Assembly (NCBI RefSeq): GCF_007990525.1
Contig: NZ_AP019823.1
Span: 744,001 to 808,000, forward strand
Length of the DNA stretch: 64,000 bases
Direction of reading: 5' to 3'
From: Leptotrichia hofstadii
GTDB lineage: Bacteria; Fusobacteriota; Fusobacteriia; Fusobacteriales; Leptotrichiaceae
In this document: positions 1-64,000 of the stretch, one piece after another
How the letters are laid out: each line of letters begins with the position of its first letter
Position numbering within the stretch: position 1 is the first letter of the stretch
Made by a program: the position numbers and the translations under genes
The notes under the pieces: generated by a model
Seen by the model: the letters and a program-made list of their open reading frames with translations, nothing else
Databases searched by the model: none
What the model was told of the DNA's origin: nothing

Positions 1-3000
1 CAGACTCAACTCTTGGGGACGGGCGAGAATGAAATATTTGGAACAAGAGAAAGCGGAATTTTTGAAAAATCTTCTAATGAAGGGAGAAGTTATGGAACAT
101 CTATTTTCAATTCAGAAAGAAGTGGAGAAATTTTGGGAGATAGAAAAACCCAAAATGATGAAAACTATGGGATTAACCGAAGAATTAAAAGAAAAAGATC
201 AAATGGAATGGGTAAGGCTTATGAACAGCCTACTCTCTTCTCTCAGGGAAATAACTTACAATCAGATAATTTACAAATAGAAAATGATAATATAATTACT
301 CAAAAGAATATTGACGATGTATTAAAATCATACAGTGGAGCAGAAAATATTTATAATTTTTTTCAAGATAACAGTTCAAAGGAAGATAGAATAAAATATT
401 TGAAATGGGAATACGGAACAGGCGGTTTTTCAATACCTGACCGTGGAGATTTTATTGATGATGCCTTTTATACTTCTAAAAATATGAAGTTATATAAAAA
501 TCATTTTAGTGCTAATGAAGTTAAGGTAGTTCTGTCTTGGAACAAAATAGAAAAGAGAATACAGGAACTTATAGATGAAAATCAATATTTTATTCCTGAA
601 AAGGAAACAGAAAATATTATTGAGAATGATGAAATAATATATCCTTATATAGATGAAGAAAATAGTAAAGATAATATTTCTAAAAATTTTAAAATTGCTG
701 AAGAAATTCAGTCTGAAAAACTGTTACCATCAGAGCGTCTAAACAATAATATCGAAGCTATAAAAGTTTTAAAAAATTTGAAGGAAAGAAAAGCTGCAGA
801 TGATGAAAAGATAACACTTTCTAAATATGTTGGATGGGGTGGACTAGCTGATGTATTTGATGAAAATAAAGGTGGACAATGGGAAGAAGCAAGAAATTTT
901 TTAAAAGAAAGTTTGACGCAGGAAGAATATGATAATGCTAAGGCAAGTACATTGACAGCCTTTTATACACCTAAAATAGTAATTGATTCCATTTATAAAG
1001 GAATACAGCAATTTGGATTTGAAGGCGGAAATATTTTAGAGCCAAGTTGTGGTGTGGGAAACTTTATAGGTAATTTGCCTGATGAATTAGAAAACTCCAA
1101 GATATATGGTGTGGAACTAGACAGTATCAGCGGAGATATTGCTAAAAAACTTTATCCTGAAAGTAATATTCAAGTAAAAGGATTTGAAAAAACAGAATTT
1201 TCCAACAATTCATTTGATGTTGTGATAGGAAATGTTCCTTTTGGAAATTTTAAGGTAATGGACAGAGAATATGAAAAGCAGAACTTTATGATACACGACT
1301 ACTTTATTGCAAAATCATTGGATAAAGTGAAAAAAGGTGGAATTATGGCTTTCGTAACTTCTTCTGGAACATTTGATAAAAAGGATGACAGCGTGAGAAG
1401 ATACATTGGAGAAAGAGCGGAACTTCTGGGAGCAGTAAGGCTTCCAAATGATACATTTAAAGGCGTTGCTGGAACTGAAGTAACATCGGATATTATATTT
1501 CTAAAGAAAAGGGAAAATATAAATAAAGATGAGCAGGACTGGTATGCGGTTAAATCTGACTCTGAAGGATTTGTATATAATCAGTATTTTGTGGATAATC
1601 CTAATATGGTTTTGGGGAAAATAGAGGAAGTTAGTGGACGTTTTGGGAGAACATTAACTTGTATGCCAAAAGAAAATAGTAATTTAAAGGATGAATTAGA
1701 ACAAGCAGTTGGGAATATAGAAGGAAGTTATGAAAAAACTCTCGCTGAGGAAAAAGAAACTGTAATTGCTGTTGAAAATGAAGACTATGAAATAAGAAAT
1801 TTTTCATTCTTCAAAAAAGATAACGATATTTATTTTAAAGAAAATAGTGAAATGATATTACAAGATTTATCAGATAGAGATAAGGATAAAATATCAAAAT
1901 ATATAGAACTGACATCTTCGTTAAGGAAAGTTATTCAGATTCAAAAAGATGGGGAAACAGATGATAGATTAAAAATCGAACAGGAAAAACTAAATAGAAT
2001 ATATGATGGATTTATTATTAAGCATGGATACTTAAATTCAAGAGCAAATTCGAGATTATTTACTGAAGATTCTAATTATTCCTTATTATCTTCAATAGAA
2101 ATATTTGATGAACGTGGAAACTTTAAGAAAAAAGGGGATATTTTTTCCAAAAGAACTATAAAGCAATCAAAAGTTATACATAGAGTAGATACTCCGCAAG
2201 AAGCATTAATTCTTTCAATTTCTCAAAAGGCAAAAGTGGATTTTGAATATATGACAGATCTTACTGGTATGAAAAAAGAAGAGTTAATTAACAGTTTAAA
2301 AGGAGAAATATTTCTTAATATAAATCAAGATTTTCCACAGGAATTTCAATATGTAACACAAGATGAATATTTAAGCGGAAATATAAGAGAAAAAATAGAA
2401 TATATTGACAAATTTAATTCTCTTTCTGATGAAGAAAAAAAAGGAATAAGCCCTGAAATACTAAATTTTCAAAAAGAAAAATTACAGGAAGTAATGCCTA
2501 AGCCACTTGAAGCAAGCGAGATAAATGTCAGAATAGGAGCAACTTGGGTTCCTAAAAAGCATATAAAGGACTTTATTGTGGAAACATTAAAGACACCAGC
2601 ATATAAAAGTTCATACATTAAAGTTCATTATTCTGAATATAATTCTGAATGGAGAATAGAAAATAAGAATATGGATAATGATAATCCCCTTGCTGTTATG
2701 ACTTTTGGAACTGAAAGGGTAAATGCGTACAAACTTATAGAAGATTCTCTAAATTTAAGAGATACAAAAATTTTTGACTATGAAACAGATTCGGAAGGTA
2801 AAAAAATAGCAATTTTAAATAAAAAGGAAACTATGCTGGCAGGACAAAAACAGGATATTATTAAACAGGCTTTTAAAGATTGGATTTTTAAGGATTTGGA
2901 AAGAAGAAATGAATTAACTAAGATATATAACGAAAAATTTAATTCAATTCGACTAAGAGAATATGATGGAAGCCATCTTACTTTTAATGGCATAAATCCT

Positions 3001-5469
3001 GAAATAAAATTAAGACCACATCAGTTAAACGCAGTTGCAAGAACATTATATGGTGGAAATACACTGCTTGCACACGTTGTGGGAGCAGGAAAAACTTTTG
3101 AAATGGTTGCTTCTGCAATGGAGTCAAAAAGACTTGGACTTGCAACAAAATCAATGTTTGTTGTCCCTAATCATTTGACTGAACAGCTAGGAAGAGAATT
3201 TTTAGAACTTTATCAAGGAGCAAATATTCTTATAGCGACTAAAAAGGATTTTGAACCTAAAAATAGAAAAAGATTTATTGGAAGAATTGCAACTGGAGAA
3301 TATGACGCTGTAATAATAGGACATTCTCAGTTTGAGAAAATACCAATGAGTAAGAATTATCAAGAGAAACATATACAAAATGAAATAGATGAGATTATAC
3401 AAAATATCCAAACATTAAAGCAGGAAAATAATCAGAATTTTACTGTAAAACAGCTTGAAGGTACAAAAAAGAAACTGGAAGTAAGGCTAAAAAAATTAAA
3501 TGATGATTTTAAAAAGGATAATGTCGTTACATTTGAAGAATTAGGAGTTGATAAGCTGTATGTGGACGAGGCACATTCATTTAAAAACTTGTTTTTATAC
3601 ACTAAAATGAGAAATGTGGCTGGAATAGGACAAACTGAAGCATTAAAATCATCGGATATGTTTATGAAATGTAGATATATGGATGAAATAACAGGTGGAA
3701 AAGGAGTTGTATTTGCGACAGGTACACCAGTTTCCAACACTATGTCGGAACTTTATACAATGCAAAGATATTTACAGTATGATGAGCTTAAAAAACAAGG
3801 ACATCAAAATTTTGATTCTTGGGCAAGCACATTTGGGGAAACAGTTACAGCTATTGAATTATCTCCTGAAGGAAATGGCTATAGAACTAAAACAAGATTT
3901 GCAAAATTCTACAATCTTCCTGAACTTATGAACAATGTTAAACAGTTTGCAGATATACAAACTGCCGATATGCTAAATTTGCCAACACCTGAAGTAGAGT
4001 ACAAAAAAGTATTGACTAAACCGACAGAGGAACAGAAATTAATATTAGAAAGCCTTTCAGAAAGAGCAGAAGAAGTAAGAAACAGAAATGTAGAGCCAAC
4101 AGAAGACAATATGTTAAAAATTACAAATGACGGTAAAAAACTTGCATTAGATCAGAGGCTTGTAAATGAAATGCTTCCCGATGATGAAAACAGTAAAGTA
4201 AATGCTTGTGTAGAAAATATTTACAATATATGGAAAGAAAATGTTGAAAAAAAATCTGCACAGCTTGTATTTTCTGATATGTCTACTCCCAAAAACGATG
4301 GAAGTTTCAATATTTATGAAGATTTAAAGGAAAAGTTGATTAATAAAGGTATTCCTGAAGAAGAAATAGCATTTATTCATAATGCAAATTCTGAAAAACA
4401 GAAGGACGAACTTTTTGCAAAAGTAAGAACAGGAGATGTAAGAATATTGCTAGGTTCAACACAAAAAATGGGAGCAGGAACAAATGTACAGACAAAACTA
4501 ATTGCACTTCACGACTTAGATGTGCCGTGGCGTCCTGCTGATTTGGAGCAACGGGCAGGAAGGATAGTCAGGCAAGGAAATGAAAATAAGAAAGTGGAAA
4601 TTTACAGATATGTTACTGTGAATACATTTGACGCTTATTTGTGGCAAACTATCGAGAATAAACAAAAGTTTATAAGCCAAATTATGACTTCAAAAACTCC
4701 AGTCAGAGTAGCAGAAGATGTTGATGAAAGCTCTTTAAACTATGCTGAAATAAAGGCACTTGCAACTGGAAATCCTTTAATTAAGGAAAAAATGGATTTG
4801 GATATGGAAGTAAACAAGTTAAGAATGCTTGAAGCTAATTACAAATCAAACTTGTATCGTCTTGAGGATAAAATAACAAAGGAATATCCTGCAAAAATTA
4901 GTAAAATGGAAAAATATATTGAAAATGTGAAGGAAGATATTTCTAAAATAGAGCCAAAATCAAATAATGAGAATAAATTTACATCTATTGAAATTAACGG
5001 AACCAAAATTTATGATAAAAAAGAAGCTGGAGAAGAGCTTTTAAAAGCTATAAAGGGTACTGGAATATCTGATGAGCTTCAAATTATTGGAAATTATAGA
5101 GGATTCAAACTGTCTTCAAATTTTGACTTCTATGAGAAAAAATATAAATGTGTACTGGAAAATAAAGAAAAATATTATACTGATTTTGGGAAAGATTCAA
5201 TTGGAAATATAACGAGAATGGATAATCTATTAGATAAGATTGCTGAAAACTTAGAAAAAGAAAAGGTAAGACTTGAAAATTATAGAGAAGAATTTTCCAA
5301 TGCAAAAGAAGAAGTTAATAAGTCGTTTGAAAAAGCTGACTTATTATTAGAAAAGATTAAAAGATTAAGTGAGGTTAATAAACTAATAGAAGTAGGGATG
5401 AAGGAGAAAGAAAGTGTTAAGGAAAAGGAGGATGTTCAAGATTTGGATAATGAAGATTTTGAGAGATAA
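1..5469 (+). CDS. DarB-like N6-adenine methyltransferase/SNF2-type helicase, 5' end outside window
   Basis: The reading frame is open from base 1, so the gene begins upstream and the TTG at 13 need not be its start. Counting from 13 there are 1818 residues. A methyltransferase core is visible: a SAM-binding EPSCGVGN near residue 343 and the catalytic NVPF near 407. A superfamily 2 helicase follows, with Walker A GAGKT near 1024, DEAH near 1185 and motif [12 protein letters not shown] near 1513, then a charged coiled-coil tail. This fusion is known from conjugative elements and from phage P1 DarB, where it is linked to anti-restriction. A role in protecting transferred DNA is inference. It is followed by a terminator and lies next to a type III restriction system, which fits a mobile island. 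Confidence 0.85.
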
Positions 5470-5650
5470 TATAAAAAAATATTTATAGAGATTAAAAATA
5501 TTTGAGTTTGTATTTTTAGATTTAATTTATATTTTAGAACAGTAATTTATTTAGATTGAATAGAATTTATTATATATTCCCAAAATCAAGGGATAATTAA
5601 TAGACACTAATAACATTGAATTAGATTGTGTTTTTGTGATAAAATTAACA

Positions 5651-5692
5651 AAAAACAGGAAGTGAAACAAAATTGTTTTATCTTCCTGTTTT
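5651..5692 (+). terminator. Intrinsic terminator or stable hairpin after the helicase gene
   Basis: An 11-base arm at 5652-5662 pairs with 5682-5692. An inner AAACAA/TTGTTT pairing extends the stem. The right arm ends in TTTT and a T-rich stretch follows. It probably ends transcription from the helicase gene before the restriction operon promoter. The 180 bases between the stop codon and the hairpin show nothing else I can support. Confidence 0.6.
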
Positions 5693-5699
5693 AGTTTAA

Positions 5700-5793
5700 A
5701 AATACACACTATAACTACAATTACAGATTGACTATTTTTAGTAAATACGATATAATAATTACGAGAAATAATTGTATTGTGAGGTGTGTATTT
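5700..5793. repeat. Interrupted inverted repeat framing the restriction-operon promoter
   Basis: The outer arms 5700-5709 and 5784-5793 are exact 10-base reverse complements. The inner arms 5716-5723 and 5769-5776 are exact 8-base reverse complements. The spacers within the arms (6 and 7 bases) do not match. The promoter lies between the arms, and the right arm includes the ribosome binding region of the winged-helix gene. Possible roles are a paired operator for that regulator or ends of a small invertible segment. Confidence 0.65.
5728..5756 (+). promoter_or_regulatory. Sigma-70 promoter of the type III restriction-modification operon
   Basis: TTGACT at 5728-5733 and TATAAT at 5751-5756 are separated by 17 bases, a near-perfect housekeeping promoter. 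Transcription would begin near 5763, giving a leader of about 30 bases before the ATG at 5794. Confidence 0.8.
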
Positions 5794-6063
5794 ATGATTA
5801 ATCTTAATTTGTTTGCTAATGATACATATAAATTACTTAAATTTTTATATGATAATCAAATACAGGTAAAAGAAGATTATTATGTAGTTTTATCTCAACA
5901 GGAAATAGCAGATATACTGCATTATTCAAAACTAAAAACAAATAATATAATGAAAGATTTAAGGAATAATGATTTTATAACCACTTTTAACAATAAACGT
6001 GGCAAATATATGATTACTAATAAAGGTTATAAAGTTATTGAAATTTTAGAAAGGAAATATTAG
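5794..6063 (+). CDS. Small winged-helix DNA-binding protein
   Basis: The ATG at 5794 is preferred because GAGGTG lies seven bases upstream and because an upstream start at 5728 would fall inside the promoter. The 89-residue product resembles a helix-turn-helix/winged-helix domain: LSQQEIADILHYSK looks like the recognition region, followed by a basic wing near NNKRGKYMITNKGYKV. It is the first gene of the restriction operon and ends four bases before mod, so an autoregulator or timing regulator of restriction-modification is likely. That role is inferred from position and fold only. Confidence 0.75.
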   Translation: MINLNLFANDTYKLLKFLYDNQIQVKEDYYVVLSQQEIADILHYSKLKTNNIMKDLRNNDFITTFNNKRGKYMITNKGYKVIEILERKY

Positions 6064-6067
6064 ATGT

Positions 6068-7966
6068 ATGATTTCAAAAAATAGAGAAAAAATGAAAAAG
6101 AATATTTTTGAATATGTAGGAGATTTGCTAAAAACAGAGTCTAAATACACTTCAAAAGATGGTAAATTGTTAAAAACGTCTATTTATAATGATATAATGA
6201 CAATGAATGAACAATTACTTTCGTTATTATTAAGTGATGAACTTGTTAAAGAAAGATTTTTTAAAAACCTTAATGGAATTTTAATTTTTGATAAACAAAA
6301 ATTTGCATGGTTTATAGAGTCTAAAGAATTTTTATCTGATTCATACACAAGATATATAAATAAAATAGGGCTAACACATAATGGTAATTATATTTCTAAA
6401 TCAAATGATGTAGTTTTAGACTTCCCTTACAAAGATTGTGTACTTGAAGGTGGGCAAGACAAGGATGACCAAAAACGAAAAGAAATTTTTTATAATGAAA
6501 TTATTGCGAGTGAAGAAATAAACAGAATGTTAGCACCCAAAGTCTTTACCAAAGCTAAAAGATATTCAAAAAATGGTGTAGAAGAAAACATCACTTTTAA
6601 TGATGATGACAATTTAATAATAAAAGGGAATAACTTAATTGTATTATCAAGCTTATTAAGAAGATACGAAGGTAAGGTAAAATGTATTTATATAGATCCG
6701 CCATATAACACTCGAAATGATAGTTTTAATTATAATGATAGTTTCAATCATTCTACTTGGCTTATATTTATGAAAAATAGGTTGGAATTAGCAAGAAAGC
6801 TCTTAAAAAATGATGGAGTTATTTTTGTTAGTTTGGATGACAGAGAAGCACATTATTGTAAAGTATTAATGGATGATATTTTTGGTTCAGACAACTATTT
6901 GAATGACATCATTTGGAATTCAACAAAATCAGTTACTAATACCGCTATTATATCTGTATCACATACACATACATTAGTTTATTTTAAAAATAAAGATTAT
7001 TTTGTTAAAAATAGAACTGAATTTAGAGTTAAAGATAACGGAGAAGGATTTTCAAATCCAGATAATGATTCAAGAGGTCCATGGAAAGCAGACCCTTTTC
7101 AAGTAGGAGGTTGGCGTCCTAATCAACAGTATGAAATAGTGAATCCAAAAACTGGCAAAGTATATCTCCCCAACGAAGGTTGTAGTTGGAAAAATGATTA
7201 CGATAAATTTCAAGAACTTTTAAAGGATAATAGAATTATTTTTGGTGCTACAGGAGAGTCGGGTCCCCAAAGAAAAAGATTTTTATACGAGGCAAAAGAA
7301 AGAGGTAAAGTTGTTAAAACTATTTGGGATGATGCAGGAACAACAACTAATGGTACTCAACACTTGAAAAAATTATTTGGTAAAAATGTTTTTAGTAATC
7401 CAAAACCAGAACAGTTTATTAAGAAGATTCTAGAACTTTCTACAAAAGAAGGCGATCTAGTTTTAGATTACCATTTGGGGTCAGGTACAACTTGTGCTGT
7501 AGCTCATAAGATGAGGAGAAAATATATTGGTGTAGAACAAATGAACTATATTGAATCAATAACTTTGGAACGTATGAAAAAGGTTATTTTAGGTGAAAAA
7601 GGAGGAATTTCAGAAGAGACAAAGTGGAATGGAGGGGGTACATTTGTATATTGTGAAATTTTAGAAGATGCTAAAAATCTTATGAAAATGATTGATGACT
7701 CAAACGAAAGTAATATTGATGGTTTAAAAAAACTTATATATACAGATGAAAGAATAATACCATATGTAAATAGATATGAGTTAGAGAATTTAGATTTAGA
7801 GTTTGAACAGCTTGATTTTGATGAAAAAAAAATAGTATTGAAAAAATTGATTAATAAAAATAAGTTATATGTTAATGATTCGGATATCGACGATTCAAGA
7901 TATAACGTATCTGAAAATGATAAAAAATTTACCAGCTCATTTTATGGAGGAAAAAGAACATGTTAA
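6068..7966 (+). CDS. mod: Type III restriction-modification methyltransferase (Mod)
   Basis: This 632-residue protein has the order of a beta-class N6-adenine methyltransferase: the catalytic DPPYN motif near residue 215 comes before the SAM-binding motif, which reads DYHLGSGTT near 473 (commonly D-F-F-x-GSGTT). The part between them should contain the target-recognition domain that sets the sequence modified by Mod and cut by Mod-Res. The start at 6068 is chosen because the ATG at 6064 is in a frame that stops at once. It overlaps the next gene by seven bases, which suggests translational coupling. No simple repeat that could cause phase variation is seen inside the gene. Confidence 0.92.
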   Translation: MISKNREKMKKNIFEYVGDLLKTESKYTSKDGKLLKTSIYNDIMTMNEQLLSLLLSDELVKERFFKNLNGILIFDKQKFAWFIESKEFLSDSYTRYINKIGLTHNGNYISKSNDVVLDFPYKDCVLEGGQDKDDQKRKEIFYNEIIASEEINRMLAPKVFTKAKRYSKNGVEENITFNDDDNLIIKGNNLIVLSSLLRRYEGKVKCIYIDPPYNTRNDSFNYNDSFNHSTWLIFMKNRLELARKLLKNDGVIFVSLDDREAHYCKVLMDDIFGSDNYLNDIIWNSTKSVTNTAIISVSHTHTLVYFKNKDYFVKNRTEFRVKDNGEGFSNPDNDSRGPWKADPFQVGGWRPNQQYEIVNPKTGKVYLPNEGCSWKNDYDKFQELLKDNRIIFGATGESGPQRKRFLYEAKERGKVVKTIWDDAGTTTNGTQHLKKLFGKNVFSNPKPEQFIKKILELSTKEGDLVLDYHLGSGTTCAVAHKMRRKYIGVEQMNYIESITLERMKKVILGEKGGISEETKWNGGGTFVYCEILEDAKNLMKMIDDSNESNIDGLKKLIYTDERIIPYVNRYELENLDLEFEQLDFDEKKIVLKKLINKNKLYVNDSDIDDSRYNVSENDKKFTSSFYGGKRTC

Positions 7967-8442
7967 GCAATAGTAAAAAAATATCTAAAATTGATGATTC
8001 TAGTAAAAAATTTATAATGGATTGTTTGGGTAATAATAATACGTACGGATTTGATATAGATTCAATTTATTTTGTGGATGGTCAATGGTATTTGTTTGAA
8101 TATTTAAAATGTGAAAATGAATATATGAATCCACACACCAGCAACCCAAAATACTATCCTTGGAATTATAAGAAATTTTTGTCTTTGTATAAAATAAAGA
8201 ATGAATTGAACGGAAAATTATTTTTAATAAACTATAGTGATCGAGAATCAGACCGTGATTTAGTGAAAGTTATGGAAGTAATTGGTATTAAAGAAGATTT
8301 GATAAATAATTATATTAAATCTACAACAAAGCCAAAACAATTAGAATATTTGATTATAAAAGAAAAAAATACTACAAGAAAAGAATTTGGATTATGGTTA
8401 AGAAAATTAAATGATAAAGCAGGGGAAACAGGAATTGTTTAG
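7960..8442 (+). CDS. Unknown protein between mod and res
   Basis: This 160-residue protein overlaps the end of mod by seven bases and ends eight bases before res, so it belongs to the operon. I do not recognise its family. The stretch around IDSIYFVDGQWYLFEYLKCE has an acidic residue before a hydrophobic strand carrying glutamate and lysine, faintly like a PD-(D/E)xK nuclease core, but the E-to-K spacing is not standard. No signal peptide or membrane segment is seen. It could be a small accessory subunit of the restriction enzyme. Confidence 0.75.
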   Translation: MLSNSKKISKIDDSSKKFIMDCLGNNNTYGFDIDSIYFVDGQWYLFEYLKCENEYMNPHTSNPKYYPWNYKKFLSLYKIKNELNGKLFLINYSDRESDRDLVKVMEVIGIKEDLINNYIKSTTKPKQLEYLIIKEKNTTRKEFGLWLRKLNDKAGETGIV

Positions 8443-8450
8443 GAGGACTG

Positions 8451-11057
8451 ATGGAATACTTATACGATAAAATAGAACAATATAGAGAGCTTGTTGGGTG
8501 TAAAGACGTTCCTAATAGCATTTTAACAAATCTTTCTAATAGAATATTATTACGTGATTATCAAGAATATGCACTAACTAATTTTATATCATATTACGAA
8601 GATGAAAAATTATTAAAAAATAAACAAATTCATACACTTTTTCATATGGCTACAGGAAGTGGAAAAACCGTCATAATGGCAGCTCTTATCCTTTATTTGT
8701 ACACAAAAGGGTACAGAAATTTTTTGTTTTTTGTAAATCAGACAAACGTACTTGAGAAGACGATTGATAACTTTATCAACACACTTTCTAATAAGTATTT
8801 GTTTAATGATGTGATTGAACATTTAGGCAATAAAATCAAAATTAAAAAAGTTGATAATTTCAGTGGGAATACATTAGATGATGATATTGAAATACTTTTT
8901 ACAACTACTCAAAAATTTCATATGGATTTATTTGAAGCAAAAGAAAATTCTATAACTTATGAAGATTTTGAAAACAATAAAGTTGTGTTTATTTCAGATG
9001 AAAGTCATCATATTAACTCACTAACTAAGAAGCCAACTAAAGACGAGGAATTAGTAAAAAGTAGTTGGGAATATTCAGTAATGAATGCTTTTCATAGAAA
9101 CAGAGATAGTATTATGCTCGAATTTACTGCAACTTGTGATTTAAAAGATAACAATGTTCTTGCAAAATATCAAGATAAAATTATATTTAACTATCCTTTA
9201 AGTTCTTTTAGAGAAAGTGGATACACTAAAGATTTTCAAAATTTTGCAACAGATACGGATTTATGGACTAGAACTTTAATCGCATTAGTAATGAGTGAAT
9301 ACAGAAAATTTCTGTTCACAGATTTAAAGTTAAATATAAAACCTGTAATAATGTTAAAATCTCAAAAAATATCAGAGTCTGAAAGTTTTTATGTTGAATT
9401 TTTTAAAAGCATTAAAAATCTTACAACAGATGAAATTAAGAATTTGGAGTTAATTGGAATCAATATATTGAATAAAGCTATTAAATATTTTGAAAAAAAA
9501 GATGCTAGTTTAGAAATTTTAAAATGTTCTATAAAAAATTCATTTACAGAAGACACTTCTATTATTATGAATGGTTCGTCTGATAATAACAAAGAAAATC
9601 AGTTATTGGTAAATTCACTGGAAAACACAGACAATCCAATTAGAACAATATTTGCGGTTGATATGTTGAATGAAGGTTGGGATGTATTAAATTTATTTGA
9701 TATAGTTCGTTTATATGATACTAGACAATCAAGTGGAAAAATTAGCACATATACAATCAAGGAAGCACAATTAATTGGTAGAGGTGCAAGATACTGCCCA
9801 TTTATTGATGAAGATGAGGAATTGAAGTTTAGACGTAAATATGATGGAGATTTAGAAAATAAAAATAGAATACTAGAAACAATGTACTTTCATAGTAAAA
9901 ATGATTCTAAATATATTTCAGAGTTAAAACAGGCTTTGATTGCAACTGGTCTTCAGGCACAAGCTCCTGTTACGATCGAGTATAAGATTAAAGATGATTT
10001 TAAAGATAGTGATTTTTATAAAAAAAGTTATGTGTTTTCAAATAAAAGAATACCTAAAGGAAGAGATAGTGTTACAACTATTGAACCAAGTATGAGAACA
10101 AAAATTTATTATTATACTGCTCTTTCTGGAAAAGGTAATGTAATTAACTTATTTGGAGATGAAACGAACAATCATAATTCAATAAATGCTAAAACAAAAA
10201 GAATAAAATTCAAAGATATAGACTTAAACATTTTATTAGGCACTAGCGAATATTTTGAAGAGTTACGATTTGATATTCTAAAGAAAAAATATCCCAACTT
10301 AAATTCTAAGACAGAATTTTTTACTTCTGATAACTTTATTGGAAATTCAATTTTAGAAATAACATATACTTCTGATGAACTTTCCGGAAGAGATATATTT
10401 TTAGCATTAAAAAAAGCATTTATTTCAGTTTCTTCTTATGTGGGTTCATTAAAACAAGAATTTGTTGGTTCTACAGAGTTTACACCTAGAAAGTTGAGAG
10501 ATATATTAAAGGATAAAAAGATTTATATGGGACAAATAAATACTGATGTGGGCAAAGGGGCTTCACAAAATCATTGTACAAACGATGAATATAGACTTAA
10601 TTTAAGTAATGAAAATTGGTATGTGTTTAACGATAATTATGGTACAAGTGAAGAGAAATTGTTTATAAAATATTTCAAAACTTCGATTGAACCTAAATTA
10701 AACGAAAAAGAATTAGAATATTATGTTATTAGAAATGAGAGAATACCAGAACTTGCAATTTATTCGTTTGAAGCAGGAGAAAGATTTGAACCGGACTTTT
10801 TACTTTTTGTAAGGAAGAAAAATAATGGAGTAAATTTAGCCTATCAAGGATATATTGAACCTAAAGGTACGCATTTATTAGACCATGATATGTGGAAAGA
10901 AAAATTTTCTTTAGAAATAGAAAATGTGGCGACAACTGATAAAACAGTTCCTGATAATTATAAAATAATAGGTTTTCCATTTTTTAATAAAGAAAACAGA
11001 ATGGAAAAATTTGAAGAAGCAATTAACACATGGCTTAAGTTTAACGTACTAAAGTGA
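8451..11057 (+). CDS. res: Type III restriction endonuclease subunit (Res)
   Basis: The 868-residue protein has superfamily 2 helicase motifs: Walker A ATGSGKT near residue 67, a DESHH motif II near 183, TAT as motif III, and QLIGRGAR as motif VI near 440. The C-terminal nuclease shows EPDF followed by YIEPKGTH, the PD...ExK arrangement of Res subunits of the EcoP1/EcoP15 type. It uses ATP to communicate between sites and cuts DNA in complex with Mod. GGAGG stands just before the ATG at 8451. All motifs look intact, and a terminator follows directly. Confidence 0.92.
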   Translation: MEYLYDKIEQYRELVGCKDVPNSILTNLSNRILLRDYQEYALTNFISYYEDEKLLKNKQIHTLFHMATGSGKTVIMAALILYLYTKGYRNFLFFVNQTNVLEKTIDNFINTLSNKYLFNDVIEHLGNKIKIKKVDNFSGNTLDDDIEILFTTTQKFHMDLFEAKENSITYEDFENNKVVFISDESHHINSLTKKPTKDEELVKSSWEYSVMNAFHRNRDSIMLEFTATCDLKDNNVLAKYQDKIIFNYPLSSFRESGYTKDFQNFATDTDLWTRTLIALVMSEYRKFLFTDLKLNIKPVIMLKSQKISESESFYVEFFKSIKNLTTDEIKNLELIGINILNKAIKYFEKKDASLEILKCSIKNSFTEDTSIIMNGSSDNNKENQLLVNSLENTDNPIRTIFAVDMLNEGWDVLNLFDIVRLYDTRQSSGKISTYTIKEAQLIGRGARYCPFIDEDEELKFRRKYDGDLENKNRILETMYFHSKNDSKYISELKQALIATGLQAQAPVTIEYKIKDDFKDSDFYKKSYVFSNKRIPKGRDSVTTIEPSMRTKIYYYTALSGKGNVINLFGDETNNHNSINAKTKRIKFKDIDLNILLGTSEYFEELRFDILKKKYPNLNSKTEFFTSDNFIGNSILEITYTSDELSGRDIFLALKKAFISVSSYVGSLKQEFVGSTEFTPRKLRDILKDKKIYMGQINTDVGKGASQNHCTNDEYRLNLSNENWYVFNDNYGTSEEKLFIKYFKTSIEPKLNEKELEYYVIRNERIPELAIYSFEAGERFEPDFLLFVRKKNNGVNLAYQGYIEPKGTHLLDHDMWKEKFSLEIENVATTDKTVPDNYKIIGFPFFNKENRMEKFEEAINTWLKFNVLK

Positions 11058-11060
11058 ATA

Positions 11061-11090
11061 AAAAAACCGAATTGAAATTCGGCTTTTTTT
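11061..11090. terminator. Bidirectional intrinsic terminator after res
   Basis: CCGAAT at 11067-11072 pairs with ATTCGG at 11077-11082 and is flanked by a run of As on the left and Ts on the right. It can terminate both res and the minus-strand remnant on the other side, whose stop codon lies inside the T run. Confidence 0.8.
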
Positions 11091-11528
11091 ACAATTTAAA
11101 ATCAAAAATCAATTTATGAATTTTACTGTTAATATCTTCTTGTTTAAGTAATATAGTAACAATAGACCATTTAGCAAGTTTTTTGTATTTTGGTATTTTA
11201 TATTCTTTTGCTAATTCATATAAATATTTGGTAGGAATATTTAACAAATATTCTCTTTTATTAAGAGAACTGATGTTTTCTTCATTATATTGAAATGTAG
11301 AATTAGTTTCTAATTGCATTTTGTTAGTTTCTTCTATTAATAATTTCATATATTTTCCATTAGTTTTAAATATTTCTAATTCTTTTTTCTGTATATCTTT
11401 TATTTTCCAATCAACTTTTTTAGTTAATATTTCAACGAATATACTCTCAATATCTTTAGAGGATGTAGGATAATGAGAGTTTTTTACTTTCCAATTTCTA
11501 ATATAATTGAAAAATTTAATGTAATCAG
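11089..11528 (-). pseudogene. Truncated gene with a Rho_N/SAP-like C-terminal segment, cut off by the IS3 end
   Basis: The minus-strand frame is open from the stop at 11089 through the first methionine (11349) up to the IS3 end, giving about 147 readable residues. The original 5' end is therefore missing. The C-terminal part, around YLYELAKEYKIPKYKKLAKW and the following ILL, resembles the short helical Rho_N/SAP-type nucleic-acid-binding motif. The more N-terminal part is lysine-rich and unrecognised. The gene does not resume beyond the element, so sequence was deleted as well as interrupted. Confidence 0.7.
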
Positions 11529-11606
11529 TGGAGTGTACCCAAAATCTTGGACAAATAATTTGAAAACTAGTTTCCTATTTGTTAAAATATAGTTAAGGAG
11601 AGAAAT

Positions 11607-11930
11607 TTGATTATGAACAAGAGAAGTAAAAGGTACACAGATGAATTTAAAATGTTAATTTTAGAATTGCTGGAAGAAGGAAGAACAAAAAAATCATTAG
11701 AAAATGAATATGGGGTAGCAACGACAACAATCAGAAAATGGGAAAAAGAATTTAAAGGAATCATAGATAAAAAATACAATGCTAACGAAGCTTTAAATGA
11801 AATTATGGCCTTAAAAAGGAAACTGCAACAAGAAATGGATAAAAATAAAAAATTAGAAAAAGAGCTGGAACCAAAGGAATTAGATATTGACATATTAAAA
11901 AAGGCATCAGCCATATTGATGAAAAAATAA
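11607..11930 (+). CDS. IS3-family transposase OrfA (helix-turn-helix subunit)
   Basis: This is a 107-residue basic protein with an N-terminal helix-turn-helix (KRYTDEFKMLILELLEEG, then TTTIRKWEKEF) and a C-terminal leucine-rich coiled coil ending near DILKKASAILMKK, the standard OrfA plan. The TTG at 11607 has AAGGAG at ideal spacing; an ATG at 11613 is the alternative. The gene ends in A-AAA-AAT-AA, a place where a -1 ribosomal frameshift can produce the OrfAB transposase. Confidence 0.88.
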   Translation: MIMNKRSKRYTDEFKMLILELLEEGRTKKSLENEYGVATTTIRKWEKEFKGIIDKKYNANEALNEIMALKRKLQQEMDKNKKLEKELEPKELDIDILKKASAILMKK

Positions 11931-12827
11931 GGACCGTTGACAAGTACGCATTAGTAAAGACTTTATTCAATGAGTTTAATGTTTCAAAATCAAGAATAAT
12001 TAATTTAATAGGCATTAAAAAAAGCAGCTATTACTACTGGGTTAAAGAGGTCAAGACACAAAGGGATATAGAAAATAAAATTTTGTACGATATAATAAAA
12101 TCAATATGGCAAGACAGCAGAAAAACTTACGGAGCAGTAAGAATTCATAAAAAACTAAGAAAGTTAGGATTAGAAGTAAACATAAAACGAGTCAGAAGAT
12201 TGATGAAGGAAAATCAGATAAAGTCAATAATTCATAAAAAATTTAGAAATTATAACAAATCAGATGATATAAAAGAAGCAGCAAGAAATATTTTAAAGAG
12301 AAATTTTGATACAGAAAAATTAAATGAAAAATGGGTAAGTGATATAACATATATTTGGACAAGAAAGGACGGGTGGTGCTACTTATCAAGTATAATGGAT
12401 TTGCACAGCAGAAGAATAATATCACATAAGGTTGGAAAATTTATGGATATAAAATTAGTTATCGATACCTTAAAAATGGCGATATATAAAAGAGGGGATA
12501 TAACTGATCTGATAATACATACAGATAGAGGAAGCCAGTATATGAGTAAAGAATATCGTAAATTTTGTGCAAAAAAAGGCATAAGCATAATCTTACAGCA
12601 GAAAAGGAAATCCTTATGATAATGCATGTATAGAATCATTCCATGCAACATTGAAAAAAGAATATGTACATAATGAAAACTATGAAAATCTAGAAAGTTT
12701 AAGAAGTGGAATGTACGAGTATATAGAAATATGGTATAATAACAGCAGAATACACAGTAAAATAGGATTTACAAGTCCGAATGAATACGAAGAAAGCATA
12801 AAGAAAGGAAACAAAGAAATTGCTTAA
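11921..12827 (+). pseudogene. IS3-family transposase OrfB with a frameshift before the catalytic glutamate
   Basis: The orfB frame is entered by -1 slippage at the A run near 11922-11927. The integrase core shows the first catalytic aspartate in VSDITYIW and the second in HTDRGSQY. Near 12595 one extra base shifts the frame and gives an early stop at 12619. The other frame continues with GNPYDNACIESFHATL, which holds the catalytic glutamate, and ends at 12827. The DDE triad is therefore split over two frames and the transposase should be dead, unless the extra base is a sequencing error. Confidence 0.85.
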
Positions 12828-12856
12828 AAATAGTCTAAATTTTGGGGGACACTCCA

Positions 12857-13065
12857 AAAACTTTATCAATATATGAAAAATCCAGAAAATATAGATATAT
12901 ATAGGAAAACAATGGAAAGTGAGTTTTTTGAGGAGTGGTTCAGGGAAATATTTTTAAAGGATATAAAAAAATTAAGGAAGAAAGTTTTAATAGTGATGGA
13001 TAACATCCGATTTCATAGAAAGAGCATATTAGAAAAGATGGTTAAGGAAACAGCATCGTCTGTTA
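12857..13065 (+). mobile_element. IS630-like transposase remnant
   Basis: The frame from 12873 encodes EFFEEWFREIFLKDIKK followed by VLIVMDNIRFHRKS, which matches the DDE_3 region of IS630-type transposases, where the aspartate before Asn is catalytic. The N-terminal half and the last catalytic acidic region are missing. The reading frame then runs into unrelated transposase sequence. It abuts the right end of the IS3 element directly. Confidence 0.7.
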
Positions 13066-13079
13066 TTTCTTCCGCCATA

Positions 13080-13216
13080 AGGTTAAAGTGGATGGCAAGA
13101 TGAATAAAATAAAAGCTGTGCCAAAATTTTTAGACCTGATAGATATAAAAAGGTGACGCTATGGGAACACAGAAGGAAATTGTGAAAAAGATTGTAAGGA
13201 AGAATAAGGGGAGCAT
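13080..13216 (+). mobile_element. ISAs1-like transposase remnant with internal deletion
   Basis: One frame reads VDGKMNKIKAVPKFLDLIDI. After a frame change another reads DAMGTQKEIVKKIVRKNKG. These are the two sides of the well-known ISAs1-family stretch in which the leucine-rich LLDLLDI segment is followed by a short strand and then DAMG-QK. The strand between them is deleted here. Nothing else of the element remains. From 13217 to the promoter at 13287 I see no other feature. Confidence 0.6.
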
Positions 13217-13286
13217 CATAGATTGTATATATATTTAAAATTTAATAATTATTTCATGCGTTTTTCCTGAATAAAATTAAAATTTC

Positions 13287-13315
13287 TTGACAAAAATATA
13301 AAAAATAAGTATAAT
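13287..13315 (+). promoter_or_regulatory. Consensus sigma-70 promoter of the injection-system locus
   Basis: TTGACA at 13287-13292 and TATAAT at 13310-13315 are separated by exactly 17 bases, a perfect consensus. The start point would be near 13322, about 50 bases before the sheath gene, with an A/T-rich leader and AAAGGAATTAGGA ahead of the ATG. The strength predicted fits a structural operon whose first products are needed in many copies. Confidence 0.85.
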
Positions 13316-13372
13316 TTACAAAAGATATGTTTGGTATTTGTAAAAAAATATGTATGAAAGGAATTAGGATAG

Positions 13373-15538
13373 ATGACAACTAAAAATTTTATTAATCAGA
13401 CAAATAGAACGATTCTATTTGAAGAAGTTAATCCAGAAAAAATGGATTTAATAACTTTGATTGATGATGCACGAGAGATGGATTCACTTGATGATGAAAG
13501 AATACTTGAAATTAATAAGCATTTGTTAGTAAGCAGTTTTGATGAATTTTTAGCAAAGTTTGAGCCAAAAGTTTACAGTTATTATAATGCGGAAACTCAA
13601 AGTATAAAGTATATTTTGAAAAAGCCTGAAGGAATACCAGAAGAACTGATAACTGAAATTAAAATTGATAACGGCAATACATTTTTTAAAATGTTAAATA
13701 CTCTTATTGAAGCTAGAAAATCACAAGGAAATAGAAACGTAGACTTCAAATTTGAAAATATTTTAGAGTTAATATCTCCAAAAAAAGTAATTGAAGATAT
13801 AAAACAGACAAGAAAAGAAATTGCATATGTATATAATAAATACGAGGAACTTGATGATGAAAATCCTAAAAAATTGGAATTAGGAGATAAACTTAATGAA
13901 AAGTTTGAAGAGGCTTCAAAAAATTATAGTAATGTTTTAGGAATGCTTCCGCTAGCTATTGAAGATATAAAAACAAGACTTCTTATTGGACATGATGAAA
14001 ATAATGCAAAATCTGAAAAGATTAAATTGGGAATGCTTCAAGTTGGAGATAAGGGAGAACTTGAAGTTATAGAATACAAACAGGAAGAATCAAGAGCATT
14101 AACTTTAGTAGAGGAAAAACATACGACAGAATTAGTTGAAGCGTTTAGAGATGATTATGAAAGTATTTCAGAAGAACCAAACCAATACATAAGTGATTTA
14201 GTTGTAAGAACATTTGTACCTTTAGCAAAAGGAATTGTCGAAATTGATCCAGTGCAGGAAGTTGAAAATTATAATAATTACTTGGTTTTTTATAAATCAG
14301 CTCAGGAAGATTTTGTAAAAATTGCAAAACCATTGATAGAAAAATTGTTAGGTATAAAAATGTTCTTTGAACAGTATGATACTAAAGTGTCGTTAATGAA
14401 ACCAACATTATTAATAACAAATATAAAACCTGAAATGATTGTTAAAGCTGGAAACAAAGAAAGATTGCAGGCATTCTTAAATACAGTCAATGCGAAAAAT
14501 GATTTTGACAATACAATTTGGTTTGGAATATATCCAAATGTGGATTTAGATGTGGAAAAAGGTAAAAAGAAAGTAAGAGAAAGATTTAAAGGAACTAAGG
14601 CTGAAGAGAAAATTGAAAAGAATACAATAGAAACTTTAACAAACCTGATGACAGTTTTAGGTAAATATAAAATACAAGTATTTTTTAATTTTGAAGGAAC
14701 TTATGAAACATCATTTGATAATTTGGCAACTATGGGTGTTGATAAATACATAGAAAAAACTAAAATTCTTGAGGATCAACCTTATTCAGAATATCTAATA
14801 CCTTCAATTCCCAATTTTACAATAATACCAAAAGATAAATCTGGTGTAGTGCTAGATTTTAAAATGAAGTATCAAGAAGAAGTTGGTGCTGAATTATCAA
14901 AAGACAAGGAAGATTTGTTGAAATTTTGGATAGAGGGAGTATATGTTGATTCTTCTTATGTTGCGGCAGGAATAACAGCAGCCAGTCAATGTCCTAATTT
15001 CTTAAAAGATAGATTCAAAAATGTATCACCAGTATATCCAGGAGTGAGATTTGATATAGAAGCTGAAGATAATTCATATAAAGCAAGAACTACTATGTCA
15101 AAAGAAATTTCAGGATTTACAAATACAATAAAAGATAGAATCAATCAGTTTAATTACGGATTCATATTTTCATCTGATTCTGCACATATGCAAAAAGAAA
15201 AAATAAAAAATATTGTTGTTTATAAGGCAAGAACTTTAGCAAGAAATCCAGAAGGAACTTATGAATCATTGTATAAAACTTTAACAACAACATTTATTGA
15301 AAGAACTTTAAGATTTGTTACAACTGACTTTAAGGAAGATAAATTAAATATGTTCTTTAGTACAAATCCAGAAAGTCAAAAATCAATATGGACAAAAGAC
15401 TTAAAATTTGTAAATGGAATAATGCAAAAAGGTGATGACATTACACATACAATTGATGAAGAAAACGGGATATGTCAGTTAAATATAACATTTGCAGGAA
15501 ATGTTAAGAATTTGCAAGTTGAAATTAACAAAAACTAA
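13373..15538 (+). CDS. TssC-like contractile sheath protein (candidate, long form)
   Basis: The 721-residue soluble protein has no signal peptide. Its C-terminal third (about residues 495-715) resembles TssC/sheath proteins, notably VDSSYVAAGITAASQ near 524 followed by a P-x-F-L-K-D-R-F stretch, and a final beta-rich segment. The N-terminal half is acidic and helical with a possible coiled coil near 150-190, and may replace or include the TssB part, since no separate tssB is seen. The next gene encodes a tube-like protein, the usual sheath-tube order. The assignment rests on pattern and context; a structure prediction would be decisive. Confidence 0.6.
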   Translation: MTTKNFINQTNRTILFEEVNPEKMDLITLIDDAREMDSLDDERILEINKHLLVSSFDEFLAKFEPKVYSYYNAETQSIKYILKKPEGIPEELITEIKIDNGNTFFKMLNTLIEARKSQGNRNVDFKFENILELISPKKVIEDIKQTRKEIAYVYNKYEELDDENPKKLELGDKLNEKFEEASKNYSNVLGMLPLAIEDIKTRLLIGHDENNAKSEKIKLGMLQVGDKGELEVIEYKQEESRALTLVEEKHTTELVEAFRDDYESISEEPNQYISDLVVRTFVPLAKGIVEIDPVQEVENYNNYLVFYKSAQEDFVKIAKPLIEKLLGIKMFFEQYDTKVSLMKPTLLITNIKPEMIVKAGNKERLQAFLNTVNAKNDFDNTIWFGIYPNVDLDVEKGKKKVRERFKGTKAEEKIEKNTIETLTNLMTVLGKYKIQVFFNFEGTYETSFDNLATMGVDKYIEKTKILEDQPYSEYLIPSIPNFTIIPKDKSGVVLDFKMKYQEEVGAELSKDKEDLLKFWIEGVYVDSSYVAAGITAASQCPNFLKDRFKNVSPVYPGVRFDIEAEDNSYKARTTMSKEISGFTNTIKDRINQFNYGFIFSSDSAHMQKEKIKNIVVYKARTLARNPEGTYESLYKTLTTTFIERTLRFVTTDFKEDKLNMFFSTNPESQKSIWTKDLKFVNGIMQKGDDITHTIDEENGICQLNITFAGNVKNLQVEINKN

Positions 15539-15581
15539 TTATGTTTAGTAACAAAAAATTATATATATAAGGAGGAATTTT

Positions 15582-16019
15582 ATGGGATTCAGATTAAACG
15601 TAAAAGGACAAGGAGAAGAAATTTTGTTAGAAAAGGAAAGTATCTTGGATGTTAAATTTCTTTCAGAATCACCTGATGATTCAAATGCAAGAGCAACTGA
15701 TTTAGGAATTATTCTTGAAATCAAAGGAAAAATTTTGGCAGCTGCAAATGGAGATGCCGAAGATGATACAAGAAAGGTTGCTCAATGGTCATTAGTACCT
15801 GCTGAATCTAGTGATGCGTACAGAACTGTGGCATTAGAAGTAATATCTGCAGGACAAATGGTAAGAAAAATTGATATGACAAATGCGTTTGTTGTTGATT
15901 ACGAAGAATCTTATGGAGATCAGGCAGGGACTGGAACATTCTCATTGAAAATCAAACAGAAAAAAGAGAAAGTTAAGGAAGTTGCAATTGAAGGTGGATA
16001 TGCTGCTCAGGAAGCATAA
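15582..16019 (+). CDS. Hcp-like inner tube protein (candidate)
   Basis: This 145-residue, mainly beta protein has the size and strand pattern of Hcp/tail-tube proteins, including the closing motif GTGTFSLKIKQ, which matches the last strands of Hcp-type tubes. AGGAGG precedes the ATG. It follows the sheath gene by 43 bases and is followed by a strong hairpin with a T run. It probably forms the stacked-ring tube propelled by the sheath. It is also homologous to the two ends of the protein encoded at 16910. Confidence 0.65.
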   Translation: MGFRLNVKGQGEEILLEKESILDVKFLSESPDDSNARATDLGIILEIKGKILAAANGDAEDDTRKVAQWSLVPAESSDAYRTVALEVISAGQMVRKIDMTNAFVVDYEESYGDQAGTGTFSLKIKQKKEKVKEVAIEGGYAAQEA

Positions 16020-16027
16020 TGTAACAC

Positions 16028-16065
16028 AAGGAGGTAGACAATCCCGTCTATCTCCTTTTATTTTT
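16028..16065 (+). terminator. Intrinsic terminator after the sheath and tube genes
   Basis: Bases 16028-16039 pair with 16046-16057 (12 bp, one G-T pair), with a six-base loop and then TTTTATTTTT. Because the next gene is in the same direction only about 25 bases later, it probably works as a partial terminator that lowers expression of downstream genes relative to sheath and tube. The AGGAGGT inside the stem is not followed by a start codon. Confidence 0.75.
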
Positions 16066-16088
16066 ATAGGAGGGAAATTACAGAAATA

Positions 16089-16871
16089 ATGTTTATAAAT
16101 AAATATCCAGTTTTTAAAAAAGGGAATGTGCTGGAAAAGGAAGATTTAGATTTATTAAGGGATAATCCGCTCGAAGTGTTGAGCTTGATGTATTCTGATA
16201 AAAGTAATGGAATAATAAAAGGATTTGACTTGATACCTAATTATAGTGAAAGAATAGTGATAATTACAAAAGGAATGGCAAAATGTAATGGGGAACTTTT
16301 TTGGATGAAGGAAGATTATATATTTGATATGCCAAAACAAGAGGAACGGTATATATTAAAACTTAAATTAGTGTCAGATATAGAAGAAAGAAAATATTAT
16401 GTAAGGGAAGGACGTTTTGTGCTGGAACTTGGGGAAAATGTTAATGAAGATGAAATTGAGATAACAAGGTTTATCACAAGAGAAGGGGCTGAATTGAGAA
16501 ATGACTATCAAAATTTCAGGGATTTGAGAAGAGATTTTAATTTGATGGAAATTATAAATACAAAATATTCTTCAGCACATAAATGGGGAACTTTTCATCC
16601 ACATGTATTGAAACTATGGGGAAAGGAAGTTTCAAAAAAGGAAAATCTTGATATTTTTGATATAAATTTTTATGTAACTTGTCTACAGCAGGATGTTATA
16701 GAACGAGATGTCATAACTTCATATATAAATGCAAAACTTAATTTGACAGATGAAAATTATACAAATGAACAAATGTTTAGACATTTATTGACAATATTAG
16801 ATAATTTAGGAACAGAAAGAAAAAAAGTTGAGAAAAAACGAATAATACCTAGAAAAATAATAGTAGAATAA
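16089..16871 (+). CDS. Probable baseplate/adaptor protein (TssK or phage receptor-domain like)
   Basis: This is a 260-residue soluble protein. Residues about 30-110 have the alternating pattern of a beta-sandwich: a SNGIIKGFDLIPN segment, then IVIITKGMAKCNGELFWMKED, then an EERYILKLKLV strand. This recalls phage tail/baseplate proteins and the N-terminal shoulder of TssK. A charged helical C-terminus follows (NYTNEQMFRHLLTILDNL). GGAGGG precedes the ATG at 16089. It lies directly after the tube gene. The family is not certain; a role linking baseplate and tube is inference. Confidence 0.5.
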   Translation: MFINKYPVFKKGNVLEKEDLDLLRDNPLEVLSLMYSDKSNGIIKGFDLIPNYSERIVIITKGMAKCNGELFWMKEDYIFDMPKQEERYILKLKLVSDIEERKYYVREGRFVLELGENVNEDEIEITRFITREGAELRNDYQNFRDLRRDFNLMEIINTKYSSAHKWGTFHPHVLKLWGKEVSKKENLDIFDINFYVTCLQQDVIERDVITSYINAKLNLTDENYTNEQMFRHLLTILDNLGTERKKVEKKRIIPRKIIVE

Positions 16872-16909
16872 AAAAATTTAAATAAAAGAAATAAACAGGA
16901 GGAAAATTT

Positions 16910-17803
16910 ATGAAATTTAGAGTAAGTATAGCTGGAGGAAATAACAATACATCAAATAATCCGTTCGGAGGTTTAGGCAACGTTTCAGTTCCAAGTGTAG
17001 CAATGAACTTTGTATCAAATGGAGAAAATAAAAATCCAATTTCAAATGCAATGGGAGGACTGACACAGCAAGGCGGAGTAATTCTTTCAAGTGATGAAAT
17101 ATTGGAAGTATCTTACAGTACAAACCCAATATATGGTGAAACGATGAGTGCTTCTCAAAGCCAAGTAACATTAAGAATTGTAGGAAGATTACTTCCCACA
17201 GCTTCAGAAAATAATAGTCCTGAAGATGAAGGTGAAGGGATAGTTAGCGGAATAATGGGAACACTTGGTATGGGAACATTATTTAACCAGTATAAAAGTG
17301 TAAAACACTTATTTGACAAAGATAATGAAGCAGGAGAAGAACTTCCAGAAGCCTCATTAAGCAGCAACCTCTTATCATCAAGCGGAATTACTGAATCAGT
17401 CGCAAAAAAAACAAAAGAAAGCAGTAAAAGTAAACTTGTTTCTCAAGTATTAGGAGTAAGTTCAGCACTGCCAATGACAAATTCGTTTACAAATGGAATA
17501 GGAAACAGCCTGAAAGGAATGTTCGGAGGACTTGGAAATTTCGGAGAAAGCAATTTATATGATCAAAATAAGCAGAATGTGAAAGAATTATCATTGTGGG
17601 CAATGACTTACGGAGATGAAAAATCAACTAGGGATGTAATGGTGCAGACAGATTTAGGGGGAGGAAAGACGTTTGAATTGTATTTTCCTAAAATGTATGT
17701 GGATAGTTTTAATCAGGATTTTAGTGTTAGAAGTGGAGAAGGTACTTTTGAATTATTATTAAGTCAAACAGTATTTAATGAAGAAAATATTAACCTAAGA
17801 TAG
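16910..17803 (+). CDS. Hcp-fold protein with a large internal insertion
   Basis: The product has 297 residues. Residues about 55-95 (SDEILEVSYSTNP, then VTLRIVGRLLP) align with the N-terminal strands of the tube protein at 15582, and residues about 230-290 (ELSLWAMTYGDEKSTRDV, then VRSGEGTFELLLSQ) align with its C-terminal half. Between them sit about 125 residues rich in Gly, Ser, Asn and Leu, and a Gly/Asn-rich leader precedes the first part. It is probably a specialised tube, cap or cargo-carrying Hcp. AGGAGGA precedes the ATG. Its 3' third is duplicated at 19815-20197. Confidence 0.6.
   Translation: MKFRVSIAGGNNNTSNNPFGGLGNVSVPSVAMNFVSNGENKNPISNAMGGLTQQGGVILSSDEILEVSYSTNPIYGETMSASQSQVTLRIVGRLLPTASENNSPEDEGEGIVSGIMGTLGMGTLFNQYKSVKHLFDKDNEAGEELPEASLSSNLLSSSGITESVAKKTKESSKSKLVSQVLGVSSALPMTNSFTNGIGNSLKGMFGGLGNFGESNLYDQNKQNVKELSLWAMTYGDEKSTRDVMVQTDLGGGKTFELYFPKMYVDSFNQDFSVRSGEGTFELLLSQTVFNEENINLR
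17418..17803 (+). repeat. Hcp-like gene 3' end, duplicated at about 19817-20197
   Basis: The two copies agree closely from AGCAGTAAAAG to the C-terminal strand and diverge only near the last 15 codons. The second copy is joined on its left to a J-domain gene start. Confidence 0.85.
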
Positions 17804-17818
17804 AAAGGAAGTTTAGAT

Positions 17819-18550
17819 ATGATTCAAACAATTATTATGGGTCAGATAGCAAAAATATCATTTGAAGTATCATACAGTATTAAACTAGCAAGATCAGGAG
17901 CTTATGAAAGGGCATTGGATACTTTGAAATCAGCAGATATAATTCATGGAATAATAATTCTTATGGTTAAAGGGAAAAAAATGTTAAAAGGTGATATGGG
18001 AGCTTTATTGAGAAAATATTCTGATTCTAAATTTGCTAAATTATATATAATGGCAGAATTATTTAAAGAATTTAGAGGAATTTTTGTAATTGAAAATCCG
18101 ATTGATAGTGGAAAAAATTATATGAATGAAGCATTATATATAGATAAAAAATTTCCAAAAGAATATAAAAGAATAATGGGATTAACTATAGTAATAGACG
18201 GATTTAAAAAATTAGATACACAAGTAAAAAATGTTTTTATTTTAAATTATAAGGATAATAAAAATAGAAATAAAGCCTCAGGATTTTATCCTTTTAATGA
18301 CAGGCATCAAAAGTTACATATTGATTTAACTCATAATGGCTCATTTGATTTTGGGAATACAAACTTAAGAGCAGATATAAAGAAGCAGAGAATAACAAGA
18401 AAAAATGGAAAAACTATCATAGAATATGATTACAATGTATATATGTATGATTATTTTGAAAAACCTCTTGGAGATACAAAACCTGATTTTGGAAGAAGAT
18501 ATATAATGAGAACAACTCCTATTCCTAGAACAGGAAAAGTTATTATATAG
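17819..18550 (+). CDS. Unknown protein, candidate effector of the Hcp-like cassette
   Basis: The 243-residue, strongly basic protein starts 15 bases after the Hcp-like gene, with AAGGAAG at good spacing. The N-terminal third is helical and moderately hydrophobic (ADIIHGIIILMVKGKK). The C-terminal part is beta-rich with many aromatic and charged residues: FYPFNDRHQKLHIDL, then IEYDYNVYMYDYFEKPL. I do not recognise a family. Position after an Hcp-type gene and before small membrane proteins is that of an effector with membrane-located immunity; the YDYF region weakly recalls DUF3289-type effectors. Function is inference. Confidence 0.55.
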   Translation: MIQTIIMGQIAKISFEVSYSIKLARSGAYERALDTLKSADIIHGIIILMVKGKKMLKGDMGALLRKYSDSKFAKLYIMAELFKEFRGIFVIENPIDSGKNYMNEALYIDKKFPKEYKRIMGLTIVIDGFKKLDTQVKNVFILNYKDNKNRNKASGFYPFNDRHQKLHIDLTHNGSFDFGNTNLRADIKKQRITRKNGKTIIEYDYNVYMYDYFEKPLGDTKPDFGRRYIMRTTPIPRTGKVII

Positions 18551-18580
18551 AATAATAAAACTATAACGTAGGGAGTAAAA

Positions 18581-19033
18581 ATGGTAAATTTTTTAAAAAA
18601 ATATAAATTTGATTTAATAATATTATTTTATATTCAATGTGTACAAAGTTTATTGATATTTTATGAAAACAAATATAATAAGATAATAGAAATAATATTA
18701 ATTCTATTATTGTTTTTCTTTGTAAGGAAAAAAATAACTTATTACTATAAAATATTATTTTATGAAATAATAACAATGTTAATTGAATATTTTTATTTTT
18801 ATAATTATCCTTTTAAAAAAGAATTTATGGCACTTATTGTAATTATAATACTTGTTGAGATAAAATATAAATATATAAAAAAAGTTTTCAGTCAAGGAAA
18901 AGAAATGATAATAAATTGCATAATTTTTTTGTTTATTGCGTATATTATAAAATATGGATTTAAAATACTTGTAATGTTAACGGTAGCTTTAGTCTATTCT
19001 ATTTATATGTTTTTTAATGGAGGGATAAAATGA
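18581..19033 (+). CDS. Polytopic membrane protein, candidate immunity protein
   Basis: The 150-residue protein is nearly all hydrophobic, with about five membrane helices separated by short lysine-rich loops. GGGAG precedes the ATG. It follows the candidate effector by 30 bases and overlaps the next small gene by an ATGA junction, so the two are coupled. No family is recognised. A membrane-embedded immunity role is inferred from position. Confidence 0.6.
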   Translation: MVNFLKKYKFDLIILFYIQCVQSLLIFYENKYNKIIEIILILLLFFFVRKKITYYYKILFYEIITMLIEYFYFYNYPFKKEFMALIVIIILVEIKYKYIKKVFSQGKEMIINCIIFLFIAYIIKYGFKILVMLTVALVYSIYMFFNGGIK

Positions 19034-19158
19034 TAAAAAGATTAAAAAAATTTATACTAGTTTTATTAATTTGTGCGTTAGGTTTAATAATTTTAAATTA
19101 TATTACAACTAAAATACTCTTAAAAAATGGAAGGGTAGAGCAAAATGAAAATAGATAA
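19030..19158 (+). CDS. Small single-span membrane protein
   Basis: This 42-residue ORF starts with the ATG inside the ATGA overlap with the preceding stop, and GGAGGG stands at 19020-19024. The product begins MIKRLKKF and continues with one long hydrophobic helix, then a polar tail. It overlaps the start of the next gene (ATG at 19145) by 14 bases. Two overlaps in a row and a good ribosome binding site support expression despite the short length. Function unknown. Confidence 0.5.
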   Translation: MIKRLKKFILVLLICALGLIILNYITTKILLKNGRVEQNENR

Positions 19159-19660
19159 GTATGTAGATGTTCTTGAAACTATGATTGTAAGTTTAACAAT
19201 TGCTTTTTTTAATGATTTTTTTTCTGAAATATTAGAAGTGTTATTCCTAAAAAAAAATATACGAGAAATTACAGTATTAGGAATTTATATTATAATTTAT
19301 ATTTTTACCGAATTTTATAGAAAAAAAAATAAAAATATTGTTGAATATTATTATAAATTATTAATATTTCAAGTTTCAGGTTCAATATTGCTTTATTTTT
19401 TTTCTTATTCTGAGTTATTGTTATTTAAAAAAGAATCATTCATAACATTTATAATTTTATTTATAATTTCAGAATTAAGATTTAAAGTAAGTTATAAGTT
19501 TTTAAAAAATTTTAATTTAGAAAAAAATGCACTGTATTTATTATATTTTTGTTTAATGATATTTGTAGTAAGAGTTATATTTTTTCTTGTTATTAACACA
19601 GAACTTATATTTAATCAAAGATATGATATTATAGAATCTTTTAAATTATTAAAAAGATAA
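19145..19660 (+). CDS. Polytopic membrane protein, candidate immunity protein
   Basis: This is a 171-residue hydrophobic protein with four to five predicted membrane segments and basic loops. It is translationally overlapped by the small gene before it. In size and composition it resembles the product of 18581 but shows no clear residue-by-residue match. It closes the first copy of the duplicated cassette and is followed by a J-domain gene fragment. No family recognised. Confidence 0.55.
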   Translation: MKIDKYVDVLETMIVSLTIAFFNDFFSEILEVLFLKKNIREITVLGIYIIIYIFTEFYRKKNKNIVEYYYKLLIFQVSGSILLYFFSYSELLLFKKESFITFIILFIISELRFKVSYKFLKNFNLEKNALYLLYFCLMIFVVRVIFFLVINTELIFNQRYDIIESFKLLKR

Positions 19661-19766
19661 AATTATGAAAGAAAAAAAATATTATACTTAATGTTACAAT
19701 TTATAATAATAAAATAATGAAAGTTTGTAAAAAAATATAAAAAGTTATTATGACAGGAGAGAGCAA

Positions 19767-19847
19767 ATGACAGATTATTATAAAATACTAGGTGTTTCAG
19801 AAGATGCTGATGCAGCAGTAAAAGCAAACTTGTTTCTGAAGTTTTAG
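19767..19847 (+). pseudogene. 5' fragment of a J-domain (dnaJ-like) gene
   Basis: The fragment begins MTDYYKIL and continues with GVSEDADA, almost the same as the start of the J-domain gene at 21103. After about 47 bases it joins, out of frame, sequence belonging to the Hcp-like gene and stops after 26 residues. It has its own GGAGAG ribosome binding site. It is the left half of a tandem-duplication junction. Confidence 0.85.
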
Positions 19848-20197
19848 GAGTAAGCTCAACACTGCCAATGACAAATTCATTTACAAATGGAACAGGAAAC
19901 AGCCTGAAAGGAATGTTTGGAGGGCTTGGAAATTTTGGAGAAAGCAATTTATATGATCAAAATAAGCAGAATGTGAAAGAGCTATCATTGTGGGCGATGA
20001 CTTACGGAGATGAAAAATCAACTAGGGATGTAATGGTTCAGACAGATTTAGGGGGAAGAAAGACGTTTGAATTGTATTTTCCTAAAATGTATGTGGATAG
20101 TTTTAATCAAAGTTTTAGTGTTAGAGGTGGAGAAGGATATTTTGTTTTAAATTTAAAACAAACAGGATTTAATGAGGATGGAATAAATTTAAAATAG
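19815..20197 (+). pseudogene. 3' fragment of the Hcp-fold insertion gene (second copy)
   Basis: From about 19817 the sequence matches 17418-17803 with few differences. It encodes the last part of the insertion and the C-terminal Hcp-like strands (ELSLWAMTYGDEKSTRDV and the end strand). The N-terminal half is absent. Possible internal starts exist (ATG at 19868), but no good ribosome binding site supports them. This is a displaced tail of the kind often left by recombination in polymorphic toxin loci. Confidence 0.8.
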
Positions 20198-20206
20198 GGT
20201 GAGAAT

Positions 20207-21073
20207 ATGAAAAAAAACATATACAATACATTGTATATAATTACGTTAATTAGAAATATACAATTGCTTTTTAATAGTTATTCAAATACTTTAACAGGAT
20301 TTTGGTTACTAATAAATTTAATTTTATCTTTTATATTTTTTACTAAAATTTTTACTAGAAAAGAAAAATTCAATGAATATTTTGTAGTTTTTATATTTGG
20401 ATTTACATGTTTGTTAATAAATTATTCAAGTTTTAAGGATTGGAATAAAAAATTTAATACATATATTTTAATTATTTTGATAATATTAACTTTATTCGAA
20501 TTTATAATTATCGTAAAACCTTTTATAAAAATAAAAGATTTTAGAAAAATATTTTTATTAATATTGAGTTTTTTTTGTGGGAAATTATTTTTATATTTTT
20601 TAACAAATTTTTATATGGAACCAAGAAAAATTGTATATAGCACAGATATTATTTATACAAAGAATAATAAGGAGTTAAGAAAAATAATAGAAAAAATGCC
20701 AATGGTTAATGAAGTAGAGATAATTGAAAAAGATGCAATAAATCCTTATAGTTCTTATTATGAAAATGAAGGGAGTCTAAAAGATTTAGATGAAATTATT
20801 AATGTTCAAATTAAAAATTCTATTGATAATGAAAGTATGGATTTATTAGCAAATAGAATAAAAGAATTTGTAAAATTACAAGATAAAGAAAAAAAATTTA
20901 TAAAAATATATTTTACAAGTAAAAATGGTTATTACGAAGCATTAAAAATATATGATTTAAAAAATAACGAATTAAAACAAATTTATGTAAGTAAAAATTT
21001 ACAAGTATCAGAAAGTCTTGGTTTTGTTTTGTTAAACATGTATGTAAAAATGTTAAAAGGTAATGAATTTTAA
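20207..21073 (+). CDS. Membrane protein with soluble C-terminal domain, cassette gene
   Basis: In this 288-residue protein the first 145 residues contain about five membrane helices. The remaining 140 form a polar domain with KNNKELRKIIEKMPMVNEVE and a lysine-rich beta/alpha pattern. It starts nine bases after the duplicated Hcp-like tail, with GGTGAG upstream. It occupies the slot between the Hcp tail and the J-domain gene that the 17819-19660 genes occupy in the other copy. An immunity role is possible but unproven. Confidence 0.6.
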   Translation: MKKNIYNTLYIITLIRNIQLLFNSYSNTLTGFWLLINLILSFIFFTKIFTRKEKFNEYFVVFIFGFTCLLINYSSFKDWNKKFNTYILIILIILTLFEFIIIVKPFIKIKDFRKIFLLILSFFCGKLFLYFLTNFYMEPRKIVYSTDIIYTKNNKELRKIIEKMPMVNEVEIIEKDAINPYSSYYENEGSLKDLDEIINVQIKNSIDNESMDLLANRIKEFVKLQDKEKKFIKIYFTSKNGYYEALKIYDLKNNELKQIYVSKNLQVSESLGFVLLNMYVKMLKGNEF

Positions 21074-21102
21074 TAAATTAAAAAGAGAGTGGAGTTTTTA
21101 TT

Positions 21103-21567
21103 ATGACAGATTATTATAAAATACTAGATGTTTTAGAAGATGCTGATGCAAAAGAGATAAAGGTAAAATATAGAAAATTGGCTATGAAGTATCATCCAGA
21201 CAGGAATCCTGATGATAAGAAAGCTGAAGAAATGTTTAAGGCAATCAGCGAGGCGTATGAAATACTTGGAGATGAGAATAAAAGAAAAGAATACGATGAG
21301 AAGAGGAAGAATAAGGGAAATGCTGGAAGTCAAAGATTTGGTGAGAAGAAATCAAGCAGGGCAGAGCAGAACAGTGAATCAGCTAAAAGAGGGGCTGAAG
21401 CATTTTTCCGTAATTTTTCAGCAAATCCAAATGATATAAAGAACATGTTTGAAAGTGCTTTTGATGTGAATAATATGAGCAGTTCTGATAAGGATAAAAT
21501 GAGGGAACATAAAAAAAGCATGGAACAAAGTTTTGAAAACTTTTTTAAGCCTAAAAAGAATAAATAA
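21103..21567 (+). CDS. J-domain co-chaperone
   Basis: The 154-residue protein has an N-terminal J domain: [20 protein letters not shown], the HPD triad at residues 31-33, and [16 protein letters not shown]. The J domain stimulates Hsp70 ATPases. The remaining part is Gln/Ser/Lys-rich and lacks the G/F and zinc-finger regions of DnaJ, so it is a dedicated class C type J protein. The natural partner in this locus is the Hsp70-like ATPase at 60252. It may help assemble or recycle sheath or effector proteins (inference). Confidence 0.85.
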
Positions 21568-21644
21568 GATAGTTAATTGTAAATAAAAACTTTAAAATAA
21601 AATTAGAATTTAGATTTAATTTTAGAAAGAAAGGAAATAATAAA

Positions 21645-21872
21645 ATGCTTTGGAGAATAAAAAGTTTTTTCAGTAGAATTAGAAGTCGAATTTTTAATGT
21701 ATTTTCTGGAAGAAGCAGTTTATATCGAGTTGAAAGTTTGAGAAGAGGTGCGACTTCAACTTCAAAAAAGAAAAAGAAAATGCTTCAATGTCGGTTGATA
21801 AGGGAATTAGAAAATATGAAAAAAGACAGATGGCTGCCAGAGGGGAAAGACAGTACAACTTTTTTAATTTAA
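21645..21872 (+). CDS. Basic N-terminal part of the adjacent FHA protein, possibly frameshifted
   Basis: The 75-residue frame starts at a well-placed AAAGGAAATAATAAAATG and encodes an amphipathic arginine-rich leader (MLWRIKSFFSRIRSRIFNVF) and a lysine run coded by CAAAAAAGAAAAAGAAAATG. The following FHA gene begins inside this frame at 21788 without a good ribosome binding site. The simplest reading is one longer gene with a one-base change in the A-rich tract. If both are separate, this encodes a short basic peptide. Confidence 0.45.
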   Translation: MLWRIKSFFSRIRSRIFNVFSGRSSLYRVESLRRGATSTSKKKKKMLQCRLIRELENMKKDRWLPEGKDSTTFLI

Positions 21873-22459
21873 AAAATATAATAATTTTGATTATACTATT
21901 TTTTACTTTTGTGTATATTCATATGGCTGGATATTCTGTGAAAAGTCTATATATCGCAATTTTTATATTTATAGCACTAACATTGTATCTTCTTATAGTA
22001 GAAAGATTTAAGGAAAGAGTGGAAGTGCATGATGAGATAAAGGAAATAAAGCATGAGCGTGAAAGAGAACATCACGTATTTTTGGATAAAGTAAAAGAAA
22101 TAGAGGAAGTTGAAAAGAATCAAATTGAAAATATAATTTTAAAAAATTCAGATGACTATGATATCAAAGTATGGAAGATTGGAAGAGCATCTTCATTGCT
22201 GATAGGGAAAAGAACGCCTAGAAACAAGGTGGATATAGACGTGAGTGAAGGAGTATATTCAAATTTGGTAAGCAGGGCTCATGGAATGTTGAACAGAGTA
22301 AATGGAGTTTGGTACTATGAAGATTTAGGTTCACAAAATGGAAGTGGAATAGAAAAGAAAGATGACAGAAGAAAAATAAAATTAAAAAGAAATGTACCTG
22401 TAAAGGTTGAAAGCGGAGATATAATATACTTAGCGACAACAAAAATACTATTGAAATAG
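21788..22459 (+). CDS. Membrane-anchored FHA domain protein
   Basis: The product has 223 residues as read. Two close hydrophobic helices (about residues 29-70) are followed by a charged coiled coil and a C-terminal forkhead-associated domain: WKIGRASSLLIG, LVSRAHGMLN, and YYEDLGSQNGSGI, containing the conserved GR, SxxH and NG positions that bind phosphothreonine. In type VI systems an FHA protein transmits kinase signals to the machine; the kinase at 53037 is the obvious partner. The start may truly lie at 21645. Confidence 0.8.
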   Translation: MSVDKGIRKYEKRQMAARGERQYNFFNLKNIIILIILFFTFVYIHMAGYSVKSLYIAIFIFIALTLYLLIVERFKERVEVHDEIKEIKHEREREHHVFLDKVKEIEEVEKNQIENIILKNSDDYDIKVWKIGRASSLLIGKRTPRNKVDIDVSEGVYSNLVSRAHGMLNRVNGVWYYEDLGSQNGSGIEKKDDRRKIKLKRNVPVKVESGDIIYLATTKILLK

Positions 22460-22486
22460 TGATTTATAAAGGAAGTAGGTTAAAAA

Positions 22487-24271
22487 ATGGAGAATAATTT
22501 AAATAATCAGAAACCAGTGGAATTTTTTTCAGCTGAAAGAATAAAGATAGAAATAGATGGACAGCAGATACTTTGGAGAGATATGAATCTTGAAATAGAT
22601 TCAAAAATAGGGGAACATACGATTGGAAAAATAAAATACGTGGCATCACCGAACCAGTTAAGTTTATACGATGCCCTGATAGATAAAAAAGGCGACAAGA
22701 CAATAGTAGTTACCGGAAGAAGCAACATATCGGATGAAGCAGGAAATGCTACAGATAAAATATTCTTAAATGGAGTGATAAGTAAACTTAGGATGAGGGA
22801 AACAAAGGCAGGAGCATTGGCAGTTGAGTTAGTGTGCAGTTCAAAGAGCATACTTCTTGACAGAATACCAAGATACCGTTCATTTCAGGATCCGACACTT
22901 ACGTATAAAGACATAGCGCAGGAAGTGAATAAAAATTATAATGATGGGGAAACATTGGTAAATGTAGGGGAAGATATGAAAGAAGTTCCAAGAATGACAA
23001 TCCAGTATAACGAAACAGACTGGGAATACTTAAAGAGAATAGCATCGTATACAGGACAGCCACTAATGGCAAATTCAAATAAAGTTCTGGTAGGATTTTT
23101 CAAGAATATGCCAGCACAGACACCAAACTTGACATATTCATATTTTGGAAAGGAAACAGAGGAAGAAAGAACATATTACAGGGTAGAAGGGACAGAAGTG
23201 TATTCGGTATCAACACCGATAAAGTTAAAAATCAGAAACAAAGTATCAGGAGAAGAAGTAGAAAATGACTACTATGTAATAGAAAGCAGAATATACAATG
23301 AAGGAAACACTTTAAAATGCGAATACAAGCTAGGAAAACAGACAGACTACTTTGTAGATCCAATACCGCACGAAAAGATAAGAGGAGCAGTGATAGAAGC
23401 TAGAACAGTACATATTGCAAGAACAGATGAAAGCAAGAGTGAGCATGGAAGGACTGATGGAAGTTCGGATAATCTTGAAGGTAGAACTATGGGAATAAAG
23501 CCTGTAAATATCTATGTTGCTGAAGAACAGGAAAAAAATAATAACAGAAGTCAGGAAGTGAAGGCAAGCGATATTGCAGTTATGACAGTTGACTTGACAG
23601 AAGGGCTGAGAAAACTTGGAGGAGCAGTGCAAAGTGAAGCAGATAAATATGCTGGAAAAAGTTATTTCCCATATGTAACTCCATACAGTCAGACAAATAC
23701 AGGATTTACGCCTGCACCAGAGCCAAATGACAGAGTAGCGCTTTATTTTCCAAGTGAAAACGAAACGCATGCTTTGGTAATGGGAGCGGTAAATAATAAT
23801 GGTAATGGGAGATTTACTAATCCAGATAAAAGGAACTTTACATTAGGACCAAGTCAGGCGGCTAGAGGAGGAACACCTGCGAACGAAGGGAAACCGATGT
23901 ATAATTTTACTTTGGATAGTGAGAAGTTTATTGTCAGTGTTGGTAGTATAATCAGTTTAAGTTCAAGTGGCACAGTTAGCATAACAGGGACTTCAAATGT
24001 GGATATTGCTTCAACAGGAGCGAATGCGACGTTAAGCGCAGGGCAGAATATAGATATTACTGCAAATCAGGATGCAACGGTAACGGCTTCATCTGGAATT
24101 GCAACATTGAGTGGAAATACATATGCTAATGTAAAAGGAAATCAAAATGCAGAAATTGTTGGTGGGCATAATACAAATGTGGGATTAGGTGGTGGAAAAT
24201 CTTCAAATAAAACGATTGTTGTTGGAAGTTCAAAAGTGGAAGTAAAAAGTGGAGAGGTAGAAATAAATTAG
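22487..24271 (+). CDS. vgrG: VgrG-like spike protein 1
   Basis: The 594-residue protein has a gp27-like N-terminal part with the conserved DRIPRYRSFQDPTLTY and TIQYNETDWEYLKRIA segments near residues 125-190, the late-control-gene-D/VgrG pattern. It then has a gp5-like OB fold near 360-440 (YVTPYSQTNTGFTPAPEPND). The tail (about 470-594) is Gly/Ser/Asn-rich with short beta repeats such as VDIAST and AEIVGG, expected to form the spike needle. The C-terminal type containing GTPANEGKPMYNFTLDSEKF is shared with copy 2 only. It heads cassette 1: partner gene, HINT-nuclease, immunity genes. Confidence 0.92.
   Translation: MENNLNNQKPVEFFSAERIKIEIDGQQILWRDMNLEIDSKIGEHTIGKIKYVASPNQLSLYDALIDKKGDKTIVVTGRSNISDEAGNATDKIFLNGVISKLRMRETKAGALAVELVCSSKSILLDRIPRYRSFQDPTLTYKDIAQEVNKNYNDGETLVNVGEDMKEVPRMTIQYNETDWEYLKRIASYTGQPLMANSNKVLVGFFKNMPAQTPNLTYSYFGKETEEERTYYRVEGTEVYSVSTPIKLKIRNKVSGEEVENDYYVIESRIYNEGNTLKCEYKLGKQTDYFVDPIPHEKIRGAVIEARTVHIARTDESKSEHGRTDGSSDNLEGRTMGIKPVNIYVAEEQEKNNNRSQEVKASDIAVMTVDLTEGLRKLGGAVQSEADKYAGKSYFPYVTPYSQTNTGFTPAPEPNDRVALYFPSENETHALVMGAVNNNGNGRFTNPDKRNFTLGPSQAARGGTPANEGKPMYNFTLDSEKFIVSVGSIISLSSSGTVSITGTSNVDIASTGANATLSAGQNIDITANQDATVTASSGIATLSGNTYANVKGNQNAEIVGGHNTNVGLGGGKSSNKTIVVGSSKVEVKSGEVEIN
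23330..23960 (+). repeat. vgrG 1 3' segment shared with vgrG 2 (second copy about 34738-35360)
   Basis: The codons for the VDPIPHEKIRGAVIEA region through the LDSEKFIVSVGS region are strongly conserved, with only scattered mostly silent changes. After this point the two spike tails are unrelated in detail. The block marks the shared C-terminal subtype A. Confidence 0.75.
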
Positions 24272-24290
24272 AGAAAGGAAGTATAGTGCA

Positions 24291-25181
24291 ATGTTTAAAA
24301 ATAATTATACATTGAAATATAATTTAAGAGAGAAGGATAAAATAAACTATAAGATAAACTCCAAAATAGAGTATGAAAATTTAATTGTAAAATCGGAAAA
24401 AGAATATGAATACAAAATAGAATTTCAACCTCTCTCAAAGGGAATTCAGAATGATTTTATAATTAGAAATACGAGGTATGACCTTAAAAATTTTAATGAT
24501 AAAGAAAGTGATTTGGAAAAGATTTCTTTTGAAATAGATAAAACTTTTTTAGAAACAGATTATAGAATTGATAAAAAAGGAAAAATTATAAAAATAGAAA
24601 ATCTATCAAAATTAAAAACAGATTGGTATAATAAAAAAAATGAAATTTTGAGAAAGTATGAGGAGCAGTATGAAGAAATACAAGATTTAGTAGATGGAAT
24701 AACTAAAATTTTAAATAATTCAGATACAGTAGTTCAATATTTTCAAAATTATGGAGTTAATGGTATATTTTTTAGTGAGTTGTACGGAGAATTATATATT
24801 GAAGATAATGAGAAAAAGAAAAAAATATCAATACCTAATTTTATAACATTTTTTCCTTTACCATTAACGTTAAATATTATAACAAAAAAAATAAATAAAA
24901 TGGAAGACGAGATGTCTTTAATAATACATGGTAAATTAGATGAAATGCGGTTAGATAAACTGAATATAGAAGAGATGGTAAAGGCTAATTTACCAGAAGA
25001 AGACATAAGAGGGTTAAAATATGAAGTTGAATATGAGCAAGATGTTTCTTTTTATTTGATAACTGGATTAGTAAAAAATTGTAATCAAATAATAGAAGTA
25101 AAGATTTACAACAAACTGGACAATAAGGAATTATTTAAAAATCGAATAGAGGTTAAACTAGAAGAAATTAAGGAGGAATAA
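24291..25181 (+). CDS. VgrG-PAAR cassette partner protein 1 (candidate effector adaptor)
   Basis: This is a 296-residue, acidic/lysine-rich soluble protein with no signal peptide. A beta-rich N-terminus is followed by a helical region (LKTDWYNKKNEILRKYEEQY) and a beta-rich C-terminus. No known family is recognised. It sits exactly between vgrG and a DUF4280 effector, where other type VI systems encode adaptors such as Eag/DUF1795 or Tap/DUF4123, and its stop overlaps the effector start (TAATG). The equivalent slot is filled in the other three cassettes by proteins of similar size and outline. Confidence 0.6.
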   Translation: MFKNNYTLKYNLREKDKINYKINSKIEYENLIVKSEKEYEYKIEFQPLSKGIQNDFIIRNTRYDLKNFNDKESDLEKISFEIDKTFLETDYRIDKKGKIIKIENLSKLKTDWYNKKNEILRKYEEQYEEIQDLVDGITKILNNSDTVVQYFQNYGVNGIFFSELYGELYIEDNEKKKKISIPNFITFFPLPLTLNIITKKINKMEDEMSLIIHGKLDEMRLDKLNIEEMVKANLPEEDIRGLKYEVEYEQDVSFYLITGLVKNCNQIIEVKIYNKLDNKELFKNRIEVKLEEIKEE

Positions 25182-26890
25182 TGGGAAGCAAGAGATATAT
25201 TCCTCAAGGTGCAATACTGATATGTGACAAGGGAAGAGACATGACACATTTGAGAGTAACGCATAATAATAATGTTAACTTGTATAAAGTTCCTTATGCA
25301 AATGAATTTGATAGAGTACCTGAAGAGAATATACCAAATTTTAAGAAATGTGAAGTTTGTGGAAATTGTCAAATGGATTTATTAGAATGGTCTCCAGTCC
25401 ATGAAAGTGTAAAAATAGGTGGAGGAAAACTGATACATGAGGACTCAAGACTGAAATGTAAAAAGGGCGGAGAGATAAAAATATACCTGAATGAGAATGA
25501 GGCGAAAGAAGCTTTAAAACAAACAGCCTATAATAAATTGAGCTGGCAAGAAAAAGCCAAAAGAGTGGACTGGGGAACAGTAGGAAAAACATTAGCTACA
25601 GGATTGGTAGTGGCAGCAGTAGGTGCGGTATTATTTGCGACAGGAGGAGCTATAGTAGCGGCAGGAGTAGGAATATTAACAGCAAAGTGTGCGGCAGTAG
25701 GTGTGGTAGTAGAACTAGCAGGGCTTGCAATAAAAGGCTATGCGATGTACCAGACAGTTAAGGGGGTATATGAGACCTACAAAAGAATGGAGGCTGCAAA
25801 CTGGGACATAGAGGAGGGGCTAGTAGTTCTGGCAGAACATATAGGCTCAGCGGCAGGAGCATTAGTAGGCGGAGCAATAGGAAATAAAATAGGAGGTATG
25901 CTATCCGATAAAATATATGCCAAAAGTTCAACATATCAAAAGATGAAAAATGGAACATTATGTTTTATAGCAGGAACGCTTGTATCAACAAGACTAGGAA
26001 GAAAACGAATAGAGAAAATAGAGAAAGGAGATGAGGTATATAGCTATGATGAACTGACAGGTCAGAAAGTACTGAGAAAAGTAAGAGATGTACATGAGCA
26101 TATAACAGACACCTTCGTAAGAATAAAAACGAAGACAGAAGAAATACTGACAACTCCAGAACACCCATTCTACGTGAAGGGAAGGTATATATTAGCAGGT
26201 TTCTTGAGTGTAGGAATGAGCCTGACAAGTTTTGCAGGAGAACAGATAGAAATACAGGAAACAGAAATAATAAGGTACGAGAAACCCCAAAAAGTATATA
26301 ATTTCAGCATAGAGGGTACAGAAAATTACTATGTTGGAGAGCAAGGAGTGCTGGTACATAATGCAGGAGGTTGTCCTTCAGGGAATGAGGTTAAGAAGAA
26401 GAATACAGAGACAGATGATCATATAGTGAAAGAAAATGGAAAAAAAGCATTAGCCAAAAATGCGGAATATACCAAAAATGGATATGATTATAAAACAGAC
26501 AAATTAGGAAGAATAAAAGAAGCAAAAGCTTCGGAATTAAGATTGGAGAAAGGAGAAAGAAATTTATACAGTCAAAGAACAGTTGGTGGAACAGATAGAT
26601 TAAAAGATATTGATGATGGAGGACATTTATTCGGGACACAATTTGGTGGTTCAGGAGATATAGATAACATGTTACCGCAAAATAGTAAAATAAATAGAGC
26701 AGGTGGAGAATGGTATAAAATGGAGCAAGAATGGGCTAATGCATTAAAAGAAACACCACCTAAAAAAGTTTCAGTGAAAATAAATCCTATTTATGAAGGA
26801 AAAAGTATGAGACCAACTAAAATAAAAGTTAAGTATAAAATTGGTAATGAAATAAAATTTAGAACAATACCAAATCCTGAAACGATATAA
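25181..26890 (+). CDS. DUF4280 (PAAR-like) effector with HINT domain and NS-type nuclease toxin
   Basis: The 569-residue polymorphic toxin has, in order: a cysteine-containing DUF4280/PAAR-like tip (residues 1-105, with CEVCGNC and LKCKKGGEI); Gly/Ala-rich hydrophobic helices (about 130-200); a HINT self-cleaving domain from Cys261 (CFIAGTLVSTRLGRKRIEKI) to His393-Asn394; and a C-terminal nuclease with DDGGHLFGTQFGG near 478-490 and an NxxxN region, matching the Endonuclea_NS_2 family. HINT cleavage should release the nuclease in the target cell. Same-family nucleases are carried by B. subtilis YeeF, whose immunity protein YezG belongs to the family encoded next door. Confidence 0.88.
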   Translation: MGSKRYIPQGAILICDKGRDMTHLRVTHNNNVNLYKVPYANEFDRVPEENIPNFKKCEVCGNCQMDLLEWSPVHESVKIGGGKLIHEDSRLKCKKGGEIKIYLNENEAKEALKQTAYNKLSWQEKAKRVDWGTVGKTLATGLVVAAVGAVLFATGGAIVAAGVGILTAKCAAVGVVVELAGLAIKGYAMYQTVKGVYETYKRMEAANWDIEEGLVVLAEHIGSAAGALVGGAIGNKIGGMLSDKIYAKSSTYQKMKNGTLCFIAGTLVSTRLGRKRIEKIEKGDEVYSYDELTGQKVLRKVRDVHEHITDTFVRIKTKTEEILTTPEHPFYVKGRYILAGFLSVGMSLTSFAGEQIEIQETEIIRYEKPQKVYNFSIEGTENYYVGEQGVLVHNAGGCPSGNEVKKKNTETDDHIVKENGKKALAKNAEYTKNGYDYKTDKLGRIKEAKASELRLEKGERNLYSQRTVGGTDRLKDIDDGGHLFGTQFGGSGDIDNMLPQNSKINRAGGEWYKMEQEWANALKETPPKKVSVKINPIYEGKSMRPTKIKVKYKIGNEIKFRTIPNPETI

Positions 26891-26922
26891 AATAAAAAAT
26901 AAATAACAGAGGGAGATAAATT

Positions 26923-27435
26923 ATGAAAAAAGAATGGCAAGAAGAATTTTTAGAAAAACAAAATGAGTTAATAAGAGCGATAGCACAACAGGTAAGCAAT
27001 ACAATACCAGATACTTGGGAGAAATTTTATTTTCATGCAGATATAAATGATGATTTTAGTGGGGGAGTATATTTTTTCTTTAATACAGAAAAAGATAAAA
27101 AATTAAATTATTCGCATGATATACCTGAAATATATAACATAAATGAAGATGAATACGATGAAAAATACGATAAATTATATGATTTGTCTGTGGATTTAAA
27201 ACAATTATTTATAGATTGCGAACAAGAACCTTGGCAGGCGATAACAATAATAGTTGATGAAAAAGGATCATTGAAAATGGATTATGATTATGCAGACTGG
27301 TTAAGTAGTCCATATACTCCGACACCATTGATGAACTATTTTAAGTACAAGTATTTGGGGAAAATACCTAAAGATAAGGAAGAAGAAAAATTATTTAAGG
27401 AAATGGAGGAATATCAGAGTAAATTTAATAAGTAG
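26923..27435 (+). CDS. DUF600/YezG-family immunity protein
   Basis: This 170-residue acidic protein matches the YezG/DUF600 pattern: an N-terminal helix with WEKFYFHADIND, a central GGVYFFFN strand, an INEDEYDEKYDKLYDLS helix, and a late QEPWQAITIIVDEKG strand followed by YDYADW. YezG-type proteins bind and block NS-type nuclease toxins. Its place directly after the nuclease toxin makes it the cognate immunity protein with good probability. GGGAG precedes the ATG. Confidence 0.8.
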   Translation: MKKEWQEEFLEKQNELIRAIAQQVSNTIPDTWEKFYFHADINDDFSGGVYFFFNTEKDKKLNYSHDIPEIYNINEDEYDEKYDKLYDLSVDLKQLFIDCEQEPWQAITIIVDEKGSLKMDYDYADWLSSPYTPTPLMNYFKYKYLGKIPKDKEEEKLFKEMEEYQSKFNK

Positions 27436-27447
27436 TGAGGAAATAAA

Positions 27448-27996
27448 ATGTTAAGAGATTTTAAAAAAGAAAAAGAAATGCCAACAGAAATTATTGAAAA
27501 ATATAAAGGGCAAGTGCCAGATGAAATTATAGAAATTTGGAAAAATTATGGATTGGGAAGTTTTTTGAATGGGTATTTAAGAGTGATAAATCCAGATGAT
27601 TATAAAGAATTAGTAGAAGAGACTTACTTTAGAGGAAAAGAGTCGATACCTTTATTTGTAACGGCTTTTGCAGATGTAATAACATGGCAAGAAAATAGAT
27701 ATATTGGAATAATTTTTTATAAGGAGGAGGACTTTGATATAATGGCTTCTGGAATGGACTTCTTTTTTTCAGATATATATACTGAAGAGAGCTTTAGAAA
27801 AGAGTTTTTTGATTTAAAACTATATGAAAAAGCTGTAAAAAAATATGGAGAATTAGAATATAATCAAAGTTTTTGTTTTGTTCCATTGTTAGGATTAGGC
27901 GGGAAGAAAAGCATTGATAATTTAGATAAAGGGGATACTTTGACACATATTTACTTGATTACGGAACTTGTGGGAAAAGTGGGAATAGATGATTAG
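27448..27996 (+). CDS. GAD-like/DUF1851 (Tdi1-type) immunity protein
   Basis: The 182-residue product has an N-terminal segment VPDEIIEIWKNYGLGSFLNGYLRVINPDDY that is typical of the GAD-like domain. The C-terminal part has a DUF1851 pattern, including CFVPLLGLGGKKSIDNLDKG. Proteins of this composition protect against type VI DNases such as Tde1. The toxin in front belongs to another nuclease family and already has a YezG-type partner, so this may be an orphan immunity gene kept against rivals. It starts 12 bases after the preceding gene. Confidence 0.8.
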   Translation: MLRDFKKEKEMPTEIIEKYKGQVPDEIIEIWKNYGLGSFLNGYLRVINPDDYKELVEETYFRGKESIPLFVTAFADVITWQENRYIGIIFYKEEDFDIMASGMDFFFSDIYTEESFRKEFFDLKLYEKAVKKYGELEYNQSFCFVPLLGLGGKKSIDNLDKGDTLTHIYLITELVGKVGIDD

Positions 27997-28028
27997 AATT
28001 ATTAAGATTGTAAAGGAAATTAATTTTT

Positions 28029-29042
28029 ATGGAAACAATAAAAATATATGAAAAAGATGATATACGAGATATATTTTTAATAGAAAGAAAGGGAGAAGTT
28101 GAAATTTTTTATAAAGATGATAAGCCTTTTAATGGAAAATTAGAAATTTATGGATATGAAGAAAAACTGGAATTAAGAGGAGAATTAAGAGGGGGATTGC
28201 GCTCTATGACTTGGACTCATTACTATGCCAATGGACAGGAAGAAATAATTGAACATTATCTTTCAGGAAAAAGGAATGGAAAGTATGAAATGTTTTATGA
28301 AAATGGAACATTAAAATTAACGGGGTATAATAGAGAGGGAAAGGAGGAAGGAAATTGGAAATGGTATAGAAAAGACGGAACAATTGAAGGTGAAGCTGAC
28401 TATGTGGAAGGAGAAATAAAAGGTATATGGAAACTTTATTATCCAAATGGAAATATTGAAAGGCAAACTGAAACTTTTTCAGATGGATATACAGAAATTT
28501 TAAAAAGTTATGATGAAAATAAAAACTTAATTTTTGAAGGATATATGTATAATGGAAGAAAACATGGAAAATATAAAAGGTATTATGATACTGGTGAATT
28601 AAAGGAAGAAGGAGAGTACAGGTATGGATTATTAGAAAATGAGGTAAAAACATATGATAAGAATAGAAATTTAAAATATATAACAACATATTCTAAAGAT
28701 AAAGTTGTTAAAATAGAAGATTTATCTAAAAACATAACTGAAAATAAAGAAAAATTGGCTTATGAAGATAATAATATTTCAAAAGAGAAAAAGATAGACA
28801 CCAATATATTTTCAAAAATAGAATCTATGTATCTTAAAAAGCTAGAGTTAAAGGAAATTATTAATAAAAAAGAAGTGGAAGAATTTTTAAGAAAAATTCC
28901 AGAGAGTGAGAAAATTGATATTTTAAATAAAATAGAGCAATATTTGGATGTAAATGAAATAGGACAAATAGAATTTGATACAGGTTCAGTATGGACAGGA
29001 AAAGATGTATTTTTGTTTTTTAAAGAAGGAATGGAATTATAA
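28029..29042 (+). CDS. MORN/YwqK-repeat protein with a C-terminal locus-specific domain
   Basis: In this 337-residue protein residues about 45-215 hold repeats of about 21-24 residues of the form Y-x-N-G-x-x-x-x-x-x-Y-x-x-G-K-x-x-G-x-W, as in YwqK antitoxin and MORN proteins. A linker follows, then residues about 280-337 carry a short domain ending in IEFDTGSVWTGKDVFLFFKEG. That domain recurs in the products of 40002/41244, 49319 and 59096. Because it is third in a row after a toxin, it may act as an immunity or accessory protein. It is soluble, with no signal sequence. Confidence 0.7.
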   Translation: METIKIYEKDDIRDIFLIERKGEVEIFYKDDKPFNGKLEIYGYEEKLELRGELRGGLRSMTWTHYYANGQEEIIEHYLSGKRNGKYEMFYENGTLKLTGYNREGKEEGNWKWYRKDGTIEGEADYVEGEIKGIWKLYYPNGNIERQTETFSDGYTEILKSYDENKNLIFEGYMYNGRKHGKYKRYYDTGELKEEGEYRYGLLENEVKTYDKNRNLKYITTYSKDKVVKIEDLSKNITENKEKLAYEDNNISKEKKIDTNIFSKIESMYLKKLELKEIINKKEVEEFLRKIPESEKIDILNKIEQYLDVNEIGQIEFDTGSVWTGKDVFLFFKEGMEL

Positions 29043-29071
29043 TAAAATAAATAAAAAATGGAGGAAAAAAG

Positions 29072-29608
29072 ATGAGATTAGACAGATGTAAAAATGGACA
29101 TATGTATGATGTATCAAGATATGGAGAGAATTGTCCGTATTGTAAATCGGAAGGATTGAAACCTGAAATTAAGGAAAAGAAAGTTAATTTGGTAGAGGAA
29201 TTGGATGATGATGACAGAACAACAGCGTACTGGGCAAAAGATAGCAGGGTAGATCCTGTGGTAGGTTGGCTGGTTTGCATAGCAGGAGCAGAAAAAGGAA
29301 AAGATTTCAAGATAGTATCAGAAAGAAATTTCTTAGGACGTGGGGAAGGTATGGATATTAGGATTGAAGGAGATATGAATATATCAAGAAAAAATCATTG
29401 TTCAATTAGTTATAATCCCAAAAATAGGGAATTCTATATTACTCCTGGAGATGCGAATGGATTAATATATCTTAGTGATGAGGCAGTATACAATACAAGA
29501 CAGCTTCAAAGTTTTGATACATTGGAGATAGGAGAAAGTAAATTTGTATTTGTTGAGTTTTGTGGGCAAAATTTTGATTGGAGCAAGGATAAAACAAAAG
29601 AAAGTTAA
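29072..29608 (+). CDS. Cytosolic FHA domain protein with zinc-ribbon N-terminus
   Basis: The product has 178 residues. The N-terminus carries Cys6, then Cys21-Pro-Tyr-Cys24 with His10, a short zinc-ribbon-like knuckle. Residues about 70-170 are a forkhead-associated domain with FLGRGEGMD, then NISRKNHCSISYN, then LIYLSDEAV, containing the phosphopeptide-binding Arg, Ser and His positions. GGAGG precedes the ATG. A terminator-like hairpin follows, and then a gene with a PP2C-like domain. It probably reads phosphorylation by the locus kinase (53037). Confidence 0.85.
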   Translation: MRLDRCKNGHMYDVSRYGENCPYCKSEGLKPEIKEKKVNLVEELDDDDRTTAYWAKDSRVDPVVGWLVCIAGAEKGKDFKIVSERNFLGRGEGMDIRIEGDMNISRKNHCSISYNPKNREFYITPGDANGLIYLSDEAVYNTRQLQSFDTLEIGESKFVFVEFCGQNFDWSKDKTKES

Positions 29609-29621
29609 TAAATAAATGAGG

Positions 29622-29675
29622 AAAACAATATTAGAATTTAAAAATGTAAAATTTAGTTTTAATATTGTTTTTTTA
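29622..29675 (+). terminator. Terminator-like hairpin between the FHA and PP2C-like genes
   Basis: AAAACAATATTA at 29622-29633 is the reverse complement of TAATATTGTTTT at 29660-29671, and more Ts follow. The loop of 26 bases is itself A/T-rich. This could end the first cassette transcript. No clear promoter for the next gene is seen in the remaining 25 bases. Confidence 0.55.
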
Positions 29676-29698
29676 GATAATATTAGTAGGAGAGCTTA

Positions 29699-32083
29699 AT
29701 GAGAAAAGAAGAAGCAAAGTTTGAAACGAAATTTTTTAGTGAAGCTGGGACTAAGGGGAAAAATAATGATTATTTTGGATATACTCAGCTGGATAATTAT
29801 GCGATATGGGTAGTGGCTGATGGATACGATGAAGAAGCTGGAGCTGATGTGGCTGCAAAATTAGCGGTAAGTTCTGCAATAGAATATTTTATGTTACGTC
29901 CACGCTTTAATCCAGAAGTAATTAAGGAAATAATGGAATATGCAAATTTAAAAGTAAAGGAAAAACAGGAGGAAACTGAAAAATATTCATTAATGCACAC
30001 TTCCCTTTTAGTTGTAATAAGTAATTATAATTCATTTTTATACGGAAATGTTGGGAATACAAGGCTTTATCATTTGAGAGGTGGTTATGTGATTTCTCAA
30101 AGTAGAGATGACACAATAGCTCAGCTTCTTGTGGATGAAAATGCACTTGATATGAATGATATGAAGTATCATAGACAAAGAAATGATTTGCTTCAGGCAA
30201 TAGGAGATTTTGGAAAGATAAAGCCAAATATTATAAAAAATCCTGTAACACTTCAGGAAAATGATATGCTATGTTTAACAACAATAGGATTTTGGGAAAA
30301 TATTGATGAAAGGGAAATGGAAGTTGAAATTTCAAGATACCCAAACAAAGATAGCTTATTAAGATCATTGGAACATAAAGTTATGGCAACAACAAGAGAA
30401 AGTGTAGAAAACTATACTTTTGCACTAGTAAATGTGGAAAAAGTGGCATCACCTGAACCTGTTGAAAAGGATAAGAAGAAATTTTGGATAAAAGTTGGAT
30501 TAATATCTTTAGCAGTTCTAGTAATAATATTGTCCTTGACATTTTGGAATATAAGTAAAAGGAATAATATTATAAAAAGAGCGGCAGTATACGAAGAACA
30601 GGCAAACGATGATATTGTCAAAAAAGATTTTAATAATGCGATAGAAAGTTTTAAGCTGGAAAAAGCGGAACTTGAAAAATTGAAACCGAAATCTAGAGGA
30701 ATAATAGGATTTTTTACGGGAGCTAATGGTAAAAGAGCTGACGCTGAAAAAAGAATAAGTGCTGTAAACACTAAAATATCTCAGACTTCAAAATTGCAAA
30801 AGGCATTTCAGGACATAAATGAGGCAAATCAGCTATTTAATTCAGGAAATTATGACGAAGCGTCAAGAAAATACCAAGAGGCAAAATATGTTTTGGAAGA
30901 AAATACTTACAAAAAGGATGAACTTAATACAGATGAAGTTTTAACAACATTAAATGCAAGAATAGATTCATCTAGTAAATTAAAAGAAGCTTTAGCAATT
31001 GAAACAGCGGGAAACCAGGCTTTTTCAGCAGGAAACTATAATTTGGCAAAAGAAAATTATAAAACTGCTTCAGAACTTTATCTAGTAAATGGACGTGCAG
31101 ACTATGTTGCAAATATTGAAAGAAAAATAGCTGAAATAGATGACAAGGCAAAAACAGAATATAATGGGGCAATGCTGACTGAAAACCAGGCTGACTTATT
31201 ATCCCCAACAGATACGAATAAATCAAGACAGTCGTATTATCAGGCAAGACAAATGTATCAAAGTCTAGGAGATACTGCCAAGGCACAGGAAATAGACAAT
31301 AAGATAAATGAATTAAATGCAAGACAGATGTCAAGCCTTCAAACAGCAAATAATATGGTTCAAGAAGGATTAAATCAAATAACTGCAAATAATCCCTCTG
31401 AAGCAATAACATTGCTTACAAAAGCCAAGAATATTTATCAAGGGTTGGGAGATAGCAATAATGTAAACAATGTAAATAAATTTATTTCACAAGCTCAGGA
31501 ATTTATTAAGTTTGAAAGTAAGAAAGACGCTGAATTAAAACAAAAAGAAACTGAGATGAAAGAATTAGAAACAAGAAATGCAGAGGAATTAAAACAGCAA
31601 CAAATTAAGGAACAACAGGCAATAGCGGCAAAAGAAGCAGAAATTGCGGCTAGGCAGCGGGAAATTGAACTTGAAAAACAAAGAAGAGAGAAAATTGCAC
31701 AAAGTATAGAAAATGCTACGAATTTAGAAATGCAGGCCGATCAGATGTTTACCTTAAAAAGATATACAGAAAGTATAGCTAAATATAATGAATCTAAAAA
31801 AATCTTTGAAGAATTAAAATCAGCAGGAGATTTTGATGATCAGACTAATAAAATAGACTATTTAGGGCAAAAAATCACTAGAACAGAAGGATATTTATAT
31901 GAAGAGCAGGGAGACGATGAATACAAGAAGAAAAATTGGCAAGAAAGCCAGAAAAAATATCAGCTGGCAGCAGATAATATGAAATTAACTAATGAATCAA
32001 ATGAAATTCAAAAAGAAGTAGAAAAAAAACTAAAAAAAGCAACTTCAAAAGCTGGGAAAAAATGGTGGCAGTTCTGGAAATAA
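29699..32083 (+). CDS. Membrane protein with degenerate PP2C-like domain and TPR/coiled-coil region
   Basis: The product has 794 residues. Residues 1-255 have the PP2C order: NND near 22-24, ADG near 40-42, GNVGNT near 117-121, an LLQAIG helix and ENYTFALV near 242. Two of the usual metal-binding aspartates are replaced: the SDG position reads TIG near 195-197 and the DN-T position is ENYT. The GDSR motif reads GNTR. A membrane helix at about 262-284 is followed by about 500 residues of TPR-like and coiled-coil repeats ending in a lysine/tryptophan tail. It is probably a signal-sensing scaffold or weak phosphatase. Confidence 0.75.
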   Translation: MRKEEAKFETKFFSEAGTKGKNNDYFGYTQLDNYAIWVVADGYDEEAGADVAAKLAVSSAIEYFMLRPRFNPEVIKEIMEYANLKVKEKQEETEKYSLMHTSLLVVISNYNSFLYGNVGNTRLYHLRGGYVISQSRDDTIAQLLVDENALDMNDMKYHRQRNDLLQAIGDFGKIKPNIIKNPVTLQENDMLCLTTIGFWENIDEREMEVEISRYPNKDSLLRSLEHKVMATTRESVENYTFALVNVEKVASPEPVEKDKKKFWIKVGLISLAVLVIILSLTFWNISKRNNIIKRAAVYEEQANDDIVKKDFNNAIESFKLEKAELEKLKPKSRGIIGFFTGANGKRADAEKRISAVNTKISQTSKLQKAFQDINEANQLFNSGNYDEASRKYQEAKYVLEENTYKKDELNTDEVLTTLNARIDSSSKLKEALAIETAGNQAFSAGNYNLAKENYKTASELYLVNGRADYVANIERKIAEIDDKAKTEYNGAMLTENQADLLSPTDTNKSRQSYYQARQMYQSLGDTAKAQEIDNKINELNARQMSSLQTANNMVQEGLNQITANNPSEAITLLTKAKNIYQGLGDSNNVNNVNKFISQAQEFIKFESKKDAELKQKETEMKELETRNAEELKQQQIKEQQAIAAKEAEIAARQREIELEKQRREKIAQSIENATNLEMQADQMFTLKRYTESIAKYNESKKIFEELKSAGDFDDQTNKIDYLGQKITRTEGYLYEEQGDDEYKKKNWQESQKKYQLAADNMKLTNESNEIQKEVEKKLKKATSKAGKKWWQFWK

Positions 32084-32149
32084 ATACAGCTTTAAGAGGA
32101 TTTAAAATATAAAAGTTGTTTGATTTAAAAAATTTGAGGAAGTGGTTTT

Positions 32150-33814
32150 ATGAATAAAAAGGCAGTTCCAGTAGGGGTGGAAAACTTTGAAAGAATAATA
32201 AAAGATGGATATTATTATGTGGATAAATCATTATTAATAGAAAAAATGATTGAAAATAGAACTCCTGTAACACTTTTTACAAGACCAAGAAGATTTGGAA
32301 AAACGCTTAATATGTCAATGCTTAAATATTTTTTTGATGTTGAGAACAAAGAAGAAAACAGAAAACTTTTTGAAAATTTAAAAATATCTAATAGTAAATA
32401 TATGAGTGAACAAGGGAAATATCCTGTAATATTTATTTCGTTAAAGGATTTGAAAGCGGATACTTGGGAAATGTGTCGTTTAGAAATAAAAAAAGTAATT
32501 TCAAAACTTTATCGTGAATTTCAATATATTACAGAGAAGATGGATGAAGATGATAAAGAGATATATAATTCCATTAAAAATAGAAAAAATGATATTGATC
32601 TCAATACTTCACTGGAACTTTTGTCTGATTTTCTTTGTGAATATTATGGGAAAAAAGCAATAGCTTTGATAGATGAATATGATTCACCAATAATAAATGC
32701 TTTCGATAAAGGCTATTACAATGAAGCAATAGAATTTTTTCAAGTATTTTACAGTTCTGCATTAAAGACAAATGATTCATTGAAATATGGCATTCTTACG
32801 GGAATAACAAGGATTATAAAGGAAGGAATTTTTTCAGGATTAAACAATCTTTATGTGAATACTGTACTCAGTAAAAATTATGCAGAATACTTTGGGCTTT
32901 TGGAAAGCGAAGTAATTGAAATGCTTGATTACTTTAATATGAAATATAAAATTGAAGAAGTAAGAAGCTGGTACAACGGGTATCTTTTTGGAAATGAGCA
33001 AGTATACAATCCATGGTCTATTGTCAATTATTTAAGAGAAAAAGAAATAAAATCATACTGGGCAAATGTTTCTGGAAATACACTTTTAGAAAATATGCTT
33101 GATAACGCTGGAGAAAGTGTTTATGCTGATTTAAAGAAATTTACTGATGGGGAAAGTGTTGAAAAATATATTTCGGATGGAACTACAATAAAAAGCCTTT
33201 TGAGCAGTAATGATGAAATTTGGCAGTTGTTTTTATACAGCGGGTATTTGACAAAAGCTGAGGAACAGATGGAAATTGATGTAATGTCAGAATACACGAA
33301 TATTTATAATTTGAAAATACCAAACAGGGAAATAAGAAGCTATTTTGGAAGCCTGTTTCTTAACAGGTTTTTTGGAACAGAAGTGAAAACAAACACTTTA
33401 ATAAAAGTACTTGAAAATGGAGACATTAAAAAATTTGAGAAAACATTAGGTGAAATAATGATAAATATGTTAAGCCATTTTGATCTGGATAGTGAAATGG
33501 AGAAAATTTATCAGGTGTTTATGATAGGGCTTGTCGGCTTTCTAATGGGAAGGTATGAAATTATTTCAAATAATGAAAGTGGATATGGAAGGTACGATTT
33601 GGCAATGATACCAGTAAAAAGCAATGAAAAAGCTTATCTTATGGAATTTAAAATTTCAAAAACTGAAAAAGGAATGAGAGCAAAGGCAGAAGAGGCTTTG
33701 AAGCAAATAGATGAGAAAAAGTATGATACAAGGTTGAAGGCTAGAGGAATAAAGAATATTTTGAAGATAGGGATAGCGTTTTATGGTAAAAGTGTGAAGG
33801 TTGTTAGTAAATGA
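32150..33814 (+). CDS. AAA-ATPase-like / PDDEXK_9 protein
   Basis: This 554-residue protein belongs to a family common in fusobacteria and other gut or oral anaerobes. The N-terminal AAA-ATPase-like domain begins VPVGVENFERIIKDGYYYVD and has a P-loop-like RPRRFGKT at about residues 46-53, followed by ALIDEYDSPI near 175. The C-terminal nuclease-like domain has GYGRYDLAMIP and AYLMEFKIS, fitting PD-(D/E)xK. The cellular role of these proteins is not settled. It interrupts the injection-system order and may be a later insertion. Confidence 0.85.
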   Translation: MNKKAVPVGVENFERIIKDGYYYVDKSLLIEKMIENRTPVTLFTRPRRFGKTLNMSMLKYFFDVENKEENRKLFENLKISNSKYMSEQGKYPVIFISLKDLKADTWEMCRLEIKKVISKLYREFQYITEKMDEDDKEIYNSIKNRKNDIDLNTSLELLSDFLCEYYGKKAIALIDEYDSPIINAFDKGYYNEAIEFFQVFYSSALKTNDSLKYGILTGITRIIKEGIFSGLNNLYVNTVLSKNYAEYFGLLESEVIEMLDYFNMKYKIEEVRSWYNGYLFGNEQVYNPWSIVNYLREKEIKSYWANVSGNTLLENMLDNAGESVYADLKKFTDGESVEKYISDGTTIKSLLSSNDEIWQLFLYSGYLTKAEEQMEIDVMSEYTNIYNLKIPNREIRSYFGSLFLNRFFGTEVKTNTLIKVLENGDIKKFEKTLGEIMINMLSHFDLDSEMEKIYQVFMIGLVGFLMGRYEIISNNESGYGRYDLAMIPVKSNEKAYLMEFKISKTEKGMRAKAEEALKQIDEKKYDTRLKARGIKNILKIGIAFYGKSVKVVSK

Positions 33815-33881
33815 AAGTGTGAAGTTGATTGATATTTTAAAAATAATAATTTTGAAAATAGAAAAGTGTAAAAGGAGATAA

Positions 33882-35729
33882 ATGATTGAAATGAATGATA
33901 ATTTAAATAACCAAAAACCAGTGGAATTTTTTTCAGCAGAAAGAATAAAAATAGAAATTGATGGACAGCAGATACTTTGGAGAGATATGAAACTGGAAAT
34001 TGATTCGAGGATAGGGAAACATACGATTGGGAAAATAAAGTATATTGGTTCAGCAAACCAGTTAAGTTTATACGATGCCTTGATAGACAGGAAAGGGGAT
34101 AAGGAGATAAAAATACTAGGAAGAAGTAATATTGCTGATAATACTGGAAATTCAACAGAAAAAATATTTCTAAATGGAGTAATAAATGAGTTGCAAATAA
34201 ACGAAACAACAGCAGGAGCTTTGACAGTGGAAATTACTGCAATTTCAAAAAGTGTTCTTTTGGATAGAATACCGAGATACCGTTCGTTTCAAGATCCAAC
34301 ATTAACTTATTCAGCGATAGCGGAGGAAATAAATGGAAATTATGGTACAAATGATGGAAAAATTGTAAATGTTGGTGAAGATATGCAGGCAGTACCAAGA
34401 ATGACAATTCAGTATAACGAAACAGACTGGGGATATTTGAAAAGAATAGCCTCATATACAGGACAGCCAGTAATGGCATACTCAGACAAGGTATTTGTAG
34501 GATTTTTCAAGAATATGCCAGCACAGATACCAAACTTAAAGTATTCTCAATTTGGGAAAAGAACAAAAGAAGAGAGAACATATTTTAAAATAACAGGGAC
34601 AGAAGTATATCCAGTGGCAACACCAATAAAATTAAAGACTAGAAACAGAGTATCAGGAGAAGAAGTTGAAAATGATTACTATGTCCTTGAAAATAAAATT
34701 TATAACGAAGGAAATACGTTAAAATGTGAATACATACTTGGAAAGCAGACAGATTACTTTGTAGATCCGATACCACACGAAAAGATAAGAGGAGCAGTAA
34801 TAGAGGCAAGAACAGTACATATTGCAAGAACAGATGAGAGCAAGAGTGAGCATGGAAGGACTGACGGAAGTTCGGATAACCTTGAGGGCAGAACTATGGG
34901 AATAAAGCCTGTGAATATCTATGTTGCCGAAGAACAGGAAAAAAACAATAATAGAAGTCAGGAAGTAAAAGCAAGCGATATTGCAGTTATGACAGTTGAT
35001 TTAACAGAAGGGCTGAGAAAACTGGGAGGAGCAGTGCAAAGTGAAGCAGATAAATACGCAGGAAAAAGCTATTTTCCATATGTAACACCATATAGCCAAA
35101 CAAACACAGGATTTACACCAGCACCAGAAGCAAATGACAGAGTAGCACTTTATTTTCCAAGTGAAAATGAAACGCATGCTTTGGTAATGGGAGCGGTAAA
35201 TAATAATGGTAATGGGAGATTTACTAATCCTGATAAAAGGAACTTTACATTAGGGCCAAGTCAGGCGGCTAGAGGAGGAACACCTGCGAATGAAGGGAAA
35301 CCGATGTATAATTTTACTTTGGATAGTGAGAAGTTTATTGTTAGTGTTGGGAGTATTATTAGTCTTAATTCTTCTGGAACAGTTGGGATTACTGGAGTAA
35401 AAAATGTTGGAATTACATCTTCAGCCGCTTCAATTGATATAAATGCAAAACAGAATATAAGTGAGACAGCAGATCAGAATGTAGTGATAACAGCAAGCAA
35501 CGGTATGGCAAAGATGAGTGCAAATACATATGCAACAGTTATTTCTTCGCAAGATGCAGAAATATCGGGAAGTAATAGTACTAATGTAGGGTTTAGTGCA
35601 GGTAAAAAATCAGTAACAACAACTATAAGAGGAGATACTTTGACAGCTGAACCTACAGATGAAGGGACATTTGGTAGTGCAGGTGCGTTGGTTACTGTTG
35701 TTGGAAGTGATGTGAAGATAAATGGATAA
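33882..35729 (+). CDS. vgrG: VgrG-like spike protein 2 (recombinant of two vgrG types)
   Basis: The 615-residue product has the same gp27/gp5 layout as the other copies. Residues up to about 320 match VgrG 4 almost exactly, while residues from about 320 to 490 match VgrG 1, including the GTPANEGKPMYNFTLDSEKF tail type. The last 120 residues are unique Ala/Ser/Thr-rich spike repeats. AAGGAG precedes ATG 33882; an ATG at 33891 is possible. It overlaps the next gene by eight bases and heads cassette 2. Confidence 0.92.
   Translation: MIEMNDNLNNQKPVEFFSAERIKIEIDGQQILWRDMKLEIDSRIGKHTIGKIKYIGSANQLSLYDALIDRKGDKEIKILGRSNIADNTGNSTEKIFLNGVINELQINETTAGALTVEITAISKSVLLDRIPRYRSFQDPTLTYSAIAEEINGNYGTNDGKIVNVGEDMQAVPRMTIQYNETDWGYLKRIASYTGQPVMAYSDKVFVGFFKNMPAQIPNLKYSQFGKRTKEERTYFKITGTEVYPVATPIKLKTRNRVSGEEVENDYYVLENKIYNEGNTLKCEYILGKQTDYFVDPIPHEKIRGAVIEARTVHIARTDESKSEHGRTDGSSDNLEGRTMGIKPVNIYVAEEQEKNNNRSQEVKASDIAVMTVDLTEGLRKLGGAVQSEADKYAGKSYFPYVTPYSQTNTGFTPAPEANDRVALYFPSENETHALVMGAVNNNGNGRFTNPDKRNFTLGPSQAARGGTPANEGKPMYNFTLDSEKFIVSVGSIISLNSSGTVGITGVKNVGITSSAASIDINAKQNISETADQNVVITASNGMAKMSANTYATVISSQDAEISGSNSTNVGFSAGKKSVTTTIRGDTLTAEPTDEGTFGSAGALVTVVGSDVKING
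34112..34396 (+). repeat. vgrG 2 segment identical to vgrG 4 (second copy 54168-54452)
   Basis: Read by eye, the two stretches of about 285 bases agree at every position, including third codon positions, and lie 20,056 bases apart in the same direction. Similarity continues on both sides with scattered differences. Identity at silent sites suggests recent gene conversion or unequal crossing-over. Confidence 0.85.
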
Positions 35730-36429
35730 ATATAGAATAAGTGGTAAGAATATAATATTTTATAAAAATAAAACTTATACATTAGATTATGTATATAGTA
35801 TAGGTATTAAGAAATATGAAAATAGAATAGATTTAGAAATCTATAAAATAAAAGAAAATTCTATGTTTTCATTTTTTAAAGAACTTAATTTTCTAAATAT
35901 GATTGATAAAATAAGTTTTAAGTTAGATGAATTTGATAGAGTGGTAGGAGTTAATAATTATGAAGATTTAAAAATTAAAATAAGAAGTAAATTGATATTA
36001 CTTGAAATAAAACGTCCGAAACTAGAGGAAATAATAGAATTTTTAGATCAAAAATTAGAAAAAGTAGAAGATTTTTTAGATTCAATATTTGAAATAGATT
36101 TTATAGATTTTTTATTTTGTGGGAATTTAGAAAAAAGAAAAAATAGAAATTTCTATGGAGTTAAGCCAGTAGAAAATTTTGAAATATTAATTGAAATGAA
36201 AAAAGAAAATTCTCAAGAAAATTTTATTTATAGTTTAGAAAAAGAATCCTTGAATAAAAAGTTATTAAAATATTATATCAATAATGAAAAAATACCTAAT
36301 TATTTTGTAGAAGGTAAGGGGGTAAAAATTTATTTAAATAATGTACTTCAGTCTGCAAAACTAGAATTAAGAAGTGGAGAAGAAGAAAAATTTGAAAGAG
36401 AAATACACTTAAATATAGAAAAGGAATAG
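35722..36429 (+). CDS. VgrG-PAAR cassette partner protein 2 (candidate effector adaptor)
   Basis: This is a 235-residue soluble protein overlapping vgrG 2 by eight bases and ending three bases before the effector gene. A beta-rich start (GKNIIFYKNKTYTLDYVYSI) is followed by FKLDEFDRVVGVNNYEDLK, a helical section with LEEIIEFLDQKLEKVEDFLD and a beta-rich end. The outline (strands, an asparagine-centred turn, helices, strands) resembles partner 1, although identity is low. Family unknown; an effector-loading role is inferred from position. Confidence 0.6.
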   Translation: MDKYRISGKNIIFYKNKTYTLDYVYSIGIKKYENRIDLEIYKIKENSMFSFFKELNFLNMIDKISFKLDEFDRVVGVNNYEDLKIKIRSKLILLEIKRPKLEEIIEFLDQKLEKVEDFLDSIFEIDFIDFLFCGNLEKRKNRNFYGVKPVENFEILIEMKKENSQENFIYSLEKESLNKKLLKYYINNEKIPNYFVEGKGVKIYLNNVLQSAKLELRSGEEEKFEREIHLNIEKE

Positions 36430-36432
36430 AAA

Positions 36433-39348
36433 ATGTCTAAAAAAAATGAAGAAATAACAATGCCACAAGCATATATAGGAAATCAGATTCATATATGGTG
36501 TGAGAGAGGTGAATTTGGGCAACCATTAAATGTAACAAATAATAAGAATGTTACAATTCAAGGAATGAAAATTGCTACTGAAGGGGATAATACAGTAGGA
36601 GAAAATATTACAATTGGAGAAGATGGAACTGTATTTGGAAATTGTGAGAAAGGAGGGAAATGCCAACTATGTTTTGGACAAAAAATAAAATGGGAAGAAG
36701 TAAATGACAATGTAACAGTTGGAAATTTTAAAACATTAAATGGAGCGAGCTTCTTTAGATGCCCATACCATAGTGATGAAATGATAAAAATTTCGGAACA
36801 TAATCAAAATCAGTTTGATGGGAAAAAAGCTCGGGAAGATGCAATGCAGGAAAGTGAAAAAACACCAAATCCAGCAGAATTAATAAAAATGCTATGGGAT
36901 TGTATAAAAAATCCAGAGTTTTGGAAAGCAATGCGTGATGAAATAGGAAAAGAATTAGGACATTTAAAAGAGTTGTTTGATTTTCAGGGGCAAAAAGGGA
37001 ATGAAATTTTACAAAATTTTGATAAATTTATGGAAAATCCTAATCTTGAAACTTTTGGATCTTTATTAAAATCAACAGGAGGACTTTTATTAGAAAGTTC
37101 TGGAATGGGAATACGAGGAACTGTAGCAATTTCAGAAGCATTAGGAAACAAAGTTCAAGAGTTGTTAAAACAGGGTGTTCCCAAAGAAAGCATTAAAGAA
37201 CAGATGCTTTCGTTTGCAGAAGAAAGTGTGGACAATTATGTAGATCAAATGTATGTCGGCACTGATAGGAGATTATCTCCAGAAACAGATAAGTGGCTTA
37301 GAGATACCTATAAACAAATTGTATTGGGAGAAGGTGCTAAAAATAGTACCTTTGTAGGTTCTGGGATTGAAATAGGATTAGGAAGTGTTCCTGAAATAGC
37401 AGTAATTATGGATGCTAGAGATCTTGCTATTAACTTAACTGAAGATGATTTTTGGGGACAGGTTTATTCTTTTTTAGGACTTTTGGGAAGTTTGGGAGAT
37501 CTTATAAAGAAATCACCTAAATTATTGAATAAAATAAAAGATTTACTGCAAAAATTAGACAAATTTGCGGATGCTAATAGAGGACAAAGTAAACTATTAG
37601 ATGCCATTGCTGATGGGACAAGGGCTGGTATAAAAGGTGTGAAGGCAGCTAGAGAATTAAAGGCTGCAACTAAAGCGAGATTAATACAAGCAATAGCAAC
37701 TTTGATTCCTGCTAAAATGATAGTTGCCAAAATGAAAAAAATTGAATATTTTCTACAGTACCTGTTGTGTAAATTAACTAAAAATGGTTGTTTTATTGCT
37801 GGAACATTAGTGAAAACAGAAAATGGATATAAAAAAATAGAAGAGATTCAGATAGGAGATAAAGTTTATACTCTGAATTTGAAAAACAAGAAATTTGAGT
37901 ATAAAAAAGTTTTATATACTTTAAAAAACTATACAGAAACAATTAGAACTTTGAAGTTTAAAAATAATGTTAAAGTAAATTCTACAATTGATCATAAATA
38001 TTATAAGTTAAATGTAGGTTTTATAGAAGCTGGTCAATTAAAAATAGGAGATATTATTTTAAATGATAATTTTAAAGGAACAAAAATAATTGATATTAAA
38101 GATGAAACTTTTTTTGAAAAAGAAGTTTATAATCTTTATATTGAAGACAATCATAATTATTTTGTAACAAAATTAGGGTTATTAGTTCACAATGAAGCAA
38201 AAAGTTATGAAGAATTTGAAGAATGGTTAAGAGATTTTATCAAAGAAATGATGGAAAGAAAAAATACAGGGAAACATAGAAATACAGTTACATTAGAAGA
38301 TAAAATGAATGCCATAAAAAAATGTTTTACAAGTGAAACAAAAATTTTAGGTTTAGAGAACAAAAATATTTCTCAAATAGAACTTTATGACAAAGTATAC
38401 TCTTTTGATGAAGAAAAAAATAAAATTGAGTTAAAGCAAGTAGTTAATTTATTTAAGCATAAAACAAATAGTACGATAGAATTATTTCTAAGTAATGGTG
38501 AAAAAATAAGTACAACGAAGGAACATAAATTTTATATACAAAATAAATATATTATTGCAGAAGATATAAAATTGGATACAAAACTATTTACAGTAAATAA
38601 TGTAGAAATAAAATTATTGGAAAAACGAGAAATTTTTTATGAAAAAGAAATTTTTGTTTATAATTTTGAAGTTGAAGGAAATCATAATTATTTTGTTGGA
38701 GAAAATGGAATTTTAGTTCATAATGAAAAAGAATTTTTTGATGAAAATAATCTAGATAAATTATTTGATGGTGAGAAATTAACACCTCTTGGACGTGAAC
38801 TTAAAGATAATAAGCCGAAAGGTTCTCCTGAAATAAAAGAATGGATAGAAAGACATTCTGAAAATAATCCAAAAAAATATAATAAAGGTGGATTTTTTGC
38901 AGTATCAGATGATAGAACAAAATATTTATATGGTTGGGATGATAATGGAGATATAACTTTAGGTATGGTGGATGTGAATGATGGTTATACAACAATTTCT
39001 GGTCATATAGGAGATCCTATTAAAGTTCCTTATGCTTCAAGAAATCATAATCGAGATTTTGGAAAATTCGCTGAAGATATAAGAGAAAATACAAAAAAAA
39101 TTATAGAAAAAGACGGTATTAATTTAGCTGAATCTAAAAATGAAATATATTTAAAATTAACCCAAAGTGACAAAGATGATATTATTGATTATTTAAGAGA
39201 AGAAGGCATTGTTATACATCATGCAAGAGACAACAGAGATTTTGATTATACTTTTGAAATGCAAGAAACAAAAAGGCATAATGCTAACAAAGGTGGTGTG
39301 GCACATAAAGGGCCACAGGCATTAGATGGAATGAAAAGAGGAGAATAA
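36433..39348 (+). CDS. DUF4280 effector with two HINT domains and HNH-type toxin
   Basis: The product has 971 residues. Residues about 10-120 are the DUF4280/PAAR-like tip with paired cysteines (GNCEKGGKCQLCFG). A helical middle region follows. HINT domain 1 runs from Cys453 (CFIAGTLVKTENGYKKIEEI) to the final His-Asn at 587. HINT domain 2 runs from Cys631 (CFTSETKILG) to His-Asn at 764, both ending L-V-H-N. The C-terminus has IHHARDN, then FEMQETKRHN and a KGGVAHKGP stretch, in line with WHH/LHH-type HNH nucleases. The toxin part is the last 200 residues. Two complete HINT modules in one effector are unusual. Confidence 0.85.
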   Translation: MSKKNEEITMPQAYIGNQIHIWCERGEFGQPLNVTNNKNVTIQGMKIATEGDNTVGENITIGEDGTVFGNCEKGGKCQLCFGQKIKWEEVNDNVTVGNFKTLNGASFFRCPYHSDEMIKISEHNQNQFDGKKAREDAMQESEKTPNPAELIKMLWDCIKNPEFWKAMRDEIGKELGHLKELFDFQGQKGNEILQNFDKFMENPNLETFGSLLKSTGGLLLESSGMGIRGTVAISEALGNKVQELLKQGVPKESIKEQMLSFAEESVDNYVDQMYVGTDRRLSPETDKWLRDTYKQIVLGEGAKNSTFVGSGIEIGLGSVPEIAVIMDARDLAINLTEDDFWGQVYSFLGLLGSLGDLIKKSPKLLNKIKDLLQKLDKFADANRGQSKLLDAIADGTRAGIKGVKAARELKAATKARLIQAIATLIPAKMIVAKMKKIEYFLQYLLCKLTKNGCFIAGTLVKTENGYKKIEEIQIGDKVYTLNLKNKKFEYKKVLYTLKNYTETIRTLKFKNNVKVNSTIDHKYYKLNVGFIEAGQLKIGDIILNDNFKGTKIIDIKDETFFEKEVYNLYIEDNHNYFVTKLGLLVHNEAKSYEEFEEWLRDFIKEMMERKNTGKHRNTVTLEDKMNAIKKCFTSETKILGLENKNISQIELYDKVYSFDEEKNKIELKQVVNLFKHKTNSTIELFLSNGEKISTTKEHKFYIQNKYIIAEDIKLDTKLFTVNNVEIKLLEKREIFYEKEIFVYNFEVEGNHNYFVGENGILVHNEKEFFDENNLDKLFDGEKLTPLGRELKDNKPKGSPEIKEWIERHSENNPKKYNKGGFFAVSDDRTKYLYGWDDNGDITLGMVDVNDGYTTISGHIGDPIKVPYASRNHNRDFGKFAEDIRENTKKIIEKDGINLAESKNEIYLKLTQSDKDDIIDYLREEGIVIHHARDNRDFDYTFEMQETKRHNANKGGVAHKGPQALDGMKRGE

Positions 39349-39349
39349 A

Positions 39350-39940
39350 ATGGAAATGAATAAAGAATTGAATTTTATAATAAGTAAGAAGTATATAGAA
39401 AAAAGAACAGAAAAAAGTAAATATTTCACAGAAGAATTTTTTAAAAAATGTGGAATTAAAAAATATAGATATTTATTAGAAGATTATAATTTTATTGAGT
39501 TTAATGACGCTACTTATTGTAGAAAAGGAGAAAATAAAAATCCTGAAGAAGATTATTATATTGATGGTTTATGGTTAAAAGATAAAAATGTTGAATCTAA
39601 ATTAAATTTTCTTATGGAATTGGATGAATATTATCAGGAAACGGGGGAATATGAAAAATTAGGAAGACCTGATTATTATTTAACAGATAATTTAGTACCA
39701 TTTTCAGGATTATGTGACTACATATTTATTGATAAGACTACATCAAAAATATGGACTGCAATTCAAGATGAAGACTTATCAAATATGATGGAAACAATAT
39801 ACAACTGGGAGCTAATAGCAGATAATTTTGATGAATTTATAGATAAATTATATTATATTCCAGATGAAGACACAAAAGAAAGAATTAGTGAAGAACAAGT
39901 AAGAAATTTAATTGATGTGTTATCAAAAAAAGAAAAATAA
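39350..39940 (+). CDS. SUKH/SMI1-like immunity protein
   Basis: This 196-residue acidic protein starts two bases after the toxin stop. The C-terminal half has NLVPFSGLCDYIFIDKTTSK, then an IWTAIQDED strand and IADNFDEFIDKLYYIP, the pattern of SUKH (SMI1/KNR4) immunity proteins, in which a loop shows a cytosolic fold binding nuclease toxins. It is the likely antidote to the HNH-type toxin encoded just upstream. Confidence 0.7.
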   Translation: MEMNKELNFIISKKYIEKRTEKSKYFTEEFFKKCGIKKYRYLLEDYNFIEFNDATYCRKGENKNPEEDYYIDGLWLKDKNVESKLNFLMELDEYYQETGEYEKLGRPDYYLTDNLVPFSGLCDYIFIDKTTSKIWTAIQDEDLSNMMETIYNWELIADNFDEFIDKLYYIPDEDTKERISEEQVRNLIDVLSKKEK

Positions 39941-39954
39941 AATTATTGATTAAG

Positions 39955-39979
39955 GTACTGTAAATTTAAATTACAGTAC
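39955..39979. other. Intergenic palindrome (hairpin) between immunity and MORN genes
   Basis: GTACTGTAA at 39955-39963 is perfectly repeated in inverse at 39971-39979 with a seven-base A/T loop. No uninterrupted T run follows (CTCTTACTT), so a terminator is doubtful. It may be an mRNA processing or stability element, or an operator. Confidence 0.55.
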
Positions 39980-40001
39980 TCTTACTTGAAAGAAGGAAAA
40001 A

Positions 40002-41243
40002 ATGGAAATAAAAAGAGCGAATTATAATCAAAAAGTAGGAGAAATTTTTAATATAAAAGAAATAGATGGACAGTTAGTTTTATTTGATGATAATGAAATT
40101 AGATATAATGGGAAATTAGAATTAGAGTATGAAAATGGGCAACTACATTCTGAAGGAATGATAAGATTAGGGTTAAAAGATGGGCAGTGGAAAACTTATT
40201 ATCAAAATAATCAAGTAAAAATAATTGAAAATTTTATATTAGGAAAAAGAGAAGGGATGTATGAAGAATTTTATAAAGAAAATATCAAAAAATTGGAATT
40301 GAATTATAAAAATGACGTTTTTTATGGAAAATATAAAAGATATTTCAAAACAGGAGAAATTGAATTAGAAGGATTTTATAGAGATGGCTTAAAAGAAGGA
40401 AAATGGATAAGTTATCATCAAAATGGAAATATTTATTCTAAAGCTAACTATGTTCATGATAAAATTGAAGGAAAAAGCATAATTTATTCGGAAAGCGGAA
40501 ATAAAAAATATGAATTAAATTTTGTTAATGGTAAAAAGAATGGAGAGATGAAAGAGTTCTTAGAAAATGGTAATTTAAAATTAGTTGGAAATTATAAAGA
40601 TGATTTTGAGGAAGGAAATTGGTTTGAGTATAATGAAGAAACGGGAAAAATAAAAGAAAAATATGAAATGAAAAATAATAAAAAAAATGGAATTTACAAA
40701 ATTTATTATACTAATTTTGATGAAAAAGAAATAACTAATCAAGAAAATATTGATGAAACAGGAGTTATTTATGAAATTTATAATATGAAAAATGATAAGG
40801 AAGAAGGTGAATATAAACAATTTTATTTAAATGGAAAATTAAGAGAAAAAAAATTTTTTAAAGATGGAAAAATTGAAGGAAAAAGATATTTTTTTCCAGA
40901 AAATGAAAATTTTGTTTATGAAAGTTTATATGAAAATAATAAATTAATAAATGAAAAAAGATATTATAATAATAAAGAAAAGAAAGTTTTTTCAGAAGAG
41001 TTTTTTAAATATAACGGGAAAAATATTTTTAGAGTTATTTACCATTTTGATAAAAAATTAAATATAATAAGGAAAAATATATTTTTGAATAAAAACCTTT
41101 TAGAACAAATAGAATATGATGAAAATGGAAATATTATTTATTCTAAAAAATACAGAAAAAGATTTTCTAGTGAAGAAGAACTAGAATTTGATTTAGAAGC
41201 AGAAAAAAACTTTTTGAAATCTTTAATTACTTACCAAAAATAA
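40002..41243 (+). CDS. MORN/YwqK-repeat protein, probably frameshifted at its 3' end
   Basis: In the 413 residues as read, about ten repeats of the YwqK/MORN type (such as YKRYFKTGEIELEGFYRDGL and NGNIYSKANYVHDKIEG) fill residues 35-390. The frame ends shortly after an A7 tract at 41203-41209. In the next frame the coding continues without a break through LFEIFNYLPKIKQGKDVEKL into the ORF ending at 41848. The likely original gene runs 40002-41848 and matches the plan of the protein at 28029 (MORN repeats plus C-terminal domain). Confidence 0.7.
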   Translation: MEIKRANYNQKVGEIFNIKEIDGQLVLFDDNEIRYNGKLELEYENGQLHSEGMIRLGLKDGQWKTYYQNNQVKIIENFILGKREGMYEEFYKENIKKLELNYKNDVFYGKYKRYFKTGEIELEGFYRDGLKEGKWISYHQNGNIYSKANYVHDKIEGKSIIYSESGNKKYELNFVNGKKNGEMKEFLENGNLKLVGNYKDDFEEGNWFEYNEETGKIKEKYEMKNNKKNGIYKIYYTNFDEKEITNQENIDETGVIYEIYNMKNDKEEGEYKQFYLNGKLREKKFFKDGKIEGKRYFFPENENFVYESLYENNKLINEKRYYNNKEKKVFSEEFFKYNGKNIFRVIYHFDKKLNIIRKNIFLNKNLLEQIEYDENGNIIYSKKYRKRFSSEEELEFDLEAEKNFLKSLITYQK

Positions 41244-41848
41244 AGCAGGGAAAAGATGTTGAAAAATTAAAATTAGAGAATATATTGCAAAGAGTAAGAC
41301 AAATAGATAAAGATGAAATGCTTAGAAGAATAAAAGATTATCTAAAAGAAAATAAAATAGAAATGGTAAAATTTAATGACGGTTCATTGAGGACAAATGA
41401 ACATGTCCTGGAATTTTTTGAAGAAAATTTGAATAAATATGTAGAAATTGAGAGAAAGAAAAATAATATTGAAAAAAAAGAAGAAATGGTTTTGGATAAA
41501 ATAAGTGATGATGATAGAAAAATCTTGATACAACCTAAAGAAACAAAGATAACACAAGAACAGATTACTAAAAAAGAAGCCGATAAAAAATTTGATGAAA
41601 CACGAAACTGGCTAGGTTCAAGAACAGAAAGAACTTTGTACAAAGGCAGTGTATTTCCAGTAAGCAGGTTTATCGAAAGGATAAAAGACTTTGATACAGA
41701 TTTAAAAGAAAGGGTGTACAGGTTTATAGATTCGTATACAAAGGATTGGATAAGCACAATAACATTTGATACAGGAGAAACATATGAGTTGGAGGAAGCG
41801 TTGAAGAAGTTCAGGGAAATAATGGGATTGCCTAAAGAAGAAAAGTAA
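41244..41848 (+). CDS. C-terminal domain of the MORN protein, displaced by a frameshift
   Basis: The frame is open through 41210-41848. Formal starts are the TTG at 41285 and the ATG at 41318, neither with a good ribosome binding site. It holds two copies of the short locus domain: one ending VKFNDGSLRTNEHVLEFFEE and a second near the end with ITFDTGETYELEEALKKF. In between is a Lys/Glu-rich linker. If the A7 tract change is real, this part is not made or is made only by slippage. Confidence 0.55.
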
Positions 41849-41928
41849 AAAAATCAATAATAGGATAAAATAAAAATGAAAGAAGTCTAAAAAATAAATT
41901 GCTAAAAATGAAGTGAGAGGAAGAGAAA

Positions 41929-43173
41929 ATGGATAAAAAAAGTTTAGAGAATTTACTGAAGTCACGGGCATTAGAAAATATGTCGGATGAAGAGAAGGTG
42001 GCAATAAATCATGCAAGTTTTGAATTACTGCAGGAGCAGCATGAAAGAGTGAGTTCACTTATTGAGAGGGTTGCGGATTCACTAAATGGGGAAGTTATAG
42101 ATTATAAAATTGGAACTGTGTTGCTGGACAGGGAGGAAGTGAGACTTTTTGAAAGGGAGATTTCTCCGATGTTTTTGAGTGATTTAAATAAGAAGGTTTC
42201 AAAAATACTGTTCGACGAGAATACTGAAGAAGAAAGGGTGTATAAGACTGTATTTCTTGATATGCCTTATGAAAAGTTGAAGAAAATTGATGAGGAAAAA
42301 ATAGATGGGGAAGCAACAGATGAATTTGGAAACAAATATAAGGTTGGGTTTAGGTTGGTTAAAGAGGAGAAGTATATAAAAAAATTGAGGGAAATGTCTG
42401 AAGTTATACAGAGAAATAATATAAAATGGGAAAATATTTATTGTCCTTTTGCATATAAGGCATTTTCGCTAATAGTAGAAGATTTTTCAGAGAGTATAAA
42501 TAACATAGAGAATTTTGATAAAGTAAATATAAAAGTGGATTTTCCTGAAGAAATAAGGAAAAGTATGATAGAAAAAATATTGTGCTGGAATATAAATGAA
42601 GAAACTGAATACCCTGAAATATTGGTGCGTCCATCGGAGGAACAGATTTATTATGAACATATATTGGAAGAAAGAGATGAGAATGTGCTTGTGGACAAAA
42701 GTACAAGAAATTTTGAATTTTTATACAGAGATGGGGAGTTTATAAAGATAATAACAAGCAATATAAAGTATGAAAGATTAAAACTTTATTTTATAAAAAA
42801 TATTGATTTTAACTTTGCAAAAAAAGTTAGACTGTATGGAAATATAAAAAAATATAATAGGCAAAATAATCAGAATACTGAAATGGTTTTAATATTAAGA
42901 AGCATAGCGGAAATGAATAATGTATTACAGCAATATGAAGTATTTGATGATTACAGTATAGAGGGATTTTCTGATAAAAATAGCAAGATTATTGAAACAT
43001 ATGATTTACAAATTAAGAATAGGGATGAGTTTTTATTGAAAAATAAAAGAAAAAGATTGTATTTGAGATTGAAATATGTAAAATCTAAATATAGTTCGGA
43101 TATAATTAGCTTTATGAAAGGAGTTTTGGAAGAATATCTAGTAGATTGCGACTGCATATTTACTGAGTTCTAA
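41929..43173 (+). CDS. Unknown structural protein, paralogue of the next gene
   Basis: The 414-residue soluble acidic protein has no signal peptide. It shares an arrangement with the product of 43174: a segment NNIKWENIYCPFAYKAFSLI followed by KVDFPEEIRKSMIEKILCWN, a beta-rich centre with a repeated hairpin, and an alpha/beta C-terminus ending ISFMKGVLEEYLVDCDCIF. No known family is certain. Paired large proteins beside vgrG genes would suit baseplate wedge components, but this is inference. AGAGGAAG precedes the ATG. Confidence 0.6.
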   Translation: MDKKSLENLLKSRALENMSDEEKVAINHASFELLQEQHERVSSLIERVADSLNGEVIDYKIGTVLLDREEVRLFEREISPMFLSDLNKKVSKILFDENTEEERVYKTVFLDMPYEKLKKIDEEKIDGEATDEFGNKYKVGFRLVKEEKYIKKLREMSEVIQRNNIKWENIYCPFAYKAFSLIVEDFSESINNIENFDKVNIKVDFPEEIRKSMIEKILCWNINEETEYPEILVRPSEEQIYYEHILEERDENVLVDKSTRNFEFLYRDGEFIKIITSNIKYERLKLYFIKNIDFNFAKKVRLYGNIKKYNRQNNQNTEMVLILRSIAEMNNVLQQYEVFDDYSIEGFSDKNSKIIETYDLQIKNRDEFLLKNKRKRLYLRLKYVKSKYSSDIISFMKGVLEEYLVDCDCIFTEF

Positions 43174-44445
43174 TTGAAAATTATGGAAAAGATAGAAGAA
43201 TTGCTGGAAAAATCATTGGTAAAACTTGTGGATGAAAAGGACAGGGTTTATTTGAGGGAAGAAATAAACGAATTTTATAATTATTTTATGGAAAAAATAA
43301 ATTTGGATATGAGTGATGTGGAAAAGGTTGTGGAAAAGTATTTTGACAACAAAAAGGAATATCCGATATACACGATTCCTATTCATAAAGATGAAATAGC
43401 GGAATATGACGATGAAATGAGTCCAGTTTCTCTGGAACTTGAAAATGTCGAAAAAGATGAGCATATATTGGAAGAAATTTTAATAACATCAGACAATAAA
43501 AATTTGAAAAATGTAGAAAATAAACTATATTCTGCGACAGTAAAAATAAATAATGAGGAATATAAATTTAAGGTAAGATTAAAAAATACAGATAAATATG
43601 TAAAAAAGGAAAAAGAGCTTTATGAAATGTATGAAACAAATAAAATTCGTTGGAAGCCATTTATAATGCCATATAATACGAAATTTTACAATGTAATCTT
43701 AAAACTGGAAGATAATAAAGAACTTGATGAAAAGATATTGAAAAATATAAATCTTGGGGAGATAAATTATGAGTTTCCTGAAATAGAAAATGAATATTTT
43801 AGGGATTATGTCCTTATGTGGAATGTATTTGAGAATAACATAACGACAAATACTTATCTGCTGAGGGAAGATGAGGGAATGTATGTACATCAGACAACGA
43901 TACTGCAAGAAGGACAGACGTTTATAAATACAAAAGACAGCAAAGGAGCAATAACCGAGATAATTTTTAAAGAAAATGGAATAGTGGAAATAAATTCAAA
44001 ACTAAAAAATATAGAAAACTGGTCAACTTTAACAGTAAAAAATATTCGTAGTGAAAACAGGTACAATGAACAGAAATTTGAATTAATATCAAATAAAATG
44101 AATAAAAATATGCTTAACAGAATTAGACAAAAATATAAAAATAGAATTAGAAGTGAACTGGAGATATATAGATTGGCAAATGCTTATGAATATTTAGGAG
44201 AAATAAAATTAAAAAGAGTCGAAGTAAATGGATATTTAAAAGAATTTGATTATTTTGAAAATAAATATGGATATGTAGTTGATGAAATATCAAGGGAAAT
44301 CGCAAAAACATTTTCAAAGGATAAGCTTGTTATTACGATAGATTTTCCTGAAAATATGACTTTTAAACAGGATAAGATAGACTATTTCTGTTCTGTAATA
44401 AACTTTTTCTTTCCAGAATATGAAATTATAGTAAAGTTTTCTTAA
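43174..44445 (+). CDS. Unknown structural protein, paralogue of the preceding gene
   Basis: The 423-residue product shows NKIRWKPFIMPYNTKFYNVI and INYEFPEIENEYFRDYVLMW, which correspond to the matching segments in the previous product. It ends ITIDFPENMTF with FCSVINFFFPEYEIIVKFS, a phage-baseplate-like C-terminal pattern also hinted at in the product of 50991. The frame opens directly after the previous stop with TTG 43174; ATG 43183 is an alternative. The tight junction indicates co-translation. Baseplate membership is inferred. Confidence 0.58.
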   Translation: MKIMEKIEELLEKSLVKLVDEKDRVYLREEINEFYNYFMEKINLDMSDVEKVVEKYFDNKKEYPIYTIPIHKDEIAEYDDEMSPVSLELENVEKDEHILEEILITSDNKNLKNVENKLYSATVKINNEEYKFKVRLKNTDKYVKKEKELYEMYETNKIRWKPFIMPYNTKFYNVILKLEDNKELDEKILKNINLGEINYEFPEIENEYFRDYVLMWNVFENNITTNTYLLREDEGMYVHQTTILQEGQTFINTKDSKGAITEIIFKENGIVEINSKLKNIENWSTLTVKNIRSENRYNEQKFELISNKMNKNMLNRIRQKYKNRIRSELEIYRLANAYEYLGEIKLKRVEVNGYLKEFDYFENKYGYVVDEISREIAKTFSKDKLVITIDFPENMTFKQDKIDYFCSVINFFFPEYEIIVKFS

Positions 44446-44494
44446 ATTTTTTGAGAATAAGTAATAATTAAGAATAAAAAAGGAGTGATATGAA

Positions 44495-46165
44495 ATGAAC
44501 AGTATCTTGCAAAATCAGAAACCAGTAGAATTTTTTTCAGCAGAAAGAATAAAAATAGAAATTGATGGGCAGCAAATATTGTGGAGGGATATGACTTTAA
44601 AAATAGATTCAAGAATTGGGGAGCATACTGTTGGGAAAATAAAGTACATAGCTTCTTTACAGCAGATAAATATTTACGATGCCGCAATAGACAAGGATGA
44701 TGATATTAAAATTATTATTTCTGGAAGAAGTAATATTTCCAATGAAAATGGGGATTCCAATGATAAAATATTTTTAAATGGAATAATTGACGATATTAAA
44801 CTTTCTGAAATTAAGACAGGCTCTTTAGTAGTGGAAATTACCTGTATTTCTAAAAGCATTATTCTTGACAGGATACCAAGATACCGTTCATTTCAGGATC
44901 CTTCATTAACTTATTCGGCAATAGCTGAAGAAATTAATAAAAATTATGGGGCAAATGGAGAAAAAATAATAAGCGTGGGAGAAGATATGAAAGAAGTCCC
45001 AAGAATGACAATCCAGTATAATGAAACAGACTGGGAATATCTAAAAAGACTGGCTTCATATACAGGACAGCCAGTAATGCCTTATTATGATAAAGTCCTA
45101 GTTGGATTTTTGAAAAATCAGGCTGTGCAGACACCGAATACAACATATTCCCAATATGGAAAAAGCAAGAAAAATAAAAGAACAATGTATAAAATAACAG
45201 GAACAGAAGTATATCCTGTTTCAACCCCAATAAAATTAAAGACTAGAAACAGGGCAGGCGGAGAAGAAACTGAAAACGATTATTACGTTATAGAAAGCAG
45301 AATATATAACGAAGGAAATACCTTAAAATGTGAATACACACTTGGAAAACAGACAGACTACTTTGTAGATCCAATACCGCATGAAAAGATAAGAGGAGCC
45401 GTAATAGAGGCGAGAACAGTACATATTGCAAGAACAGATGAAAGCAAGAGTAATCATGGAAGAAATGATGGAAGTTCGGATAATCTTGAGGGAAGAGCAA
45501 TTGGAGCAAAACCGCTTAATAAATATATAGAACAGACTGAAAATAATCAGAATGAAAATGTAAAAGAAAGAGTTAAAGCAAGTGATATAGCCGTAATGAC
45601 ATTAAATTTAACGGAAGGATTGCTAAAATTGGGAGAAAATGGGCAGTCGTTTGAGGATAAATATGCTGGGAAAAGTTATTTTCCTTATATAACTCCATAT
45701 AGTCAAAGTAATACAGGATTTACACCAGCACCAGAAGTAAATGATAGGGTAGCACTTTATTTTCCAAACGGGAATGAAACACAGGCAATAGTGCTGGGTG
45801 CGGTTAATAATGATGGGAATGGTAGGTTTACTGATGTGGCTAATAGGAATTACCATGTTGGAGATTCGGACTTTAATATGATGTTAGCGAAAGATAAACT
45901 TTCAACAATAGCAGAAAGTTCAATTTCTCATACATCGAAGACCATATCCGAAAATGCAGATACTATTTTTGAAAGTGCAAAAAATATTGTAAATATTTCT
46001 GATGAATATTTGGAAATTATAGAAAAAGAAAAAATGATAATTGCTTCTGATATATCTCAAGTTGCACAAAATAAAACAAATATTATATCAAATGGAGATA
46101 CAGAAATAACTTCAGACGGCTTTTCTGTAATAAATGGTGGTATAAATGTACTTCTTAATAAGTAG
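44495..46165 (+). CDS. vgrG: VgrG-like spike protein 3
   Basis: The 556-residue product has the usual gp27-like start with RIPRYRSFQDPSLTYSAIAE and an OB-fold near residues 360-440. The tail differs from copies 1 and 2: after RNYHVGDSDFNM there is a short Ser/Ile/Glu-rich heptad-like stretch (HTSKTISENADTIFES) and the end SNGDTEITSDGFSVINGG. The same tail type is in copy 4. AAGGAGTGATATGAAATG gives the start; an earlier in-line ATG stops at once. It heads cassette 3. Confidence 0.92.
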   Translation: MNSILQNQKPVEFFSAERIKIEIDGQQILWRDMTLKIDSRIGEHTVGKIKYIASLQQINIYDAAIDKDDDIKIIISGRSNISNENGDSNDKIFLNGIIDDIKLSEIKTGSLVVEITCISKSIILDRIPRYRSFQDPSLTYSAIAEEINKNYGANGEKIISVGEDMKEVPRMTIQYNETDWEYLKRLASYTGQPVMPYYDKVLVGFLKNQAVQTPNTTYSQYGKSKKNKRTMYKITGTEVYPVSTPIKLKTRNRAGGEETENDYYVIESRIYNEGNTLKCEYTLGKQTDYFVDPIPHEKIRGAVIEARTVHIARTDESKSNHGRNDGSSDNLEGRAIGAKPLNKYIEQTENNQNENVKERVKASDIAVMTLNLTEGLLKLGENGQSFEDKYAGKSYFPYITPYSQSNTGFTPAPEVNDRVALYFPNGNETQAIVLGAVNNDGNGRFTDVANRNYHVGDSDFNMMLAKDKLSTIAESSISHTSKTISENADTIFESAKNIVNISDEYLEIIEKEKMIIASDISQVAQNKTNIISNGDTEITSDGFSVINGGINVLLNK

Positions 46166-46177
46166 AAAGGATTTTTT

Positions 46178-46957
46178 ATGGAAAATACTTTATATTATAA
46201 TAGTTATAGATTTATTTTTAAAGAAAAAACTACAGGAAAATTAAAAACAAATATTTATGAATACACATCTAATATTTTTCTTGATGAAATAGAAATTTAT
46301 GATGACAGTTTAGAGTTTGTATTATATGAAAAAGAAATAGAAATTTTATACAATAAAGAAAAACTTCGTTTTCCTCAAAATTTAATACCACGAATTTTTA
46401 GTACTTTAGTTTTATATTTTTATGCTAGAATTGGATATTGCAAAGTATTGAATATTGAAAATATATTATATAGATTAAGTATTATTGAAGATGCTTGTAT
46501 AGGTAATCATAAATTATTAAATGAAATTAAGGAATATAAGAAAATTATTGAAATTGAAGAGAAATTATTTGCTTTTATAAATGAAACGGAAATAATAATG
46601 CTTCTATTTCGATTTCCATATTTTATAGATAAAAATAAAATTCTTATAAAAAAGGAGTTTTATTTAAAGACTTTGATAAATGAAATTTCAATTCCATTAA
46701 TTTTAGATTCTACTACTAATGGAAATAAAGTTTTTATAACTGGGAAGATAAATACATTAAAACTTGGTAATTTTATTATTTTGGAAAAATTAGAAAAAAT
46801 ATATGGAATAAAGATTGAAGAATATCAATTGACATTTAATTATAAAATTATTTTTGGAGAAATAAATAATAAAATAGAAAAAATCAATAATAATATTACC
46901 TTAAAAATAAATGGCATAGAAAGAATATTGAAAGAAATAACGATTTTTAAAAATTAG
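46178..46957 (+). CDS. VgrG-PAAR cassette partner protein 3 (candidate effector adaptor)
   Basis: This 259-residue protein is clearly homologous to the one encoded at 55626: both begin MENT, share FSTLVLYF/FSSLILYL, a NILYRLSIIEDACIGN/NILYRFGIIEEACKNK segment and the C-terminal IDTLKL/IDTLIM strand. It contains no signal peptide or known domain. It lies 12 bases after vgrG 3 and just before a DUF4280 gene. A chaperone or adaptor role is inferred. Confidence 0.65.
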   Translation: MENTLYYNSYRFIFKEKTTGKLKTNIYEYTSNIFLDEIEIYDDSLEFVLYEKEIEILYNKEKLRFPQNLIPRIFSTLVLYFYARIGYCKVLNIENILYRLSIIEDACIGNHKLLNEIKEYKKIIEIEEKLFAFINETEIIMLLFRFPYFIDKNKILIKKEFYLKTLINEISIPLILDSTTNGNKVFITGKINTLKLGNFIILEKLEKIYGIKIEEYQLTFNYKIIFGEINNKIEKINNNITLKINGIERILKEITIFKN

Positions 46958-46983
46958 AAAATAATTAAAAAAGGAGTATGAAA

Positions 46984-48351
46984 ATGGAAAAAGATACGGA
47001 CAAACGTTTAAAAAAATTTAGAAAAGATACTATGAGGGCTATGAAAGCTGAACTCCCTGATTTTATTGAATTAAAGGAATATTATTGTGGTATAAATTCA
47101 TATGAAAAATATAGATATTTACAGGATAAAACACATGTCGCAATTCCTGTTGAGCATGTAAATGCCATAGTTTGTGATGACGCTAATCTTTTTTGTCCAA
47201 TGGGAGAATATAAAGGTATGTTTGGTTTTGTAAAAAATTTAGGTAAAAAAATGATTACTTTCAATCCGACTCAGAAAAATGTTGCTCTTATGGAAGAAGA
47301 TGTTATTGGAACGGTAGGAGATATAAATGATGAAAACTTTATTCCAGAAAATAATTTATATTGTAAAAAAACAGGAAGATTATGTGAAATAAATAAGGCA
47401 GTTGCTAAAAAAAGATGGAAACATGCCTCAACTATAAAAATTATAGGAGAAGATGCTCTTTTGACAGGAAGTATACTAGAATGTTCTATATGTCCTGAAG
47501 TGGATATTAAATTTACAGATAATGGACAAGGCGGGCATATTCAAACAGCTGATGTGAGAAGTAAATGGTTAATGTTTATAAATCCTACTACAAAAAGGAT
47601 TCTAGATATTTACCTTACATTCAATCTTGTAAAAAGCATTGCTACGGGAGGAACTAAAATGGCAATTAATGTATTTAAAGGGGGTAAAATAGCTCTTAAT
47701 TTTGGAAGTGTAAAAAAAGGAGTAGATTTTTTTTTGGGTGATGGAAGAAGTCTTATTCAAAAATTTTCAGGAATAGATGTATACAAGGAGTTTGTTGGTG
47801 GAGGAACCGATATTATGGTAAAAAATAGGATAGTTTCAAAAGAAGATGGAGAAGATTTAAAAGAATTTATACTTAATGTGACTGATAAAACACGAGAAAT
47901 AGGTGATTATCATAAAAATATTGTTGATATAAGAAATAATAAAAAAATAGTAAATGAAAAATTTAATGTAGATAAAGAAAAAGTTAAAAAAGTAGTGAAT
48001 TCTAAAGTTCCAAATGAGCCAATTGAAAAAAATAAGCCTGATGGAACTCCAAAAAGAAACGTCCAAATAAAATCTGGAACAGAACAAAGACAAAAAACAA
48101 AAAGGAACGCTGAAAAAAATGCAAGACAATTTCAGAGAGCCGAAGACAAATTAAAAAAGGAACAGGCAAACAAGAACATAAAAAAATCTAAAAAAGATAT
48201 AATAGATTCTGCATTAGAAAAAGGAAGTGATGGTATAAATTACATTAAAAATTGGGGAATAAACTATTGGAATGATTATATGGAAGATGAAGCTAGAGTT
48301 CTTAGGATGATAGAATATTCGGAAAGGCCGTATGCTAAAAAAATGAAATAA
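46984..48351 (+). CDS. DUF4280-like (PAAR-like) tip protein without HINT domain, subtype B
   Basis: The product has 455 residues from ATG 46984, which is preferred over 46978 because AAAGGAG stands too close to the latter. The tip domain has VCDDANLFCPMGEYKG, then YCKKTGRLCEINKA and LLTGSILECSICPEV, the spaced cysteine clusters of DUF4280. The rest includes a mildly hydrophobic region, a long Lys/Glu/Asn-rich helix and the end ARVLRMIEYSERPY. The same IEYS-x-x-P ending is found in the product of 56453, so this tail is conserved and may be a docking sequence rather than a variable toxin. Confidence 0.7.
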   Translation: MEKDTDKRLKKFRKDTMRAMKAELPDFIELKEYYCGINSYEKYRYLQDKTHVAIPVEHVNAIVCDDANLFCPMGEYKGMFGFVKNLGKKMITFNPTQKNVALMEEDVIGTVGDINDENFIPENNLYCKKTGRLCEINKAVAKKRWKHASTIKIIGEDALLTGSILECSICPEVDIKFTDNGQGGHIQTADVRSKWLMFINPTTKRILDIYLTFNLVKSIATGGTKMAINVFKGGKIALNFGSVKKGVDFFLGDGRSLIQKFSGIDVYKEFVGGGTDIMVKNRIVSKEDGEDLKEFILNVTDKTREIGDYHKNIVDIRNNKKIVNEKFNVDKEKVKKVVNSKVPNEPIEKNKPDGTPKRNVQIKSGTEQRQKTKRNAEKNARQFQRAEDKLKKEQANKNIKKSKKDIIDSALEKGSDGINYIKNWGINYWNDYMEDEARVLRMIEYSERPYAKKMK

Positions 48352-48377
48352 AGGTATTTTTAGAAAGGAAGCGAGAA

Positions 48378-49292
48378 ATGAAAAAAGTTTTTATATTCTT
48401 TATGACAATACTTATATTAAGCTGTTCTTCAGAAGTTGATAAAAAAATAGAGATAGCAAAAAAAGAAGTTTCAGAAAAATCTAACAAACTTACAGAAAAT
48501 CAAGTTAAGATTTTTTTAGAAAAAGGAAAAGCAAATTATGAAGAGTTTCCAGAAGTATCCAAGATATATTTTGAAAAAATAGCTGATAGAAGTTTGGAAG
48601 CTAAGCGTTATCTAGCATATTATGAACGAGATTATAAAAAAAATCAGGAGAAATATAAAAGTATGTTGCTGGAATTATCATCAATGAATGATAGTGAAGC
48701 TATGATTGATTTAGGAAATCTATATATTAATACAGAAGAATATGAGGAAGCAGAAAAATGGTGTAAAATAGCACAGAAAGAGAATTATTATGAAGCAATG
48801 AATTGTTTAGGAAGAATATATAGTAGTAAAGAAGAGTATGATAAAGCTGAAGAGATATTTATTAAAATATTAAAAGATAGAAATGATGACAATGTAATGT
48901 ACAATTTAGCTAATACTTATGTTCGTAAAAAAGATTATAAAAAAGCAGAAAAATATTACTTGAAAGCTATTGAAAATGGAGCTGATAATTCAGCATATAA
49001 TAATTTGGGATATTTATATTACTATAAATTAAATAATTTGGAAAAAGGAGAAGAATATTTTTTGAAGGCAATTGAAATGAATAAGAGAGATACTAATCCT
49101 ATGGAAAATTTAGCCAATTTATATTTTTCAGTAGGAAAAGATAAAGAAGTAGAGAAGTTATTGTTAAAGGTGGTAGAATTGGAGGAAAATGAGGAACATT
49201 TAAATAATTTGTTAAAATTTTACAATGAAATAGGAGAAAACAGGAAAGCGCAGAGAATTGAAAAAAGATTAGAAAAGATAAAGAAAAAGTAA
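48378..49292 (+). CDS. TPR-repeat lipoprotein
   Basis: The 304-residue product has a signal peptide with lipobox (MKKVFIFFMTILILSCSS, lipidated Cys near residue 16). It then carries repeated TPR/Sel1-like helical pairs such as AMIDLGNLYINTEEYEEAEK and MYNLANTYVRKKDYKKAEKY. It should be anchored in a membrane and face the periplasm. Related lipoproteins in type VI loci often act as immunity proteins for lipase or membrane effectors, but a scaffold role is equally possible. Its relative is at 57846, in the same cassette position. Confidence 0.8.
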   Translation: MKKVFIFFMTILILSCSSEVDKKIEIAKKEVSEKSNKLTENQVKIFLEKGKANYEEFPEVSKIYFEKIADRSLEAKRYLAYYERDYKKNQEKYKSMLLELSSMNDSEAMIDLGNLYINTEEYEEAEKWCKIAQKENYYEAMNCLGRIYSSKEEYDKAEEIFIKILKDRNDDNVMYNLANTYVRKKDYKKAEKYYLKAIENGADNSAYNNLGYLYYYKLNNLEKGEEYFLKAIEMNKRDTNPMENLANLYFSVGKDKEVEKLLLKVVELEENEEHLNNLLKFYNEIGENRKAQRIEKRLEKIKKK

Positions 49293-49318
49293 ACTTTAAA
49301 GGAAAAGGGATAAATAGT

Positions 49319-50863
49319 ATGATTAAAGAATTTAAATATTATTCAGAGACATATTTATCAGAAAACGATATAATAACAAAAATTGATTCTGAAAAAGGAA
49401 AATTTGAAATAAAAAAATCTACAGACAATAAATGGGAAATAAATTATCATGATTTAAATAGCGAACTATTCAGTTCGGTAGATTTTTCTAAATATATTTA
49501 TAATGAAATAAAAAATAAATATTTTTATCCTATGATTGTGGAATATAAAAATAAAATAATAAATATAGAAAATAAAAAAAATATATTAAAAGAATTAAAT
49601 AATGCTACTTTTGAATATTTTAAAAAAATTCCACAAAAAATTAAAGAGACTAACCACGTATTAAAGACTTTAAAAAAAGGATTAGAATTAGAAAATCTTG
49701 AATATGAGATAAAAGAAAGTGTACTTTATTATTTATTTAAGTTTGATGATATTAAAAATAATCAACCTGCTAAAGAAGAATCAGAAACATTTGAAATTTA
49801 TGATGGATGGCAAATACCTACTTTTATTGAATATAAAGTAGAAGAAATTGAAAATTACAGAAAAAAAATTTATTTTAACGAAAGTATTAATGAAAATAAA
49901 GTTTCGCGAAATGAGATTATAAGTATGTTTAGAGAATATTTATCTATTCCAATATATGAAATGTTTGAATTTAATTTTTTAATATCAGGATTTTATATTT
50001 TAAATTTAAATGAAGAAATTGAAAAGATAGAGGTAAATAAGGAAATCAAATTTTATAATATAATTACTTCTTCTAAGAGAGTATTAGAATTGAAAAAGTT
50101 TGATGAAAATATAAAAAACGATGGAAGAACATATGATGAAGCTGTTGGAGAATTATTTGAATATTTGGATAAGATGAAACATAAAAAGAAAATTAATAGA
50201 CAGGAATTTGAAAATTTTGTGGATGAGATAGCGTTTTCAGAAAAACCTAAAATTTTTAAGACGTTGAAATGGTATATAGAAACAAATAAGATAGGATTTT
50301 TGGAATTTCTGGAAGGGGAAAGAGATAGGATATATATTTCAGAAAAAGATATTTTGAATACTTTGGGTGAATTATTTGAATACAGTAATTTAAAAAGATT
50401 GTCAGAGGAAACAAATAAAGTTGATAAAGTGAAAGAAACTTCAAAATTAGAATTTGAAAATGAAGAAAAAAAATTACCGAGAAAAGTGACAGAAAATCAT
50501 AATGATAATATTTATAATTGGTTATTTTTTCTTTTAAAAAAAGATAATAACTCAATATTTCCTAAAAAAGAGTTTTTAGAAAAAATAAAATTTTTGGATG
50601 GATTTGAAAGAATGAGAACTTTTAATGTGATAAAATCGGCTGTTGAACATGATGGATATTGTGTAAAATTTGAAGAAGGCAAGACAATTGAAGGATACGA
50701 GGTTAAAAAGATTTTTGGGGAAATGCTGGGAATTGATGTTGAAGAGGAAGTTGTGGAAAAGGTGGAGAAAAAAGAAGTGGAAACAGAAGAAGAAAAGAAA
50801 CTTACGCCACAGCAGTTGAGGAAGAAATATTTTCTTAAAAGAATGAAAGGGGGAGATAAATAG
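49319..50863 (+). CDS. Cassette-associated protein with two copies of a short locus domain
   Basis: This 514-residue soluble protein matches the one at 59096 over its first 360 residues, strongest at FDENIKNDGRTYDEAVGELF and the following FENFVDEIAFSEKPKIFKTL segment. It then continues for 150 residues. The short domain seen at the end of MORN proteins occurs near residue 300-355 and again near 420-475 (KFEEGKTIEGYEVKKIFGEM). The end is Glu/Lys-rich. No known family is recognised. It always follows the TPR lipoprotein in this locus. Confidence 0.65.
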   Translation: MIKEFKYYSETYLSENDIITKIDSEKGKFEIKKSTDNKWEINYHDLNSELFSSVDFSKYIYNEIKNKYFYPMIVEYKNKIINIENKKNILKELNNATFEYFKKIPQKIKETNHVLKTLKKGLELENLEYEIKESVLYYLFKFDDIKNNQPAKEESETFEIYDGWQIPTFIEYKVEEIENYRKKIYFNESINENKVSRNEIISMFREYLSIPIYEMFEFNFLISGFYILNLNEEIEKIEVNKEIKFYNIITSSKRVLELKKFDENIKNDGRTYDEAVGELFEYLDKMKHKKKINRQEFENFVDEIAFSEKPKIFKTLKWYIETNKIGFLEFLEGERDRIYISEKDILNTLGELFEYSNLKRLSEETNKVDKVKETSKLEFENEEKKLPRKVTENHNDNIYNWLFFLLKKDNNSIFPKKEFLEKIKFLDGFERMRTFNVIKSAVEHDGYCVKFEEGKTIEGYEVKKIFGEMLGIDVEEEVVEKVEKKEVETEEEKKLTPQQLRKKYFLKRMKGGDK

Positions 50864-50875
50864 AAATAAGAAAGC

Positions 50876-50998
50876 GTGAAGGAATGGAAATGGAGAGATG
50901 GGAAGCGGTTGAGTTATAAAATATTTGAAAAAAAGTTTAATGAAAAGATAAGGGGAAAATTTTTAGAGGAAGTAAAGGAGATGGAATATAATGGATAA
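50876..50998 (+). CDS. Possible small basic protein
   Basis: A GTG-started frame of 40 residues (VKEWKWRDGKRLSYKIFEKK and on) fills the gap between the neighbouring genes and overlaps the next ATG by eight bases. The composition looks like real protein, but the ribosome binding site is weak and a stop precedes the GTG, so it may be the remains of a longer gene. Confidence 0.3.
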   Translation: MKEWKWRDGKRLSYKIFEKKFNEKIRGKFLEEVKEMEYNG

Positions 50999-51701
50999 TA
51001 AAAAACAGTATCAATATATATGGAATGTCATTTATGAAATGTTTCAGAAAGGAGAGGATATAAATAAGATAAAATATGTGTTGTCAAAGCAAATTTCACC
51101 ATATATGGAGATAAATGACAAAGATATAAATTATTTTGATGAGGAGATGGAAATTGAGATAAATCCATTTTTGAGATTTAATAAGATTTTATCAAATATT
51201 ATTGATATAAATATAAAAAAGGATTATGAGGAAGTTAGAAAGATAGTTTTTAATGTGATGGTGCATATATTGGCAAAACTTGATTTGTATGAGGGGATGA
51301 ATAAAAAGATTATAATAAACCGTAAGATAGTTAAGGACTTGGAAGACGGAAAGTATGGGGATGAGATACAGAATTTGATAAAGGAGTTTGACAGGATAGA
51401 AAAAATAAATATTGCTAACACAATAAATGATATGTACAAACATTCAAACGGGATGTACGCTTTTGAGGAAATTATAAAGAAAATATACCCTGATTCGATA
51501 ATATACAATAATAAGGTTTCAGAGGATAAACTTGTTATTTATATTAACAGCCAAAAAAATGAAAAAAACAGGAAAAAATTTAGACTGCTTTCAAAGTTAT
51601 TTTTACCAATGGGATTAAGGACAAAAGTTTATTGGGAACATCATTTTGGAGTAATAGGAATAGAAGAAACAATGACAATTGAATCATCATCAATTTTTTA
51701 A
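50991..51701 (+). CDS. Unknown protein with baseplate-like C-terminus
   Basis: The 236-residue product has a helical acidic N-terminus with a central NDKDINYFDEEMEIEINPFL segment. The C-terminal 60 residues (DKLVIYINSQKN, then FLPMGLRTKVYWEHHFGVI) form an alpha/beta unit ending in a strand pair, like the C-termini of the 41929/43174 products and of small phage baseplate proteins (gpI/TssG-like). GGAG lies at 50978-50981, ten bases before the ATG. No clear family; a wedge component is a guess. Confidence 0.55.
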   Translation: MDNKKQYQYIWNVIYEMFQKGEDINKIKYVLSKQISPYMEINDKDINYFDEEMEIEINPFLRFNKILSNIIDINIKKDYEEVRKIVFNVMVHILAKLDLYEGMNKKIIINRKIVKDLEDGKYGDEIQNLIKEFDRIEKINIANTINDMYKHSNGMYAFEEIIKKIYPDSIIYNNKVSEDKLVIYINSQKNEKNRKKFRLLSKLFLPMGLRTKVYWEHHFGVIGIEETMTIESSSIF

Positions 51702-51746
51702 AGTTGAAGAGAATTAATAGATAAAATGTAAAGGAAGGTAAATATT

Positions 51747-52931
51747 ATGCAAATAACAAAAACTAAATATTCAACATATTTTTTTAGGGAACATCATAAT
51801 ACAGATCAGGAGGAAAATACATTTTCTGCATTTATTCCAGAAGGGAAAAAAGGATTTTGGATATTAACTGAAGATACTGAAAAGAAGGAAAATGTTGCAA
51901 AAATTGCAGTAATGGCTGTGGCTGAAGCATATTTTTCAAATAATAGCCTGTCAGAAGATAATATGACACATCTTCTTAATGTGGCAAATAAAGAAATAAT
52001 TGAAAGCAAAATTAAGAGAAATATGGATTACTACAGTAAATTTTCAACATCAATAGTGGCTGCCGAAGATGATAAAATGATAGTTGGAAATATAGGAAAT
52101 TCAAAAGTAAAGATTTTCCGTGATAATGAACTGATTGAAGAAATTGAGGGAGATACAATTGTAAGCCTTGATTTAAAAAAATACGATTATATATTATCGG
52201 GGACAGCTGAATTTTGGGAAATCGTAAATGAAAATGAAATATTGGACATGTTTATAAGAAATAGCAGCCGTTTTAGTTTTGAAAGTGAATTGAGCCAGAA
52301 AGTAAATAGTATAGAGGTACAGAGAAAAATTGAGATACCGTTTTTGTCTATTTTTATTGAAAATTTGGAAAAGGAAGAAGAGGAAGAATATACAGTAACT
52401 ACTGTTGTGGAAAGAGTAAATCCACTTAATTACATACTTCCGATGTTAATAGCAGTATTTTTTGTCACAGCAGTGGGGAAGAGTATCTATAACAGTAGAA
52501 TAGAAAAATCTAAAAAAGAAAAAGTGATTGTTCAGAAGCCATCTCAAAATCAACAATCAGAAAATATGGCAAAAATAAACACAACTGTTAAACCTGAAAA
52601 TGTTCAACCACAAATTCCTGCTCCAGTTGTAGAAGAAAAAGTGGAAGAAACAGCTGTATTACCGCCACAAAACGAAGAAGAAAAAGAAATTGAAAAATTA
52701 GAACAGGAAAATCAAAGTAAGGCAGTGAAACTTCCAGAAATAAAAAGAGAAGCGAGAACATCTGTTAATCCTGTAAAAAAACAGCCAAAAAGAGAGAAAA
52801 ATAATATAAATTTAAAACCAAAACCAAAATCAAAATCTAGAACAGCAAGAAAATCATATGATTCGCTTGATGAGGAAATTAGACAGAATTGGAAAAAATT
52901 GGGAAGAGATAATAACGGAAATATTATTTAA
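51747..52931 (+). CDS. Membrane protein with strongly degenerate PP2C-like domain
   Basis: The product has 394 residues. Residues 1-210 follow the PP2C fold order seen in the product of 29699 (STSIVAAEDDKMIVGNIGNS matching its SFLYGNVGNT region, and GTAEFWEIV for TIGFWENI), but nearly all catalytic aspartates are lost: the VADG site reads TEDT and the SDG site GTA. A membrane helix near 230-250 is followed by a Pro/Lys/Glu-rich tail of 140 residues ending in a basic region. It should be a non-enzymatic sensor or regulator, placed just before the kinase gene. Confidence 0.7.
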   Translation: MQITKTKYSTYFFREHHNTDQEENTFSAFIPEGKKGFWILTEDTEKKENVAKIAVMAVAEAYFSNNSLSEDNMTHLLNVANKEIIESKIKRNMDYYSKFSTSIVAAEDDKMIVGNIGNSKVKIFRDNELIEEIEGDTIVSLDLKKYDYILSGTAEFWEIVNENEILDMFIRNSSRFSFESELSQKVNSIEVQRKIEIPFLSIFIENLEKEEEEEYTVTTVVERVNPLNYILPMLIAVFFVTAVGKSIYNSRIEKSKKEKVIVQKPSQNQQSENMAKINTTVKPENVQPQIPAPVVEEKVEETAVLPPQNEEEKEIEKLEQENQSKAVKLPEIKREARTSVNPVKKQPKREKNNINLKPKPKSKSRTARKSYDSLDEEIRQNWKKLGRDNNGNII

Positions 52932-53036
52932 TCAGAATATTTTATTGTATAGCAATTTTAGTTTAAAATAAGAGCAGAAAGTTGATTATAAACTTGTTAA
53001 TGAAATAGAAATTTAATATTAGAAAAAGGAGTTTTT

Positions 53037-53900
53037 ATGAATTATTTGCCAATAAATTATAAGTTGAAAAATAAATATGAAGTAAAACAGGTAATTGCAG
53101 AAAGTGATTTTTCAAATGTATATTTAACATTTAACAAGAAAAAAAGATATGTTATAAAAGAATGTTTCCCTTCACAGCTAGTTATTAGGGGAGCGAATCA
53201 GGAAGTTTTTACTAAAAAATATGAGGATAGATTAAAGGAAGTAAAGGAAAGTTTTGACAGGGAAGCGGAAATATTGGCTCATTTGCATAATGTGCTTGAT
53301 TCAAACTCTAAAGGCAGAATAATTGAATTGTTTGATTATTTTGAGGAAAATAAAACAGTTTATATTGTCGAGGAATATTTTAATTTTCCAACATTAAAAC
53401 AGTATATACTTAATGAAGAAAATGTGAAAGGTAAAGATATAAAAAAAATATATTTTGATATTTTAGATATATTTATAAAAATTCATAACGAAAAAATAAT
53501 TCATAGGGATGTAAAGCCTTCAAATATATTAATCAATAAGAAAAATAAAATAAAAATAATAGATTTTGGATCAAGCATATATTTTGATGAAAAAAATGGG
53601 ACATATATAAAAGTAACGGACGGATATTCTCCCCTTGAAATGTACTCATTAAAAGCTGAAAATGATGAAAGAACAGATATATATAGCCTTTCGGCATTAC
53701 TATATTTTATGATAACTAAAAAGAAACCAGATGAAGTATTAAAAAGATTCTATAATCCTGAATTGATTTTTGATGAAGATATAAGTGAGGATATAAGAAA
53801 ATTTATTGAAAAAGGAATGGAAGTAGAGATAAAGGATAGATTTAACAATGTTGTTGAAATGAAATCGGAATTTGAAAAATTAGATTTTAAGGACATTTAG
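53037..53900 (+). CDS. Ser/Thr protein kinase
   Basis: The 287-residue kinase domain has no membrane anchor. The ATP-anchoring Lys41 (VIKE), catalytic HRDVKPSN from His156, metal-binding DFGS from Asp176 and the DERTDIYSLSALLYFM helix F are all present. The phosphate-binding loop is unusual: IAESDFSNVY has no glycine. In type VI systems the kinase PpkA phosphorylates a threonine recognised by an FHA protein, and PppA reverses it; here two FHA proteins and two PP2C-like proteins share the locus. GGAG precedes the ATG. Confidence 0.9.
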   Translation: MNYLPINYKLKNKYEVKQVIAESDFSNVYLTFNKKKRYVIKECFPSQLVIRGANQEVFTKKYEDRLKEVKESFDREAEILAHLHNVLDSNSKGRIIELFDYFEENKTVYIVEEYFNFPTLKQYILNEENVKGKDIKKIYFDILDIFIKIHNEKIIHRDVKPSNILINKKNKIKIIDFGSSIYFDEKNGTYIKVTDGYSPLEMYSLKAENDERTDIYSLSALLYFMITKKKPDEVLKRFYNPELIFDEDISEDIRKFIEKGMEVEIKDRFNNVVEMKSEFEKLDFKDI

Positions 53901-53946
53901 AAATGTATGGAAGAAAAAATTTTTAAAGAGAAAGAAGTGATATGAA

Positions 53947-55617
53947 ATGAATAATAATTTAAACAACCAAAATCCAGTAGAATTTTTTTCAGCAGAAAGA
54001 ATAAAAATAGAAATTGATGGACAGCAGATACTTTGGAGAGATATGAGTCTAGAAATTGATTCAAAGATAGGGGAACATACAATTGGGAGAATAAAATATA
54101 TTGGTTCGGTAAATCAGTTAAGTTTATACGATGCTCTGATAGACAGAAAAGGGGATAAAGAAATAAAAATACTAGGAAGAAGTAATATTGCTGATAATAC
54201 TGGAAATTCAACAGAAAAAATATTTCTAAATGGAGTAATAAATGAGTTGCAAATAAACGAAACAACAGCAGGAGCTTTGACAGTGGAAATTACTGCAATT
54301 TCAAAAAGTGTTCTTTTGGATAGAATACCGAGATACCGTTCGTTTCAAGATCCAACATTAACTTATTCAGCGATAGCGGAGGAAATAAATGGAAATTATG
54401 GTACAAATGATGGAAAAATTGTAAATGTTGGTGAAGATATGCAGGCAGTACCTAGAATGACAATCCAGTATAACGAAACAGACTGGGAATATTTGAAAAG
54501 AATAGCATCGTATACGGGACAGCCAGTAATGGCATACTCAGATAAGGTATTTGTAGGATTTTTCAAGAATATGCCAGCACAGACACCAAACTTAAAGTAT
54601 TCTCAATTTGGGAAAAGAACAAAAGAAGAGAGAACATATTTTAAAATAACAGGAACAGAAGTATATCCAGTAGCAACACCAATAAAATTAAAGACCAGAA
54701 ACAGAGTATCAGGAGAAGAAGTAGAAAATGATTACTATGTTCTTGAAAATAAAATTTATAACGAAGGAAATACGTTAAAATGTGAATATATACTTGGAAA
54801 ACAGACAGACTATTTTGTAGATCCAATACCGCATGAAAAGATAAGAGGAGCAGTAATAGAAGCGAGAACAGTACATATTGCAAGAACAGATGAAAGCAAG
54901 AGTGAGCATGGAAGAACTGATGGGAGTTCGGATAATCTTGAGGGCAGAACGATTGGAGCAAAACCGCTTAATAAATATATAGAAAAAACTGAAAATAATC
55001 AGAATGAAAATACAAAAGAAAAAGTCAAGACAAAAGATATTGCAGTTATGACATTAAATTTAACGGAAGGATTGTTAAAATTAGGAGAAAATGGGCAGTC
55101 ATTTGAGGATAAATATGCTGGGAAAAGTTATTTTCCTTATATAACTCCATATAGTCAAAGTAATACAGGATTTACGCCAGCACCAGAAGTAAATGACAGA
55201 GTGGCACTTTATTTTCCAAACGGGAACGAAACACATGCAATAGTTTTAGGAGCGGTTAATAATGATGGAAATGGAAGGTTTACAGATGTGGCTAACAGGA
55301 ATTATCACGTGGGAGATTCGGATTTTAATATGGTACTTGCGACTAATAGTTTGTCAACAAGTGCGGCAAGTTCGATTTCACAGACTGCTAGCAGTATATC
55401 GGAAAGTGCAGACAGTATTTCAGAGAGTGCTGGGAATATAAGTAATAATGCGAAAAGTTATACAGAAATAGTGGAAGGAAGTAAAACTCTTGTAGCAGGA
55501 AATATTTCTCAAACTTCACAAGGAAATACAAGCATACAGTCAAATGGGGATACTGAAGTAAATTCGAATGGCTTTTCTGTAGTAAATGGCGGAAGTAATG
55601 TGTTGATTAATGGATAG
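53947..55617 (+). CDS. vgrG: VgrG-like spike protein 4
   Basis: The 556-residue product has an N-terminal part nearly the same as VgrG 2; 54168-54452 appears identical base for base to 34112-34396. The part after DGSSDNLEGRT matches VgrG 3 (IGAKPLNKYIE, RNYHVGDSDFNM) and ends with a Ser-rich helix-like stretch (SISESADSISESAGN) and FSVVNGGSNVLING. It heads cassette 4, which has the same gene order as cassette 3. Confidence 0.92.
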   Translation: MNNNLNNQNPVEFFSAERIKIEIDGQQILWRDMSLEIDSKIGEHTIGRIKYIGSVNQLSLYDALIDRKGDKEIKILGRSNIADNTGNSTEKIFLNGVINELQINETTAGALTVEITAISKSVLLDRIPRYRSFQDPTLTYSAIAEEINGNYGTNDGKIVNVGEDMQAVPRMTIQYNETDWEYLKRIASYTGQPVMAYSDKVFVGFFKNMPAQTPNLKYSQFGKRTKEERTYFKITGTEVYPVATPIKLKTRNRVSGEEVENDYYVLENKIYNEGNTLKCEYILGKQTDYFVDPIPHEKIRGAVIEARTVHIARTDESKSEHGRTDGSSDNLEGRTIGAKPLNKYIEKTENNQNENTKEKVKTKDIAVMTLNLTEGLLKLGENGQSFEDKYAGKSYFPYITPYSQSNTGFTPAPEVNDRVALYFPNGNETHAIVLGAVNNDGNGRFTDVANRNYHVGDSDFNMVLATNSLSTSAASSISQTASSISESADSISESAGNISNNAKSYTEIVEGSKTLVAGNISQTSQGNTSIQSNGDTEVNSNGFSVVNGGSNVLING

Positions 55618-55625
55618 GAGGAGTT

Positions 55626-56420
55626 ATGGAGAATACAATTTATATGGATAAGTACGAATTTGAGTTAAAAAAAGAATTTAGAGATAAATTTAATCGAATA
55701 AATAATAAACTTTTTGAATATGCTTCAGAAGTATATTTAGCAAATTTAAAAGATGACAGTGAAAAAAATGATAATTTCGAATTATTTCATCTTTTGGAAG
55801 AAAATATAGAGGTAAAAAGAAATAGTGAAAATATTGAATATCCAGATATTTTTATGTTTGAAATATTTAGTTCATTAATCCTTTATTTAGATAAGGAAAG
55901 TTTTTATTGTAAGGCGATAAATAAGGATAATATCTTATATAGATTTGGAATTATAGAAGAAGCATGTAAAAATAAATATCGCTTAAAACAAGAACTTAAA
56001 GAAATTAGAGAAGTTTTAGAAAAGGAAGATGATACCCAATTTTTTGCAGGAATAAACGAATCTGCATTAGTAAAATGTTTATTTGGAAATCCATATTTTA
56101 GAAATGAAGAATTTTCAAGAATAGAAAGAGGATTTTACTTGAATGGGTTTATAAATAATCTTAGTATTCCTGTAAAAATAAAGGAAAAAATAGAAAATGG
56201 TAATATTGAAATTATTGGTGAAATAGATACCTTGATAATGAATGAATCTAATTTTATTGAAAAAATTAAACTAGAATACGGAATTGATATAGAAGATTAT
56301 GAGTTTTCATATAAATTAAATTTGAGAAAATCGAGAGAAAAAATAAAAACTATAGAAATTCAAATAAATTTAAAATTAGGAAAACGGTATGAAATTAATG
56401 AAAGAATTATGATTATTTAA
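55626..56420 (+). CDS. VgrG-PAAR cassette partner protein 4 (candidate effector adaptor)
   Basis: The 264-residue protein is homologous to the product of 46178 along its length (IFSSLILYLDKESFYCKAIN, NILYRFGIIEEACKNK, and GNPYFRNEEF for RFPYFIDKNK). It has no signal peptide. AGGAGGAG stands three to four bases before the ATG. Like its relative it sits between vgrG and a DUF4280-like gene. Unknown family; the role is inferred from the invariant position. Confidence 0.65.
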   Translation: MENTIYMDKYEFELKKEFRDKFNRINNKLFEYASEVYLANLKDDSEKNDNFELFHLLEENIEVKRNSENIEYPDIFMFEIFSSLILYLDKESFYCKAINKDNILYRFGIIEEACKNKYRLKQELKEIREVLEKEDDTQFFAGINESALVKCLFGNPYFRNEEFSRIERGFYLNGFINNLSIPVKIKEKIENGNIEIIGEIDTLIMNESNFIEKIKLEYGIDIEDYEFSYKLNLRKSREKIKTIEIQINLKLGKRYEINERIMII

Positions 56421-56452
56421 AAATAGAAAATTAATTTATTAGGAGAACAGTT

Positions 56453-57844
56453 ATGAAAAAAGAAAACATAGATAAAATTTATATTCCACAATCAGAAGGA
56501 ATACCTGATATCAATAGTTATGAAGGATTAAATAAACACTATTTAAAAGTTTCGGAAAGTTTAAGTGAAATACATAAAAAAGAAGAAGAGGAAGCACAAA
56601 ATCAACATAAACAAATTCTTGAACTTGCAGGTAGAAAAAGAATAACAGGAGAAGAACCAAGTACACTTGTATGTGATGGAGCTACTCTGATTTGTCCTCT
56701 GGCAGAATTTAATACTAGATTACTTCAAATGGGTGATGATGCTGTAGCTGTAAAGGAAAAATCAGCAATGGTAGAATTTAAAGTTCACAGAAAAAGCGGA
56801 TATCTTATGGGAAAAGATCCAATTGGCACAATAAATGATAATTTGCCTGAAAATTTTAATTTACTTATGGAAATTAAGTGTTCTTTAACAGGAGATGTAT
56901 GTAAAATCAATGAATATGGGGGTGAATGGACAAATTATTCTAAGAATTTTTTTGTGAATGGATATAATGCTTTAATAAAGACTTCGTCATTAAAGTGTAA
57001 TATAGAAGAGGTAACCAAAAAATGTTTTATAAAAGATAAAGAACCTTTGTTAGATATAGTATATAATGGACAAAATCCAGAAATAAAAGATGCCTTTTTA
57101 GGAAGTCTCTTTTCGCCTTCAGATAGAAATTTCATAAGAAGTGTGGTAATTGTAGCAACTGTAGTGATAATAACCAAAAATATTGGAGCAGTCGTAACTG
57201 AGGGAAGATTATTGTTTTTGTATAATCAAGGGTATGCAGCAACAGGCTCTACATTAGGAGGAGTATTATACACGGAATTACAAACAGGGATAGGAGCAAA
57301 AACATTTGCTCTTGCTGAATCTACAAAATCTTTATTTGAAAATTCTGATGGAGGCATAATGCTAATTAAAAAAGCAAAAAGTATAGTAGGGGAACCAGGA
57401 ATACAGATGTATGGTTTTGCTAAAGAAACTGTAGGGAATATAGAAACTGCTGGCTTTATAAGTAAAGGAATCTTTGAAGCGGATATGTTTTTGAAAAATA
57501 AAAAACTTGATAAAGAAATTAGTCAAAATAATATAAAATTAAAAAATTTAGAAAGAATTGAAAATAAGACATTTGAAGATGCTATAGTTCAAATTGAAAA
57601 ATATAAAATAAATAAAAATAATGATGAATTAAGTAATAAAAAATTTAAAAACTTTACATTTATTTCAGATAGAGTTGAAGATATTGAAAAAAAAATAAAT
57701 AACGATCCTAAAAATAGTGTAAAAAAAATAGTTATAAAAGAAATAAAAACTAGTATTCCTTCTGACTGGCTAAGCTACCGTTCACAGATAGAATATTCAA
57801 AACAACCATTTTTTACAGATATAGAAATAAAAGGAGTTAAATAA
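56453..57844 (+). CDS. DUF4280-like (PAAR-like) tip protein without HINT domain, subtype B
   Basis: In the 463-residue product, after a helical leader, the tip domain shows STLVCDGATLICPLAEFNTR, then IKCSLTGDVCKINEYGG and a NALIKTSSLKCNIEEV strand. A hydrophobic stretch near residues 222-255 (FIRSVVIVATVVIITKNIGA) could be a membrane-inserting segment of the type that adaptor chaperones shield. The C-terminus is Lys/Asn-rich and ends SYRSQIEYSKQPF, matching the ending of the product of 46984. The next gene starts two bases after its stop. Confidence 0.7.
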   Translation: MKKENIDKIYIPQSEGIPDINSYEGLNKHYLKVSESLSEIHKKEEEEAQNQHKQILELAGRKRITGEEPSTLVCDGATLICPLAEFNTRLLQMGDDAVAVKEKSAMVEFKVHRKSGYLMGKDPIGTINDNLPENFNLLMEIKCSLTGDVCKINEYGGEWTNYSKNFFVNGYNALIKTSSLKCNIEEVTKKCFIKDKEPLLDIVYNGQNPEIKDAFLGSLFSPSDRNFIRSVVIVATVVIITKNIGAVVTEGRLLFLYNQGYAATGSTLGGVLYTELQTGIGAKTFALAESTKSLFENSDGGIMLIKKAKSIVGEPGIQMYGFAKETVGNIETAGFISKGIFEADMFLKNKKLDKEISQNNIKLKNLERIENKTFEDAIVQIEKYKINKNNDELSNKKFKNFTFISDRVEDIEKKINNDPKNSVKKIVIKEIKTSIPSDWLSYRSQIEYSKQPFFTDIEIKGVK

Positions 57845-57845
57845 A

Positions 57846-59042
57846 ATGTTAAAAAAAACAATAATACTATTAGTATTATCATTAGCAACAATAAGTTGTG
57901 AAAAACCTGAACCCCAAGAAAAAACTTATACAGTAGTATTAAATAAAGAAGAATATGAAAAAAGAGTTGCTGAAATAGAAAATGAAATTAATAATAAAAA
58001 CTATAAAAAAGCTGAAGAAATGCTACTGGAAATAGCCAAATATAATAAAGCGGCATATGTAAAAATAGCGACTATGTACTATGAGGCAGGAAAAACAGAT
58101 GAAAGTGAAAAATGGTTTAAAATAGCATACGATGAAGGAAATAAAGAAGTAGCAGGAAATCTAGGAGAATTTTATTATGAAAAAAAAGAATATGAAAAAG
58201 CAGAACAATATTACAGAGAATATATTAAATTAGGAAATTTAGAAGGATATAGGAATTTAGGATATATGCTTGAAGAATTAGGGAAAACAGAGGAAGCGAT
58301 AAAACTTTACACTGAAGGGGCTAAGGTAAGGAATGCAGATTCGATATACTCTCTAGTAAGAATATATTATTTAAAAAATGATATGCAAAATATGAATTAT
58401 TGGAAGAATAGATTATTAAATGATACTGAAGTTATTAATCTTAACTCTAATATAGAGAAATATTTGAATTATTTGAATGGAAATGAAAACGAAAGAAAAA
58501 TAGCAGATTTGTATATGAAATCAGCACAAAATATGATAATGAAAAATTTTTTTGAAGCTGAAAAGGAACAAAAGAAAATGGTAGAATATTCTCAAGATGA
58601 ATTAGTAACTTTGGCACGATTTTATGATGTATTTGGTGATAAATCTGTTGGGGAAAAATTATTTAAAGAAGCGTATGATAAAGGATTGAAAGATTCTATT
58701 TATTACATGGGAGTTATCGAATTTGAGAAAGGGAATACTGGAAAAGCGAAGGAATATTTTAAAGAATCAGCAATAAAGGAAAATAGGGCTGAGGCACAGA
58801 CAGAATATGCGGATAAGTTGAAGGAAGAAGGAAATATTGAAGAAGCGGTTAAATGGTATAAAAAGGCTGCTGAACAAAATGAAGCAAGAGCATTGATAAA
58901 ATTATGTTCCTATTATTTGGACAAACGTGATGTTGAAAAAGCTAATGAAATGGTAAGAAGATTAAAAACAACAAAGGGATTAAAAAATTATACTTTAGAG
59001 TACAAAAAATTTGCACATGAATATAAGGAAATGAAAGAATAA
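57846..59042 (+). CDS. TPR-repeat lipoprotein
   Basis: The 398-residue product has a signal peptide with lipobox ending ATISC (Cys near 18). About ten TPR/Sel1-like repeats follow, such as AAYVKIATMYYEAGKTDESE, NLGEFYYEKKEYEKAEQYYR and AQTEYADKLKEEGNIEEAVK. It is longer than its relative at 48378. It follows the DUF4280-like gene with a one-base gap, so the two are probably co-translated, as expected of an effector-immunity or tip-scaffold pair. Confidence 0.8.
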   Translation: MLKKTIILLVLSLATISCEKPEPQEKTYTVVLNKEEYEKRVAEIENEINNKNYKKAEEMLLEIAKYNKAAYVKIATMYYEAGKTDESEKWFKIAYDEGNKEVAGNLGEFYYEKKEYEKAEQYYREYIKLGNLEGYRNLGYMLEELGKTEEAIKLYTEGAKVRNADSIYSLVRIYYLKNDMQNMNYWKNRLLNDTEVINLNSNIEKYLNYLNGNENERKIADLYMKSAQNMIMKNFFEAEKEQKKMVEYSQDELVTLARFYDVFGDKSVGEKLFKEAYDKGLKDSIYYMGVIEFEKGNTGKAKEYFKESAIKENRAEAQTEYADKLKEEGNIEEAVKWYKKAAEQNEARALIKLCSYYLDKRDVEKANEMVRRLKTTKGLKNYTLEYKKFAHEYKEMKE

Positions 59043-59095
59043 AAAATTTTTTAAAATAACAAATTAAAATTATATTTGAAATAAGGATGGAGAGA

Positions 59096-60175
59096 ATGAA
59101 AATAAATAATTATATCTACACTGATTCAGAAATAATAAAAAATAATGAAGATATATTGAATACAAATGAAAATACAGGATATTATGAAATATCTATAAAA
59201 GATGAGAATTCATTATTGATTTTGAAAAAAGTTGATGAGAAAGCAGAGGAAAATATTCCAGATAATAATTTTAATATTTCTTTTTATAATAAACTTAAAG
59301 AATATTTTAATCCATTGGAAATAATACTGGAAGATAAAAAGTTTTATGTAGTAAATAAAGATGTTTTTTTAAAAAAGTTAAATGAAAAAACCTTTGATTA
59401 TTTTAGAAAGTATCCAGCTAAAGCTGAAGCTGTTAATAAAATACTTTTTGCAATGAAAGAAAGTTTAAAATATGAAAATCTTGAACAGGAAATGGAAGAA
59501 ACCAGTATATTTCCCTATCTATTTAAAATAGATGAAATAAAAGATATTGGAAATAAGACAATTGAATCTAAAACTCCTGAAATTTATTCAGGTTACAACG
59601 TACCTACGCTAAAGACTTATGTTACTAAAAAAGTCCATAGAAAGAAAATAAAAATTAATTTTGAAGAAAGGTTAGATGAAAGCAAAAGTTCACCTGAACA
59701 GATTAAAAGCGGATTTAAACAAATATTGGAACTTCCTGAAACAGAACCCTTTGATTTTGATTTTTTTATAAAGGGATACTATATTTATAATACTGAAACA
59801 GAAACTGTTGAAAAGATGGAAGTGGATAAGGAAATTAAATTTTATAATGTAGCTACTTCGACAAAAAGGGTGCTGGAATTGGAAGGATTTGATGAAAATG
59901 AGAAAGATGAGGGAAGAACGTATGATGAGGCTGTTGGAGAATTGTTTGAATATTTAGATAAGTTGGGACGCAAAAAAGAAATTGATAGACAGGAATTTGA
60001 AAATTTTGTGGACGAGATAGCGTTTTCAGAAAAGCCTAAAATTTTTAAGACTTTAAAATGGTATATAGAAACGAATAAGATAGGATTCCTGGAACTCATA
60101 GAAGGGGAAAGAGATAGGATATATATTTCAATGAAGGATGTGCTGAAAGTTTTTGAAGAGATATTTGAGATTTAA
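59096..60175 (+). CDS. Cassette-associated protein, short form
   Basis: The product has 359 residues from ATG 59096, preferred over ATG 59087 because AGGA at 59084-59087 is then at normal distance. It matches the first 360 residues of the product of 49319, with near-identity over GRTYDEAVGELFEYLDK and FENFVDEIAFSEKPKIFKTL. It holds one copy of the short locus domain at its C-terminus (IEGERDRIYISMKDVLKVF) and lacks the extra 150 residues of the long form. Function unknown. Confidence 0.65.
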   Translation: MKINNYIYTDSEIIKNNEDILNTNENTGYYEISIKDENSLLILKKVDEKAEENIPDNNFNISFYNKLKEYFNPLEIILEDKKFYVVNKDVFLKKLNEKTFDYFRKYPAKAEAVNKILFAMKESLKYENLEQEMEETSIFPYLFKIDEIKDIGNKTIESKTPEIYSGYNVPTLKTYVTKKVHRKKIKINFEERLDESKSSPEQIKSGFKQILELPETEPFDFDFFIKGYYIYNTETETVEKMEVDKEIKFYNVATSTKRVLELEGFDENEKDEGRTYDEAVGELFEYLDKLGRKKEIDRQEFENFVDEIAFSEKPKIFKTLKWYIETNKIGFLELIEGERDRIYISMKDVLKVFEEIFEI

Positions 60176-60251
60176 TTTTTAAATGAAGGGATTTGAGGAG
60201 ATAGTAAGGGGGTTATTGTATAAAAATTTGAATTGATGAAGAAAGGAAAAA

Positions 60252-62891
60252 ATGAAAATGAGATTATTTTATGAAGATGAATTGAGAAGAAAGTCGTATA
60301 ACGAGATGTACCAGATTGCTGTAGAGGAAAAACTTGTGGATATATATTTGGAGAATCCTACCAGGGAGGAATTGATAAATATTTTGTTAAAATTTAGAGG
60401 GGCAAGGCCAGATTACAGTATTAATAAATATAATGAAAATGGGCTTCCTATGGTTCAAGCTTTGTTTGATGACAAGTTAAGCGTTAGGATTCACCACGAA
60501 AATGAGATAAAGATACCGCACAAGATAATTTTGTATAAGGATTTGAATTTGACAAGGGAAGATAACTATAAAATAATTATTCCTGATAAAATTGGGAATG
60601 CAAATGTTTTTTTGGTAAATGCAAATAATTATGTTTGTGGAATATTTAATCTTGAGAAGGATCTTGAAAAAAATGATGAATACTATTTGACATGTAAGAC
60701 AGAGTTTTTAAGGGTAGAAAAGTTAAGAAATAATAAATTTTCATTTTTATTTTTTAAGTCAGATGACTTGAAATATATCTATAAATTTTATAATACAAAA
60801 AAAGATGATGCTTTGCCAACATATCCGTACAAATTAAATTATTATAAAGTTGATATTGAAAATTTTGAAGTAAGGGAACTGGAAGAAACAAGTACAGTTT
60901 TATGTATAGATTTTGGAACTTCTAATACTGCGCTAGGAGCATATTTAGATACCAATTATGTAAGGGATTTACCGACAAATGATATACTGAACGGGAATAT
61001 AAAAATAAATGAGATAAACTATGTAAAATTTAATGATGGAGAAAGAAGATACAGGGAAATATTGCCGACAATAGCCTATGTTGATGATTGCAGTGATGAG
61101 AATAATATAAAGTATTCTTTTGGCTATGATGTAGTTAAAAAACTTGAAATGAATGATTACATTGTAAACGGCTCTCTTTTTTACGGATTAAAGAAATGGG
61201 TGCATGATCATGATGAAGTAGAGAAAATAAATGATGAATTTGGAAATATAAGATTTGTGGAAAGAAAAGAAATTATAAAGGCATATTTGAAATACATTGT
61301 AAGAAGAGCCGAATATATGTTCAAGTGTAAATTTAAAAAAATACATGCTTCCAGTCCGGTAAGGCTAAAGGAGCAGTTTTTGAATATGTTTCAGGAAATA
61401 TTTTCTATTGATGTGAAAAATAAGGATGGAAAAGTAACTGGCAAGAGGTATGAATATGAAATAATAACGGACAATGCTATGGATGAAGCGATAGCTGTGC
61501 TATACAATACAATAGAAAATCAGATAAAAAAAGGAAAATATATACAAGGGGAAGAATACAGTGCGTTAATTATAGACTGTGGAGGAGGAACAACAGATCT
61601 TGCGGCTTGTAAATATGTGATTGACAATGGAAAAATTTCGTATAAACTTGATATAAAGACAAGTTTTGAAAATGGGGATGAAAATTTTGGGGGAAATAAT
61701 TTAACATACCGATTAATGCAGTATTTGAAAGTGGTACTTGCGGAGAAATATTCAGAAAATAATGAAATATCAGTTAATGACTTAATCCCATATGATAATG
61801 ATATGATTTATAAAGTTATAGATGAATACGGAATAGAAGAAATATTTGAAAATTTAGACAGGGAATATGAAAAAAGTGAAAAAATAATTCCTACAAAATA
61901 TTCGAAATTTGAAAATAAAATGAGTGAATCGTATAGAAAAATAAAGAATAACTTTTATATGTTATGGGAAGCTGCCGAAAATATGAAAAAAGAATTTTTT
62001 ACATCTGACGGAAGGCTAAGAACAAGATTTGACATTCCTAAAATTATGGAAAGAGAAAAGGATTTACATATAACAGAATTGAAAACATGGAATATTCATA
62101 TAATGGAAAATGATAAATTTAAAACAATAAATAAATTTCCTGATGAAATTTTTACTATAAAGGAAATAGAAAAAATATTAAAATCGGATATTTATTCAAT
62201 GCTTAGAAAATTCTTGAATACCTATTACAAGGAAGGTATGTTATTTGAATATTCATTAATCAAGTTAAGTGGACAATCTACAAAAATAAGTACATTTCAG
62301 GAAGTTCTAAAGGAATTTGTGCCTGGAAAAATGATAGAGTATAAGGAACTTAGCCACAGGGATGATTATGAATTAAAATTAAATTGTCTTGACGGAGCGA
62401 TAAAATACTTGGATTATAAGAGATTTGGACATATGGATGTAAATATAGAAAATGAAGTGCCGTTAGTACCGTATTCTGTATATGCTGAAAGATATGATGG
62501 AGAAAAAGTTGAAATGCTTAAAACTTCAAGAAAAGCCAATATACTTGTAAGTCATATAGATAAGTCCAGTTCCGCAATGGAGCTAAAATTATATGTTCAC
62601 AATGCAGAAGACGAGCTGAAAAAAGAGGTGATTTATAAAAATGTTGATGAATATGAAGAAAAGGATGCGGAAGAAATATTGCCAAGTTATGCGGGAATAT
62701 TCACTCAGAACGAAACAGATAATATTGAAAACAATGTGGTAAGATTTTTCGTATATACTGATATGAACAATTGGGGATTTTATGTAGTGCCAGTGCAAAG
62801 ACATGGAGATCAGCTGTATTTAGGGAAAAAACAATATTTCCCTTATGAAGATAATCTTAATGAAATTTCATATTTTGATGGGGAACATTAA
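60252..62891 (+). CDS. Hsp70/actin-fold ATPase
   Basis: The 879-residue product has an N-terminal region of 215 residues (beta-rich, unrecognised) followed by an actin-like ATPase: phosphate-1 loop CIDFGTSNTALGAYL from Asp220, connect region, phosphate-2 IIDCGGGTTDLAACKY from Asp442, and an adenosine-loop-like KLSGQSTKISTFQEVL near 672. The canonical peptide-binding domain of DnaK is not seen; a beta-rich C-terminus of about 150 residues replaces it. It may act with the J-domain protein at 21103 as a dedicated chaperone pair, since no ClpV-type disassembly ATPase is seen. The last point is inference. Confidence 0.8.
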   Translation: MKMRLFYEDELRRKSYNEMYQIAVEEKLVDIYLENPTREELINILLKFRGARPDYSINKYNENGLPMVQALFDDKLSVRIHHENEIKIPHKIILYKDLNLTREDNYKIIIPDKIGNANVFLVNANNYVCGIFNLEKDLEKNDEYYLTCKTEFLRVEKLRNNKFSFLFFKSDDLKYIYKFYNTKKDDALPTYPYKLNYYKVDIENFEVRELEETSTVLCIDFGTSNTALGAYLDTNYVRDLPTNDILNGNIKINEINYVKFNDGERRYREILPTIAYVDDCSDENNIKYSFGYDVVKKLEMNDYIVNGSLFYGLKKWVHDHDEVEKINDEFGNIRFVERKEIIKAYLKYIVRRAEYMFKCKFKKIHASSPVRLKEQFLNMFQEIFSIDVKNKDGKVTGKRYEYEIITDNAMDEAIAVLYNTIENQIKKGKYIQGEEYSALIIDCGGGTTDLAACKYVIDNGKISYKLDIKTSFENGDENFGGNNLTYRLMQYLKVVLAEKYSENNEISVNDLIPYDNDMIYKVIDEYGIEEIFENLDREYEKSEKIIPTKYSKFENKMSESYRKIKNNFYMLWEAAENMKKEFFTSDGRLRTRFDIPKIMEREKDLHITELKTWNIHIMENDKFKTINKFPDEIFTIKEIEKILKSDIYSMLRKFLNTYYKEGMLFEYSLIKLSGQSTKISTFQEVLKEFVPGKMIEYKELSHRDDYELKLNCLDGAIKYLDYKRFGHMDVNIENEVPLVPYSVYAERYDGEKVEMLKTSRKANILVSHIDKSSSAMELKLYVHNAEDELKKEVIYKNVDEYEEKDAEEILPSYAGIFTQNETDNIENNVVRFFVYTDMNNWGFYVVPVQRHGDQLYLGKKQYFPYEDNLNEISYFDGEH

Positions 62892-62996
62892 TACTATTAT
62901 TTTGTAAATAGAAAATCAGCAAAGTTTAAAAAGAGGGGGTAAAATTCAAAAAATTATATTTTGAAAAGAATAATTAAATATAAAAAGGAGGATACT

Positions 62997-64000
62997 TTGA
63001 TAATAAATAAAAAAGATAATATAATTTGGTTACTACCTTGTATTTTAATTTTTGTAATTTTATTAATGGTTGGAATGTGTACTCCGAGAATAAATGAAAA
63101 ATATATGGTAGATACTACTAAAAGAGAAACTTTAGAGATATTTACTAAAATGAAAGGTAAAGTTGAAGCTAAAGATTTTGTGTCCATAGGACTCGATGTT
63201 CAGCTACAAGTTGATGATGTTTTTTTTAAGGAAGGTGCTAGGATAAAAAAGGGGGATATTTTAGTTAAATTCAGTGATTACAAAGAAAGAGATTTAAATT
63301 CAAAAATGCAGGAGCTTAAACAAAATCTAGCTGTTAAAAATTCGCAACTAAGATTTTTGAAAAATCAATATGGTGAAGGAGCAGATACTACAAATGATAT
63401 AAATAACCTTACTGGAGAAATTAAAGCATTGGAAGGAGAATTGATAAAATTAAACAATGAAAGTGGATTAGTACGAAGAGCTATAATAAGTCCAATTGAT
63501 GGCTATATTGTAAAAATAAATGCTTTAAAAGGACAATATGCTGATTCGTTGACTCCAGTGGTAGTTTTAGCAAAAATACAGGATGTCAAGATTGTCAGTG
63601 AACCTGTAAGAGAAAATCAGCTACAATATGTTAATGTAGGAAATACAGCAAATATTAGTGTAATAAACAATAATAATTCATATGAAGCCATTTTGTATAA
63701 AATAAATAATATAGGTATAGAAAATTTGAAAACATTGGAATTTTTAACTTCAGATTTTAAAGATTTAAGTTTAAATCAGGAAGTAAATATAAGGCTGATT
63801 CATCAGAAGAAGGAAAACGTAATAACTGTACCATTAAATGCTGTAATTAAACGAAAATCTAAAAATGGAAAAATTGATAAATATTATATTTATTTGATAG
63901 ATAAAAATAATAAAGTTACTGAAAAAGAAGTTCTAGTTGGTATGAATAATGGAGAGAAAATAGAAATTTCTGGTGAAAATATAAAAGAGGGAATGGAAAT
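62997..64000 (+). CDS. HlyD/MacA-like periplasmic adaptor subunit, 3' end outside window
   Basis: A TTG start at 62997 follows AAGGAGG at 62985-62991. The product starts MIINKKDNIIWLLPCILIFV, one membrane anchor. It continues with a barrel-sandwich (lipoyl-like) half KGKVEAKDFVSIG and FFKEGARIKKGDILVKF, a coiled-coil hairpin with MQELKQNLAVKNSQL, the second lipoyl half RRAIISPIDGYIVKI, and a beta-barrel part. It is a membrane-fusion protein of an efflux or type I export pump. At least 334 residues are present. It may start a different operon from the injection system. Confidence 0.85.
   Translation, partial: MIINKKDNIIWLLPCILIFVILLMVGMCTPRINEKYMVDTTKRETLEIFTKMKGKVEAKDFVSIGLDVQLQVDDVFFKEGARIKKGDILVKFSDYKERDLNSKMQELKQNLAVKNSQLRFLKNQYGEGADTTNDINNLTGEIKALEGELIKLNNESGLVRRAIISPIDGYIVKINALKGQYADSLTPVVVLAKIQDVKIVSEPVRENQLQYVNVGNTANISVINNNNSYEAILYKINNIGIENLKTLEFLTSDFKDLSLNQEVNIRLIHQKKENVITVPLNAVIKRKSKNGKIDKYYIYLIDKNNKVTEKEVLVGMNNGEKIEISGENIKEGME

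Follow-up and report, generated by a model that had tools for sequence, protein, structure and literature searches.

The restriction operon lying in the first part of the 64-kb stretch of Leptotrichia hofstadii DNA analyzed here (the window) has a two-part inverted repeat placed around its promoter, raising the question of whether this repeat is a control element and, if so, which protein acts on it. The operon consists of four plus-strand genes, tightly packed in one direction behind the promoter at 5728-5756. The first encodes an 89 amino acid winged-helix protein (5794-6063), the presumed autoregulator. It is followed by a type III methyltransferase, Mod (6068-7966; PF12564, 1.6e-24; PF01555, 1e-45; PADLOC MTase_III, 5.8e-167), a 160 amino acid protein that partially matches a type II restriction enzyme (7960-8442; PADLOC PDLC03429, 4.2e-11), and a type III restriction subunit, Res (8451-11057; PF04851, 5e-31; PADLOC REase_III, 1.3e-96). 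The succession of a Mod with a TypeIII_RM_meth domain and a Res with a ResIII domain identifies a type III restriction-modification operon. The 160 amino acid ORF overlaps the 3' end of mod and precedes res; the PADLOC type II restriction enzyme model is the sole relative found for its product, which had no match among 195 other related genomes searched and for which no solved relative was found. No relatives of Mod were found in viral contigs.

The plus-strand promoter was recognized both by reading the sequence and by a promoter scan. Its -35 hexamer TTGACT (5728-5733) and -10 hexamer TATAAT (5751-5756), 17 nt apart, agree with the consensus at 11 of 12 bases, from which we infer a transcript start near 5763. 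The left arm of the repeat is AAATACACAC-N6-TACAATTA (5700-5723), and the right arm is TAATTGTA-N7-GTGTGTATTT (5769-5793). The first-pass annotation had described two-part arms of 10 + 8 exact bases around a near-perfect promoter, and the coordinates and internal spacers (6 nt in the left arm vs 7 nt in the right), read directly, bear this out. The left outer arm (5700-5709), whose minus strand reads GTGTGTATTT, is a candidate operator just upstream of the -35 hexamer. The right outer arm GTGTGTATTT (5784-5793, plus strand), a candidate second operator, overlaps the ribosome-binding site (GAGG, 5781-5784) and directly adjoins the ATG at 5794. The inner 8-mers TACAATTA (5716-5723) and TAATTGTA (5769-5776), both given on the plus strand, are of uncertain role. 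Overall, the inverted repeat measures 94 bp and encloses a segment of 45-74 bp between its arms.

Inverted pairs of 10-mers placed 40-120 nt apart numbered 40 in this AT-rich window vs 29 expected; a 10-mer pair alone is not rarer than chance, and the two-part 10+8 structure is rarer. Only one two-part inverted repeat of such geometry was found in the real window, that at 5700-5793, and 60 Markov-resampled 64-kb windows yielded three (0.05 per window). Exact occurrences of AAATACACAC in the window were limited to the two outer arms. It is conceivable, but distinctly improbable, that the arms have no regulatory role and either resemble each other by chance or form the termini of a small, MITE-like mobile repeat. 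A length of 94 bp with inverted ends does resemble a MITE, and 7 of 1000 dinucleotide shuffles of the 103-nt region reach the alignment score of the repeat. Set against this, the arm core recurs at homologous regulators (see below), the break from related elements, at about 5413-5520, lies away from the arms, and no second copy of the two-part arm was found in the 2.6-Mb genome with up to two mismatches allowed, a result that speaks against a MITE or other repeat. At three mismatches, there were 15 genome matches vs 10 in a backward-read control. The inverted repeat exists as described; by itself it reaches modest significance, and it gains its weight from the relatives.

The arms were also considered as the boundary of the restriction module and rejected in this role, as the homology shared with related elements is lost between 5413 and 5520, not at the arms. 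With this end point, the module behaves as cargo in its own right, and the left arm is part of it. The gene upstream of it (13-5469), which encodes a large helicase/methylase, is about 90% identical in other genomes of the genus, with different DNA after it, as if this gene marked a cargo site; in one related genome (G010), the gene corresponding to 13373 directly follows the helicase/methylase gene, the restriction module being missing between them. A long self-complementary palindrome, CAGGAAG...CTTCCTG (5652-5692; 86% match to its own reverse complement), stands between the helicase/methylase gene and the restriction module, 5' of the promoter. This element looks like a two-way terminator, a function suggested by its form; a pattern scan for terminators did not call it, and the sole Rfam match, a sub-threshold miRNA, fell on this palindrome. 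An RNA structure formed by the two arms was rejected, because the left arm, being upstream of the promoter, is not part of its transcript and cannot pair there, and the leader RNA folds no better than shuffled sequences (z +1.2). Directly 3' of the operon, transposase-like genes (IS3-type and another) occur in short or broken frames (11607-13103). Beyond them, a long one-direction cluster (13373-63000) includes four similar VgrG-like genes (22487, 33882, 44495, and 53947), PAAR/Hint-like large proteins, and a sheath-like first gene, and by eye it resembles a type VI-secretion-like contractile system.

Inverted arms around the promoter and regulator of a defence operon are also what would be expected of a minimal invertible promoter, as the first-pass annotation had suggested, in which a site-specific recombinase would flip the inter-arm segment and turn the operon on or off. 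This proposal fared poorly, since no tyrosine recombinase domain occurs within 61 kb (the nearest lies about 61 kb away), the contig encodes a single resolvase, about 380 kb away, the segment is merely 45-74 bp long, the arms are imperfect with spacers that differ by one base, and the arm is single-copy in the genome. Moreover, two relatives from the same bacterial family (L007 and L008) carry the promoter in the same orientation with a left-type site only. Promoter inversion is unlikely, and a recombinase-driven switch at this locus has a very slim probability.

To evaluate the protein that may bind the arms, we analyzed the product of the first gene. Its AlphaFold2 model is a confident winged helix (mean pLDDT 88.9), and the nearest folds are the DNA-binding domains of CRP-family proteins and MepR. 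No family in Pfam, NCBIfam, PHROGs, or PADLOC describes this protein, the matches being weak and partial. A few genomes of the same bacterial family (L007-L009 and L011) carry homologues with the shared signature SQQEIAD...K.K.N, as do streptococci, Veillonella, Clostridia, and similar bins. A further search, covering a sample of a streptococcal genus and two groups of clostridia, added two loci, both streptococcal; plasmid searches returned no homologue, and phage records contained one, unannotated.

Outside the phylum of the window, the homologues stand upstream of restriction genes of differing kinds: an N6-methylase with HSDR_N (L012 and L015), an N6-methylase (L016), a D12 methylase plus a NOV_C protein (L013), two GmrSD proteins (L017), or a fused HSDR_N/N6-methylase/specificity protein (L021 and similar loci). 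Homologues lead type I, II, and IV systems that are unrelated to one another; the same-family relatives have neither Mod nor Res behind them. In L021, a conserved 260 amino acid protein (7236-8018) is encoded after the fused type I-like methylase, at the same place as in similar loci; it has no PADLOC family and a weak HEPN-type Pfam match (0.003). Two genomes (G006 and G023) harbor orphan homologues with an abortive-infection-like gene (Abi_2-type, by eye) a short way upstream (L092 2074-3003 and L094 3306-4325, reverse-complement coordinates).

Comparison of the promoters of these homologues provided evidence for a link between the arms and the protein. We performed a word search without prior choice across ten promoters (the window, L007, L008, L009, L011, L012, L013, L015, L078, and L079). 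GTGYA, i.e., GTG(C/T)A, was present in 8 of 10 vs 2.0 expected (p 2e-5 among 1792 patterns; Bonferroni-corrected p about 0.04, values that are optimistic, as some loci of the set are akin), and ACACY in 8 of 10 vs 2.4 expected. The arm core was the leading pentamer, next after ribosome-binding-site words. Among control upstream regions, taken from all larger genes of the same loci, GTGYA occurred in 10 of 38, some of these being the regulators' own. The core, as GTGTA or (A/G)GTGT, is found upstream of homologous regulators in other genera and in a second phylum, its carriers including regulators of the same bacterial family and of streptococci. In the window, L007, L008, L009, L012/L014, and L015/L016, it lies 35-48 nt before the -10 hexamer, just upstream of the -35 hexamer; in L078 and L079, where the automatic promoter call was poor, inspection places it between the likely -35 and -10 hexamers. 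The promoters of L011 and L013 lack the core. The arm pattern had five exact matches in viral contigs, probably by chance.

What recurs among relatives is the core and not the pair: the paired arrangement is not generally conserved, nor are the inner 8-mers, and TACAATTA was absent from the words enriched in homologous promoters. A left-outer-arm-type core occupies a similar place, alone, in L007, L008, L012/L014, and L015/L016, and a core at the ribosome-binding site, like that of the right arm, recurs in L009 only. These observations, together with the frequency of 10-mer inverted pairs by chance, would fit a locus in which the left arm alone serves as a genuine operator, for repression or activation, and the right-arm match is a coincidence of the AT-rich leader around the ribosome-binding site. 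We consider this unlikely, given the restriction of AAATACACAC to the two arms and the rarity of the two-part structure described above.

The more distant clostridial homologues have a different element, a 17-bp GGT-N11-ACC dyad over the -10 hexamer, present in 6 of 8 loci vs 0.1 expected. Its halves change together (e.g., GGTATAGTAATTATACC vs GGTAAAATAATCTTACC), and the DNA further upstream has diverged. It should be noted that related loci are not fully independent, so that the clostridial and core statistics are upper bounds on confidence. The window promoter lacks this dyad, even with one mismatch allowed in its ends, and by inspection each window arm holds only half of it.

The position of the clostridial dyad, which is that of a repressor, bears on a further alternative, in which the 89 amino acid protein would work as an activator-then-repressor switch like the controller (C) proteins of type II systems, activating from the left arm and repressing from the right arm at higher protein level. 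The arm positions suit such a switch: relative to the expected transcript start, the left arm spans about -63 to -40, a common activator position, with the right arm located downstream of the start; yet a promoter that already matches the consensus at 11 of 12 bases should need no activator. C proteins belong to the lambda-repressor type of helix-turn-helix proteins, and no C-protein family appeared among the Pfam, NCBIfam, or PADLOC matches of the 89 amino acid protein. Overall, a switch of this kind is improbable.

The reading that we favor is that the 89 amino acid winged-helix protein probably controls its own strong promoter through two flanking, mirror-image sites. More specifically, we estimate a probability of roughly 0.6 that the arms are its binding sites and exert negative control over its own promoter and, with it, the whole regulator-Mod-160 amino acid protein-Res operon. 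This proposal builds on the observed repeat, promoter, and operon layout, on the predicted fold, and on the recurrence of the arm core at homologous regulators' promoters; that the protein binds, that it represses rather than activates, that the sites cooperate, and how the operon starts up are inferred from these. The sites are symmetric and located at the regulator's own promoter, and a single-copy arm is what would be expected of a dedicated operator. Since the near-consensus promoter lies between the arms, their occupancy would most simply repress it. One candidate site abuts the -35 hexamer on its upstream side, and the other would be bound downstream of the transcript start, over the leader, the ribosome-binding site, and the gene start; with both filled, RNA polymerase would be excluded or blocked. 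The centers of the outer arms are 84 bp apart (8.0 turns at 10.5 bp) and those of the inner 8-mers 53 bp apart (about 5 helical turns), so that both arms would face one side of the helix, which would allow the two sites to cooperate or form a tight loop. On first entering a cell, the operon would then fire strongly and later settle at a low steady level. The suggestion that the arms are operators for the adjacent winged-helix protein has thus held as far as candidate operators are concerned, given the recurrence of the core and the predicted fold, whereas the delayed restriction attached to it is unsupported, as the regulator, mod, and res share one operon behind one promoter, which by itself, barring a hidden internal promoter, cannot delay Res relative to Mod.

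Among described regulators, AbiEi of the Streptococcus agalactiae AbiE system, which represses its own promoter by binding cooperatively to a pair of 23-bp inverted repeats with 3 bp between them (PMC7319586), is the closest mechanistic precedent. Both are defence-associated, first-gene DNA-binding proteins, and the inverted repeats, two in each case, are similar in size (23 bp vs 24-25 nt here), but those of the window are 45 nt apart, with the promoter between them. AbiEi also has a C-terminal antitoxin domain after its N-terminal wHTH and is followed by a nucleotidyltransferase toxin, whereas the window has no toxin-antitoxin pair, its regulator being 89 amino acids long and followed by a type III Mod. 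BrxR/CapW proteins are winged-helix repressors located before diverse phage-defence operons that bind inverted repeats, with arms of 11 bp around a spacer of 5 bp, close to the promoter of their own gene (PMC9122601), a similar arrangement of regulator gene and sites; they differ in having a WYL ligand-sensing domain, for which a bare, single winged helix of 89 amino acids has no room. CapS, of the CapK/CapS pair, is likewise a winged-helix repressor upstream of diverse immune operons that binds promoter palindromes (PMC13373217), but it has a STAS domain, a partner kinase, and the half-site TTAA. C.Kpn2I, a restriction regulator, acts as a roadblock on its own gene from a site downstream of the promoter (PMC6237814). 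Type II C proteins share with the role proposed for the 89 amino acid protein the control of a restriction operon through their own gene, but belong to other systems with other gene orders, in contrast to the winged-helix type and type III operon found here. The MepR/MarR and CRP-family DNA-binding domains, nearest in predicted fold, show weak sequence matches and occur in other contexts, and the 89 amino acid protein lacks an effector domain. By the tests made, this protein is not a member of the AbiEi, BrxR/CapW, CapS, or C-protein groups.

We tentatively suggest, as a possibility that we rate a little below even, that the 89 amino acid protein is a member of a family, as yet unnamed, of winged-helix autorepressors that lack a sensor. 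These may travel as a plug-in first gene with defence cassettes that are unrelated to one another (restriction of types I, II, III, and IV) in both Bacillota and Fusobacteriota, their operators drifting from lineage to lineage; the member in the window would clamp its promoter from both sides through a distant, mirror-image pair of sites. The ways in which restriction systems spare a new host and have their level set are known mostly for type II controller proteins. The candidate operator is directly testable, and the signature SQQEIAD...K.K.N can be used to find further defence operons. If the proposal is true, restriction operons of all four types (I-IV) would share a minimal regulator, a portable expression governor for defence cassettes.

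What the first reader, a model, noticed from the sequence alone, without database searches (positions are those of the whole stretch)
13373..62891. A large, divergent type VI-like injection locus with four spike cassettes
Seen: a sheath-like gene, an Hcp-like tube gene, four VgrGs, four DUF4280/PAAR-like proteins, two FHA proteins, a kinase, two PP2C-like proteins, a J protein and an Hsp70-like ATPase, all in one direction. Known: contractile injection systems need sheath, tube, spike and baseplate, and phosphorylation switches via PpkA/FHA/PppA exist in type VI systems. Inference: this is a distinct branch that uses DUF4280 tips and an Hsp70-J pair, since no recognisable TssJLM, TssE or ClpV occurs in 50 kb. 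Several baseplate genes here have no family name I can give.
Basis: partly seen in the sequence, partly recalled or inferred. Interest (0 to 1): 0.85.

Follow-up and report, generated by a model that had tools for sequence, protein, structure and literature searches.

The report
Unrecognised contractile injection machine in Leptotrichia
A Leptotrichia-like bacterium carries genes for what looks like a spring-loaded protein syringe armed with toxins; the same gene set recurs in many Bacillota, it does not match the catalogued kinds, and it may be the machine that earlier papers only guessed at.

Summary
Window 13373-62891 of a Leptotrichia-like genome is a one-direction locus with four VgrG/DUF4280 cassettes. 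The 721-aa product has no sheath-family sequence match, but its (weak) predicted model aligns best to phage, eCIS and T6SS sheath entries: 21 of the top 22 rows. The 145-aa product is TssD/Hcp-like: 18 of 22 family members match. The 41929/43174 family resembles TssF/gp6 wedge proteins (moderate). 71 of the 80 loci kept, all 71 Bacillota, have sheath-Hcp-DnaJ-FHA-FHA-PP2C-PP2C-wedge-c10-Hsp70 in one order; four Bacillota loci read further continue with VgrG and DUF4280. TssM and TssK: 0 of 9 genomes; ClpV above cut-off: 0 of 9; gp25 only away from the loci. It works like a T6SS but fails that family's sequence tests, and it fits the 'unknown phage-like translocation system' that PMC8651086 proposed for Firmicutes. 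Nine paper searches listed no description of it; preprints and most subscription journals were not held. FHA/PP2C anchoring and Hsp70-J in a ClpV-like role are inferred.

The parts
13287..13315 (+). sigma-70-type promoter TTGACA-N17-TATAAT upstream of the sheath gene
   Evidence: only + strand match of TTGACA-N16-18-TATAAT in the window; function not shown
13373..15538 (+). single-chain contractile sheath (721 aa)
   Evidence: AF2 model (pLDDT 55.5) aligned by VIA: 21 of top 22 rows are contractile-tail entries, Z 8.2-11.9; 55-60% identical in Bacillota
15582..16019 (+). Hcp/TssD-like tube protein
   Evidence: TssD matches in 18 of 22 family members, best E 0.0013
16089..16871 (+). conserved core protein c3, role unknown (baseplate candidate)
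   Evidence: homologues in 26 of 80 loci, most of whose 10-kb flanks end before the gene; present in all loci read further
16910..17803 (+). second, longer Hcp-like protein
   Evidence: Hcp profile E 1.4e-5 in a small local set
21103..21567 (+). J-domain protein
   Evidence: DnaJ E 8.4e-27; HPD in 72 of 72 orthologues and here
21788..22459 (+). FHA protein with two TM segments, membrane-anchor candidate
   Evidence: FHA E 8.1e-8; two TM in 57 of 67 orthologues, one in 10
22487..24271 (+). VgrG 1
   Evidence: Phage_GPD E 3.1e-7, over cut-off
24291..25181 (+). cassette-1 protein between VgrG and tip
   Evidence: position only; role inferred
25181..26890 (+). tip-effector: DUF4280 - two TM - PT-HINT - Endonuclea_NS_2 nuclease
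   Evidence: Pfam E 9e-17, 1.4e-18, 2.8e-37; TM
26923..27435 (+). YezG-like immunity protein
   Evidence: E 1.4e-42
27448..27996 (+). GAD-like / Tdi1-type immunity protein
   Evidence: E 4.2e-14 and 3.3e-20
29072..29608 (+). FHA protein without TM
   Evidence: FHA E 8.9e-7; match in 75 of 80 loci
29699..32083 (+). PP2C-like protein with one TM and TPRs; possible pseudophosphatase
   Evidence: PP2C_2 E 1.8e-8, TPR; one TM; ADG kept, DNxT absent
33882..35729 (+). VgrG 2
   Evidence: Phage_GPD E 7.7e-6, below cut-off; 81% identical to VgrG 1
36433..39348 (+). tip-effector: DUF4280 - PT-HINT - unassigned C-terminus
   Evidence: Pfam E 8.7e-10, 3.5e-32
39350..39940 (+). possible SUKH-like immunity protein
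   Evidence: SMI1_KNR4 E 0.027, below cut-off, and position
41929..43173 (+). TssF/gp6-like baseplate wedge, copy A (probable)
   Evidence: AF2 model of orthologue L012 with this family aligned, pLDDT 79.4, pTM 0.76; Foldseek ranks 1-3 are CIS/T6SS baseplate entries; VIA Z 6.6, below the noise guide
43174..44445 (+). TssF/gp6-like baseplate wedge, copy B (probable)
   Evidence: same family as 41929
44495..46165 (+). VgrG 3
   Evidence: Phage_base_V E 2.8e-5, over cut-off; Phage_GPD E 7.3e-7, below
46178..46957 (+). cassette-3 protein, homologous to 55626
   Evidence: cluster c19; role inferred
46978..48351 (+). tip-effector candidate with DUF4280
   Evidence: DUF4280 E 2.4e-4, below cut-off
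50991..51701 (+). core protein c10, TssG/gp7 candidate by position
   Evidence: match in 73 of 80 loci; orthologue follows the wedge gene directly in the Bacillota loci read; no fold test
51747..52931 (+). second PP2C-like protein, one TM, degenerate
   Evidence: clusters with 29699; no Pfam match; the three scanned motifs absent
53037..53900 (+). Ser/Thr protein kinase
   Evidence: Pkinase E 4.1e-31; HRDVKPSN, DFG; match in 60 of 80 loci
53947..55617 (+). VgrG 4
   Evidence: Phage_base_V E 4e-5, over cut-off; Phage_GPD E 1.3e-6, below
55626..56420 (+). cassette-4 protein, homologous to 46178
   Evidence: cluster c19
56453..57844 (+). tip-effector candidate with DUF4280
   Evidence: DUF4280 E 8.1e-6, just over cut-off
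60252..62891 (+). Hsp70/actin-type ATPase (879 aa)
   Evidence: DFGTSNT at 220, DCGGGTTD at 442; phosphate-1 motif in 69 and phosphate-2 in 72 of 73 orthologues; orthologue HSP70 E 0.0064, below cut-off

Best explanation
This is a cell-bound contractile injection system of a lineage separate from the catalogued T6SS and eCIS families, shared by Fusobacteriota and Bacillota. Supported by sequence or predicted fold: a single-chain sheath, an Hcp-type tube, VgrG spikes, DUF4280 (PAAR-like) tips, two of them fused to HINT domains and one to a nuclease, adjacent immunity genes, FHA and PP2C-like proteins with TM segments, and a kinase. Probable: the duplicated 41929/43174 proteins are the TssF/gp6 wedge, and c10 its TssG/gp7 partner (position only). 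Inferred working: a VgrG-DUF4280-toxin spike is loaded, wedges close round it, tube and sheath grow, and the whole sits against the cytoplasmic membrane on the two-TM FHA protein. Kinase phosphorylation and FHA binding license firing; PP2C-type proteins dock or reset it. Contraction drives tube and toxin into a neighbour. The J protein and the Hsp70-like ATPase assemble or dismantle the machine, in the place that ClpV holds in T6SS.
For: Sheath fold: 21 of the top 22 VIA rows are contractile-tail entries over 174-236 residues; the rows from 23 to 50 are unrelated and, but for one, cover 57-86 residues. Tube: 18 of 22 members hit TssD; a distant relative hits it at E 0.0024 over profile positions 19-122 of 128. 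Wedge: Foldseek's three best hits are CIS/T6SS baseplate entries (E 4.9e-4 to 9.7e-3), the next is E 0.24. Spike, tip, toxin and immunity domains. Order conserved in 71 of 80 loci; VgrG and DUF4280 downstream in Lysinibacillus, Paenibacillus, Clostridium and Propionispira, the four read that far with this order. Co-occurrence in 60 relatives: sheath 29, Hsp70-like 27, Hcp 30, all 27 being among the 29. A remote Bacillota locus (sheath 28% identical) keeps sheath, Hcp, VgrG, wedge, c10, Hsp70-like, c3, DUF4280 and c18. TM segments conserved.
Against: The sheath model is weak (pLDDT 55.5, pTM 0.51) and Foldseek showed no sheath in the 50 rows listed. The TssD scores seen are below Pfam's cut-off. 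The wedge VIA Z (6.6) is under the tool's noise guide of 8, an unrelated small domain ranks above it, and Foldseek TM-scores are 0.15-0.24. No recognisable gp25 subunit in the window's genome. Nothing shows contraction, secretion, membrane anchoring or Hsp70 acting on a sheath. The remote locus has Hsp70-like genes without a J, FHA or PP2C match within its 35 kb, so the J pair and the FHA set are not universal. The compact clusters of five small-genome relatives gave no VgrG, wedge or J match in the stretches read.
Confidence: 0.77

Rival explanations
1. A very divergent true T6SS (as in Francisella or Bacteroidota) whose membrane complex and ClpV have changed beyond recognition.
For: TssD-type Hcp, TssF-like wedge, a kinase/FHA/PP2C set as in some T6SS (recalled), DUF4280 tips shared with Francisella IglG (PMC5349215).
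Against: IcmF_C 0 of 9 and TssK 0 of 9 genomes, E. coli ringing as control; ClpV above cut-off 0 of 9, with weaker matches, expected of ClpB/ClpC-type ATPases, in all 9; the sheath is one chain; most hosts found are Bacillota, many without an outer membrane, where TssJLM would not fit.
Confidence: 0.12
2. An extracellular contractile injection system: particles assembled in the cytoplasm and released by lysis.
For: Single-chain sheath as in eCIS and phages, with eCIS entries among the best fold rows; S. coelicolor CIS baseplate is the best wedge hit.
Against: TM-anchored FHA and PP2C-like proteins in the core; several VgrGs with toxin-fused tips and immunity genes; no gp25 in the window's genome; no tail-fibre, lysis or eCIS-type AAA+ match among the 42 locus products.
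Confidence: 0.07
3. A domesticated or decaying prophage tail, or a toxin locus whose 721-aa protein is not a sheath.
For: Phage-type VgrG domains; an integrase-like ORF 3.4 kb past the locus and a transposase before it; some genes are duplicated fragments.
Against: TerL and Phage_sheath_1 0 in the window's genome; sheath protein matched 0 phage records, 0 plasmids and 0 confirmed viral contigs; 55-60% identity and fixed gene order across two phyla argue for a maintained cellular function.
Confidence: 0.04

Closest known systems
Type VI secretion system (T6SS i-iii)
   Same: sheath-tube-VgrG-PAAR logic, TssD-like Hcp, probable TssF-like wedge, kinase/FHA/PP2C genes, toxin-immunity pairs
   Different: single-chain sheath; no TssM, TssK or ClpV found; J/Hsp70-like pair; hosts are Bacillota and Fusobacteriota
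Francisella atypical T6SS (IglG, DUF4280 tip)
   Same: DUF4280 tip family (PMC5349215)
   Different: no TssB/TssC (IglA/IglB) pair matched here; regulatory and chaperone genes are different (recalled, not compared here)
Extracellular contractile injection systems (PVC, Streptomyces CIS)
   Same: single-chain sheath; best Foldseek wedge match is the S. coelicolor CIS baseplate
   Different: TM-anchored FHA/PP2C core, several toxin-fused VgrG/DUF4280 spikes, no gp25 or eCIS-type AAA+ match
'Unknown phage-like translocation system' of Firmicutes (PMC8651086)
   Same: Phage_GPD/VgrG next to DUF4280 (PAAR_H) in Firmicutes, without T6SS or eCIS genes nearby
   Different: that paper named no sheath, tube or baseplate in the passages seen; that its loci are these is my inference

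Membership tests
T6SS | TssB and TssC as two sheath proteins | tested here: not met
   one 721-aa chain; no VipA/VipB Pfam match; T6SS sheath entries at Z 8.2-9.2 in the fold comparison, so the fold seems shared
T6SS | Hcp tube protein | tested here: met
   TssD in 18 of 22 members, best E 0.0013; scores seen are below Pfam's cut-off
T6SS | VgrG spike and PAAR-type tip | tested here: met
   four VgrG-like and four DUF4280 proteins
T6SS | TssJLM membrane complex | tested here: not met
   IcmF_C (TssM) 0 of 9 genomes; no TssJ, TssL or TssM match among 42 locus products; TssJ and TssL not searched genome-wide
T6SS | TssK adaptor | tested here: not met
   0 of 9 genomes, control E. coli rings
T6SS | TssE/gp25 wedge | tested here: not met
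   0 in the window's genome; 2 of 9 genomes match, away from the loci
T6SS | TssF/TssG wedge | tested here: inconclusive
   TssF-like fold affinity, moderate; no TssF or TssG Pfam match; c10 fold not tested
T6SS | ClpV ATPase | tested here: not met
   TIGR03345 above cut-off in 0 of 9; weaker matches in 9 of 9
eCIS | eCIS-type AAA+ ATPase and gp25 in the locus | tested here: not met
   no gp25 in the window's genome; no such ATPase among 42 locus products (32150 is an AAA-ATPase_like/PDDEXK_9 protein of another kind)
eCIS | release as free particles | not testable with these tools
   needs microscopy
Contractile phage or prophage | terminase and capsid genes with the tail | tested here: not met
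   TerL_ATPase 0 in the window's genome; no capsid match among 42 locus products; capsid not searched genome-wide
Hsp70 / ASKHA ATPases | phosphate-binding motifs of the nucleotide-binding domain | tested here: met
   phosphate-1 in 69 and phosphate-2 in 72 of 73 orthologues; Pfam HSP70 below cut-off; no PDB sequence match

The most novel reading that the evidence does not exclude
A separate class of contractile injection system, mostly of Bacillota and shared with Fusobacteriota, in which membrane-anchored FHA/PP2C proteins replace the TssJLM platform and a dedicated Hsp70-like ATPase, usually with a J protein, replaces the AAA+ recycling ATPase.
Probability: 0.4. Interest if true: 0.92.

Novelty: new variant of a known kind. 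Interest (0 to 1): 0.82.

Why it matters
Two papers (PMC5349215 of 2016, PMC8651086 of 2021) asked what machine fires the DUF4280 tips of Gram-positive bacteria. This locus offers a concrete, testable answer: sheath, tube and probable wedge genes in a fixed order next to VgrG and DUF4280 genes. If right, T6SS-like weapons extend to bacteria without an outer membrane, with another anchor and another recycling engine, and Leptotrichia would have a so far unlisted weapon for competition in dense communities.

Tried and rejected
Sequence searches of the sheath against Pfam, NCBIfam, PHROGs and the PDB gave nothing credible (the two parvovirus NS1 chains at E about 0.002 match 40 residues and were taken as chance). 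Foldseek on the sheath model listed no sheath in its 50 rows; only the VIA realignment of its candidates did, and that is a second look, not a search. PDB sequence searches with the Hcp, wedge, Hsp70-like, c10 and c16 profiles gave nothing useful. I guessed that c16 is a DUF1795 (Eag)-like chaperone; the tests found no such match, so this stays a guess. PHROGs named no core protein. Weak Pfam matches such as GldN, Syntaxin_2 and AcrF8 were dropped as chance. The strict SDGxWD motif is in only 22 of 74 PPa proteins, so its absence was not used as evidence. In the sheath tree (54 rows, bootstrap not settled) the branch to the G317 row is extremely long and its place is not trusted. Paper searches aimed at Gram-positive T6SS or CIS listed none that describes these genes, exact phrases, gave 0 papers. 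Other searches.
Full report
Where it is. The window is G000:C1:744001-808000 of a 2.6-Mb genome. Its sheath-like protein is 82% identical to those of Leptotrichia hongkongensis and Leptotrichia sp. oral taxon 879, so the host is Leptotrichia or near it. All 42 products that I scanned between 13373 and 62891 are on +. A TTGACA-N17-TATAAT promoter lies 57 bases before the sheath ATG and is the only + strand match of that pattern in the window.

What is there. Several VgrG matches and one DUF4280 match are below the curated cut-offs. Two DUF4280 proteins carry a PT-HINT domain, one of them with a C-terminal Endonuclea_NS_2 nuclease, followed by YezG-like and Tdi1/GAD-like immunity genes. The Hsp70-like protein has no match over cut-off, but the phosphate-1 and phosphate-2 motifs of the Hsp70/actin fold (motif meaning recalled) are kept in 69 and 72 of 73 orthologues.

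Sheath. No sequence family matches 13373; an orthologue matches no PHROG. An AlphaFold2 model from 52 sequences is poor (mean pLDDT 55.5, pTM 0.51). Foldseek showed no sheath in its 50 rows. VIA-align of 992 chains from Foldseek's best 1000 put entries of phage KP1, S. coelicolor CIS, PVC, P1, pyocin, Anabaena CIS, phiCD508, PhiKZ and several T6SS sheaths at ranks 1-19, 21 and 22, Z 8.2-11.9, over 174-236 residues. The first unrelated row is rank 20 (Z 8.4 over 80 residues); ranks 23-50 are unrelated, Z 7.1-7.8, over 57-86 residues but for one of 192. That the matched chains are the sheath chains is read from entry titles. Phage and eCIS rows run from model residues 1-12 to 601-619, T6SS rows from 288-319 to 600-621, as expected if one chain combines the TssB- and TssC-like parts (inference).

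Tube. 15582 hits TssD at E 0.016 (15.5 bits, cut-off 25.8); 18 of 22 family members hit it, best E 0.0013. A remote relative hits TssD at 0.0024 over profile positions 19-122 of 128. A second, longer Hcp-like protein is at 16910.

Wedge. The family of 41929 and 43174 gave a good model from 25 sequences, made on the orthologue in L012 (pLDDT 79.4, pTM 0.76). Foldseek's three best matches are two chains of the S. coelicolor CIS baseplate (E 4.9e-4, 1.8e-3) and a chain of the T6SS TssK-TssF-TssG complex (9.7e-3); the next, unrelated, is at 0.24; TM-scores are low, 0.15-0.24. VIA aligns 352 residues to a chain of that T6SS complex (Z 6.6, rmsd 9.6) and lists T4 baseplate entries at Z 4.7 and 4.6; this is below the tool's noise guide, and an unrelated small domain ranks first at 6.7. 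That the chains are TssF and gp6 is recalled. I call this probable. The tandem pair could form a heterodimeric wedge (inference).

Conservation. A peptide-pattern scan of one genome for each of 84,980 species gave 163 confirmed loci, of which the tool kept the best 80. In 71 of 80, all Bacillota by record title, the genes after the sheath are Hcp, DnaJ, FHA with TM, FHA, PP2C, PP2C-like, wedge, c10, Hsp70-like, in that order. The nine others: two Leptotrichia copies with c3 only; Frackibacter and Halanaerobacter, whose remaining genes lie further downstream; a Cetobacterium rearrangement; L035 without a J match; L078 without J, wedge and c10 matches; L069 and L080 cut by contig ends. The 80 are mostly Paenibacillus, Brevibacillus and Lysinibacillus, so they are not independent. 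In Lysinibacillus, Paenibacillus, Clostridium and Propionispira the order continues with c3, c16, VgrG, c17, c18, a DUF4280-family protein and another VgrG (DUF4280 and a pentapeptide domain in c17 checked by Pfam in Lysinibacillus). The window has the same order of the shared core with toxin cassettes between its genes; there c3 comes early and only the degenerate kind of PP2C-like protein is seen. In 60 relatives the sheath was found in 29, the Hsp70-like protein in 27 and Hcp in 30; all 27 are among the 29, the other two being fragments (G023) and a genome without a detected Hsp70-like match (G042); the extra Hcp is a diverged one (G024). Some Hsp70-like matches are weak (to E 3.2e-5). In a sample of Bacillota 6 of 299 genomes match the sheath, two of them already known to me and one remote, so the system is patchy. 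The sheath tree keeps the Fusobacteriota rows, the window among them, together and apart from Bacillota.

Minimal set. A remote Bacillota locus (G317; sheath 28% identical) has sheath, Hcp, VgrG, wedge, c10, Hsp70-like, c3, DUF4280 and c18 in one stretch, with a second weak Hsp70-like protein, and no J, FHA or PP2C match in 35 kb; a kinase-like match lies further on. This suggests that the regulatory set is an add-on and that the Hsp70-like ATPase is closer to the machine (inference from one locus).

What is absent. In nine host genomes: IcmF_C 0 and TssK 0; ClpV above cut-off 0, weaker matches in all nine; gp25 in two, away from the loci. In the window's genome there is no TerL and no Phage_sheath_1 match; 4 of the 9 genomes have a TerL match (3 over cut-off) and 3 of 9 an ordinary phage-type sheath elsewhere. 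The sheath protein has no match in 50,697 phage records or 72,556 plasmid records, and none of 21 pattern matches in viral contigs was confirmed. These are absences at the level of sequence.

Membrane and switch. A hydropathy scan finds two TM segments in 57 of 67 FHA1 orthologues and one in 10, and one in 73 of 74 PPa and 73 of 74 PPb proteins. PPa keeps DNxT in 70 of 74, PPb in 0 of 74; both window PP2C-like proteins lack it. DNxT as a metal site is recalled. So Bacillota seem to pair a likely active phosphatase with a likely pseudophosphatase, and the window seems to have only the latter kind.

Second system. The same genome has a scattered second set: sheath, c3, Hcp, J, FHA1, VgrG and DUF4280 genes at 1797-1834 kb, another Hcp at 1636 kb, wedge, c10, VgrG and an Hcp-like gene at 1521-1528 kb, and J/FHA/FHA/PP2C/PP2C/kinase/Hsp70-like at 2182-2193 kb.

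Literature. PMC5349215 (whole text) asks whether Gram-positives own a T6SS-like machine for DUF4280 proteins. [quoted passage not shown] The passages seen of PMC3482391, PMC9230969 and PMC11883445 did not describe this gene set. Nine searches listed no paper whose title or abstract start describes it; I saw listings only. Preprints and most subscription journals are not held, so priority cannot be settled here.

Verdict. Sheath, tube and spike evidence make this a contractile injection system that works like a T6SS, but it fails T6SS and eCIS membership at the level of sequence. I file it as a new variant of a known kind. The FHA/PP2C anchor and Hsp70-J recycling are the novel, unproven part.

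Noticed in passing
62961-64184 and on to 64971 in window numbering (G000:C1:806961-808971): The gene after the Hsp70-like one is HlyD/CusB-like (HlyD_D23 E 5.6e-8) and the next holds an M23 peptidase domain (E 1.1e-30). A 46% homologue of the first also follows the second Hsp70-like gene at 2193 kb; possible envelope-crossing helpers.
   Followed up: partly
66259-67323 in window numbering (G000:C1:810259-811323): ORF that reads like a phage-type integrase past the locus (by eye, no family search); the locus may sit in a mobile island.
   Followed up: no
11607-12800: IS3-type transposase pieces (HTH_21 and rve in 12083-12619) upstream of the sheath promoter.
   Followed up: no
19767-20197: Partial duplication: a truncated start of the J gene runs into a fragment like the 16910 Hcp-like gene (by eye; 19868 clusters with 16910).
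   Followed up: partly
13-11057: Restriction-modification genes: an Eco57I-methylase/helicase giant whose frame starts before the window, and a type III methylase and ResIII helicase pair.
   Followed up: no
28029-29042 and 40002-41243: MORN-repeat proteins beside toxin cassettes; possible accessory or immunity proteins.
   Followed up: no
32150-33814: AAA-ATPase_like/PDDEXK_9 gene inside the locus with homologues elsewhere in the genome; looks like an unrelated insertion.
   Followed up: no
L103, L104, L105, L106, L109 (five small-genome relatives): Compact cluster sheath-Hcp-c3-FHA-FHA-(PP2C)-kinase-like, with a much diverged Hsp70-like protein in four of the five listings (L106 is a 9-kb piece); no VgrG, wedge or J match in the stretches read.
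   Followed up: partly
L100 4596-7577: A second Hsp70-like protein (994 aa, HSP70 E 0.0046, below cut-off) next to a DUF4280-AHH protein in the remote Bacillota locus.
   Followed up: no

Follow-up and report, generated by a model that had tools for sequence, protein, structure and literature searches.

Positions 19767-20197 of a 64,000-nucleotide stretch of Leptotrichia hofstadii DNA (referred to here as the window, part of a 2.6-Mb genome) are, in all probability, the boundary of a displaced cassette within the payload region of a contractile injection system. The element is best explained by one old and nearly homology-free founding join, followed by the exchange of cassettes, and it would now contain a passive orphan tail. 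The placement in the genus Leptotrichia agrees with a gene, from a genome assigned to the same genus, that is 100% identical to one in L. hongkongensis JMUB5056. The junction lies inside the operon for the injection system. Comparison of the related loci establishes, on sequence grounds, a single shared founding junction, two cargo slots, cassette exchange, linkage between the tail and the cargo, and decay of the soluble genes in the displaced slot.

The fused junction and its distribution

The first 16 codons of a J-domain gene are repeated at 19767-19814 on the forward strand, where 46 of 48 nt are identical to 21103-21150. The next-best place for this 48-mer in the whole window matches at 29 of 48 nt. 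The repeat is followed at 19814-20197 (forward strand) by the displaced tail of an Hcp-like gene, a gene fragment that continues in frame to its stop codon. The alignment of this tail to 17420-17803 is ungapped, with an identity of 94% over the first 300 nt and 91.5% over 365 nt. At the join, the J-domain sequence extends to GATGCTGATGCA and the Hcp sequence begins with GCAGTAAAAG, with at most 1 bp shared between them. A 25-mer spanning the junction was found once, with zero matches expected by chance.

The same junction, at the same nucleotide, was found at four places in 3 of the 13 Leptotrichia genomes that were compared, representing three species. The genome of the window contains two of these loci (G000a in the window and G000b elsewhere), and the others are denoted as G002 and G009. 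No other copy was found among the 13 genomes, even with 3 mismatches allowed; 10 other species are without it. An assembly artifact was rejected, since the junction is identical at four loci in three genomes that were assembled separately.

The first-pass annotation described the element as 47 bases of the J-domain start followed by a copy of 17418-17803. Both copies were confirmed, but the final 78 nt of the orphan tail are just 74% identical to the Hcp tail of the same strain. Over these nucleotides, the identity to the orphan tail that precedes the same cargo in G009 is 96%. The segment at 19814-20197 is therefore not simply a copy of 17418-17803, because its last 78 nt match tails that precede this cargo in other species.

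At the four loci, the order of Hcp tail, cargo, and J-domain start occurs twice, head to tail. Slot 1 of the window encodes a 243-aa soluble protein, the putative effector, that is the first gene product after the Hcp-like gene (17819-18550). It is followed by membrane proteins of 150 aa (18581-19033, about five transmembrane segments) and 171 aa (19145-19660, also with transmembrane segments), both of which are putative immunity proteins. The 243-aa protein has no transmembrane segment and matched no family above the cutoff. Slot 2 contains only a 288-aa membrane protein, c2 (20207-21073), a putative orphan immunity protein by virtue of its pairing with a partner elsewhere. All four genes are on the forward strand. 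The cargos of the two slots (17819-19660 and 20207-21073) are unrelated to one another, in agreement with the initial observation that the genes between the repeats differ.

In G000b, slot 1 contains a homologue of c2 and a 236-aa protein, and slot 2 contains an LRR lipoprotein and a Tae4 amidase. In G002, slot 1 encodes proteins of 229, 144, and 158 aa, and slot 2 contains the LRR lipoprotein with a frameshifted Tae4. The first slot of G009 encodes a 192-aa membrane protein and a 272-aa soluble protein, and its second slot contains c2 alone. Three other genomes do not have the junction. G001 has one slot, with the order Hcp, c2, a 183-aa protein, and J; G010 has neither an Hcp-like gene nor cargo at the corresponding place; and in G003 the Hcp-like gene has decayed (GTG start), with the same tail end and cargo as in G002. 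A third cargo slot, between the main tube gene and the gene for a 260-aa protein, was observed in G000b and G002 (L012 and L013) and encodes a membrane protein of about 220 aa and a 238-aa family protein. It is absent from the window locus.

The flanking genes are mostly 93-98% identical between loci, whereas the cargo does not align. The locus in G002 is 93-97% identical to that in the window, compared with about 76% for a housekeeping gene, and the locus must therefore have moved horizontally between species. The single-slot form and the different genes in the slots of relatives support cassette exchange. The junction is not fixed among relatives with unchanged neighbors; it occurs in 3 of 13 genomes with differing genes on both sides.

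Cassette exchange and the putative effectors

The last 26 codons and the stop of the Hcp-like gene (17723-17803, forward strand) are hypervariable and move with the cargo. Over these 26 codons, loci with the same cargo are 85% identical and those with different cargo are 72% identical (permutation p = 0.0019), and for the last 13 codons the values are 92% and 75% (p = 0.0003). These tests cover few loci (nine to ten tails) that are related by ancestry, which the p-values ignore. The 90 codons upstream of the hypervariable end exhibited no link with the cargo in the same nine to ten tails (permutation p = 0.62). Since the tail end is linked to the cargo and the tail body is not, the cassette can be assigned as the last 13-26 Hcp codons plus the cargo, with the conserved tail body serving as the crossover zone.

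A PHI-type test for recombination with the 125 tail codons returned p-values of 0.0002-0.0012. The same test on the 92-codon tail body alone was not significant (p = 0.69-0.86), and thus some of the homoplasy within the body could be due to repeated mutation. The J-start alleles and the slot-2 cargos occur in all four combinations: MTDYY with c2 in G000a, MTDYY with LRR in G002, MINYY with LRR in G000b, and MINYY with c2 in G009. Crossovers therefore fall within the orphan tail. The orphan and working tails do not form separate lineages, with identities of 93.1% between orphan tails, 93.8% between working tails, and 93.5% between the two groups.

In this family, most sets of cargo combine a soluble protein with membrane or lipoprotein genes. 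The Tae4 amidase in slot 2 of G000b was identified by its match to PF14113 (1.9e-16). Tae4 amidases are a known type VI effector family. Genes of the c2 family are paired with a soluble protein of 183-236 aa in G001, in G000b, and in another genus (G092), where the pair is found behind an Hcp-like gene. This partner is absent from the window locus and from G009. In G092 and G009, an Hcp-like gene precedes a second cargo family (a membrane protein of about 200 aa and a protein of 240-270 aa), so that in G092 an Hcp-like gene is followed by the same two cargo families. The gene layout, the membrane topology, and the one Tae4 match suggest that the membrane proteins function in immunity and that the soluble proteins are effectors.

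In three of four loci, the displaced slot either lacks its soluble partner (G000a and G009) or contains it in a frameshifted form (G002), and the presumed immunity gene has been kept. The soluble partner is intact in five of five slots that are proximal to Hcp or are the only slot (Fisher p = 0.048, again for few loci and with ancestry ignored). The initial proposal that the locus stockpiles immunity or cargo genes beside a displaced C-terminus is largely upheld, in the form of swappable cassettes whose presumed immunity genes are retained next to the displaced Hcp C-terminus.

Two further observations pertain to these gene families. At 4178-7055 of L053, from another genus, the pair of membrane protein and putative effector occurs as a tandem duplication in which the second effector has been shortened to 152 aa. 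Solitary genes of the c2 family are embedded among housekeeping genes in two Leptotrichia genomes (5550-6452 of L055 and 5133-6035 of L056). They lie outside any injection locus and are candidates for orphan immunity genes.

The injection-system operon

The operon contains, in order, genes for the sheath (13373), the main tube protein (15582), the 260-aa protein (16089), the 297-aa Hcp-like protein (16910), the cargo, the J-domain protein (21103), an FHA-domain protein, VgrG (22487), and a PAAR-like HINT nuclease toxin (25181). All are encoded on the forward strand. The sheath protein (13373-15538, 721 aa) is 82% identical to that of L. hongkongensis and 55-60% identical to the sheaths from Paenibacillus, Brevibacillus, Lysinibacillus, and Clostridium.

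The main tube protein (15582-16019, 145 aa) has a weak Pfam match to TssD and is predicted to adopt an Hcp-like fold. Its AlphaFold model has a pLDDT of 77.5, and the top match in the PDB is Hcp1 (6bdc, E = 6.9e-6). The 260-aa protein of unknown function (16089-16871) is a core neighbor that was found in all of the Leptotrichia loci compared. The accessory Hcp-like protein (16910-17803, 297 aa), which heads the payload cassettes, was related to the tube family by profile-profile comparison (probability 99.4, E = 2.5e-21), with an insertion of about 100 residues. A sequence search of the PDB with the Hcp-like profile returned chance matches only, and the wider family returned weak, unrelated matches. 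The single-sequence fold of this protein was useless (pLDDT 33), and the assignment as Hcp-like consequently rests on the profile comparison and on the fold of the related main tube protein.

The J-domain protein (21103-21567; Pfam DnaJ, 8.4e-27) forms the right-hand boundary of the slots. Comparison with other loci indicates that the reading frame of the FHA-domain gene (21645-22459) is broken in the window. It is a single 271-aa frame in G000b, G001, and G009, and the frame change in the window occurs at an A-rich stretch; this could mark a pseudogene or a slippage site, or it could be an error of sequencing. The VgrG-like spike protein (22487-24271; Phage_GPD, 3.1e-7) and the toxin with DUF4280 (PAAR-like), PT-HINT, and Endonuclea_NS_2 domains (25181-26890) complete the series. 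Following the toxin, 26923-27996 contains a YezG-like immunity gene and then a Tdi1/GAD-like immunity gene without an adjoining toxin, a possible second immunity stockpile. Further downstream, 33882-39348 contains a second VgrG and a second DUF4280-HINT toxin protein.

The sheath, the Hcp-fold tube, VgrG, and the PAAR-like spike are all present, but this set is common to contractile injection systems generally. No match to TssL/DotU (PF09850) was found in the whole genome, whereas the E. coli control was detected, and the system is therefore not a canonical type VI secretion system. It is a T6SS-like contractile injection system of a type common to Leptotrichia and many Firmicutes. In Firmicutes, such systems have the order sheath, tube, and DnaJ, in some cases followed by FHA. 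They resemble this locus in the sheath (at the identities given above), in the tube (40-61%), and in the J-domain gene that follows the tube gene in many loci. However, neither the Hcp-like gene nor its cargo nor the gene for the 260-aa protein was matched in the Firmicutes loci that were retrieved. PHROGs returned nothing for five core proteins, and a scan of named genomes with the Hcp-like family found no relatives. The viral contigs searched with the Hcp-like family and the junction gave no match, nor did the phage records, and these collections gave no indication of a phage element.

Formation of the two slots and comparison with known systems

In the explanation that we favor, the payload cassette would be composed of the last ~26 codons of the accessory Hcp-like tube protein, the effector gene, and the immunity gene or genes. 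A single old recombination with almost no homology would have fused the J-domain gene, at its codon 16, with the Hcp-like gene at nt ~511. The join has at most 1 bp of microhomology, and thus the founding event was illegitimate. The outcome would be an active slot behind the complete Hcp-like gene and a displaced slot behind the orphan tail. Homologous recombination within the conserved Hcp tail, now present as two direct repeats of 375 bp, has subsequently swapped cassettes between strains, as shown by the tail-cargo linkage, the four allele combinations, and the mosaic tails, and perhaps also between slots. We read the founding junction as having arisen once and then spread. In the displaced slot, the effector tends to decay and the presumed immunity gene remains, which would offer protection from kin that still use the old effector.

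The founding event itself may be described differently. There is close to an even chance that a foreign segment of Hcp tail, cargo, and J-domain gene was added in one step. As in the proposal for Vibrio cholerae, this would be a homology-facilitated illegitimate recombination, homologous at the J-domain gene and illegitimate at J codon 16. The end of the orphan tail is of another cassette type than that of the resident, the locus has moved between species, and the join has almost no microhomology, all of which favor such an acquisition. However, one-step addition cannot be told apart from a tandem duplication followed by swaps, since both slots have been exchanged in the meantime. It is compatible with the favored explanation, the sole difference being the description of the founding event.

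Were the two tails to recombine with each other, slot 1 would be lost and the stored cassette, with its own tail, would return to a position behind an intact, in-frame Hcp gene. It is considerably more doubtful that the orphan tail acts as a standing switch, by which regular tail-tail recombination in the population drops slot 1, reattaches the stored cassette, and changes the toxin that is fired. In this reading, the Hcp C-terminus would be a loading surface specific to the cargo and would have to move with its effector.

Still less probable is a functional role for the orphan tail or for the 26-codon, frame-shifted reading frame that spans the junction (19767-19847, forward strand) as a regulator, a translated leader, or a small Hcp-tail protein. 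A GGAG/GGGAG-like sequence in 19740-19766, before the ATG, has been kept in all four J-start copies despite their differing surroundings, a hint that the 26-codon frame might be translated. The amino acid changes in the orphan tails are also few. Relative to the nearest complete Hcp gene, the changes are mainly silent, with 5, 2, 1, and 1 nonsilent codons compared with the 9.2, 5.7, 10.6, and 11.3 expected if neutral. Against such a role, the orphan tail in G000b contains a nonsense codon (Q219*), the tail has no start codon with a well-spaced ribosome site, and the 26-codon frame ends at the same stop just past the join in all four loci. Mainly silent changes together with a nonsense codon would be expected of, and are most simply read as, an untranslated tail that has been repeatedly replaced with sequence from working Hcp genes. 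The orphan tail is probably not translated as part of Hcp and would function as a passive homology arm.

A plain tandem duplication of the resident interval from Hcp tail to J-domain start, with cargos that then diverged by point mutation and no exchange between strains, would account for the head-to-tail layout and for a junction typical of illegitimate duplication, but it has almost no standing against two unrelated cargos, conserved flanks around cargo that cannot be aligned, and all four combinations of J-start and slot-2 cargo. This cross-species comparison leaves only the founding step as something that could still be a tandem duplication. Of the two fates proposed in the first-pass annotation for the duplicated interval, swapping is largely borne out, and divergence by mutation alone is rejected. 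Its proposal of unequal recombination agrees with the doubled head-to-tail layout, but the junction is common to several species and was not made in this strain, and homologous crossing-over across the tail repeats came only after the illegitimate founding event.

Two known systems resemble the arrangement in Leptotrichia. In the displacement of Rhs C-termini (Jackson et al. 2009, PMC2935791) and in orphan rhs-CT/rhsI pairs (Koskiniemi et al. 2014, PMC3967940), a conserved core fragment, a variable C-terminus, and an immunity gene are displaced downstream of an intact gene, and the orphan lacks start signals. For the orphan Rhs toxins of Salmonella, there is experimental support for recombination between the main and orphan cores that reattaches the tip (PMC3967940). 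In Leptotrichia, however, it is the end of an Hcp-like tube protein, and not a toxin domain, that has been displaced. The effector has a gene of its own, the right-hand boundary is formed by the start of a DnaJ gene, and the host is a fusobacterium. Only the last ~26 Hcp-like codons vary, and there is no variable toxin domain fused to the carrier. The array is not of the strict Rhs type, because the carrier protein itself holds no toxin.

The effector-immunity modules of the Vibrio cholerae T6SS undergo sequential displacement, in which a new module is inserted, the old effector is lost, and the old immunity gene is kept downstream, and the arrays are moved by homologous recombination (Kirchberger et al. 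2017, PMC5361080). There, a variable 3' end is described for vgrG-3, whereas in Leptotrichia the cargo travels with the end of the accessory Hcp-like gene, and the slots are divided by a fused junction common to the loci. The features of a displaced-cassette array are found here: a 375-nt in-frame Hcp tail before slot 2 at four loci, differing cassettes at the same position in relatives, and an orphan, putative immunity gene that is kept when the effector is lost or broken. The Leptotrichia array works like the displacement of Rhs C-termini and like the immunity arrays of Vibrio.

A full-text search of open papers did not find a description of this system in Leptotrichia, in its phylum, or in this type of injection system. 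The locus points to a process in oral Leptotrichia in which a weapon is added and the antidote is kept, and the piece of the carrier that moves is the end of a tube protein, unlike in the known cases of Rhs and VgrG. The linkage of the last ~26 Hcp-like codons to the cargo leads to a testable hypothesis, namely, that the tube protein may recognize a particular effector through this segment.
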